Part shown: piece after piece, positions 1-33,156 of the stretch
Layout: every line of letters begins with the position of its first letter
Position numbering within the stretch: the first letter of the stretch is position 1
Origin: a virus
IMG/VR virus record: IMGVR_UViG_3300017971_000589
Location: 1-33,156 of that record
DNA: 33,156 bases
Strand: one strand, 5' to 3'
Notes under the pieces: model-generated
What the model was told of the DNA's origin: nothing
The model's database searches: none
What the model saw: the letters and a program-made list of their open reading frames with translations, nothing else
Translations under genes and position numbers: made by a program

Positions 1-49
1 ATACAGATCAGGTCTGCAGGGATTTGCACCCCCCCTGCCCCTGTCAGGG

Positions 50-1777
50 TCACTGAATGCTGATTGTTCTGATCTCATTCAACACAACCACTGTCCTTGC
101 TTCTGATGCAATGACAATGGACCTTGAATCTGGTGTGACTATTGGTGCTGCTCCACTGTATGTCAGGGTGGCATCATATCCAGTGTGTATATAAGAATCT
201 GCTGATGCAGTGAGCAGTTTGCCTGCCAGCAACCCTGCTGCCTGACCTGTGTGCAGGTAGGATCCAACCCCTGCAGTAGTTTTGAATCCCTTCAGTAATG
301 CTGCAGCCTGACCTGTGGTGGTGTATGTTCCCTGCCCTGCTGATATGGATCTATCAACAGACAGTCCTGCAGCCTGACCTGTGGTGGTGTATGTGCCTGC
401 ATCACAGGTGATGGTGTATGTGGTGCCTGAATAGACAAGGCCTGCATCATATCCATCTGTTTCATAGAAACTTGCTGTTACATATAAATAATCCCAATCT
501 GCATCAAGTGTGAACCCACTCAATGAAACTTGTTGTGAGAATGCAGTTGCAACATCAACAAAACTTATATGTGTTCCTGCACTTGTGTTGAAAGGAAGTG
601 CAGCATTTCCTGCAACAACACCATAAAAACTGCCTGACACATATCTACTGCAATGGATTTCTACTTTATACCTTGACCCATTCTGAAAAGTTTCCCTGTT
701 TCGTAATGCAGTTGCATTACCTGCAGCACTGCTGGTGGTTGTTAGTTTGCCACCAGTAACATTGAAGTTGACGGGAAGACTCCAAGAACCCGCATCATCA
801 AAATCAGGGTCAAAGAATGCAGATCCACCTGCTGCAATGTACCTGCCAAATAAAAGATCTGCAGCAACCCCTGTCTGTGCATAGGATCCTGCACCTGCAG
901 TCAGTGTGTAATCTGTGCCTGAATAGACAAGATCCGCATCATTTCCTGTCTGCACATAGGATCCTGCACCTGCTGAAATGGATCTTCCAATAGTCAGGGA
1001 AGAATCCTGACCTTCTATTTCATAGTAGTTTTCCCAAACATTGACAGATGAAACTGTTCCTGTGAATGCAATTGCACCTATTATTTGAAGTGTTTGAGGA
1101 ACTGGTGATGTGACAGGTGTGACTGTTCCTGACCATGTTCCTGTTTGTGTGTTGTAACCTGTGCTGCCTAATGTATTACCCAACCAGAATGAATGAATAC
1201 CTGTTGTTGCAGAAGGAACCACATATTCATATTTATATTTTTTCTGTTGGATTGTTGATCTAAGAATGTTGGCATCTGCTGATTCATTTGTACTGCTGCC
1301 AATCAGTGTGCCTGCAGCAATTGACCAACCTGCACCAAGGGTCCATTCATTTGCATCATCAAATGACCAGTCCTTTGCAATACTGTGCCCAATATAGATC
1401 CTGTGTCCAAAGACAAGATCTGCTGATTGGCCTGTTGTTGAATAGGTGCCTTGGTCAGATGAAATCAACCTGGCGGCAGTCAGGTTGGCTGCAACACCTG
1501 TTTGTGAATAGGTGCCATTGGCAGCAGTCAGAATCACCCCTTTCTGAAGGTTTGCCGCGTATCCTGTTGTGGTATAGGTGCCCTTGTCTGCAGATAGGTT
1601 GAACCCTTTCTGAAGGTTTGCAGACTGACCTGATGTTGTATAGGTGCCCTTGTCTGCAGTCAGTGTATAGGCACCACCTGCAGAAGTTTCAGTGTTTAGG
1701 ATCCTTCCGTTATGAAGGGCAAGTTGATCACCATCTTCATAGAAGATCCTTCCATTGATTAAATATAGTTTTGCCAC
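50..1777 (-). CDS. Repeat-rich virion protein, probably tail fibre/appendage
   Basis: A 575-residue protein made largely of about ten copies of a roughly 22-residue unit. The unit has the form [L/I]-[S/T]-A-x-x-G-[T/S]-Y-x-x-T-G-x-x-A-x-L followed by a short linker. Copies sit at residues 39-125, 265-315 and 455-540. Two similar insertions of about 120 residues (135-255 and 322-440) each begin with an Asp-rich segment followed by W and look like beta-sandwich (carbohydrate-binding-like) domains; that is inference. The start is GTG at 1777, one base after the upstream stop; I see no strong Shine-Dalgarno. It is last in a block of tail-fibre-like genes, so a surface-exposed virion role is likely. 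Similar Gly/Tyr/Thr-rich repeats are common in phage structural proteins, but I cannot name a family. Confidence 0.7.
   Translation of the reverse strand: MAKLYLINGRIFYEDGDQLALHNGRILNTETSAGGAYTLTADKGTYTTSGQSANLQKGFNLSADKGTYTTTGYAANLQKGVILTAANGTYSQTGVAANLTAARLISSDQGTYSTTGQSADLVFGHRIYIGHSIAKDWSFDDANEWTLGAGWSIAAGTLIGSSTNESADANILRSTIQQKKYKYEYVVPSATTGIHSFWLGNTLGSTGYNTQTGTWSGTVTPVTSPVPQTLQIIGAIAFTGTVSSVNVWENYYEIEGQDSSLTIGRSISAGAGSYVQTGNDADLVYSGTDYTLTAGAGSYAQTGVAADLLFGRYIAAGGSAFFDPDFDDAGSWSLPVNFNVTGGKLTTTSSAAGNATALRNRETFQNGSRYKVEIHCSRYVSGSFYGVVAGNAALPFNTSAGTHISFVDVATAFSQQVSLSGFTLDADWDYLYVTASFYETDGYDAGLVYSGTTYTITCDAGTYTTTGQAAGLSVDRSISAGQGTYTTTGQAAALLKGFKTTAGVGSYLHTGQAAGLLAGKLLTASADSYIHTGYDATLTYSGAAPIVTPDSRSIVIASEARTVVVLNEIRTISIQ
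1403..1663 (-). repeat. Tandem protein repeats at DNA level in the 575-aa gene
   Basis: Four consecutive copies of the roughly 22-residue unit (residues 39-125) are encoded here. At the DNA level near-identical blocks recur about every 65-75 bases, for example the stretches around 1575-1620 and 1640-1662, which share a 'gtgcccttgtctgcag' core. This suggests recent tandem duplication or gene conversion. Further, more diverged copies lie near the 3' end of the gene (about 160-420). Confidence 0.75.
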
Positions 1778-1778
1778 T

Positions 1779-3182
1779 TCAACTGAGTGTCAATATTGGG
1801 TGAATAAACAGATCCCCTGCAGCAATGTTTGCCTTGTACACTTCAATCCTGATTGACACTGCTGTTGCCTGTCCTGCATCACCAGATGTGTCAAGTTCCA
1901 TCTTGTAAAAGTTTGCAGATGCAGGTTCACCAGTCCAATCAGCAGCACCAAGGGCAGATGCTGACAGGGCAGTCCCTGCAGACAATGGATCATTGCCATA
2001 GTTGCCTGCACCAACAGACTTGCCTGATGTCACCCAATTTGCCTGAAGTGCTGTGGTTCCATCTGGATAGACAAGGAAAGCAGCAATGTCAGTGTCAGTC
2101 AGTGACAGGGCAGTTGAATCAGTGACCAGATCCAATGTCAGGACATCACTACCTGCTTCTGACAGGTTCACATACTGAGCAGGTATTTCAAAAACAAATG
2201 GACAGGAATGCTTACAATCAGCAGATGTTGTGACTTCAATGGATGACTGTGCTGACCCTTCATACCATGCTTCACCAGCAGTGACATAGGTTGAATCATT
2301 GTTTTTGGCAACACCAGCAATGTCAGCAATCATGAACCTGTGAAGGGCATCCCCTGTGCCATCATCACAGTTGAACATTTCAAATCTTTGATACAGTGAA
2401 CCAAAACTTGCAGATGAAGGCAAATTTACTGATGCATTCAGTTTGCAGTGTTTCAGCCTGACAAGGGTATTATCTGCAGTCCTGCCTATTGATGGATGAA
2501 TATTTGCGCATGGTGACAGGTCTACACCTTCAATCAATAATGTTGCACCACCACCACTGCCAAAGGCACCAAACATGTCATTCCTTGTTGAAAGCAGTGA
2601 CCCACCATGCCAGTCAACAACACATCCATTGATTATCCCAAAAATATCAGCATTTGAAGCATTTGAATCAATGTCAATGTTTAGAAGTTTGACTGATCCA
2701 CCATCGGCACCAATATAAAATGCATAATCCCCTGTTCCATCAACCGTGATGGTTCCATCCTGCATCACCCATGATGGTTCATGGCCAGTTGCTCTGATGA
2801 CATCATCACCTGTTTCATAAGAAACACCAGCAGACAGACAATTATTCTGGAAATAAAAGTCATCTGCAGTGTCTGACAGGTTTTCTGATGCGCCAGGTTC
2901 ATACTGATCAATATTTGTGTCATCAACACTGATGATATGAACACCTTCAGGGACAACAACATTTCCACCATTGTCATAAGTAGCAGCATGATTGCTGGCA
3001 ACATAGATCACATCACCTGCTGATGGTGATGTTCCTGTGATTGCTGCACCAATATCAGCATAGACATTGCCAGCAGTCAGGGCAGTGATGTTGCCTGTTT
3101 GCTGTGATGCATAGGATGTGTCACTTCCACCTGTATTGGTTCCATGGACACCAGATACATAAATGTGTGGATTTGATGCCAT
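1779..3182 (-). CDS. Putative beta-helix tail spike/appendage protein
   Basis: A 467-residue protein rich in Gly, Asn, Asp and Ser. Its short hydrophobic strands alternate with turns (for example around residues 135-260: a T-I-T-V-D-G-T-G pattern, then K-L-L-N-I-D-I-D, then L-L-I-E-G-V-D), which resembles a right-handed parallel beta-helix. No signal peptide or membrane segment is present. The C-terminal third (about 330-467) reads as a compact beta domain. It lies immediately upstream of the repeat-rich protein and downstream of other tail-type genes, so a tail-spike or fibre role is inferred from context and composition only. No catalytic residues are recognisable. Confidence 0.55.
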   Translation of the reverse strand: MASNPHIYVSGVHGTNTGGSDTSYASQQTGNITALTAGNVYADIGAAITGTSPSAGDVIYVASNHAATYDNGGNVVVPEGVHIISVDDTNIDQYEPGASENLSDTADDFYFQNNCLSAGVSYETGDDVIRATGHEPSWVMQDGTITVDGTGDYAFYIGADGGSVKLLNIDIDSNASNADIFGIINGCVVDWHGGSLLSTRNDMFGAFGSGGGATLLIEGVDLSPCANIHPSIGRTADNTLVRLKHCKLNASVNLPSSASFGSLYQRFEMFNCDDGTGDALHRFMIADIAGVAKNNDSTYVTAGEAWYEGSAQSSIEVTTSADCKHSCPFVFEIPAQYVNLSEAGSDVLTLDLVTDSTALSLTDTDIAAFLVYPDGTTALQANWVTSGKSVGAGNYGNDPLSAGTALSASALGAADWTGEPASANFYKMELDTSGDAGQATAVSIRIEVYKANIAAGDLFIHPILTLS

Positions 3183-3185
3183 GAA

Positions 3186-3701
3186 TTATTCCCATGCTTC
3201 CTTTGGTTCCTGCCAGATTGCAAGAAGATCATCAGCAAGGAATGAACTAACACCAAAATAAAGGTTTAATCTGTCAGCAACTTCATCATATTCAGATTTT
3301 GGAACACCAAGGTTTTCTGCTCTTTGTGTTGCATTGTTGCCATTTCTTCCCTGCACTGCCTGCCAGAATGGCAAACAATTATTGACTTTGTGGCAATCAA
3401 CAATGGTCATCAAGTAACCAAGCACCTTCCTATCAAAATCAACCTGTGTCACATGTTCTGCTGTCTTGTCTGGATTTTCACCATTCTGCACAGCATCAAA
3501 TGCTTCAGACAGTTCAAAATCTTCAAAATATGTCTGAACACTTTCATATTCTAAAATGGCAATTGCATCATAATCAGAACCAACAGGGACCAATTTTGTA
3601 ATTGATATGGTTTCACCATTAGTGGCAGTGAAAACAATTGTGATGTTTATCCTGTCACCAGACTGACTGCCTTCAATAACTGTGTGTGATTCAATTGCCA
3701 T
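3186..3701 (-). CDS. Hypothetical protein in tail-fibre block
   Basis: A 171-residue acidic protein that I do not recognise. The N-terminal 60 residues look beta-rich, and the rest looks helical with aromatic residues near the C terminus (a W-Q-E-P-K-E-A-W-E ending). No membrane segment or signal peptide is present. It is packed three bases from the next gene on each side, so it is co-transcribed with the fibre-type genes. A structural or assembly-chaperone role is possible but unproven. Confidence 0.6.
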   Translation of the reverse strand: MAIESHTVIEGSQSGDRINITIVFTATNGETISITKLVPVGSDYDAIAILEYESVQTYFEDFELSEAFDAVQNGENPDKTAEHVTQVDFDRKVLGYLMTIVDCHKVNNCLPFWQAVQGRNGNNATQRAENLGVPKSEYDEVADRLNLYFGVSSFLADDLLAIWQEPKEAWE

Positions 3702-3703
3702 GA

Positions 3704-4126
3704 TTAGGTGTCCGTATAAAACCCATTTGTTCCATCAAAATCAATAGTCAGGGTTTCACCATCTGCAAGTGTGATTTCAGATCCATAGTCATACCATGCA
3801 ATCAATGGGTCAGCAGGTGAAGTTGGTGTGTCATTGTAAATGACCACATACCGCAATGGACCAACAGTGCCACCTGATGCAGTCAGCACCAAATCAGTCA
3901 GGGTCAATTTGTATGTTCCTGACGTTTCAGCACTTGAACTGGTTGTGATGTTTCTGCTGCTGCAGTTGGTATATGAAATTTCTGTCAGGTCTGCAAGGAC
4001 TGCATTGGTTGCAACAGGTGCATTTGCTGCTGCAGTTAATGCAACAACCAGTTGATCAGAAGACATGTCATGAACACCATGATTCTTGTCTTCAACAAAC
4101 TGCTCAAATTTGTTGTATGTTGCCAT
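3704..4126 (-). CDS. Putative virion/tail protein
   Basis: A 140-residue protein with a helical N terminus (M-A-T-Y-N-K-F-E-Q-F). This is followed by a Thr/Ala-rich beta region containing I-S-Y-T-N-C-S-S-R-N-I-T and Y-V-V-I-Y-N-D-T. I recall small proteins of this kind next to fibre-adaptor genes in many siphophages, where they are annotated as tail or virion proteins. That is a recollection of family style, not a search result. It lies two bases upstream of the 171-aa gene, in the same operon. Confidence 0.6.
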   Translation of the reverse strand: MATYNKFEQFVEDKNHGVHDMSSDQLVVALTAAANAPVATNAVLADLTEISYTNCSSRNITTSSSAETSGTYKLTLTDLVLTASGGTVGPLRYVVIYNDTPTSPADPLIAWYDYGSEITLADGETLTIDFDGTNGFYTDT

Positions 4127-4128
4127 AA

Positions 4129-4425
4129 TTAATCACCCCTAATAGTTACATTCACGAAAAATGACCTTGATTCGGTCCTTGGAGTTGCTGCATCAGTGAC
4201 AATGGTATTAGTCACCCTGTAATTTCTTCCAATAGATCCACCAGACAACCAGATTGTTGCAGAATCTGTGTCATTGGTGTCACTGTCCTTTGTCAGTCCA
4301 GATTCAACCTGCCAGGTTGATGATGTAATGCCTTCCCCTGTATCCAGCCAATCAGACCAGTCATGTTTATAATCAAGAACTGCTTCGGGTGTTTTCTTGA
4401 ATGTTGTTTCAATATCAGATGACAT
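4129..4425 (-). CDS. Putative fibre-tail adaptor protein
   Basis: A 98-residue beta-rich protein with the sequence features D-Y-K-H-D-W-S-D-W-L near residue 18, S-T-W near 37, and R-S-F-F-V-N-V near the C terminus. These match what I know of the small phage fibre-tail adaptor family, which join tail fibres to the tail. The ATG at 4425 lies inside the end of the HNH gene (11-base overlap), so the two are translationally linked. Its place at the head of the fibre-type block fits the adaptor call. Confidence 0.6.
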   Translation of the reverse strand: MSSDIETTFKKTPEAVLDYKHDWSDWLDTGEGITSSTWQVESGLTKDSDTNDTDSATIWLSGGSIGRNYRVTNTIVTDAATPRTESRSFFVNVTIRGD

Positions 4426-4795
4426 GGTTCACCTTCTTGTTTCCAAATCCACCATCTTCAGTGGCTGTCTTTCTGTCATGGCAGGATTTGCACAAGGGTT
4501 GCCAATTCGATTCATCCCAAAACAACTTGAAATTTCCCCTGTGTGGTTCAATGTGATCAACAACACTGGCAAGTTGTGTTGCACCATCTTTTGAACATTC
4601 TGCACAAAACGGGTTATTGGCAAGGAATATATTTCTTGCTTTTTGCCACCTGCCACCATACATCCCTTGGTTGGTTTTGTTACGTCTTGAATTGACTTTT
4701 CTGTGGTATTCCTTCCTGTGTTTTTCACAGAATCTGCCATTTACAATTTCTGGACAACCAAACTGGTTGCAAGGTGTGCCCACTTTCTGTGGCAT
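4415..4795 (-). CDS. HNH endonuclease
   Basis: A 126-residue protein with a full HNH (beta-beta-alpha metal) nuclease core. It contains V-V-D-H-I at residues 78-82 (first His, 81), Asn97 in S-N-W-Q-P, and the final His106 after C-K-S-C (102-105). A second Cys pair, C-A-E-C at 64-67, completes a zinc knuckle. The N-terminal 30 residues hold extra Cys and His residues. Many phage HNH proteins assist terminase during packaging. This one instead sits next to a replication protein and a PD-(D/E)XK nuclease, so it could also act in DNA processing or be a free-standing homing-type nuclease. Confidence 0.9.
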   Translation of the reverse strand: MPQKVGTPCNQFGCPEIVNGRFCEKHRKEYHRKVNSRRNKTNQGMYGGRWQKARNIFLANNPFCAECSKDGATQLASVVDHIEPHRGNFKLFWDESNWQPLCKSCHDRKTATEDGGFGNKKVNHVI

Positions 4796-4819
4796 TTCAA
4801 ACCCCCTTGAATGTCTGGA

Positions 4820-5125
4820 TTATATATCTGATTTCCAAGAATGGTCCACTGCAGACAACAGCAGAAGGGTATCAACAGCATTTTCAGGACTGTTCACCAC
4901 TGCAACCTGACCATTCCAGTATTTGTGCCAAAGACCTTGCAGATTGTTCAGTTTTCCTTTTTCTGTTTTCACCTCAAAAAAATAGTTTTTTTTCCTGAAT
5001 CCAATTGCCAGATCTGGACAACCATGCCCAACTTCTGAAAGGTCTACCACAGATGCACCAACCTTCTTCAGTGCCTTGATAATGTCTGACTGGTTGGCAT
5101 CAGTCCTTTTTGCCCTGCTAGGCAT
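4820..5125 (-). CDS. VRR-NUC-like / PD-(D/E)XK small nuclease
   Basis: A 101-residue protein with a PD-(D/E)XK arrangement: G-C-P-D-L (Asp38), then Y-F-F-E-V-K (Glu51, Lys53), then a basic, Gln-containing helix (K-L-N-N-L-Q-G-L-W). Spacing and length fit the small stand-alone VRR-NUC type nucleases of phages, thought to cut branched DNA. It overlaps the replication gene upstream by 8 bases and is followed 24 bases later by the HNH gene, forming a three-gene DNA-metabolism cassette. Substrate specificity cannot be read from sequence. Confidence 0.8.
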   Translation of the reverse strand: MPSRAKRTDANQSDIIKALKKVGASVVDLSEVGHGCPDLAIGFRKKNYFFEVKTEKGKLNNLQGLWHKYWNGQVAVVNSPENAVDTLLLLSAVDHSWKSDI

Positions 5126-5687
5126 CTGCCAATGTCTTCATCTGTGATGCAACCATGACATCACGCCAATCAGTATTGTCCGGCTGTGGTGTTGGTGTGT
5201 TCTGATCAGGGAAGGGTTTGTGTGATGGGTGAAATCTTTCAGGTGCTGCCTTTGTATTATCTTTTCTTTTTAAACCATCTTTTATTTGTATATGTGCCCA
5301 TTGTGCGTCCTTCCCGTTTTGGGAAAGGTCGATAACGGGCACTTCGGTTGCCACCGATATGCCCATTTTGGGCACTTCGGTTGGAGTATTGAAGCAAATT
5401 AGGGTTTTCCCTAATAATTGACCATTTTCCCCTTGTTCAACAACAGTTTGCAGCAATCCAAGATCTTTCAGTTCCAACATCCCTGCTGCATATCGTCTTT
5501 TTCCAATGGCAAGCCTGTTCATAATGTCCATTTTCCGCACAACCCAATCTTCAGGTTTGCTTTGCAGATAACACCAGATTGCCAATGCTTCTGCTGACCT
5601 GATCAGGTTGATCACATCAGTTGGCAGGACTGTATACCCCCTGCCGGATTTCTTCAGTTTGGTTGGTGTGGTCTTCTGTACTGACAT
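5118..5687 (-). CDS. Putative replication initiator (winged-helix, lambda O-like position)
   Basis: A 189-residue protein. Residues about 15-90 look like a winged-helix DNA-binding domain of phage replication or replisome-organiser proteins: L-P-T-D-V-I-N-L-I-R-S, a helix with A-L-A-I-W-C-Y-L, then a recognition-type helix around I-G-K-R-R-Y-A-A-G-M-L-E-L and a following L-G-L-L. The C-terminal third is Pro/Asn/Gln-rich and probably disordered. A Shine-Dalgarno-like AAGGAAG lies about 10 bases upstream of the ATG. No helicase or helicase loader is visible nearby, so the host machinery is probably recruited. The gene carries repeats typical of an internal origin. A transcriptional regulator is the main alternative. 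Confidence 0.65.
   Translation of the reverse strand: MSVQKTTPTKLKKSGRGYTVLPTDVINLIRSAEALAIWCYLQSKPEDWVVRKMDIMNRLAIGKRRYAAGMLELKDLGLLQTVVEQGENGQLLGKTLICFNTPTEVPKMGISVATEVPVIDLSQNGKDAQWAHIQIKDGLKRKDNTKAAPERFHPSHKPFPDQNTPTPQPDNTDWRDVMVASQMKTLADA
5311..5383 (-). other. Candidate replication origin inside the replication gene
   Basis: Seen: a 14-base direct repeat GGGCACTTCGGTTG at 5337-5350 and 5370-5383; an inverted repeat TTCCC-gtttt-GGGAA at 5311-5325; and an inverted repeat TGCCCA-ttt-TGGGCA at about 5360-5374. The stretch is locally richer in CpG than its surroundings. Known: lambda-type phages keep their iteron origin within the O initiator gene. Inferred: this is the origin or initiator-binding site. 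The repeat also explains the duplicated T-E-V-P peptide in the protein. Confidence 0.4.
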
Positions 5688-5722
5688 TTTTTCTGTCTTC
5701 CTTGTGGTTGATCAGATGGAAT

Positions 5723-5761
5723 AAAAAAACCCCCCTGACCTAACAGGGAAGGGCAGGGGGG
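5723..5761 (-). terminator. Rho-independent terminator after HTH regulator gene
   Basis: Read on the minus strand, the stem CCCCCCTG/CAGGGGGG (arms 5754-5761 and 5730-5737) is followed by a run of seven T (5723-5729). It lies about 75 bases past the stop of the HTH gene. It should end that transcript and insulate the replication gene starting at 5687. Confidence 0.8.
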
Positions 5762-5811
5762 CAGAATTGGCATCCTGTTGGAGACAGGGAATGTGCGTAA
5801 TACACATGTGA

Positions 5812-5832
5812 TTCCTGTGAACATCACAGGAA
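5812..5832. promoter_or_regulatory. Perfect inverted repeat, possible third operator or RNA hairpin
   Basis: TTCCTGTGA-ACA-TCACAGGAA is a perfect 9+9 inverted repeat directly beyond the stop codon of the HTH regulator. With the preceding base it contains ATTCCTG, the half-site also found in the two operator candidates at 6062-6075 and 6160-6173. It has no T run of its own, so an operator or mRNA-stabilising hairpin is more likely than a terminator. Confidence 0.5.
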
Positions 5833-5836
5833 ATGG

Positions 5837-6055
5837 TCAGGATGCCTTTTCAAACTGTATTGAATTCAACCATTCAGACTTTTCATCTTCAGGCAGCAGG
5901 TTGAAAATTGACATTGCAACATCAAAACGGGGATCAACCTGGCAGGCACCAGATGAAATTTTGCTTATATATCCTTGTGTTACACCTGCAGAACTTGCAA
6001 TTTCTGCCTGTGTATAACCAAGTTCATTCAGTCTGTTTATGATTTCATTCCACAT
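5837..6055 (-). CDS. Small Cro/CI-type HTH transcriptional regulator
   Basis: A 72-residue protein with a classic helix-turn-helix at residues 14-36: Y-T-Q-A-E-I-A, then A-G-V-T-Q-G-Y-I-S-K-I. It is the size of a Cro or a stripped-down repressor and has no LexA-type peptidase domain, so RecA-triggered self-cleavage is not expected. It diverges from the early operon. Its own promoter candidate is TTGACC-N16-TACACT. An operator-like site lies just upstream of its start and another sits within the opposite early promoter, consistent with autoregulation plus control of the early genes. Which of the two states (lytic or lysogenic) it favours cannot be read here. Confidence 0.85.
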   Translation of the reverse strand: MWNEIINRLNELGYTQAEIASSAGVTQGYISKISSGACQVDPRFDVAMSIFNLLPEDEKSEWLNSIQFEKAS

Positions 6056-6061
6056 GCCTTG

Positions 6062-6075
6062 ATTCTGGCAGGAAT
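6062..6075. promoter_or_regulatory. Operator candidate near regulator start
   Basis: ATTCTGGCAGGAAT, seven bases upstream of the HTH gene start. Its reverse complement ATTCCTGCCAGAAT differs at one position from the palindromic site at 6160-6173 (ATTCCTGCCGGAAT). Two matching copies in the divergent control region suggest operators for the HTH protein. Confidence 0.6.
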
Positions 6076-6110
6076 TCTGTTGGTCTGCAAGGTGTGCAAA
6101 GACACAAAAA

Positions 6111-6138
6111 AGTGTATTTTTTTTGTGATCTAGGTCAA
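6111..6138 (-). promoter_or_regulatory. Leftward sigma70-like promoter for HTH gene
   Basis: On the minus strand, TTGACC (6138-6133) and TACACT (6116-6111) are separated by 16 bases including an A8 tract. This places transcription start about 45-50 bases upstream of the regulator ATG. Confidence 0.55.
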
Positions 6139-6155
6139 TTTTTTATAGAAATATA

Positions 6156-6184
6156 TTGCATTCCTGCCGGAATTATCCGATAAT
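6156..6184 (+). promoter_or_regulatory. Rightward early promoter with embedded operator
   Basis: TTGCAT (6156-6161) and GATAAT (6179-6184) are separated by exactly 17 bases. The spacer contains most of the palindrome ATTCC-TGCC-GGAAT (6160-6173), so a protein bound there would block polymerase. It lies about 50 bases upstream of the first early gene. Confidence 0.65.
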
Positions 6185-6232
6185 AATTACATAGGGAATC
6201 ACGCAAAAACACACTTTTTGGAGACAGGGCAA

Positions 6233-6406
6233 ATGACCACATACACATACAGAAAGATTGAAGCAGGTAAAAGGAACACGTTTTTTGAAATCCTTGCTGA
6301 TGGTGAAAAGATCTATCAAAGGTTTGAGACAGAAACCAAAGCAAAGGAAGCAGTTGATCACTATAACAAGACACAGCCACAAAGAAGTGTTGCATACGGC
6401 AACTAA
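6233..6406 (+). CDS. Small early protein, first gene of rightward operon
   Basis: A 57-residue basic protein, not recognised. ATG 6233 is chosen because GGAGACAGGG lies just upstream, whereas the in-frame TTG at 6218 has no ribosome site. The pattern (Y-R-K-I-E-A-G, then F-E-I-L-A-D-G-E, R-F-E-T-E-T-K-A-K-E-A-V) suggests a small beta-beta-alpha fold similar in style to short DUF-type early phage proteins. It is the first gene after the early promoter and may have a regulatory or host-interaction role. Confidence 0.7.
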   Translation: MTTYTYRKIEAGKRNTFFEILADGEKIYQRFETETKAKEAVDHYNKTQPQRSVAYGN

Positions 6407-6431
6407 TTCAATCAGACAAAGGACAGGGAAA

Positions 6432-6746
6432 ATGAAATTCAATCAGACAAATTGCACAGCAGGGAAAAAGTCACCTTGGACCATTGATGAAATCAATGCC
6501 TGTTGGGATCTCTATTGGTCATTTCTTCAACATCAACAGAATGGTGAAAAGTATGTCAAGGCACCTGCCATCAGGGAACTTGCCGCGAAAATTGGCAGAA
6601 GCAAAGGCAGTGTTGAAGCAAAAATGATGAATATGTCAGGTGTTCTTTCAGAAATGGGGTGTGACTATGTTTCAGGATTCAAACCCCTTCCAAACTGCCA
6701 GAAACTTTTGAAGGAATTCATCAAAAAAGTTGTGGAGTGCAAATAA
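6432..6746 (+). CDS. DNA-binding protein (HNH-associated N-terminal-like domain)
   Basis: A 104-residue protein starting at ATG 6432, preceded by AGGACAGGG. It contains a W-T-I-D-E-I-N-A-C-W-D-L-Y-W segment at about residues 15-28. After a helix there follows I-R-E-L-A-A-K-I-G-R-S-K-G-S-V-E-A-K-M-M-N (about 47-67). This resembles the helical DNA-binding domain often fused N-terminally to HNH or restriction endonucleases, where the conserved R-S-x-x-S-V-x-x-K-x-x-N stretch is typical. Here no nuclease domain follows, so a regulator or recruitment factor is plausible. Confidence 0.65.
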   Translation: MKFNQTNCTAGKKSPWTIDEINACWDLYWSFLQHQQNGEKYVKAPAIRELAAKIGRSKGSVEAKMMNMSGVLSEMGCDYVSGFKPLPNCQKLLKEFIKKVVECK

Positions 6747-6747
6747 C

Positions 6748-6942
6748 ATGACCAACATCATAGACATCACAGACAGACTGCCCACTGATGAAGATAAGCA
6801 GGCAGCAAGGATTGCAGATGCCATCATTGACAGTGGCAACCTGATTGCAAGGGCAATGGTTGAAGTTGCCGCACAGCAGGCAATTGAAGAACAGGAAGCA
6901 GACTTCCTTGAACTGCTGAAAGAAGAAGGTGTAGAACTATGA
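6748..6942 (+). CDS. Small acidic helical hypothetical protein
   Basis: A 64-residue acidic, Ala/Glu-rich and probably all-helical protein, unrecognised. ATG 6748 lies one base after the previous stop, with GGAG about 10 bases upstream. Its stop overlaps the next start as ATGA, indicating coupled translation in the early operon. Confidence 0.65.
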   Translation: MTNIIDITDRLPTDEDKQAARIADAIIDSGNLIARAMVEVAAQQAIEEQEADFLELLKEEGVEL

Positions 6943-7163
6943 TTGATGTCAGCACACTGAACAAAGGTGACTGGTTAAAGGTCAAGTTTGCAAGTGACAG
7001 GACACAGAATGCTGTGTTTCATGGAACAGACAGGGCAGGCAACCTGAAGGTCAGAAAGTGGTTGGCAACATCTAAAAGAATGACTGGTGTTGTCAGAATC
7101 AAACCTTCAGATGTCCTGTATAAAATGGATCATTCACCCATCAAAGGGGAAGACTACAGATGA
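6939..7163 (+). CDS. Small basic hypothetical protein, SH3-like composition
   Basis: A 74-residue protein, unrecognised, coupled to both neighbours by ATGA overlaps. The sequence L-N-K-G-D-W-L-K-V-K-F-A, then V-F-H-G-T-D-R-A-G-N-L-K-V-R, then G-V-V-R-I-K-P-S-D-V looks like a small all-beta barrel with Lys/Arg-rich strands. A nucleic-acid-binding role is possible, but only by composition. Confidence 0.65.
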   Translation: MIDVSTLNKGDWLKVKFASDRTQNAVFHGTDRAGNLKVRKWLATSKRMTGVVRIKPSDVLYKMDHSPIKGEDYR

Positions 7164-7444
7164 ACACTGACCAAGAAAACTTGTTTGAAATGGATAAGAT
7201 GGAAAACATGAAAAATGATGCCCCCTGCACAGGTTCAGACAATCAAGAAATGAACCTGAAACTTGCTTGCCAGTTGATCACCAAGCACATCAGGTCCACT
7301 GACCTTTATCATGAAATGTTTGGCAAACCTTCTGTCCTTCGGGCATACAATTATTTACAAGAAACAGGTTATCTGTCTGTTGATCTTGATGCCTGTGATG
7401 AAAGGATACAGACATTTGCCAGCAACCCAATTGTTAATGACTAA
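7160..7444 (+). CDS. Hypothetical early protein
   Basis: A 94-residue acidic protein that I do not recognise. The first 30 residues look disordered (Met/Asp/Asn-rich). The rest (L-K-L-A-C-Q-L-I-T-K-H-I, then R-A-Y-N-Y-L-Q-E-T-G-Y-L) looks helical. It overlaps the previous stop as ATGA. Several internal Met codons make the exact start uncertain. Confidence 0.6.
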   Translation: MNTDQENLFEMDKMENMKNDAPCTGSDNQEMNLKLACQLITKHIRSTDLYHEMFGKPSVLRAYNYLQETGYLSVDLDACDERIQTFASNPIVND

Positions 7445-7487
7445 ATTAAAATTAAACACTTATACCCTAATGAGGATGGCAAAAAGA

Positions 7488-7754
7488 ATGGAAATCAAAG
7501 TACACACAAAATGCCCCTATTGTGGGCACCAACAAATCAACATTTTACATGGTGTAACAATGATCACTAACAATGAACTGATCAGATGTGATTCTGATGA
7601 TGGTGGTTGTGATTTTTTATATGCAGTCAGATGGTTTTTAGTTCCAAGTTCTGAATCTTCTGAAATTGCTGCTGAACGAAAAGACTTTGACAAATCAATT
7701 GCAAAGGCAATGATTGAAATTGCAAATGATGATCAACATAGGGAATCATCATGA
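7488..7754 (+). CDS. Zinc-ribbon protein
   Basis: An 88-residue protein with C-P-Y-C-G-H at about residues 9-14 and a second metal pair in C-D-S-D-D-G-G-C at about 34-41, which together make a zinc ribbon. The C-terminal part is helical and acidic. The start is uncertain: ATG codons occur in frame at 7470, 7476 and 7488. 7488 has a GAGG 12 bases upstream and gives a normal N terminus for this kind of protein. It may be a DNA- or RNA-binding regulator. Confidence 0.6.
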   Translation: MEIKVHTKCPYCGHQQINILHGVTMITNNELIRCDSDDGGCDFLYAVRWFLVPSSESSEIAAERKDFDKSIAKAMIEIANDDQHRESS

Positions 7755-8071
7755 TTGGCCCATGTCTTTGTGGTGATCCATATTGCCCCAACTGTGGGGA
7801 TCCTTCACAGGCTGAACTTGCAGATGCCATTGATGCAATGGCAGATGCAGTTTCATCTGTCTTCCAATCACCTTCTGAAGTCACCCTTTTTCAGCAGGCA
7901 GGATTGGCTGCATTGAATGCAGCAAGGGATCTTGTCAAGGATGAAGTTGCACAGGCAAGGGCATCAGATGGTGAATATATAGATTGGTCACAATGCCATA
8001 TGAAGGAATTGGAAGAAAAGATAGAAACCCTTCAGGACAGGATTGAAATCATGAAAGGCAAGGAACTATAA
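7751..8071 (+). CDS. Zinc-ribbon plus coiled-coil small protein
   Basis: A 106-residue protein, ATGA-coupled to the gene before it. The N terminus C-L-C-G-D-P-Y-C-P-N-C-G is a compact Cys4 metal site. Residues about 18-70 are helical and Ala-rich, and about 80-106 form a short amphipathic coiled coil (L-E-E-K-I-E-T-L-Q-D-R-I-E-I-M). Small phage proteins opening with this Cys pattern are common, but no function is known to me. Confidence 0.65.
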   Translation: MIGPCLCGDPYCPNCGDPSQAELADAIDAMADAVSSVFQSPSEVTLFQQAGLAALNAARDLVKDEVAQARASDGEYIDWSQCHMKELEEKIETLQDRIEIMKGKEL

Positions 8072-8075
8072 AAAA

Positions 8076-8825
8076 ATGAAATCAACCTGGCGCATGCTGG
8101 ATTGCTTTGCAGGCATTGGTGGTTTCAGTCTTGGTTTTCAGGCTGCAGGAATTGAAACCTGTGCCTTTGTTGAAAAGGACAAATACTGTCAGAAGGTTCT
8201 GAAAAAACACTGGCCTGAATTGCCAATAATTGAGGATATAAAACATGTCACAAAGGAAAGATTTGATTCAGATGGAATTGATACCCCAAACATCATCTGT
8301 GGCGGGTTCCCATGCCAAGACATATCAACAACCAAAGTACATGGAAAAAGATCAGGAATCCATGGAAGCAGATCAGGATTGTTTTTTGAATTGTTGCGAG
8401 TTGTTAGCGAAATTAGACCAAAATACTTGGTCATGGAAAATGTCACAGGGTTGCTTACTGGAAACAATGGGCAGTGGTTCGGGAGAATCCTTTCTGAATT
8501 GGAACAGGTCGGGTATTGCTGTGAATGGCATTGCATACATGCTGCCAGTTTTGGTGCCATCCATCAAAGGGATCGAGTCTGGTTTATTGCCCACCCCAAC
8601 AGCAAGGGATTACAAGGACGGGAAAAAACCATTTTACAGAAACGGCATATTACAGAAGGACACACTAGGCAGGGCATTAGGTGGCAGTCCAAATCCAGAA
8701 TTTGTAGAGTGGCTGATGGCATTCCCAACAGGGTGGACAGACTTAGAACACTAGGAAATGCGATTTTCCCGCCAATTGCAGAATGCATTGCAGGAGCAAT
8801 TATTGAACATGAAAAATCTAATTGA
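8076..8825 (+). CDS. DNA (cytosine-5) methyltransferase
   Basis: A 249-residue protein carrying the C5-MTase motifs in order: motif I L-D-C-F-A-G-I-G-G-F at 8-17 (AdoMet binding), motif IV G-G-F-P-C-Q at 76-81 with catalytic Cys80, motif VI E-N-V at 121-123, motif VIII Q-R-D-R-V-W-F at 164-170, and a motif X-like L-G-N-A-x-x-P-P-I-A-E at 226-236. The region between VIII and X, which reads the target, is only about 50 residues, so this is a short monofunctional enzyme. No restriction partner lies beside it, so it is probably an orphan protecting phage DNA. Its recognition site cannot be read from sequence. The same DNA is also open in the +1 frame (8245-8754), where the end resembles a conserved segment of other phage MTases. 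Confidence 0.93.
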   Translation: MKSTWRMLDCFAGIGGFSLGFQAAGIETCAFVEKDKYCQKVLKKHWPELPIIEDIKHVTKERFDSDGIDTPNIICGGFPCQDISTTKVHGKRSGIHGSRSGLFFELLRVVSEIRPKYLVMENVTGLLTGNNGQWFGRILSELEQVGYCCEWHCIHAASFGAIHQRDRVWFIAHPNSKGLQGREKTILQKRHITEGHTRQGIRWQSKSRICRVADGIPNRVDRLRTLGNAIFPPIAECIAGAIIEHEKSN

Positions 8826-8910
8826 AGATTTCTTTTGGTCACTGGTGATCCTTGTTGTGATCATTGGTGGATTTCTGGTGTTGTCTGAATGGGCAATTTT
8901 TCGAGGGTAA
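8809..8910 (+). CDS. Tiny single-pass membrane protein
   Basis: A 33-residue ORF starting inside the end of the methyltransferase gene (17-base overlap). After M-K-N-L-I-E-D-F-F-W comes a hydrophobic run of about 16 residues (S-L-V-I-L-V-V-I-I-G-G-F-L-V-L) and a short tail ending in R-G. The predicted single helix and tight packing support a real gene. Function unknown. Confidence 0.55.
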   Translation: MKNLIEDFFWSLVILVVIIGGFLVLSEWAIFRG

Positions 8911-8914
8911 TAAA

Positions 8915-9022
8915 ATGAATCAGGATGAAATGCAAAACACATTTGTTGGGTGGTGCATGGTTGCTGCAATGGTTGTCATGATTTTAATTATTGGATGGGT
9001 GGCATATGAACTGGTTTCATGA
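8915..9022 (+). CDS. Tiny single-pass membrane protein
   Basis: A 35-residue ORF with a polar N terminus (M-N-Q-D-E-M-Q-N) and a hydrophobic stretch of about 20 residues rich in Met, Val, Ile and Ala. It begins four bases after the previous mini-protein stops and overlaps the next gene. A weak purine stretch (GAGGG) precedes the start by about 9 bases. Paired tiny membrane proteins in early operons may alter host membranes or act in exclusion; that is inference. Confidence 0.5.
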   Translation: MNQDEMQNTFVGWCMVAAMVVMILIIGWVAYELVS

Positions 9023-9239
9023 ACTTCCAACATCGCCAGGTTGGTATTGGCGTTTGTTTTGGCGTGAAGCAGATGCAATACCGCATGTTGTTTACATCTG
9101 CAACATACCATCATTGCCTTCATTGGGTGTGATGACTACCAACAGCATTGATTGGAATCCATTAGAAGACTTTGATTCTAGGGAATGTGCATGGATCAAA
9201 ATTGAAGAACCACCACAACACAAGGGACAGCCTAAATGA
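9006..9239 (+). CDS. Hypothetical early protein, Trp-rich
   Basis: A 77-residue protein, unrecognised. ATG 9006 (M-N-W-F-H-E-L-P) is preferred over the in-frame 8991 because GGGTGG lies just upstream. It has nine Trp/Tyr residues (P-G-W-Y-W-R-L-F-W near the N terminus) and ends E-C-A-W-I-K-I-E-E-P-P. The W-x-E-L-P-x-x-P-G-W-Y-W opening is frequent among small phage proteins of unknown role. Confidence 0.6.
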   Translation: MNWFHELPTSPGWYWRLFWREADAIPHVVYICNIPSLPSLGVMTTNSIDWNPLEDFDSRECAWIKIEEPPQHKGQPK

Positions 9240-9577
9240 AAACATTTGAAGAAAGATTTGATGCCCTGCCGAAATGGGCAAAGGACCACATCAAAGGACT
9301 GAACAAAGACATCAAGGATCTGACAGAAGCATTGGCAATTGAAAGGGAATATGACACAGGATCTGGCAGGATTAAACTGCTAAAAAATGAATCAGTTGGG
9401 CAAGTCACACTGCCTGATGACATCAGTATTGAATTTGACCTTCCTGAAAGGTCTTCATGTATGCACATGAATTGGTTTGAGGATCAGCAATATGGTCAAC
9501 ATGTCAGGATATATGCATCAGGATCCTTGCAGGTTTTGCCAATGGCAGCAAATTCAGTTTATCTGATTGGTGATTGA
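9236..9577 (+). CDS. Hypothetical early protein
   Basis: A 113-residue protein that I do not recognise, ATGA-coupled to the preceding gene. Residues 1-40 form a charged helix (F-D-A-L-P-K-W-A-K-D-H-I-K-G-L-N-K-D-I), and residues 50-113 are beta-rich. It sits directly upstream of the exonuclease gene, so a role in recombination or replication is possible but untested. Confidence 0.6.
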   Translation: MKTFEERFDALPKWAKDHIKGLNKDIKDLTEALAIEREYDTGSGRIKLLKNESVGQVTLPDDISIEFDLPERSSCMHMNWFEDQQYGQHVRIYASGSLQVLPMAANSVYLIGD

Positions 9578-9578
9578 C

Positions 9579-10460
9579 ATGCTGACTGCTGAACAGAAAG
9601 CAGAAAGAATGCAAGGCATTGGTGGCAGTGATGCTGCCACTGTCCTTGGTTTCAATCCATACAAAACACCATATGAACTATGGGCAGAAAAAACCGGAAA
9701 GGTTGAACCTGATGATCTGTCTGATCAGAAGAACATCATTTTTGGTCATGCACTTGAACCTGTAATTGCTGTCATGTATCAGGAAGAAACAGGCAACAAG
9801 GTCAGAAGGAACAACAAAACACTGACCAATGACAAATATCCCCTGTTGATTGGTCACATTGACAGGGATGTTGTCGGGCAGAAGAAACTGTTGGAAATCA
9901 AAAATGTTGGTTGGAGAATGAAAGAGTATTGGGGCCAACCTGGCACTGATGAAGTTGCATCCTATTACTTGCCACAGGTCCATGTTTACATGATGTTGCT
10001 GGACTATGAATCAGCAGATGTTGCTGCATATTTTGGTGGTGATGATCTTGCCATTTACACTGTTGAAAGAAATGAAAGGTTCAACACAGTCATGTATGAC
10101 AAAATCCATGATTTCTGGAATGACTATGTTGTTTCAGATGTTGCGCCACCAATGGACTATGGACAAAGATCAACAACAGAATTCCTGAAACGTTTATATC
10201 CTGATGTTGAAGATGTTGAAGTTGATCTTTCAACAGATCTGTTTTATTGGCACAAGGTAAAACTTGATGCACAGAATCAGGTGAAAAAGTATCAGGCTGT
10301 GGTTGATGGTTGCACTAACAGAATCAGGCAAGCAATGGAAACTGCCAACTTTGGCAGGTTCCCTGATGGAAGTGGATACACAAGGAAAGTGGTCAAAAGA
10401 AGGGGATTCACAGTTGAACCTAGTGAATATGTGAAACTAACATTCAAAAAAGGGGAATAA
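9579..10460 (+). CDS. YqaJ-type viral recombinase exonuclease
   Basis: A 293-residue PD-(D/E)XK nuclease of the YqaJ/lambda-exonuclease family. It has the family opening G-I-G-G-S-D-A-A at 13-20, followed by P-Y-E-L-W at 31-35. Glu60 lies in H-A-L-E-P, Asp95 in I-G-H-I-D, and Glu106/Lys108 in L-E-I-K. L-P-Q-V-H-V-Y-M-M follows at about 130. Family members digest 5' strands of duplex ends to expose single-stranded DNA for a partner annealing protein, here the RecT-like gene two genes downstream. The ATG lies one base after the previous stop; a GTG four codons upstream is an alternative start. Confidence 0.9.
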   Translation: MLTAEQKAERMQGIGGSDAATVLGFNPYKTPYELWAEKTGKVEPDDLSDQKNIIFGHALEPVIAVMYQEETGNKVRRNNKTLTNDKYPLLIGHIDRDVVGQKKLLEIKNVGWRMKEYWGQPGTDEVASYYLPQVHVYMMLLDYESADVAAYFGGDDLAIYTVERNERFNTVMYDKIHDFWNDYVVSDVAPPMDYGQRSTTEFLKRLYPDVEDVEVDLSTDLFYWHKVKLDAQNQVKKYQAVVDGCTNRIRQAMETANFGRFPDGSGYTRKVVKRRGFTVEPSEYVKLTFKKGE

Positions 10461-10464
10461 AGGT

Positions 10465-10677
10465 ATGGCACAGAATGATACAGTTGTTCAAGGACTTGAC
10501 AACTCACAACAACCAATCAGCAACCTTGCAAAGTTGATTCAACAGCACTTTGAAAGAACTGGTGAAAGAGTCACACATGTTGATTTTGAATGGATAAAGG
10601 CAAAATCAGCAGGACCGGGATTGACATTTGTGCTGACTAACTACACCACCACCACTGAAAAAACCAAACTTGCTTGA
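10465..10677 (+). CDS. Small protein between exonuclease and annealing protein
   Basis: A 70-residue protein, unrecognised, preceded by an AAAGG ribosome site. It has a helix L-A-K-L-I-Q-Q-H-F-E-R-T-G followed by D-F-E-W-I-K and an F-V-L-T-N-Y strand. Its position between YqaJ and RecT-like genes suggests an accessory factor in the same recombination cassette. Confidence 0.65.
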   Translation: MAQNDTVVQGLDNSQQPISNLAKLIQQHFERTGERVTHVDFEWIKAKSAGPGLTFVLTNYTTTTEKTKLA

Positions 10678-10689
10678 GGACACCACATC

Positions 10690-11523
10690 ATGAATGAACT
10701 TCAGACACAATCAACCACCTTCAACCTGACACCAACAAGCCTGTCAGAAGCAATGGACCTTGCAAACCTGATTGCAGAAAGTGACATTTGCCCAAAGGAT
10801 TACCAGAAAAAAGCAGGCAATGTGCTTGTTGCTGTCCAGATGGGAGCAGAACTTGGATTGCAACCAATGCAGGCACTGCAAAACATTGCTGTCATCAATG
10901 GCAGACCTTCTGTTTGGGGTGATTCCATGCTTGCCCTTGCCATGGCAAATCCTGCCTTTGAAGACATCAAGGAAACCTTTGATGATGACACCATGACAGC
11001 AACCTGTGTCATTAAAAGGAAAGGAATGTCAGGTGTTGAAAGGAAGTTTTCACAAGAAGATGCAGTTCAGGCAAATCTGTGGAGTAAATCAGGACCATGG
11101 AAGCAATACCCTAAAAGGATGCTGCAAATGCGTGCAAGGGGATTCTGTTTGCGGGATGCCTTCCCTGATGCACTTAGGGGACTGATCACAGCAGAAGAAG
11201 CAGTTGATCTACCACCAGAACCTGAAAAGGACATCACTTCTACATCAACCATTGTGGTTGAAGGTAGCAGGACTGATGCACTTGCCGCATCACTTGAACA
11301 GGTTGACAAGGAATCAGGGGAAATCATTCAGGCTGATGATAATGATCCACCCCCTATTGTTGAAACTGAAGAAGGCAAACTTCTGCAAAGGATTCAGGAT
11401 GCAGAAGATAATGAAGAACTGATGTCAGTTGCTGATGACCTGTCAAAATCCAAGATGGAAAAGGAAGCAATTTCAAGGGTCAGGCAGGCAATGTCAATAA
11501 AATATCAGGAACTTTCCGCATGA
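10690..11523 (+). CDS. RecT-like single-strand annealing protein
   Basis: A 277-residue protein. Residues about 45-80 carry V-Q-M-G-A-E-L-G-L-Q-P-M-Q-A-L-Q followed by V-I-N-G-R-P-S-V-W-G-D, the signature I associate with the RecT family of phage annealing proteins. The core (1-180) includes a W-K-Q-Y-P-K-R-M-L-Q-M-R-A-R helix near 137-150. The C-terminal 90 residues are acidic and variable. It should coat single strands made by the YqaJ-like exonuclease and anneal them to homologous DNA. Its stop overlaps the next start as ATGA. Confidence 0.85.
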   Translation: MNELQTQSTTFNLTPTSLSEAMDLANLIAESDICPKDYQKKAGNVLVAVQMGAELGLQPMQALQNIAVINGRPSVWGDSMLALAMANPAFEDIKETFDDDTMTATCVIKRKGMSGVERKFSQEDAVQANLWSKSGPWKQYPKRMLQMRARGFCLRDAFPDALRGLITAEEAVDLPPEPEKDITSTSTIVVEGSRTDALAASLEQVDKESGEIIQADDNDPPPIVETEEGKLLQRIQDAEDNEELMSVADDLSKSKMEKEAISRVRQAMSIKYQELSA

Positions 11524-11684
11524 TGGATGAAGCAGAAAGACTTGAACTGAAAGTCAGAAGACACCATTCACAATGGGTCAGGGTGTTGTGTGATCTATTT
11601 GCATACAGCATTGCAATTGGTGTGCCTTGGTTCATCGGAATTCTTGTGATCATTGACGCAATAAGGGGACATTACAATGTATAG
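11520..11684 (+). CDS. Small membrane protein
   Basis: A 54-residue ORF coupled by ATGA to the annealing-protein gene. The N-terminal half is charged (E-R-L-E-L-K-V-R-R-H-H). The C-terminal half holds a hydrophobic segment of about 22 residues (I-A-I-G-V-P-W-F-I-G-I-L-V-I-I), giving one predicted membrane helix. It overlaps the next gene by 8 bases. Function unknown; it is the third tiny membrane protein in this operon. Confidence 0.55.
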   Translation: MMDEAERLELKVRRHHSQWVRVLCDLFAYSIAIGVPWFIGILVIIDAIRGHYNV

Positions 11685-12186
11685 ATCAAGGGCAGAACAG
11701 ATGGCACCACAACAACCAGCAATCACACTGACAGACCTTGAATGCAGGATTGCCACTAATGCTGGCAGGGTCATTCATAATCAACACAAGAACAATGGAA
11801 CACCCGATAAAAAAATCACTCCCAAAGATGGGTTGAAAATCCTGATTGATGGTATTGCTGCAGAAATGGCAATCGCCAGGTTGCTGAATATCTATCCACT
11901 AACAATGACAGGTGAAGTCAAAATTCATGATCTGATCAAAGATGGAATGACAATTGATGTCAAGAATGCCTATGGCAGAAACCATGGATTGCTAGTGCCA
12001 AAGCACAAGTTTGATGAAGGAAAGACATGTGACATTTACATTTTGACAATTGGTGAAATGCCACATTTTGAATTTAAAGGGTTTGCATTTTCACAGCAGG
12101 TGTTTACAAAGGAAAATATCACTGATCTTGGATATGGACCAACATATCTATTGGATCAGTGGAAACTGTCAAAACACCTTCCTTGA
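11677..12186 (+). CDS. Possible PD-(D/E)XK-fold nuclease, last early gene
   Basis: A 169-residue protein not firmly recognised. It has a helix with an acidic residue (I-A-A-E-M-A-I-A-R-L-L, about 66-76), then T-I-D-V-K-N-A at about 91-97. After that comes L-L-V-P-K-H-K, D-I-Y-I-L-T-I, and F-E-F-K-G-F. The order Glu-helix, D-x-K strand, hydrophobic strand resembles small PD-(D/E)XK nucleases of phages. Nothing biochemical can be read directly. It is the last gene before the early-operon terminator. Confidence 0.55.
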   Translation: MYRSRAEQMAPQQPAITLTDLECRIATNAGRVIHNQHKNNGTPDKKITPKDGLKILIDGIAAEMAIARLLNIYPLTMTGEVKIHDLIKDGMTIDVKNAYGRNHGLLVPKHKFDEGKTCDIYILTIGEMPHFEFKGFAFSQQVFTKENITDLGYGPTYLLDQWKLSKHLP

Positions 12187-12226
12187 TTTCCACCCCCTGC
12201 AGGTTTCCATAAACATCATTTGAATT

Positions 12227-12252
12227 GCCCCCCCTGCAGGGGGCATTTTTTT
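12227..12252 (+). terminator. Early-operon terminator at the convergence point
   Basis: GCCCCC (12227-12232) and GGGGGC (12239-12244) form a six-base stem with loop CCTGCA, followed by A and seven T (12246-12252). It ends rightward transcription 40 bases past the last early gene. It faces the final late gene, whose stop is at 12251, so it also limits convergent transcription. Confidence 0.85.
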
Positions 12253-12622
12253 ATTTGCCTTTATAGGAATTCATCCCGTTGACACCAAAGGATGCTGTCA
12301 CAATGGATCCCCATGCTGTAGTAATGGGTAGAAACAGTCCTGTCATTGCTTCAATTGCTTCCTTGGACTGCATTTCAGCACCACCAACATCAAATGAATG
12401 GAAAAATATCAGGATTGTTGTTGCCACTAAATAGAAACCATATGCCTTTGATGCAAACCTTGAAAGATCACGCCTCATATTCCCATTGGGATCAAGTGTT
12501 TTGACAAACAATGACCTTGCTTCTGCTTCATCCCTTGATGTTTCTATTGCTTCAATGGCAATCCTTTCAACAGATCCCATCACACCAGATCCAAACAATG
12601 CCTTGAATATACCTAACATCAT
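12251..12622 (-). CDS. Holin, GTA-type three-helix family
   Basis: A 123-residue protein with a charged helical region (residues about 15-55, R-D-E-A-E-A-R-S-L-F) followed by two clear hydrophobic helices, near 62-80 (Y-G-F-Y-L-V-A-T-T-I-L-I-F-F) and 95-115 (L-F-L-P-I-T-T-A-W-G-S-I-V-T-A-S-F-G-V). The arrangement fits the 'holin of 3TMs' family described for gene transfer agents and related phages. It would permeabilise the inner membrane and release the lysozyme. Its ATG overlaps the previous stop (ATGA), closing the lysis cassette. Confidence 0.75.
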   Translation of the reverse strand: MMLGIFKALFGSGVMGSVERIAIEAIETSRDEAEARSLFVKTLDPNGNMRRDLSRFASKAYGFYLVATTILIFFHSFDVGGAEMQSKEAIEAMTGLFLPITTAWGSIVTASFGVNGMNSYKGK

Positions 12623-12888
12623 TCACCCCCTTTTGAAACTTCAGACTGAATTTCAATCAACATTTTCATCTGTTCATTCTGCAGAATCCTTTGCTCTTTC
12701 CTGTAATCCTTGAAATCTGCTTTCAGTTCCTGCTGCTGCTGTATCATCATTTGCTGAACTGCTTCATTTCTTTCAACCTTGTTTTCAGTTGCATTTGCCA
12801 TTGCTAACAAAGAAACTGCAAGTGTAATTGTTGTCAGCACATGACCAATCTGAAAAACAGGCCTGTTCATATTGCCTTGTATATTCAT
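12619..12888 (-). CDS. Membrane-anchored coiled-coil protein, i-spanin-like
   Basis: An 89-residue protein. ATG 12888 overlaps the lysozyme stop as ATGA; longer in-frame starts would run into the lysozyme gene. A membrane helix at about residues 11-31 (I-G-H-V-L-T-T-I-T-L-A-V-S-L-L-A-M) is followed by a long charged coiled coil (Q-Q-Q-Q-E-L-K-A-D-F-K-D-Y-R-K-E-Q-R). That topology matches inner-membrane spanins, which fuse inner and outer membranes in the last step of lysis. I find no lipoprotein partner, so the call rests on topology and position. Confidence 0.55.
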   Translation of the reverse strand: MNIQGNMNRPVFQIGHVLTTITLAVSLLAMANATENKVERNEAVQQMMIQQQQELKADFKDYRKEQRILQNEQMKMLIEIQSEVSKGGE

Positions 12889-13304
12889 ACTGCCACCCCT
12901 GATGCCATCATCTGTGCCAATTCCTGTGCCCTGCCACCAACTTGATCTGCCCAAACACTATTCAACATTTCTGCTGCAGCCTGATCAAATTTTCCTTCTT
13001 GAATATATCCAATGGTTTTCTTGAATTCACCAAACCCTGTCAAACCAAGATTGAAAATCATGTTAATAATGACTTCCTGCCTGACATCATCAAGTGAATC
13101 AAACCACCAAAACTTCTTTCTTGCCCCTTCAACTGCTGCTTGAATATCCTGTGATAACAGAATTCTTGCTTCACTTTGACTAATGCCAACATCTTCAAGG
13201 TTCCTGCCAATACCAATTGTCAGTTTTCCAACTGTGTCATGGTACGGAAACTGTTTGAACCCTTCATGCTTCACCAGTGTTTCTGTCAGTCGCGCCAGGT
13301 TCAT
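12885..13304 (-). CDS. Endolysin, GH24 (T4-type) lysozyme
   Basis: A 139-residue muramidase. The GH24 catalytic pattern is intact: Glu14 in H-E-G-F, Asp23 in Y-H-D-T, and Thr29 in L-T-I-G-I-G, with the canonical 8- and 5-residue spacings. A-R-I-L-L-S and F-N-L-G-L-T-G-F follow as expected. ATG 13304 is chosen because it overlaps the upstream stop as ATGA; an ATG 15 bases earlier is possible. No signal peptide or anchor is visible, so export should depend on the holin. Confidence 0.92.
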   Translation of the reverse strand: MNLARLTETLVKHEGFKQFPYHDTVGKLTIGIGRNLEDVGISQSEARILLSQDIQAAVEGARKKFWWFDSLDDVRQEVIINMIFNLGLTGFGEFKKTIGYIQEGKFDQAAAEMLNSVWADQVGGRAQELAQMMASGVAV

Positions 13305-13612
13305 AATGCCTTCCCCCAATGGTATGTTGGTGTATTGAAATCCTGATGTTTATTTTCAAGAAATCTTTCAATATATCTGATCCTTTTCCTTGTTGCTTCT
13401 GGTGGTATCATGGTGTTATGCATTTTGAACCGTTGATCAACATAATCCATCACCCTTTCTTCAAGTCTTTCTGCATCATGCCCTGTGAATGGGTCATATC
13501 TGATTGAAGTTGTTTTTTGAATTCCCTGATTAATACCAACAGAACTGACTAAACCTGCCAAGAACCAACCAACCAATTTCCTTTGATATGAAATAAAATC
13601 ATCATCTGACAT
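13301..13612 (-). CDS. Small membrane protein of lysis cassette
   Basis: A 103-residue protein. ATG 13612 is preferred because AAAGGG lies 8 bases upstream; a GTG at 13633 gives a longer form. A hydrophobic segment at about residues 15-33 (L-V-G-W-F-L-A-G-L-V-S-S-V-G-I) is followed by a polar, Arg-rich domain with a helix V-M-D-Y-V-D-Q-R-F. It is coupled to the lysozyme by ATGA. It may be an antiholin or second holin, or a virion-associated membrane protein; not recognised. Confidence 0.55.
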   Translation of the reverse strand: MSDDDFISYQRKLVGWFLAGLVSSVGINQGIQKTTSIRYDPFTGHDAERLEERVMDYVDQRFKMHNTMIPPEATRKRIRYIERFLENKHQDFNTPTYHWGKAL

Positions 13613-13666
13613 TCTGTGCCCTTTGTGTTTCACACATACCTGTGTCTTCTGACTTCTTCCTGAAGA

Positions 13667-13804
13667 TTAGAATAAACCGTATATTTTCCAAAGTTCCCCA
13701 TAATCAGAAACATTGAAAAAGTATTGTGGAAACAGGAACTGCAGGATGATCAGCACCACAGCAACTGCCATGATGATGGTCAGTATTTTTTTAAGCAGTG
13801 TCAT
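13667..13804 (-). CDS. Tiny membrane protein upstream of lysis genes
   Basis: A 45-residue ORF. It starts with M-T-L-L-K-K and has a hydrophobic helix of about 20 residues (I-L-T-I-I-M-A-V-A-V-V-L-I-I-L). An aromatic C-terminal tail ends in K-I-Y-G-L-F. It overlaps the end of the upstream gene by 14 bases, typical of coupled phage genes. It may take part in lysis, or act as a holin/antiholin; function is inferred only from location. Confidence 0.5.
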   Translation of the reverse strand: MTLLKKILTIIMAVAVVLIILQFLFPQYFFNVSDYGELWKIYGLF

Positions 13805-14204
13805 CTGTCACCCTTAACACATCAGTTCCATCACACTGCACAACTGCAGTCTTGCCATTGGCAATGGCAACACCTGCACCACCACCACCTGTCACCTGAA
13901 CATTGCAATTGAATGCTGCCCCATTATTGTTATAGACAATATATCTTTTAGTGTTGGCAGGAACATTCAGGTTCCTTTGTGCAGTCCATGCTGATCCTGT
14001 GTTGTCCACTTCAATATACCCATAGTGCCACTGCCTTGGTCTGTCACCTGTGTCAGTCAGTGTCACATCAGAATCACCAGAACTGTCAACAGTCAGCATC
14101 CCATCTGATGATGCTTCAAGCACTGCAACTGCTTCATTGATTGTCTGTGCAGGGTTTGACTGTCCATTCACAAAATCAATAATTTCTAGGATTGTACTTG
14201 CCAT
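13791..14204 (-). CDS. Virion/tail-associated hypothetical protein
   Basis: A 137-residue protein with a helical N terminus (I-L-E-I-I-D-F-V-N-G). A beta-rich, Gly/Asn-rich region ends with V-A-I-A-N-G-K-T-A-V-V-Q-C-D-G-T-D-V, a tip motif I associate with phage fibre-type proteins. It directly follows the large gpJ-like protein and precedes the lysis genes, suggesting a distal tail or receptor-interaction component. Confidence 0.6.
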   Translation of the reverse strand: MASTILEIIDFVNGQSNPAQTINEAVAVLEASSDGMLTVDSSGDSDVTLTDTGDRPRQWHYGYIEVDNTGSAWTAQRNLNVPANTKRYIVYNNNGAAFNCNVQVTGGGGAGVAIANGKTAVVQCDGTDVLRVTDDTA

Positions 14205-14207
14205 TTT

Positions 14208-17200
14208 CTATGCCTTTGGTGTCACAATGGTTGAAGTTTCATTGGCCGTTTCATACCGCATCCCATAACCTTCACCAAAGGTTGTGCCTTTGGCATAGAC
14301 AATGAAGGTGATATTGGCCTGTGTACTTCCAAAGTCAGTCACCTGCATTGCATTGGTATAAGTAAAGATTTCTGTGCCAACAGTGACATCTGTGGACCTG
14401 ACAACAGATTCAGGTGAACTGGTATCAATAATGTCAACTGTATATGAAATAATTTCAGGGTCATCAACATAATCTACATCAGAATCAATGATGTAATTAT
14501 ATCTTGACCTTGGAACCCATGAAATATCCCAATCTGCCGGGGATCCTGACTGTGCTGCTGCTAAATGTACAGGGTTCCACGGCATGACTGAATACCCTTC
14601 CACAGTCAATGGCAGGGGATCCACTAGATCAAAATCTTCATCTTCACCAACAAACCTATGTCTGTATTCTTGACCAATATCCCCTGATTCCATTTCCAGT
14701 CTTTGAATGGTCAGGACATCAATCATGACAAAAAAGTCAGATGTTGTGTGTTCTGTGGTGGCATATTCAGTTCCAAACAACCCCCTGACCAGTCCATCAA
14801 GATCATAGGTGCCATCAGCATTGTCAGTTGCCGTGATGAACTGGCAGATTTCAGGGACACCATCAGGGTTGATCAGGGCAAACCTGTTGACAGAACCATC
14901 AACCAAAACAGTTTCTTCAGTGCTGCTTGTCAGTGTCATTGATGAATTGGCAACCCTGACTGTCAGGGTGTTTGTCCAGTCAATAACACCAACCCTTGCA
15001 TCAGGCAGGGCAGTTGTCACTGATCCACCTGTTGCCTGATCCACAAAGGATGCAAGTTCAACCCATGATGACAGGGTTTCCATAAACCGCCATAGTGTAT
15101 GCGCCTGCCAGGTTGTCAGGAAAGGCACTGCACCAGCATACACACCAACATGATCATCTGCCTGTGTCAGCATTGGAAGATCCATGAAGGCAAGGAAGGC
15201 AGCACCATTGATGCCAACCAAGACATCACCTGTGGTGCCTGTGGTCACACCTTTTCTTGCCTGTGTATAAATTGAAGTGTCTTCAGGAACTGCCCTGTAT
15301 GTGCTGAACCCTGCTTTTGAATGCTGCTTTTCAACAATCCTGACCAGTTGGTTGGTTCCATTTATAGGAATAGTGATCAGGTCTGTTGGTACAAATTTGT
15401 GGTATTTGTCAGACAGGTGAAATTCAATGACTTCAATTTCCTGATGACTGTTGTATAGAAGGACATCACAGGCCTGTGTTGCATCATCAATATCCAATGC
15501 CACATTCACACTGATTGTTGCAATATGGTTCCCTGTGGTTGTCCTTTTTCTTGAATAGGCTGAATTCTGTTCATGGTTCAAGTCAGGATCCAAGAACTGC
15601 ATTGACATTGTATGTGGCAATTCTAGGATTGATTCCCTTTGAATATTTGTCAGGTCAGGCAACTGACTGTTGATGTCATGTGCTGCCAAATCATCTTCAG
15701 TCAGTGTTGCAATGGATGAACCACCCCTCATGATCCAATGGATCTTGCTGTCATATTCAGCACCATCAAACCAATTGGTTTTTTGCAACTGCTCAATTGA
15801 TGACCTTGCTGATTCAGGTCTTGGAATGCTGAACCCCTTGACTGTCCCTGTCAGGCCTGTGACATCAACATCAGAAGATTCATATCCAGAATCTAGGCAG
15901 ATGTCTTCAACAACATCTGACAGGTTCTGACCACCACTGTTTGCAATCGGTAATCTAGTAACAATTTCATATTTTGTTGCAACAAGGGCATTCCCCAAAG
16001 GCAGGAAACTTCCATAAGTTCCTGTATTGTCCAGACTGGCAGAAGCAGAAGACCATTCAGATTCATCTGTTTCATGGTCAAACGTGTACAGTATTGCTGT
16101 CTGTGATGTGCTTGATTGCTTTACAAGACAATAACCGGGACCAATTAACATGTTGTTGCTGATCTGGTTTCCACCATAAATGCCTGTAGTATCCTTGGAC
16201 CATTTTGCAAGAACATTGAAATCAATGTCATACCGCACAAGAAAAAACTGTTCTGAAGGTGATGCAGACAAGACTGCCTGTGTATCCCAAACCCAAAATT
16301 CATTTGGATTTTCAGCATCAGGATATATCCAAAAATTAGTGTCAGTATTAACCCTGCTATCGTTTAACAGGTCTGTGAAATAGGATGCCTTGTCATAGTT
16401 GTATGTTGGCCTGCCGTAAATGTCTGCCAGGTACCTGATCAATCCATTGCTGCCACCTGCCTTGTCAGTGGCAACAATATAATATTCATTGTCATTGCCC
16501 CTTCTTGTGTTCTTGTGTTCATTCCTTCCATATGCTTCAAAGTCTTCAGTATCCAGTGGACCAACATTGCCACCTGTGAAATTCAATAATGCAATTTCCT
16601 GACCTTTCCAATACAACCTTGAATGGTATGGTGGCTGCAGACTGGTGATATACAATGCTTCGGGAACATTATTTATCACATAGGCATCAGCACTGACAGG
16701 GTTTGTTGCATCATCAATCCTGATTTCATATTTTGTATATTGTTTCAGGTTGCCATCAAAATCATACCTTCTGATTTCATGATCAAAATTCCTTGCTGAC
16801 AATTCAGTTTCAGATGCTGTCAATATGGTTCCACCATCCAACCTGCCTGATGACCTGCCTTCAATGGTATTGCTGCCTGTGTAACCATTCACAATGTTTG
16901 GGGCAGAATCCCCTGCTGTATCAACCACAACTTCAACTTCAATGTTTGGAATCCTGTTGCCGTATTGCTTTAATTTCAGTCCTTCAATAACTATGTATGC
17001 ATATCCCCTATGTGCAGGTGTCAGACCAACACCAATCTGTTCTTCAAGATATGGGTCAGGATCCTGTGTTTCAGTTCCTGTGTATATAGTGACTGACTTT
17101 GCCATTTCAAGTGATGCTGCAATTGATGCGCCATCTGCATCATCACCAAGATTGTAGACAAGTTTGCTGTTCATCCATATTTTACGGATGCCCTGAATTG

Positions 17201-17564
17201 GACCTTCACAGATCAGGCAGGCAAGGTCTGCTGAATATTTATATGTTGTGACTTCAGTGCCACTGGTGAACAATCCACCCCCTTCCTTCTTTGTGGATTT
17301 CTTTTCAATTAGTCCTGATGTCCAGATGATCTGGATTGGTTGACGCATGGTGCCATAGGTTCTTCTAATTGGATCACCAAAGGATGCACCTGAAACCCTT
17401 AATTCATTTAATTTGCCAACATTGACACCGGGTGGATCCCCTGCTGATACCAATGCCCCAATGCTTGCACCAATGCTGAAACCAAGTGCCCAACCAACAC
17501 CCGGTATAAAGGAACCAATAACGGCACCTAATGCAGCACCTGTGCCTGTTCCTAATAATCCCAT
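14208..17564 (-). CDS. Tail tip / host-specificity protein (gpJ-like)
   Basis: An 1118-residue protein. Residues 1-45 form a Gly/Ala-rich hydrophobic helical hairpin, common at the start of such tail proteins. Residues about 55-200 hold G-D-P-I-R-R-T-Y-G and a Y-K-Y-S-A-D-L-A-C-L-I-C-E-G-P-I-Q-G stretch typical of the phage-tail-3/gpJ hub domain. The centre and C terminus are beta-rich and probably include fibronectin-like modules (around 1000-1100). It is expected to form the central tip of the tail and to contact the host receptor. It follows the DUF2163 gene, the usual order in lambda/GTA-like modules. No enzymatic motif is seen. Confidence 0.85.
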   Translation of the reverse strand: MGLLGTGTGAALGAVIGSFIPGVGWALGFSIGASIGALVSAGDPPGVNVGKLNELRVSGASFGDPIRRTYGTMRQPIQIIWTSGLIEKKSTKKEGGGLFTSGTEVTTYKYSADLACLICEGPIQGIRKIWMNSKLVYNLGDDADGASIAASLEMAKSVTIYTGTETQDPDPYLEEQIGVGLTPAHRGYAYIVIEGLKLKQYGNRIPNIEVEVVVDTAGDSAPNIVNGYTGSNTIEGRSSGRLDGGTILTASETELSARNFDHEIRRYDFDGNLKQYTKYEIRIDDATNPVSADAYVINNVPEALYITSLQPPYHSRLYWKGQEIALLNFTGGNVGPLDTEDFEAYGRNEHKNTRRGNDNEYYIVATDKAGGSNGLIRYLADIYGRPTYNYDKASYFTDLLNDSRVNTDTNFWIYPDAENPNEFWVWDTQAVLSASPSEQFFLVRYDIDFNVLAKWSKDTTGIYGGNQISNNMLIGPGYCLVKQSSTSQTAILYTFDHETDESEWSSASASLDNTGTYGSFLPLGNALVATKYEIVTRLPIANSGGQNLSDVVEDICLDSGYESSDVDVTGLTGTVKGFSIPRPESARSSIEQLQKTNWFDGAEYDSKIHWIMRGGSSIATLTEDDLAAHDINSQLPDLTNIQRESILELPHTMSMQFLDPDLNHEQNSAYSRKRTTTGNHIATISVNVALDIDDATQACDVLLYNSHQEIEVIEFHLSDKYHKFVPTDLITIPINGTNQLVRIVEKQHSKAGFSTYRAVPEDTSIYTQARKGVTTGTTGDVLVGINGAAFLAFMDLPMLTQADDHVGVYAGAVPFLTTWQAHTLWRFMETLSSWVELASFVDQATGGSVTTALPDARVGVIDWTNTLTVRVANSSMTLTSSTEETVLVDGSVNRFALINPDGVPEICQFITATDNADGTYDLDGLVRGLFGTEYATTEHTTSDFFVMIDVLTIQRLEMESGDIGQEYRHRFVGEDEDFDLVDPLPLTVEGYSVMPWNPVHLAAAQSGSPADWDISWVPRSRYNYIIDSDVDYVDDPEIISYTVDIIDTSSPESVVRSTDVTVGTEIFTYTNAMQVTDFGSTQANITFIVYAKGTTFGEGYGMRYETANETSTIVTPKA

Positions 17565-18638
17565 CTATTTCACCTTTGGTGTCTGGTTGACCTTATCCTG
17601 ACCGGGTGTGTATGGTTCACCCCTGAAGTTCTTTGTATTGTTCCACCTGTCAAGGCAATCATCACTGATGTCCTTGTTGCAGCCTGCAACAACAGTAAAG
17701 GCATCAACAATATTTGGAACAAATGGAAATGCCTTCTGCATTGTGATCACACCTGCTGATGTTGAAGATTTTATTTCACCACAGAAACCAACATTCTGCC
17801 CTGATGAAAATGTCAGGGTTCCACCTTGAAAATGGTTATCAGGCCAAAGTGTCAACCCTGTGTTGAAGGTTCTTCCATCAGTGATTGGTGAAAGGACAAT
17901 TGTTGCTGCAGCAGATCTGTATTCACATTTCCATATGCAACCACCATCTGCCACTGTGTCACCAATAACAGTTGGCCAGGTTGGTTGCGTACCACCTGAT
18001 GTGCCTGACTGAATACACCTATACCAAAAACGTGTTGTTGTGGTTGGATAGACAAAATCACCAACACCTGCATCATATGTTTCAGATGCTGTATAGGATG
18101 TTGATGCCTGCCATGTGTCCCCTGATGTTGGGTATTTACACCTAGAATCCCCAAAGGTTGCGCGGCATGGTTTGCTGATCAATTCACCAATGGTCTGTTG
18201 AAGTCTTTGAAACAACCCCCTGACTTCTGCAGTGAAGGCAACATCTGACAAGGACACCTGACCAAGATTGCCCTTTTCTTCATTGATGATCCCATCTGAT
18301 ATGGATTCAGGGTTGATCTGAAAAACAGTGACTTCTGCATTGTCGAAAACACCATGCCTGACATCATCAAAATCAATGCCAGTGGTGTGGAAGTAACCTG
18401 TAAATTCACTGTTATCAACATTGTTCTGTGCTGATGACTGTACTTCTGACTGTGTAAAACCACCCAATGTCCTGTATGTGACAGAATCATATTCAATATT
18501 TTCCTGCCATTCAGTCAGACCATAGGTGCTGCTGCTTCCTGAAGGGCAGGCAACAGTTACAATTTTGATGCATGTGGCAAGTGTGACCTGACCAGAATCA
18601 AGGTCAGTCTGTATTGCAGCAGGGATTGTCTTTGGCAT
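17565..18638 (-). CDS. Distal tail protein, DUF2163 / phage BR0599 family
   Basis: A 357-residue protein. The N-terminal half (Q-T-D-L-D-S-G-Q-V-T-L-A-T-C-I-K-I) is DUF2163-like. The C terminus carries the BR0599-like signature G-C-N-K-D-I-S-D-D-C-L-D-R-W-N-N-T-K-N-F-R-G at about 320-341. Between them (about residues 180-245) is an extra Gly/Trp-rich module (T-S-G-G-T-Q-P-T-W-P-T, G-G-C-I-W-K-C), probably a surface-exposed insertion. DUF2460 upstream and gpJ-like downstream match the distal-tail order of GTA and related siphophages. The start overlaps the previous stop by one base (TAATG). Confidence 0.85.
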   Translation of the reverse strand: MPKTIPAAIQTDLDSGQVTLATCIKIVTVACPSGSSSTYGLTEWQENIEYDSVTYRTLGGFTQSEVQSSAQNNVDNSEFTGYFHTTGIDFDDVRHGVFDNAEVTVFQINPESISDGIINEEKGNLGQVSLSDVAFTAEVRGLFQRLQQTIGELISKPCRATFGDSRCKYPTSGDTWQASTSYTASETYDAGVGDFVYPTTTTRFWYRCIQSGTSGGTQPTWPTVIGDTVADGGCIWKCEYRSAAATIVLSPITDGRTFNTGLTLWPDNHFQGGTLTFSSGQNVGFCGEIKSSTSAGVITMQKAFPFVPNIVDAFTVVAGCNKDISDDCLDRWNNTKNFRGEPYTPGQDKVNQTPKVK

Positions 18639-19273
18639 TATTCTTCCAGCAATTCAATCAATCCAACAGTTGCCATTTCAACACCGGGTGAAATCTGTTG
18701 AACAGTCAATGAATCAGATTCAAACCTGACAGGAACATCAAATTCAAATCCTGCCTTCACCACCACACCTATACCGGGAGCAGAAGTGAAAGTGATGATG
18801 CCTGTGGTTGTGTCTACACTCCAACCTGATGCCTGTGACACATCATCAAGGGAAACAACAACAGTCCCTGAAACGGGTTTTGTGATTGTCCTGACCAGTG
18901 ACAGTGAACCAACTGTGTATGTCTTTATCAGTTGATATTCTGTGGCAGCAGAACTGTCCCCTGTTCCAAGTGTCTGGTCAGTGTCTGATACAGAATCAAC
19001 CATGTTCTGTGTAGACTTCCAATCATTATGGTCCTTGTATCGGAAACCATGGAACCTGCCAAGGCAGGCATGATGAAATTCCCTTAGTGTGTCAAGTTCT
19101 GTTGAACCTTTGGCACCAACACCAACCTGAAACCTGTGCCTTGGTATTGACCACCTTTGTTTTCTTAGTTCCCTGCCTGAATTGACTTCAACAATACTGG
19201 TGGCATATTCAGGACCACCACCTGTCCCCAATGCCACATATGTTGGGAATCTTGGAGTTTCAAGAAATGCCAT
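18638..19273 (-). CDS. Distal tail protein, DUF2460 family
   Basis: A 211-residue protein. The opening F-L-E-T-P-R-F-P and the later L-G-R-F-H-G-F-R-Y-K-D-H-N-D-W at about 71-85 are hallmarks of DUF2460 (TIGR02217) tail proteins, which form the distal tail ring in GTA-like particles. It lies between the tape measure and the DUF2163 gene. Length is normal for the family. Confidence 0.9.
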   Translation of the reverse strand: MAFLETPRFPTYVALGTGGGPEYATSIVEVNSGRELRKQRWSIPRHRFQVGVGAKGSTELDTLREFHHACLGRFHGFRYKDHNDWKSTQNMVDSVSDTDQTLGTGDSSAATEYQLIKTYTVGSLSLVRTITKPVSGTVVVSLDDVSQASGWSVDTTTGIITFTSAPGIGVVVKAGFEFDVPVRFESDSLTVQQISPGVEMATVGLIELLEE

Positions 19274-21055
19274 TTATCCATTCCTTCTTTGTGCAAGGTT
19301 GAAACCCCTGCCAATATCCAAACCTAATTGGTTTCCTGTTCTTCCTGCCCTTGCCACATCATCACCCTGAATGTTGATGGTCATGTTCAAACCACCCATC
19401 TGTGACATGGGTGTCACAGTCCCTGCAACTGAAGGTGTGAATAATTCAGGTTCACCACCATCACCAACAATGACAGATTCACCTGCAGCAACATTGCCAC
19501 CTGCAGCAAGTTTCCTTGGACCTTGAAAGAAACCCGCCAGGTTGGAAGCAAAACCACCACCGGCAAAGGATCCTGCAAGACCTGAAAGCAATTTTTCTGC
19601 TGCAATCTGTGCAACCATTTTCCTGATCATGTCACTGAAGGAAGTGAGCATATCATTCAGACTGCCTTCAAATGGATTGAACAGATAGTCAGCAAAAACA
19701 GATTGCATGTTTCTTGCCATCTGAATACCAAACTGTTCAAACTGATCAACCTTTTCCTTTGCAGCCTGTGCCCGTTTATCAAGAATGTCTTGGTATTTCT
19801 GCTGTGTCTCCAATGAAACCCTGATGAATTCCTTTTCATGATTGGTCAAACTTCTGCCAAGTCTTTCAGATGCATCTGCAACAGCATGTTCAATCTGCAG
19901 TCTTCTTGCCGTCAGGTTGATATAGTCCTTCTGTCCCTGAACCTGTGCCTGCAAGATTTCCTGCTGTCTGATCATTGCAGTCCTGATTGACTTCCATGCA
20001 TCAACAGTCCCTTTCTGTTCATCAGGTGTGCCACCTATAGGGGGAACACCACCAGACCCATCACCCCTTAATTCTTTCAGTCTTGCAATTACTGAATCAA
20101 TTTCATCCCTTAAATCAGAATACCTTCTTCTCATTTTGGCAATCTGACCACCTCTAAGATTTCCAGTATCCTGAAGTGCAGTGCCAAGTTTGACTGCTCT
20201 TTCCTGAAGTTCAGTCAGTCTTTGTTCAAGACCTTGAATGTTCTGTTTCTGTGAAGTGTCCCTGAAATAATCAAAGAACTTTGAAACCCAATTTGCCGCA
20301 ATAGCAAATGCCCTTGCAAGGTCAACCATCACAGGTGCAAGTTGTGCCATTGCAGGTGTTGTGATTGCACTGACAACCCTTGACATTGCAGCAAGTTGTT
20401 TTGATGCCTTGTCTGCTTCCCTGATGACACTGCTGTTGATGACAGCACCCATGGATTCAGCATCAGATTCAAATTGCTTGATTGCAGAACTTCCCTGCTG
20501 CAACAGTCTGACAAGATCTACGCCTTCAGTGTCAAACAACTGAAAGGTTTTCAGGATCCGCTTGCCCTGATCATCTGACCTGGCGATTGCATCACTAAAT
20601 TCATAGAACAGATCAACATTGGTTTTCAGCCTGCCTTCACCATCTGAAAGTTTTATGTTGAACTGGTCAAATGTTGCTGCAAGTTGTTTGTTCCCTGCTG
20701 CAGCATCTGCAACCCTTCTTGTGAATCTTTGAAACCCAACATCAAATGATTTGACACCAACACCTGCCTGTTCTGCAGCAAATCTTAGTGTCTGCAACTT
20801 GTCTGTTGTCAATCCAAGTTTGTCTGCCTGATCAGAAATATTGGAAAGGGCATCTGCTGCCTGCTTACTTCCCCGCAACAAACCAGCACCAAGGGCAGTG
20901 CCAAGGATGGCACCAATTGAACCTGCTGCCTTTGATGCTATGCCCTTTATCCGGCGCATTTTTTTTTGGGTCATACGTTCAGCGCGTGACATTGCACGTT
21001 CAAAACGTGTGATCCTTGCATCAAGGTCAATGACCAGTCTTCCTAAACCTGCCAT
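19274..21055 (-). CDS. Tail tape measure protein
   Basis: A 593-residue protein that spans the tail tube and sets its length. Long charged helices and coiled coils dominate. A hydrophobic stretch at about 42-62 (A-A-G-S-I-G-A-I-L-G-T-A-L-G-A-G-L-L) may help membrane passage during DNA injection, and the C terminus is Gly-rich (A-G-S-F-A-G-G-G-F-A). It follows the frameshifted chaperone pair, the canonical position. At about 0.15 nm per residue, a known rule of thumb, a tail near 90 nm would be expected. ATG 21055 lies three bases after the chaperone-extension stop. Confidence 0.9.
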   Translation of the reverse strand: MAGLGRLVIDLDARITRFERAMSRAERMTQKKMRRIKGIASKAAGSIGAILGTALGAGLLRGSKQAADALSNISDQADKLGLTTDKLQTLRFAAEQAGVGVKSFDVGFQRFTRRVADAAAGNKQLAATFDQFNIKLSDGEGRLKTNVDLFYEFSDAIARSDDQGKRILKTFQLFDTEGVDLVRLLQQGSSAIKQFESDAESMGAVINSSVIREADKASKQLAAMSRVVSAITTPAMAQLAPVMVDLARAFAIAANWVSKFFDYFRDTSQKQNIQGLEQRLTELQERAVKLGTALQDTGNLRGGQIAKMRRRYSDLRDEIDSVIARLKELRGDGSGGVPPIGGTPDEQKGTVDAWKSIRTAMIRQQEILQAQVQGQKDYINLTARRLQIEHAVADASERLGRSLTNHEKEFIRVSLETQQKYQDILDKRAQAAKEKVDQFEQFGIQMARNMQSVFADYLFNPFEGSLNDMLTSFSDMIRKMVAQIAAEKLLSGLAGSFAGGGFASNLAGFFQGPRKLAAGGNVAAGESVIVGDGGEPELFTPSVAGTVTPMSQMGGLNMTINIQGDDVARAGRTGNQLGLDIGRGFNLAQRRNG

Positions 21056-21058
21056 TTT

Positions 21059-21301
21059 TTATCCCCTTTGTGCCTGCATAAGTCTTTTCATACCTTCTTC
21101 AAATTCTGCCTTTTCCCTTTTCAGTTTCTGATCAGGTGATTCAAAGAATGCAGGATTTCCAATCACTTCAAGATGTGCATAATTATACCATTCAAAGAAT
21201 TGTCTTGATGTCATGCATTGCATCATCACATCAGGGTGAATGAATCCAAGTTCAATTGAAAGTCTAAACTTGAATCTTTGCAGGTCTGATGCCTTTAACT
21301 T
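21059..21301 (-). CDS. Tail assembly chaperone C-terminal extension (gpT-like), reached by -1 frameshift
   Basis: An 80-codon reading frame with no start of its own, in frame -1 relative to the gpG-like gene, starting at its slippery A tract. It encodes a helical segment with I-E-L-G-F-I-H-P-D, then R-Q-F-F-E-W-Y-N-Y, and ends two bases before the tape-measure start. This is the standard G/GT arrangement. The long form (21648 to 21059) would be about 196 residues and would bind the tape measure during tail assembly. The frame shows conserved-looking protein and no other explanation. Confidence 0.8.
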   Translation of the reverse strand, partial: KLKASDLQRFKFRLSIELGFIHPDVMMQCMTSRQFFEWYNYAHLEVIGNPAFFESPDQKLKREKAEFEEGMKRLMQAQRG

Positions 21302-21648
21302 TTTTTTTGTTCTTCTGCATCATCAGCATTCATCCCGTTCATGTCTTCAGCGATTGAATAAAGTCTTGTAATGACTTCACCATTTTTTTCAGCAAGTCTG
21401 ATGACATCATCAGAATCAGTGAATATCCTTTTCCCTGATTCATCAACCAGACAGCAGACAAGCAATGCACACATGAAGTTATCCATCTTCAATTTGCCAT
21501 CTTTCCTGTCACTTGAAAGTTGCATGGCATATGCTTCTGCACCTGCTGCAGACAGTTCACTGATCCACACATCAACATCCCATTCAGGAACATGTTCCTT
21601 GTGTCTATTCAGGTCTTCTGCCTGAAGGATCTGATCCTTGATATTCAT
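21295..21648 (-). CDS. Tail assembly chaperone, gpG-like short form
   Basis: A 117-residue acidic, helical protein between the tail tube and the tape measure. It ends in E-E-Q-K-K-S just after a nine-A tract. Size, charge and position match the gpG member of the G/GT chaperone pair that coats the tape measure before tube polymerisation. Its ATG overlaps the end of the tube gene by one base. Confidence 0.8.
   Translation of the reverse strand: MNIKDQILQAEDLNRHKEHVPEWDVDVWISELSAAGAEAYAMQLSSDRKDGKLKMDNFMCALLVCCLVDESGKRIFTDSDDVIRLAEKNGEVITRLYSIAEDMNGMNADDAEEQKKS
21300..21308 (-). promoter_or_regulatory. Slippery A9 tract for programmed -1 frameshift
   Basis: On the coding strand the message reads CAA-AAA-AAA-AGT-TAA. 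Slipping back one base on the A tract continues as AAG-TTA-AAG-GCA into the 80-codon extension. The zero-frame stop lies only two codons past the tract, which favours detection of the shift. Confidence 0.75.
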
Positions 21649-22070
21649 CAGGCCTGAGTTACCGCACCATTCACGCGAATTGTGACAGTGCCCCTTGTGA
21701 TTTCATCAACTTCATTGTTGATTTCCAAACCCATCACATACCCTGCAAATGTCCATGTAGTTGCAGGTGATGCATCTGTGAAAGTGATCCTGAAGTTGTG
21801 CAGGGTTTGGTTTTCCCTGTCAAGACGTAACTGGTTATGCCCTGTATTCTTCGGGATGTATGCAAGACCAAGTGTGACATTTCCATTGTCCGGCAATCCC
21901 GGCCTGACTTCCTTTGCAGTGCTGTCAAGGTCAGACTGGTCAATTTCTGCTGCTGTTCCACCGGGACCACTGATACTGGTGATTTCAGCAATTGCCGTGA
22001 ACACTTCAGGTGAATCTGCATCACCCCTTGCAAACGTCATACCCTGTGATTTCAATGCATCAGATGACAT
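21648..22070 (-). CDS. Major tail tube protein
   Basis: A 140-residue beta-rich protein. Features include I-T-S-I-S-G-P-G-G-T-A-A-E-I-D-Q-S-D-L at about 28-46 and a closing D-E-I-T-R-G-T-V-T-I-R-V-N-G. These are typical of siphophage tube proteins (lambda gpV/TP901-type), in which the first motif forms an inter-subunit loop. It lies directly upstream of the chaperones and downstream of the tail-terminator gene, as expected. Confidence 0.85.
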   Translation of the reverse strand: MSSDALKSQGMTFARGDADSPEVFTAIAEITSISGPGGTAAEIDQSDLDSTAKEVRPGLPDNGNVTLGLAYIPKNTGHNQLRLDRENQTLHNFRITFTDASPATTWTFAGYVMGLEINNEVDEITRGTVTIRVNGAVTQA

Positions 22071-22085
22071 GTTTAAAACCCCCTT

Positions 22086-22892
22086 CTATGTGAACCACTG
22101 TGAAAAATCATATTGAACAACAAACAAACGTGTTTCTGTTTCATACCATTCACGTTTGTTGATGGGTACATATTCATTGGCTGATGAATCTGCCAATGCC
22201 AACCTTGCCTGCTCTGCTACATCATCAACAATTTCAAGTGTATTTCCAAAGGCAGACAACTGGTATAAATTGTTTTCAACACCTGTTCCACCCGCATCAG
22301 TCAATGGAACCTGGCGATTGCCTGAAACAAGTTGATATATCAGATAGGGTGTTTCAACCCCCTGTGGTGCCACAGATGGATACACCCTATAGGTTTCAGG
22401 TGAATCACCATTACCAAGCAATGCCTGAAGACCGGCAAAGGAAATCAGGTCTGAATACAGTTCTGCACTAGACATCTTTTCCACCCATATTTTATTGATT
22501 GAAACCTGACCATCACCAAATGCCTCTGGTCCTGTGTCAGTGATCCTGAAATCAGTTCTGTTGGTAAAGTCAGCAACTGCAACAAATTCATATACACCAT
22601 CAGCAGTGATGATCTGTGTGGTTGATTCACCTTCCCCTATTTGCACCTTTAATGAAAGGGTTTCCCATATTCCAAAAACATTCAGGAACATATGAACCCT
22701 GTCACCATGCTTGATGTCAGTTCCATCAAAGGTGCCAATCAATGATGTTTCATTTATAGAAATTCTGGAGAAATACCCAACATCCCCGAATTCAGACCAA
22801 TGATCTGGTCCATCTTCAGTGGAATCATCCCACCCTGCAGGGTCAAAGTTAGCAATGCCAAATATCATGATGTATAAAATGAAATGTTTCAT
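22086..22892 (-). CDS. Tail terminator (DUF3168) with extra N-terminal beta domain
   Basis: A 268-residue product starting at ATG 22892, coupled by ATGA to the gp10-like gene. The C-terminal 129 residues (from Met at 22475) look like a complete DUF3168 tail-completion protein (A-E-L-Y-S-D-L-I-S-F-A, then T-P-Y-L-I-Y-Q-L-V-S-G, then V-V-Q-Y-D). The N-terminal part of about 138 residues has a hydrophobic start (F-I-L-Y-I-M-I-F-G-I-A), then a Trp/Asp-rich beta-sandwich-like region resembling a carbohydrate-binding module. A GGTGG ribosome-like site six bases before 22475 suggests the DUF3168 part may also be made alone. The fusion is unusual. Confidence 0.75.
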   Translation of the reverse strand: MKHFILYIMIFGIANFDPAGWDDSTEDGPDHWSEFGDVGYFSRISINETSLIGTFDGTDIKHGDRVHMFLNVFGIWETLSLKVQIGEGESTTQIITADGVYEFVAVADFTNRTDFRITDTGPEAFGDGQVSINKIWVEKMSSAELYSDLISFAGLQALLGNGDSPETYRVYPSVAPQGVETPYLIYQLVSGNRQVPLTDAGGTGVENNLYQLSAFGNTLEIVDDVAEQARLALADSSANEYVPINKREWYETETRLFVVQYDFSQWFT

Positions 22893-23473
22893 TTCCTTTT
22901 TGCAAGTTTCTTTGCAACCCTTTCTATTCCTTTCTTCATTTCTTCTATTGCAACTGCTGATGCCCTTCCAGATCCTGCCTGTGCTGCTGGTCGCATGAAA
23001 GGTCTTGCAGGCATTTTGGATGTTCCAAATTCCAGAAAACGCCAATAAAAAGCAGGACCACCCTTGAACCCTGTCAGACCAGTCTTGTTTGTTGATGCCC
23101 TTCTTGTTGCCTTGTCTTGTGCAAATATATGCCTGATGCCAAACTTGCTCCTTGCTGCAACCTTCTGCCCTGTCAGTTTCTTCACCTGCTTCAATCCACC
23201 TTCCTTCACATCTGACAGCACAGCAACATAGGCACCACCACCAATACCGGGACCAAGATGTTTTCTTTTCTTGCCCCTTGTGCCAATGTGATCTGCCATG
23301 AATCCTTCACCCTGAAACATGGAAAGGGCATTATCCCTTGCAATGTCTTCAATGACTGTCCCTGCTTTTCTCATTGCAGAAGTCAGAACCCTTCTTTCTA
23401 CCTGTTCAGGCAGTTTTTTCAGTCTTGCACTGATTTCACCAAGACCTTCAATCTTGACAACATCAGCCATCAT
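22889..23473 (-). CDS. Head-tail joining protein, HK97 gp10-like
   Basis: A 194-residue basic protein. Its start, I-x-G-L-x-E-I-S-A-R-L-K-K-L-P, and the Arg/Lys-rich body with G-P-A-F-Y-W-R-F-L-E-F-G-T at about 140-152 and M-P-A-R-P-F-M-R-P-A just after are standard for HK97-gp10-like tail-completion proteins. These sit between the head-closure and tail-terminator proteins. Two ATG codons open it; the first is used here. It overlaps the upstream gene by 11 bases. Confidence 0.88.
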   Translation of the reverse strand: MMADVVKIEGLGEISARLKKLPEQVERRVLTSAMRKAGTVIEDIARDNALSMFQGEGFMADHIGTRGKKRKHLGPGIGGGAYVAVLSDVKEGGLKQVKKLTGQKVAARSKFGIRHIFAQDKATRRASTNKTGLTGFKGGPAFYWRFLEFGTSKMPARPFMRPAAQAGSGRASAVAIEEMKKGIERVAKKLAKRK

Positions 23474-23789
23474 TTACGCCTTCTGAACACATCAGTTCCA
23501 TTTCATTCCTGATTTCATGGACAGGATTGATGAATTCAATGTTGTAAATTTTGCCACTGTGAAGGATCCTCATTTTTGCCTGTATGCCTTCAAGGTTCCT
23601 GATCCTGATCTTGGTTGTCACTTCTGCTTTATACTGATTGGCAATATGTATTTCACTGCCTTTGACATGTTCAATGGATCCCCAAACTGTCTTGAATGCT
23701 GACCATGATTTGATTGGTTGTCCATAAACATCCTGTTCTTCAGTCAGGGACTGAACCTGCAGCCTGTGGCGTAATCTGCCTGACCTCAT
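23463..23789 (-). CDS. Head closure protein (SPP1 gp16-like)
   Basis: A 108-residue small beta protein with R-L-R-H-R-L-Q-V-Q and Y-G-Q-P-I-K-S-W near the N terminus, G-S-E at about 44-46, and I-R-I-R-N-L-E-G in the middle. These match the phage head-tail joining (PF05521-type) family that seals the connector. It is packed against the connector gene (one-base overlap) and the gp10-like gene. Confidence 0.88.
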   Translation of the reverse strand: MRSGRLRHRLQVQSLTEEQDVYGQPIKSWSAFKTVWGSIEHVKGSEIHIANQYKAEVTTKIRIRNLEGIQAKMRILHSGKIYNIEFINPVHEIRNEMELMCSEGVNDG

Positions 23790-24382
23790 TAGAAGAATTC
23801 CGGTATTGACAGGGATTCAATCAACCTGTCTGCAAATGGCATCTTTGCCGCAATGGTGCCAACAATATATTCTTCCCGGTTTTCATACAGGTTTGCAATC
23901 TGAATCAACATCCATCTTTTGATGACTTCAGGAACATTGTCATTTATTTCTGCAGGTGATGAACCTGAGTCTGCATAACCACAGACAAACCTGATTGTAA
24001 CTGCCTGCAACTGTTTTCTTGTGTCAGGCCAAACCTGATCAGGATCAAGGATCACCCTGCCAGGTTGACTGTCAGTGTCAACATCATAAACAGATGAATC
24101 AACTGTTTGTTCATTTCCATCAGTGTCAATGTATTTGATTGATGTGACTGACTGCAGTGGTGGTTTTGGAATCTTGATGACAGATGCAAACCTGTCAATT
24201 TTATAGTCATATGTTGCAGTGATTAACTGTCTTCTAGTGAAGGTTTCTGCAAGATGTTCAACTGATTCAATCATTGATTGAATGAGTGCATCATCATCAT
24301 CAATTTCAAGTCTGATGTGGTCCTTTGCATCTGACAAGGAAATTGAATTGCCTGTTGGTGCTGTAATTTGTGTCAGTGACAT
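23789..24382 (-). CDS. Head-tail connector (HK97 gp6-like)
   Basis: A 197-residue protein with the connector signature L-S-D-A-K-D-H-I-R-L-E at about 15-25, then D-D-D-A-L-I-Q-S-M-I, L-A-E-T-F-T-R-R-Q-L, and a C-terminal helix containing L-Y-E-N-R-E-E. It forms the ring between portal and head-closure protein. It overlaps the sulfotransferase gene upstream by 10 bases. Confidence 0.88.
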   Translation of the reverse strand: MSLTQITAPTGNSISLSDAKDHIRLEIDDDDALIQSMIESVEHLAETFTRRQLITATYDYKIDRFASVIKIPKPPLQSVTSIKYIDTDGNEQTVDSSVYDVDTDSQPGRVILDPDQVWPDTRKQLQAVTIRFVCGYADSGSSPAEINDNVPEVIKRWMLIQIANLYENREEYIVGTIAAKMPFADRLIESLSIPEFF

Positions 24383-25032
24383 ATTTCAAACTCATAATCA
24401 AAAGGTTCAAGGTCATGCCTGTAGTATACAGACACATCAGAAATCAACTGATCATCATAATATTTCCAATAATCCATATGTGTTGTCCTGTTCTTGACTG
24501 GTAGAACAGGCATTTTGAAACCTTTCCTTTTCTCAAGAAGTCCTGAAATGTGATGCCATGAATGTGGCAGATGTTCAAGTTTTACAAGTGCATCAAACCT
24601 TTGCTTTCCATGTTCATCAATCAGGTCACATGAATATGGTCTGAAATGCTTGTCTGCCTGACTATATGGCACATCACAGACAACACTTGCAAATGATTTG
24701 AAATCCATGCCTGCCTTGAATCCATACAGTTGCCATGTCCTGTGATAACCTTCAACAATCTTCTGTTTCCAGCATGAAACAAGTCTGTCAAAAGGATTCC
24801 TGACAACTGTGATTTTCATAAAATCAGAAGCATTGATGTCAACCCATTGATTGCTTCTGTATTCAAATGGCAGTCCAAAACCCCTTGCAACTTCCAACAG
24901 GGACTGACTTGCACACTTAGGAATCACCATAAAAACAAGTTGATGACCGGGAATGACAATGTTGTTGAAACACAATCCACAGGGTGTGTTCACATTGCAG
25001 GGTTCAAAGGCACTATGTTCAATTGCATTCAT
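24373..25032 (-). CDS. Sulfotransferase-family protein
   Basis: A 219-residue protein with both PAPS-binding signatures of carbohydrate sulfotransferases (Sulfotransfer_2-like). The 5'-phosphosulfate loop I-P-K-C-A-S-Q-S-L is at 37-45 and the 3'-phosphate motif V-V-R-N-P-F-D-R-L-V-S is at 76-86, followed by C-W-K-Q-K. The C terminus Y-Y-R-H-D-L-E-P-F-D-Y is also typical. The expected reaction is transfer of sulfate from PAPS to a sugar or other hydroxyl group; the acceptor is unknown. It is coupled by ATGA to the DUF115-like gene and embedded in head-tail genes. The pair may modify a virion or host surface glycan. Confidence 0.85.
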   Translation of the reverse strand: MNAIEHSAFEPCNVNTPCGLCFNNIVIPGHQLVFMVIPKCASQSLLEVARGFGLPFEYRSNQWVDINASDFMKITVVRNPFDRLVSCWKQKIVEGYHRTWQLYGFKAGMDFKSFASVVCDVPYSQADKHFRPYSCDLIDEHGKQRFDALVKLEHLPHSWHHISGLLEKRKGFKMPVLPVKNRTTHMDYWKYYDDQLISDVSVYYRHDLEPFDYEFEICH

Positions 25033-25664
25033 TCTATGTCTTCAATCTGCTGACGTTTGAAACAGGTCATTGCCGTTTCCCTTGATGCATTGATGACATC
25101 AATTCCAAGCAATTTTGCATGACTTGCTGCAGTTGAAAAGTTCATCATCCATGGTTCATATGATCCTGTTCTGATTTTATCAGGGTGATCACCAAACCAG
25201 TGTGAACATCCATTGTCAGCAAACTTCATGTCATATCCAATCAGGATCACCCTATTTGCACCAAGCAAGGTTGCAAGGTTCAATGCCTGATAACCACTGT
25301 TTTGCCCCTGATGCAGAATGCCGGGTGTGATTGACAATCCTGTTTCTGCTTCACCCTTCATCAAAATAAGGTCAGGGAACCTGCTTGCTGCTTCTGCATC
25401 AATGGTGATTTTCAATCCTGCAAAATCACTGGTTTCCCTGTGATGCCAATCCCACCATTTCAGGTCACAGGCATACAGGACATCAGCAGTTGGAAATAGT
25501 GTATAGGCATCATTGACTGCAATCACAAAATCAAATCTGTGAGCATGTGCAATCTGTGCATGATCAAGGGAAGGACCACCGCCAATGCAGACAGCAGTTC
25601 CATCCTGCCATGGTCTTGAATTTAACCAATCACTTGGACTGGTCTTCTGCAGTGCCAGATTCAT
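25029..25664 (-). CDS. DUF115 / MptE-like Rossmann protein, possible glycan transferase
   Basis: About 211 residues from ATG 25664 (M-N-L-A-L-Q-K); a GTG at 25715 would add 17. A nucleotide-binding-type loop C-I-G-G-G-P-S-L near residues 26-33 is followed by V-I-A-V-N-D-A-Y, C-D-L-K-W-W-D-W and I-L-I-G-Y-D-M-K-F, then C-S-H-W-F-G-D-H. This pattern is that of DUF115-related proteins, a family that includes archaeal MptE and the Maf flagellin glycosylation proteins. Phage versions have no established function known to me. Coupling to the sulfotransferase suggests a joint surface-modification role; that is inference. Confidence 0.7.
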   Translation of the reverse strand: MNLALQKTSPSDWLNSRPWQDGTAVCIGGGPSLDHAQIAHAHRFDFVIAVNDAYTLFPTADVLYACDLKWWDWHHRETSDFAGLKITIDAEAASRFPDLILMKGEAETGLSITPGILHQGQNSGYQALNLATLLGANRVILIGYDMKFADNGCSHWFGDHPDKIRTGSYEPWMMNFSTAASHAKLLGIDVINASRETAMTCFKRQQIEDIE

Positions 25665-25845
25665 CGGTAGTTTTTGCAGGTCTTCCACGTTTTGCAGCAA
25701 GTTTTGCCTTTTCACGCCTGATCCATCTTTGTGCAGATGGTGCTGGCAGATCTACTGTTTCACCTTTCTTGAAAGACTGTTCAACCTTGTCTTCATGATC
25801 CAATACTTCAACATCATCTGTGAATGTGATTTTTTGCTTGATCAT
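25630..25845 (-). CDS. Small hypothetical protein of the head operon
   Basis: A 71-residue charged protein. A beta-type N terminus has V-E-V-L-D-H and F-K-K-G-E-T-V-D-L-P. A helix S-A-Q-R-W-I-R-R-E-K-A follows, then a disordered Lys/Asp-rich tail. Small proteins of this style are common among head-tail genes of siphophages; no function is known to me. It overlaps the DUF115-like gene by about 35 bases. Confidence 0.6.
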   Translation of the reverse strand: MIKQKITFTDDVEVLDHEDKVEQSFKKGETVDLPAPSAQRWIRREKAKLAAKRGRPAKTTDESGTAEDQSK

Positions 25846-25846
25846 T

Positions 25847-26455
25847 TTATGCTTCCTTTAAATACTCTCTTTCTGAACCATGCCCATCAATTTCATAATG
25901 AAAATCAAATTCCATCATTAGGGCATCACCAGTATATGTGTCTGCAGCATCACCACCAATCCTTGAAAGTTTCATGGCAAACATGGAACTGATCCCCATG
26001 CCTTCACCTGTGATTGGTTGAAATGCTGAAATTTGTGAAAGACTGCCTGAAGAATAATTAAACACTTTTTTGACTGTTTGAAGTGTTGTGAAGTCTGCAG
26101 GATATTCTGCACCATTGTTGAACCATTTAAAATCAAGTTGCCACAGGACATCACCTGAATTTTCCTGTACCCAATGAATATGTGGATGCAGTGTTGATCC
26201 TTCATTGTAGTTGTGTGGCAGTTGACCAAGAATGAAAAGAAGTTCAGTGGAACCATCAGCAAACAACCAACCACCCCTGATGGTATCAAAGTCAGGATCT
26301 GATGCTGAACCTGGCGGGTTGATTGCAGTTGCTGGAAATCTTAAATCATCAAAATGAATTGATGAACAATGGTCAGCAGTTCTTTTTGCACCATCAGATG
26401 TCAGGCCTGCAATTTCAGACCAACCCGGTTCTTTGTATAAAGTTTGTGTAACCAT
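25847..26455 (-). CDS. Putative jelly-roll-like virion protein
   Basis: A 202-residue protein with L-P-H-N-Y-N-E-G-S-T-L-H-P-H-I-H-W at about 78-94. This His-rich 'EG...HPHIHW' motif recurs in phage proteins of the head region. W-Q-L-D-F-K-W-F follows, and it ends M-M-E-F-D-F-H-Y-E-I-D-G. The predicted fold is beta-rich. It lies immediately downstream of a terminator, so its level is probably lower than that of the capsid genes. It may be a minor head or fibre component. Confidence 0.55.
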   Translation of the reverse strand: MVTQTLYKEPGWSEIAGLTSDGAKRTADHCSSIHFDDLRFPATAINPPGSASDPDFDTIRGGWLFADGSTELLFILGQLPHNYNEGSTLHPHIHWVQENSGDVLWQLDFKWFNNGAEYPADFTTLQTVKKVFNYSSGSLSQISAFQPITGEGMGISSMFAMKLSRIGGDAADTYTGDALMMEFDFHYEIDGHGSEREYLKEA

Positions 26456-26466
26456 AATTTAAAAAG

Positions 26467-26488
26467 GGCAGGGGGTTTCCCCCCTGCC
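26467..26488 (-). terminator. Terminator downstream of capsid and capsid-adjacent gene
   Basis: On the minus strand the stem GGCAGGGGG/CCCCCTGCC (arms 26480-26488 and 26467-26475) is followed by C and T5. It lies between the 149-aa protein stop (26516) and the next gene start (26455). It probably attenuates transcription so that capsid mRNA exceeds that of the connector genes. Confidence 0.75.
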
Positions 26489-26515
26489 AAGTTGCTACAC
26501 CACTACGGAGGAGTC

Positions 26516-26965
26516 TTAGACAATTTCATCAACAGATGCAATGTCATTGTCAGATGCTGGACCTTGACGGGGATTGAATCCCATGATCAGTCCTGCACCA
26601 TCACTGCTTGCAGTTGCAACAGTAATGACCAAGGCAACATGTGTGAAGTCATTTTCAAGATCCAGTTCTTCTGCAGAACAATTGATGATTGCCTGCTTGT
26701 CACTGTCACTGCCTGCCTGTGTCAACTGTGTAATTGCCTTTCCACTGATGTCCTTTGCATCAGTTCCACTGGCATCAGTTGCCTGCTGCAGTTTGGCATC
26801 AAGTGTGGCAGAAGATCCAAGGGTTCCTGCCATCACTATGGCAGAAATCCGTTCAAAGTCTGCCATGCTGACCCAATCTGAAGTATGTGCAGTAGCAGTC
26901 AGGACATCAGGGTCAATGGTTCCAACTACTGCAGCAGTTTCACTGCCTTTCTGATTCAAGATCAT
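26516..26965 (-). CDS. Putative head decoration or minor capsid protein
   Basis: A 149-residue protein, 12 bases after the capsid gene. It has V-V-G-T-I-D-P-D-V-L near the N terminus, then V-M-A-G-T-L-G-S-S-A-T-L-D-A-K-L-Q-Q-A-T-D. A G-K-A-I-T-Q-L-T-Q-A-G stretch follows near the middle, then V-A-L-V-I-T-V-A-T-A-S-S-D. I associate this compact beta-rich family with genes next to the capsid of siphophages. Expression with the capsid between two terminators suggests it is made in large amounts, as a decoration protein would be. No direct evidence for surface location. Confidence 0.6.
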   Translation of the reverse strand: MILNQKGSETAAVVGTIDPDVLTATAHTSDWVSMADFERISAIVMAGTLGSSATLDAKLQQATDASGTDAKDISGKAITQLTQAGSDSDKQAIINCSAEELDLENDFTHVALVITVATASSDGAGLIMGFNPRQGPASDNDIASVDEIV

Positions 26966-26977
26966 GATATTACCCCC

Positions 26978-28315
26978 TTATGCCCTTGCGGCCAATGTCA
27001 CAAAGTGTGCAAGGGTATTGCTGCCTGCACGTTTTGCAATGGTTGTGTTGAAATGTGGTTGACCTGCAACCCTGAAAATAAACCGGAATGCAGTAGTGTC
27101 ATAATCAAACCACAGGTGAATACTGACATCTGACCGAATACCACCAGTCTTCATGATGGTCAGATACTGTGACATGTCAGAAAGGATGATGTCACCCTTG
27201 TCACCAAGGGTTTCACATGCTTCTGTTGGTACAACAGGCCTGCCCATCAGTGTTCCATATGGGGAAGAAGACAATCCACCGGGTGGAAGGTATGCCGGTC
27301 CTGCAGCATCAGTGTTCTTGAATGACATCAGGTTCAACTGTGGTTCAATGTCCTGATTGATCAGCCAGATTGCATTTCTTCGGGATGGTGCATACATCCT
27401 TGCCCACATGTTGACAATGTTCTGGTGAATCAGGGTATCTGCAGCCTGACCAGATTCCTTGGCAACAGTAATCAGATCACCACCATTCAGGATGCCTTTT
27501 GGCCGACCAACACCACTGCCCTGCACAATCGCCAGGTTCAACTTGCTGTCAAAGACTTCAGGAACCTTGGCGTTCAGGTAGGAAGACATTGCAGGTGAAT
27601 CTGCAAGCAATTCATCAGTGACAGGTACAAGGGCAGTCAGTTTGTTCAGCCTGACATTCTGTTCACCAAGAACAGGTTTGGACTGATTCAGTTGATCACC
27701 TTCACCTTCCCAATATGCCTGAACACCAGATGAACCCCATGGGGTAGTTTCATCTTTCGGCATGGTCAGGTTATTTCCTGAAACAGTCATCTGATCTGTT
27801 CGGGAAAGAAGGGAATCTTCACCCTGAACCTTCTTCATGATGCTGGTCCTGAAGTCAGGGGGCACAGTGTAACCACCATCGGCACCTGTGTTTTCATTGG
27901 CAGATGTGGTTGGTGCATTCATCAAACGTGGATCAGGTGCAACCCCCTGCTGACCGGCGTGATGGACTGCTGCAGCAAATTCACCAAGGGTTCGCCACCC
28001 CCATTTGTTGCGGTCTGCAGCCCCTGCAGGATAACCACCAGAAACAGAAGTTGCAGCAGGTTTGTCTGCATCAGGGTTGTTCAGGTCAGGCTGTGTCTGC
28101 CGTCCAACACCATTTTCAAGTTTCTGTGACATTGCAGCAATAGTGTTTTTCCGTACAATTTCACCTTCAATTTTTTCAAATTCAGCAACCATTGCCTTGA
28201 AATCACTGGTTTCATCATCAGTGAAATCACGTTTTTCAGCATCGGCAGTTGCCTGCATTGCCTGCATATCAGAATGCAGTTCCTGCAGTCTTGCCTGAAG
28301 TTCTTCAATATTCAT
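26978..28315 (-). CDS. Major capsid protein, HK97 fold
   Basis: A 445-residue protein. Residues about 1-60 form a charged coiled coil (E-E-L-Q-A-R-L-Q-E-L), the scaffold-like delta domain normally removed by the prohead protease. The body carries T-V-P-P-D-F-R, F-D-S-K-L-N-L-A-I-V-Q-G-S-G and N-A-I-W-L-I-N-Q-D-I, and ends with W-F-D-Y-D-T-T-A-F-R-F-I-F-R-V-A-G-Q. These are typical HK97-type features. ATG 28315 is used because GAGGA lies 9 bases upstream; the TTG extension is not needed. Position after portal and protease is standard. Confidence 0.93.
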   Translation of the reverse strand: MNIEELQARLQELHSDMQAMQATADAEKRDFTDDETSDFKAMVAEFEKIEGEIVRKNTIAAMSQKLENGVGRQTQPDLNNPDADKPAATSVSGGYPAGAADRNKWGWRTLGEFAAAVHHAGQQGVAPDPRLMNAPTTSANENTGADGGYTVPPDFRTSIMKKVQGEDSLLSRTDQMTVSGNNLTMPKDETTPWGSSGVQAYWEGEGDQLNQSKPVLGEQNVRLNKLTALVPVTDELLADSPAMSSYLNAKVPEVFDSKLNLAIVQGSGVGRPKGILNGGDLITVAKESGQAADTLIHQNIVNMWARMYAPSRRNAIWLINQDIEPQLNLMSFKNTDAAGPAYLPPGGLSSSPYGTLMGRPVVPTEACETLGDKGDIILSDMSQYLTIMKTGGIRSDVSIHLWFDYDTTAFRFIFRVAGQPHFNTTIAKRAGSNTLAHFVTLAARA

Positions 28316-28349
28316 GTGAAAAATCCTCAATTAATTTAAAAGTTTCCCG

Positions 28350-28407
28350 CATAAAAAAACCATGCGGTCACATACCCCCCTTTGGGGATTTGCAACTCGC
28401 ATGGTTT
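28350..28407 (-). terminator. Nested hairpin terminator between protease and capsid genes
   Basis: On the minus strand a 10-base stem AAACCATGCG/CGCATGGTTT (arms 28398-28407 and 28357-28366) encloses a second hairpin CCCC-AAA-GGGG. The outer stem is followed by a T run (28353-28359, partly shared with the stem). The large loop is unusual for a simple terminator. It may also act as an mRNA end-protecting or regulatory structure for the capsid message. Confidence 0.65.
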
Positions 28408-28469
28408 GACATGTGAAACCCTGCAGTTGTTTTCAGGCCTGCAAGCAAACCTGAACCTATAGGGTGAAT

Positions 28470-29147
28470 TTACTTCAAGTTAAATCTTTCTTCAAGTCCC
28501 TTGAATGCATCCCTTGCACTGTCAAGGTTTGGTGTCCCCTTAACTTTATACTTTTCAGGGGTATGCTTGAATCCATAAATTGATAAATTCAGACTTGCTG
28601 CCATCATTTCTGATTCAACCTTGAAATCAGCAAACCCCCTTGAAACTGCTTCTTCTGCAGTCATCCAAGTTTCTGCCTTCATCAATCCACTGATTGCATC
28701 CCTGTCACCACCAGTCCTGCTGACGTATGTTGCAAGAAGGTTTTCGCGCATTTTATCCAGTGTCTGTGCCTTTGCCCTGAATTCATCAGCATCACCAACT
28801 GCCATGGACCAAGGTTCATGAATCATCATCATTCCATTATCACTGATGTTGATGCTGTCACCAGACATGGCAATGATGCTGGCAATTGATGCTGCCAACC
28901 CATCAACATGAACATTTATTTTTGCAGGATGCCTGATCAGTGCATTGTAAATGCTGAACCCTTCAAAGACATCACCACCCGGAGAATTCACCCTTATATC
29001 TATTTCACTGACATTGCCCATGGCATTCAGGTTTCCAATGAAATCCTTTGCAGTGATCCCATCAGTGAAGAACCCTTCACCAATATCACCATACAGCAGA
29101 ATTTCACCCTTCTTGCCCCTTGCATTCATTTGAAGTTTATTCATCAT
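28470..29147 (-). CDS. Prohead protease, ClpP-like (S14)
   Basis: A 225-residue serine protease of the Clp-like phage family. N-S-P-G-G-D-V-F at 54-61, the nucleophile region D-G-L-A-A-S-I-A-S with Ser87, and M-M-M-I-H-E-P-W with His110 are all in place. It should cleave the capsid delta domain during head maturation. It is coupled to the portal gene by ATGA. A terminator separates it from the capsid gene, unlike the usual uninterrupted order. Confidence 0.92.
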   Translation of the reverse strand: MMNKLQMNARGKKGEILLYGDIGEGFFTDGITAKDFIGNLNAMGNVSEIDIRVNSPGGDVFEGFSIYNALIRHPAKINVHVDGLAASIASIIAMSGDSINISDNGMMMIHEPWSMAVGDADEFRAKAQTLDKMRENLLATYVSRTGGDRDAISGLMKAETWMTAEEAVSRGFADFKVESEMMAASLNLSIYGFKHTPEKYKVKGTPNLDSARDAFKGLEERFNLK

Positions 29148-30853
29148 TTCACCCTTGCGATTGTCAATGCAAAATCCTTGAAAATGTCATTTGCTATTTC
29201 AAGCGGCCAAACATCTTCCGCCATGGTGTAGAAACTTTTCAGGTTCCCATCATCAAAGGCATCAACCAATTCATCACATGAATCAATGCAGTGTTTCTTG
29301 GCAATGCCGAATAATACTGAATTGAAATGACCAATCACGTTTTCATCTTTGCTGTCTACACCAGCAAATGCAGACATTGATTCAGCAATTGGAACCAAGG
29401 CATCAACAACATATTTTTCATGTTTTACATAAAATGCTGCCATGTGATCCCTGAATTCCTGTGATGTTGTGATTTTCTTTGGTGCCCTTTTTGCGTGATT
29501 CGATTCCCTTGAAAGACATCTTTTCATGCTGTCATTAATAAGGCTGATGTATATATTCCGCATCATGTCAGGGTTTGGTTGCTGTCCTTCTTCCTGATCT
29601 TCATCTTCCCCGCCAGGTTGCTGGAACTGCTGAACAACAGGTTCAGGTTCTTCACCCAACTTTTCAGTTGGTGTCATGTTTGTTGGTGACAGGTAAACAT
29701 CCCCTTGGTCTGCAGGCAGTGGGTCAAGATCTTCAAATTCCCTGACATCATTTGCAGACAACCAACCCCATTGCCTGCCCTTTGTATAGGCATCATAACG
29801 TTTGTCAAGGGCACCCCTTAAAAGACTATTCAGGTTCAGTTTTGTATATTGTTTTACCCTGTTCTGTCTTCCAAGTAGTTTGCGGTCCCCTTCCTGCTCC
29901 CATCGCATTGCCCATGGAACAATAGTGTCAGTGGTGAAATCAATGTTCTGTTCTTCAATGTTGCTGAAAGTTGCACGTTCAAGATCTGCCAGTTTGTGTG
30001 GCGGAACCCTGAACCATCTTGCAACATCGGAAATCTGAAACTTTCGAGTTTCCAAAAACTGTGCATCATCGGGTGGAATACCAATCTGATGGTATTCTAA
30101 ACCCTGTTCAAGAATTGCAGTCTTGCCTGTGTTGTATGGACCTGAATACATATTTGCCCATGAATCCCTTAAATTCTTTCTGGCATCATCATCCAGTTTG
30201 TTTGGATATTTCAGGACACCACCAAGACTTGCACCATTGCCAAAGAAGTTGGATCCAAATTCTTCTGCAGCAATACCAAGGCCAATTGATCTGGCAGCAA
30301 ACCCAATGACAGAATATCCAACCAGACCTGTCCCCATGCCCTTCAGGTGAAACATGTCAGATGCAGGTATTGGTGTGACACTTCCATCATCATTATGAAC
30401 AACATAGATCAGATTATTTCCTGTGTCCCTTGTGATTTCCATCCTGTCTGGTGATATGGGCCATAACCACATTGGCCTGCCTATAAGATCTCTTTCTATT
30501 TCTGCATACCCATTGCCCCAAAGCAGACACCATGCCGTTACTGTTTCCCTAAAGGTGAAAGGTGTCATTTCAGGACAGGGATTCTTCAGAACTTTGGCAG
30601 TTGGTGTTTCAGTGATTTCAGTCTTTCCACCACCATCCTTCTTTTCAAAAACCTTCCATCCAAGGGATGCAACAGTTTCTGAAATCACCCTGACAGCAGA
30701 CCATACAGGGGAAAATTCAAGTGCAGTTTCAGGTGTAACCCTGACACCTGAAGATGTCCTTCTTGGCAACCAAAGAGTGTCAATCTGCCTTTTTGGATCA
30801 GGCAGTTCTGTCACTGGTGCATTTAAAATCTGGATTCCCCTTCTTTTTTCCAT
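29144..30853 (-). CDS. Portal protein, HK97 type
   Basis: A 569-residue protein. The portal family signatures W-S-A-V-R-V-I-S-E-T-V-A-S-L-G-W at about 51-66, W-G-N-G-Y-A-E-I at about 111-118 and F-H-L-K-G-M at about 168-173 are present. F-Q-I-S-D-V-A-R-W-F-R-V-P-P-H follows near 272-286. A Gln/Glu-rich linker at about 400-430 leads to a helical C-terminal extension of some 140 residues that ordinary HK97-type portals lack. That extension may act in ejection or as a fused minor head domain. Confidence 0.92.
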   Translation of the reverse strand: MEKRRGIQILNAPVTELPDPKRQIDTLWLPRRTSSGVRVTPETALEFSPVWSAVRVISETVASLGWKVFEKKDGGGKTEITETPTAKVLKNPCPEMTPFTFRETVTAWCLLWGNGYAEIERDLIGRPMWLWPISPDRMEITRDTGNNLIYVVHNDDGSVTPIPASDMFHLKGMGTGLVGYSVIGFAARSIGLGIAAEEFGSNFFGNGASLGGVLKYPNKLDDDARKNLRDSWANMYSGPYNTGKTAILEQGLEYHQIGIPPDDAQFLETRKFQISDVARWFRVPPHKLADLERATFSNIEEQNIDFTTDTIVPWAMRWEQEGDRKLLGRQNRVKQYTKLNLNSLLRGALDKRYDAYTKGRQWGWLSANDVREFEDLDPLPADQGDVYLSPTNMTPTEKLGEEPEPVVQQFQQPGGEDEDQEEGQQPNPDMMRNIYISLINDSMKRCLSRESNHAKRAPKKITTSQEFRDHMAAFYVKHEKYVVDALVPIAESMSAFAGVDSKDENVIGHFNSVLFGIAKKHCIDSCDELVDAFDDGNLKSFYTMAEDVWPLEIANDIFKDFALTIARVK

Positions 30854-32527
30854 TTAACCCACCATCATGATGCCTTGTGTTGAATAGACTGATTCAGATT
30901 CAATGGTGATGATTGCCCTGCCTAATGCCATCAGCAATGCAACAATGCCATCAATCTTTTCAGATGATTTGGATTTGTCAGGCATGAAGTTCAAATTTGA
31001 ATCTTCCCTGACCACAACATTACTTGCCATCCATCGAAGAACAGGACACCCGCCATGGTCCAACCTGGCAGACTTCACCAGTGCTTCAAGTTCCTTGGTT
31101 GGTTCTGCCATGGTTTTATGTCCTTGACGCATTTCAACAACCTGAAATCCATCTTCCTGCAACTGAACACCTGTCTGTGTAGCATTCCAAGGATCAAAAC
31201 CTATTTCATGAATATTCAGTTCTTCTGCCATCTTTGCTATATCTTGCCGAATATAATTGTAATCTATGACATTACCGGGTGTTGCTGATACATATCCTTG
31301 CTGAACCCATGCATCATATGGGATCCGGTCGCGGTTTACCCTGTCCCTGATGTTGTCTTTGGGCATGTAGTATTTCATCAGCAGATGCCAGATCCCCTTG
31401 CTTTCAGCAGGGGGCACAAGGAATGCTGCTGCAGTCATATCAATTTTTGTTGAAAGGTCCAATCCAACAAAACACCTTTTCCCCCTTAAAATGGCAAGTG
31501 ATGAATTTGTTGGGCATTCATTCCATTTCAACATGTCCAACCATCTTGTTTCCTGCTCTGTCCAGACATTCAGATGTAATCTAAGAAAGTTATTTTGTGC
31601 AGTGATGATTTCCTTTGCCTTGGTTGCCTTCCTTTCAATATCATCTGCCTTTGCACTGATACCCCAATTTGGATTTGCCTTTGCCCAAACTGCAGGATCT
31701 GTCCAATCATCATCTTCATCAATGGCGGCAATATACCCAAAAAAGGTGTCATCCTGAAGACTGCCTTCAAGGATCTTGATCACATAATCATGATGTTCCC
31801 AACATACAGAAAGTCTGTCATGCCCTGCTGTAGTGATTTCAAATATTAGTGGTTGCCTTCTTGCACCTGTTGCCGTTTCCATGACATCAACAACCAACCT
31901 GTTTTTCATCGCATGAACTTCATCAAGAATTGCACCATGCACATTCAATCCATCCATGGTGTCTGCATCTGCTCCAAGTGGCATAAACTTTGATGCGGTA
32001 TCCACAACATGAAGGTTGTCCCTAACAATGCCAATCCTTGATTTCAGCATTGGGGATGCCTTCACCATCCTTTCTGCTTCACCATGGGTGATCCTTGCCT
32101 GATCCCTTTTGGTTGCTGCTGTGAATACTTCCGCGCCAGGTTCACCATCAGCGAAGAACATGTATAAACCAATCCCTGACGCAAAGGTTGATTTTCCATT
32201 TTTGCGGGGAACTTCAACATATGCGGTCCTGAATCTTCTTAAACCATCTTCCCTTTTCCAACCAAACAAGGACCACAGAATAAATTCCTGCCATGGGGAC
32301 AACTCGAAAACTTCACCTGCCCATTCCCCCTTGCTGTGATGCAGGAACTGGAAAAAATCAATGGCATGTTGTGCTGATTCAGGATCATGGACAATGCCCC
32401 TTTCATGTCCCGTTGCAATATCATCCTTGTGTCTTTGGCAGGCCTGAATGATGTATTCACCTGCAAGGATCTTCCCTGACAGGACATCTTCAACATACTG
32501 TTCTGCAGTGTGAAGGGATTCAGGCAT
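30854..32527 (-). CDS. Terminase large subunit
   Basis: A 557-residue motor-nuclease. The ATPase Walker A is P-R-K-N-G-K-S at 107-113 and Walker B is A-I-L-D-E-V-H-A at about 199-206. The nuclease domain begins F-V-G-L-D-L-S near 350, with F-D-P-W-N-A at about 440. This is the HK97-like (Terminase_1) group. It overlaps TerS by 8 bases and directly precedes the portal gene. Confidence 0.95.
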   Translation of the reverse strand: MPESLHTAEQYVEDVLSGKILAGEYIIQACQRHKDDIATGHERGIVHDPESAQHAIDFFQFLHHSKGEWAGEVFELSPWQEFILWSLFGWKREDGLRRFRTAYVEVPRKNGKSTFASGIGLYMFFADGEPGAEVFTAATKRDQARITHGEAERMVKASPMLKSRIGIVRDNLHVVDTASKFMPLGADADTMDGLNVHGAILDEVHAMKNRLVVDVMETATGARRQPLIFEITTAGHDRLSVCWEHHDYVIKILEGSLQDDTFFGYIAAIDEDDDWTDPAVWAKANPNWGISAKADDIERKATKAKEIITAQNNFLRLHLNVWTEQETRWLDMLKWNECPTNSSLAILRGKRCFVGLDLSTKIDMTAAAFLVPPAESKGIWHLLMKYYMPKDNIRDRVNRDRIPYDAWVQQGYVSATPGNVIDYNYIRQDIAKMAEELNIHEIGFDPWNATQTGVQLQEDGFQVVEMRQGHKTMAEPTKELEALVKSARLDHGGCPVLRWMASNVVVREDSNLNFMPDKSKSSEKIDGIVALLMALGRAIITIESESVYSTQGIMMVG

Positions 32528-32984
32528 TGTTCCTTTTCAAGAATTCTTCCATTGGATCAAAATCTTCTTTTGGCTGGACAGTCAATCTTGACCTTGATGA
32601 TGGTGTCATTCCAAATTCAGACATGATTTTCAACATGTGATCAAATGCCTTGTTTGCAATTCCTACCCATGGGGACTGAATTTCATTGCCTTTGTCTGTT
32701 TCAATGACTTCCTGATCCTTCATTTTCTGCAGTGCATCACGCCATCTTGCATATTCTTCACAATACATGGTCAAGGCATGTTTATCTAAATCTGTCAGGA
32801 TCCCAACATCAGATAGTTGTTTGCTGACCACCTTCCAGTGTTTCTTTGCTTCCTTGGTCAACCATGTTGGTGGTCTGATATTCACAGCAACCTGTGGTTG
32901 TGGTTCATCTTTGTTCAATGGACGTTTGCCGGGATTGCCCCTGATAACCTTCAAAGCAGTTGGTGTTGGTTTGCGTCCAGCCAT
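32520..32984 (-). CDS. Terminase small subunit, P27 family
   Basis: A 154-residue protein. The N-terminal A-G-R-K-P-T-P-T-A-L-K-V-I-R-G-N-P-G-K-R and P-P-T-W-L-T-K-E-A-K-K-H-W at about 39-51 are hallmarks of P27-type small terminases. The C terminus G-M-T-P-S-S-R-S-R-L is also typical. ATG 32984 is chosen; the longer in-frame start would cover the neighbouring membrane-protein gene. It binds the packaging site and recruits TerL. Confidence 0.92.
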   Translation of the reverse strand: MAGRKPTPTALKVIRGNPGKRPLNKDEPQPQVAVNIRPPTWLTKEAKKHWKVVSKQLSDVGILTDLDKHALTMYCEEYARWRDALQKMKDQEVIETDKGNEIQSPWVGIANKAFDHMLKIMSEFGMTPSSRSRLTVQPKEDFDPMEEFLKRNNA

Positions 32985-32986
32985 GA

Positions 32987-33145
32987 TCAAGTGTCCATTA
33001 GTTGTGAAAGTGTATAAATCAACAGTGATGCAATGTAAAAAATCACCAAAACAGTCAGCAGACAAACCTGATGCCTGATTGCCCATTTTTTGATTTTATC
33101 AAACATATTTTTAGAGAATACCCCAATATTCCATTTCGCGGTCAT
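32987..33145 (-). CDS. Small membrane protein upstream of terminase
   Basis: A 52-residue ORF with a basic N terminus (F-D-K-I-K-K-W-A-I-R-H-Q) and one hydrophobic helix of about 20 residues (V-C-L-L-T-V-L-V-I-F-Y-I-A-S-L-L-I-Y). An in-frame ATG at 33106 gives a 39-residue form; neither start has a clear ribosome site. It ends two bases before the TerS start. Function unknown. Confidence 0.45.
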   Translation of the reverse strand: MTAKWNIGVFSKNMFDKIKKWAIRHQVCLLTVLVIFYIASLLIYTLSQLMDT

Positions 33146-33156
33146 GAAAGGAAAGA

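Follow-up and report, generated by a model that had tools for sequence, protein, structure and literature searches.

The genome of a tailed phage, known from an environmental metagenome, contains copies of a short word whose layout is closest to that of the DNA-uptake tags in Haemophilus phages; the word itself has no known bacterial counterpart. In the window, meaning the whole 33,156-nt stretch of DNA analyzed here, CGCCAGGTT is present in 12 exact copies, and its CCAGG core is confined to 21 evenly spaced sites with the consensus B-Y-GCCAGGTT-S. By analogy, these sites may mark the phage's host lineage in the manner of an uptake sequence; we give this reading just short of an even chance.

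Enrichment and Definition of the Word

The original prediction placed the 12 exact copies of CGCCAGGTT far above chance, and the excess is stronger than was claimed. Permuting codons within amino acids gave 0.24 ± 0.46 copies (maximum 2 in 200 permutations), and dinucleotide-preserving shuffling gave a mean of 0.04 (maximum 1 in 100 shuffles); both kinds of shuffle had been proposed as a check, and their counts fall far below the observed one. For GCCAGGTT, 2.5 copies are expected and 19 are present. The word is asymmetric, non-palindromic, and strongly over-represented on both strands, with a density of 362 per Mb for exact CGCCAGGTT and 543 per Mb for YGCCAGGTT. Forms with a single mismatch show no excess (9 versus 6.9 expected), and the AT-rich flank typical of Pasteurellaceae signals is absent beside the copies in the window.

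The proper unit of the pattern is the CCAGG 5-mer, that is, the GCCAGGT set, rather than a one-mismatch set. The predicted 21 copies with gaps of 903–2250 bp correspond to the 21 GCCAGGT sites listed below and not to the set that the prediction's wording defines. Allowing one mismatch to (C/T)GCCAGGTT yields 42 matches with a smallest gap of 4 bp and a CV of 0.76, and the predicted site list omits matches that this definition admits, such as CGTCAGGTT at 19910.

1467–1475, minus: site 1, CGCCAGGTT, exact
2891–2899, plus: site 2, CGCCAGGTT, exact
4310–4318, plus: site 3, TGCCAGGTT, GCCAGGTT variant
5936–5944, minus: site 4, TGCCAGGTT, GCCAGGTT variant
8084–8092, minus: site 5, CGCCAGGTT, exact, within the start of the C5-methyltransferase gene
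9034–9042, plus: site 6, CGCCAGGTT, exact
9937–9945, minus: site 7, TGCCAGGTT, GCCAGGTT variant
11874–11882, plus: site 8, CGCCAGGTT, exact
13293–13301, plus: site 9, CGCCAGGTT, exact
15106–15114, plus: site 10, TGCCAGGTT, GCCAGGTT variant
16425–16433, plus: site 11, TGCCAGGTA, GCCAGGT match, weakest variant, splits a would-be 2868-bp gap
17974–17982, plus: site 12, GGCCAGGTT, GCCAGGTT variant
19535–19543, plus: site 13, CGCCAGGTT, exact
20577–20585, minus: site 14, CGCCAGGTC, GCCAGGT match, variant, splits a would-be 2773-bp gap
22308–22316, minus: site 15, CGCCAGGTT, exact
24058–24066, plus: site 16, TGCCAGGTT, GCCAGGTT variant
26308–26316, minus: site 17, CGCCAGGTT, exact
27530–27538, plus: site 18, CGCCAGGTT, exact
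29611–29619, plus: site 19, CGCCAGGTT, exact
31062–31070, minus: site 20, TGCCAGGTT, GCCAGGTT variant
32134–32142, plus: site 21, CGCCAGGTT, exact

Spacing, Strand, and Reading Frame

The regular spacing that had been claimed is real on the GCCAGGT set (CV 0.255): in 2 million simulations with uniform placement, no arrangement was as even, and the CV is the lowest among 1050 words with 15–30 sites (mean CV 0.99). Evenness is weak for the 12 exact copies alone (CV 0.61, P ~0.06). Random placement with a 1000-bp exclusion around each site reproduces the evenness of the full set (P(CV) 0.19), and with a 900-bp exclusion the probability of a maximum gap of 2250 bp or less is 0.02. Without the variants at 16425 and 20577, the two largest gaps would lie where these sites stand.

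The sites show no preference for orientation or frame, in agreement with the original prediction. Thirteen are on the plus strand and eight on the minus strand (P 0.38), all six reading frames are used, and every site lies inside an annotated or putative ORF, 13 of the 21 being antisense to transcription (P 0.38). Because both nulls, both strands, and all six frames point the same way, it is well supported that selection or biased gain operates on the word at the level of DNA rather than protein, as had been proposed.

Exclusion of the CCAGG Core

CCAGG occurs 21 times in the genome where 65 copies are expected. By chance, about 4 of those 65 would lie in the GCCAGGT context, yet all 21 are found there, 19 of them as GCCAGGTT, and the remaining 15 flanking contexts hold none against ~60 expected. 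Slots with no site within 900 bp, ~3 kb in total, contain no other CCAGG, though several would be expected. Other words are likewise banned, namely AGCT (0/148), CCCAG (0/58), CGCAG (0/49), and GATATC (0/24). This wider avoidance of restriction-like words makes restriction pressure plausible, and pressure of the CCWGG type is likely behind the ban on the core. To our knowledge, a favored tag combined with a total ban on its own core elsewhere has not been described.

The original prediction overlooked that every CCAGG in the genome sits in the word and none elsewhere. Deamination was considered as a cause of the ban and rejected, as its product CTAGG is not raised (10 copies; the codon-independent expectation for CCTAG is 13–16).

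A Proposed Uptake-Like Signature of the Host Lineage

A blind scan for the most enriched 9-mer of each of 110 contigs ranks the window together with Haemophilus phage HP1 and Aggregatibacter phage S1249, and the word that comes first in each of these two phages is AAGTGCGGT, the known uptake signal. The remaining high scorers are almost all clustered repeats, mostly with a CV above 1.9. Since the scan puts the window beside these two phages, an uptake-like signature is the best explanation of the pattern. HP1 has 17 exact copies of AAGTGCGGT in 32 kb, with a spacing CV of 0.52 (P 0.003) and a smallest gap of 589 bp, and one-mismatch copies are not over-represented there (9 versus 7.5 expected); S1249 has 19 exact copies with a CV of 1.06. 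For uptake signals in Pasteurellaceae phages, a density cut-off of 100 per Mb and saturation near 750 per Mb have been reported (PMC6776037). The uptake signals of H. influenzae are reported to be evenly spaced, and uptake-driven gain has been offered as the explanation (PMC7811141; PMC1939737). Of the analogies in the original prediction, uptake sequences thus fit best, whereas stoperators and Chi sites fit less well because orientation is unrelated to transcription or to one strand.

In the proposed mechanism, a naturally competent bacterium would have a type IV pilus receptor with a preference for DNA bearing a 9–10 bp tag, and phage or prophage DNA that is taken up and recombined would gain copies singly. 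A further copy near an existing one would bring no gain, so that copies would come to lie at roughly even distances, regardless of strand or frame. All other CCAGG would be lost to a separate pressure, for which a CCWGG-specific restriction enzyme of the host population is the simplest candidate. If that enzyme were a two-site enzyme of the EcoRII type, well-separated copies of the tag would be tolerated and the minimum spacing reinforced.

Several observations weigh against the uptake reading. Under CCWGG restriction, a tag that contains CCWGG would be a paradox that only a two-site enzyme or some protection could resolve. Spacing in the window (CV 0.26) is more even than in HP1 or S1249, and HP1 does not ban the core of its own uptake signal. 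Lysogeny would favor such accumulation, but the genes searched include no integrase, about half of the small ORFs being without a match.

Search for Sister Phages, Host, and Literature

IMG/VR was searched by terminase, terminase alignment, tail protein, methyltransferase, and DUF2460. This gave ~190 further loci, and outside the phage's own contigs (L001/L280, L023, and L205, all from metagenome 3300017963) none has an excess of the word, CpG depletion, or a ban on CCAGG. Site 21 is intact in strain contig L001, where bases 2 bp off on either side differ; the surrounding 0.5 kb holds 13 SNPs with none in the site, and only 0.2 would be expected in 9 bp, so this comparison has no power. Inverted-pair (terminator-like) arrangements of the word occur in 28 scattered viral contigs without concentration, and the flank-extended pattern AATCGCCAGGTTSA...CTG is chance-like among the matches listed, plus L280.

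The genome collection yielded one distant terminase relative in a MAG titled Frankia sp. (GC 66%), whose 5.4 Mb contain the 9-mer 73 times. Another 59 genomes of that phylum have at most ~29 per Mb, versus 362 per Mb in the window. Literature matches to the 9-mer are merely incidental, such as primers. Since no host came to light, nor any sister phage sharing the word, we can only infer its function, and with it uptake, the receptor, host competence, and the identity of the restriction system.

Alternative Explanations

A phage or host DNA-binding protein could occupy an array of one site per ~1.5 kb, serving stoperator-like silencing, condensation, partition, or packaging, with CCAGG purged elsewhere since weak stray copies would misdirect the protein or titrate it away. 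This is unlikely, though far from negligible. A single agent would cover the enrichment, the spacing, and the core ban, the evenness is extreme, and the two weak variants in the largest would-be gaps suggest that an upper spacing limit may matter. However, removing ~60 weak sites merely to avoid titration would need strong selection, orientation is not linked to transcription, and among the phage genes no repressor could be named with confidence and no DNA-binding candidate is prominent apart from a weak match to a D5-like regulator at 6258–6746 (E 9e-5).

It is quite improbable that the word is HIP1-like, meaning a CCWGG-core methyltransferase site with fixed flanks, both generated and kept by methylation-dependent mismatch repair or another methylation-linked host process and mirrored in the phage. 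HIP1 offers a precedent: this 8-mer is dispersed, its core is a methyltransferase site, and an origin in methylation-dependent repair has been proposed for it (PMC4390886). CCAGG is a classic C5-methylation site, and the phage encodes a methyltransferase of that class:

8076–8825, plus: phage cytosine-C5 DNA methyltransferase, 249 aa, HhaI-like (PF00145, E 1.8e-51; phrog_363, E 6e-67)

Its target-recognition region is very short and aligns with no solved enzyme (alignments stop at residue 180), and the enzyme is possibly, not demonstrably, tied to avoidance of the word. Against a HIP1-like origin, GCCAGGTT is not palindromic as HIP1 is, HIP1 itself (GCGATCGC) has 0 copies in the window, and the deamination product CTAGG shows no excess.

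Two-site restriction alone is very improbable and, as the only cause, already refuted. An EcoRII-like (Type IIE) enzyme would need paired nearby CCWGG sites, so that only copies more than ~900 bp apart survive; efficient cleavage by EcoRII indeed needs more than one site (PMC4081073). The under-representation of CCAGG, the smallest gap of 903 bp, the match of evenness to a 1000-bp exclusion, and the other banned words all suit such an enzyme. It nevertheless has no way to make a 50-fold excess of one 9-mer, to give all survivors the same flanks, or to empty the slots beyond 900 bp.

Equally remote is a Chi-like signal of a host RecBCD-type enzyme, dense on the phage and guarding linear DNA: the word is an asymmetric, dispersed, and enriched 8–9-mer, its reverse complement CCTGGCGG is two positions away from E. 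coli Chi GCTGGTGG, and Chi enrichment is reported in some phages, but Chi works in one orientation while the strands here are mixed 13:8, E. coli Chi occurs once in the window, the phage's own RecE/RecT usually make Chi unnecessary, and neither the even spacing nor the CCAGG ban would be accounted for.

Comparison with Known Systems

Recognition of own DNA at uptake by a short tag is known only in Neisseriaceae and Pasteurellaceae (PMC12616744). It is possible, though the balance tips against it, that the window holds an uptake-type or genome-marking word beyond these two families, under selection strong enough to place it at near-regular 1.5-kb intervals with its 5-bp core purged from all other positions, or else a new phage system with one protein-binding site per 1–2 kb. 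A third lineage, if true, would give a comparative test of how tags and receptors arise, and with spacing this regular, molecular drive can be tested against direct selection. A phage binding array, if true, would be a new way to organize a phage genome.

Avoidance of EcoRII-type sites shares with the window a CCWGG core and well-separated survivors, and leaves the positive enrichment and fixed flanks unexplained. Cyanobacterial HIP1 is likewise dispersed, enriched, and built around a methylation site, but it is described in host genomes. The stoperators of cluster A mycobacteriophages number ~20–30 dispersed, near-identical sites per phage genome, much as here; they point along transcription and lie mostly between genes, whereas the sites in the window do not agree with the direction of transcription and all lie within ORFs.

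Among uptake sequences, the word matches none known, with 0 copies of AAGTGCGGT, ACAAGCGGT, or GCCGTCTGAA in the window. The CpG-starved composition of the window is unlike Neisseriaceae. Their DUS dialects have a common CTG core (PMC12616744), and the DUS is also a short, asymmetric, dispersed tag; the word's reverse complement AACCTGGCG contains CTG, a weak resemblance, and GCCGTCTGAA is absent. The phages of Pasteurellaceae (HP1, S1249, and SuMu) have a different word with an AT-rich flank and far less even spacing, and no uptake-sequence precedent accounts for CCAGG being otherwise absent here. They share with the window an asymmetric 9-mer, ~40–100 fold enriched, at one copy per ~1.5–2 kb on both strands, with no excess of single mismatches and, in HP1, an over-even spacing.

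The phage and its likely host

The 33,156-bp virus record is that of a tailed siphophage with a GC content of 43%, organized as follows.

From the right end, minus strand: structural cluster with small and large terminase, portal, ClpP-like protease, HK97-type capsid, connectors, and tape measure
Same cluster, minus strand: tail genes, namely DUF2460 and gene-transfer-agent-like tail proteins
Between 6.2 and 12.2 kb, plus strand: C5-methyltransferase, RecE-like exonuclease, and RecT
Left end: tail-fibre-like proteins, so named from sequence appearance, without family match

The C5-methyltransferase (8076-8825) has only 249 aa, with the target-recognition region almost absent. Metagenome 3300017963, which we take to be Salton Sea hypersaline lake sediment, supplied three near-identical viral contigs (L001, L023, and L205). 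Since the tail and RecT have their nearest homologues in phages of Proteobacteria, the host is likely proteobacterial.

An over-represented word in double-stranded DNA

The 9-mer CGCCAGGTT occurs 12 times in the window, where 0.04 copies are expected from dinucleotide shuffles, 0.12 from an order-2 Markov model, and 0.24 from permuting the synonymous codons of each amino acid across 47 genes (Poisson P for at least 12, 6e-17 at expectation 0.24). The shorter GCCAGGTT is found 19 times against 2.5 expected. Sites lie on the plus strand in 13 cases and the minus strand in eight (P 0.38), run antisense to transcription in 13 and sense in eight (P 0.38), and occupy all six reading-frame combinations. 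With neither strand nor frame preferred, the recognized object is double-stranded DNA. The two shuffle nulls and the six frames exclude chance and protein-level causes, as the original prediction held in proposing selection on DNA for a word beyond chance.

The 21 sites first listed are exactly all copies of GCCAGGT and all copies of CCAGG. Their definition as one mismatch from (C/T)GCCAGGTT was rejected, as it yields 42 hits that are not evenly spaced. In the flank consensus of the 21, position −2 is not A, −1 is a pyrimidine (in 20), the ninth base is T (in 19), and the next is G or C (in 20).

Even spacing

Successive gaps are 1424, 1419, 1626, 2148, 950, 903, 1937, 1419, 1813, 1319, 1549, 1561, 1042, 1731, 1750, 2250, 1222, 2081, 1451, and 1072 bp. 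The regularity claimed for this range of 903 to 2250 is borne out by a coefficient of variation (CV) of 0.255, which none of 2 million uniform placements equalled. It is the lowest among 1050 words of the same genome (4-8 bp, 15-30 sites; mean CV 0.99), the next unrelated word reaching 0.43. A 900-bp hard exclusion radius accounts for most but not all of the evenness (P(CV) 0.03, P(max) 0.02); a 1000-bp radius gives 0.19 and 0.07, and two observed gaps violate it. Were the weak copies at 16425 and 20577 missing, the two longest gaps of the series would lie there. Of the gaps that remain, the longest, 24058-26308, contains sulfotransferase-like and sialyltransferase-like genes (24373-25715, within the structural cluster), which, as a single observation, could be recent arrivals.

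A banned core and general word avoidance

Counting the complement CCTGG as well, the genome has 21 copies of CCAGG, every one of them within GCCAGGT. The other 15 flank combinations have no copies, with order-2 expectations of 5-15 apiece, and codon permutation predicts 65 copies in all (lowest of 200 runs, 51). The core is thus eliminated in general and over-represented in one context.

Other words are also avoided relative to codon permutation: AGCT (0 vs 148), CCCAG/CTGGG (0 vs 58), CGCAG/CTGCG (0 vs 49), GATATC (0 vs 24), and, about six-fold in every context, GAG/CTC (71 vs 424). CCTCC/GGAGG is absent from genes (41 expected), and TTCGAA, ATCGAT, and ACCGGT are each absent. CpG, noted as rare from the outset, numbers 462 vs 1631. 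Several avoided words look like restriction sites, and with so many avoided, CCWGG restriction pressure is a plausible cause of the core ban.

GGAGG occurs once in the whole 33 kb, and ribosome-binding sites are AAGGGG- or AAGGTG-like. The CpG odds ratio is 0.16, with TG/CA elevated; CpG is normal in the nearest terminase relatives. L001 carries one CGCAG adjoining site 32134. An unrelated tailed-phage contig of 14.9 kb (L317) shares the rare GAG/CTC depletion (0.16) and lacks GCCGGC, CCGCGG, TGATCA, and GAATTC; it has no relatives among phage records.

Candidate mechanisms

Two agents may be at work, a favoured tag and restriction pressure, the latter of which would purge every other CCAGG and help separate tag copies. 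Restriction is the weaker part, because no other CCAGG occurs even where the nearest copy is over 900 bp away. The main rival is a putative phage-specific binding array, a single agent that would explain all three features. A HIP1-like methylation word is possible, given a core that is itself a methylation site and a C5-methyltransferase gene in the phage. EcoRII, the best-known CCWGG enzyme, cuts efficiently only when more than one site is present (PMC4081073), but two-site restriction cannot be the sole cause, having no means of generating the 9-mer excess. Chi sites and stoperators, both offered as analogies, predict an orientation that the 13/8 division by strand and by sense does not show.

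Comparison with known uptake signals

Four proteins led to about 190 related loci. None of these shows the signature, and no second phage with the word turned up; nor is the word enriched in the host genomes screened, which covered the phylum to which one distant terminase relative belongs.

The remaining analogy, to uptake sequences, is supported by controls, density, and evenness. Haemophilus phage HP1 carries 17 exact copies of the uptake signal AAGTGCGGT (CV 0.52, P 0.003, smallest gap 589), Aggregatibacter phage S1249 carries 19 (CV 1.06), and the Pasteurellaceae phage SuMu has six copies of ACAAGCGGT. A blind search for the most enriched 9-mer in 110 contigs, each 12 kb or longer, recovers the known signals in HP1 and S1249, with the window ranked directly behind. 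The rest of the high scorers are almost without exception clustered repeats; L041 has the tRNA-arm-like GATTCGAAC (CV 0.78). The strongly repeated AGGTTCGCC (23 copies, L048) and TGCGAGCCA (13 copies, L116) are clustered, not dispersed.

At 362-633 per Mb, the window's density falls inside the range published for Pasteurellaceae phages, whose uptake signals run from 100 to about 750 per Mb (PMC6776037). Uptake signals are relatively even, which is attributed to uptake-driven gain (PMC7811141; PMC1939737). If the tag were such a signal, a third family with uptake discrimination would be notable, since a 2025 statement names only Neisseriaceae and Pasteurellaceae (PMC12616744). As in the window, one-mismatch forms of the HP1 signal are at expectation; unlike in the window, its core is not banned elsewhere in HP1.
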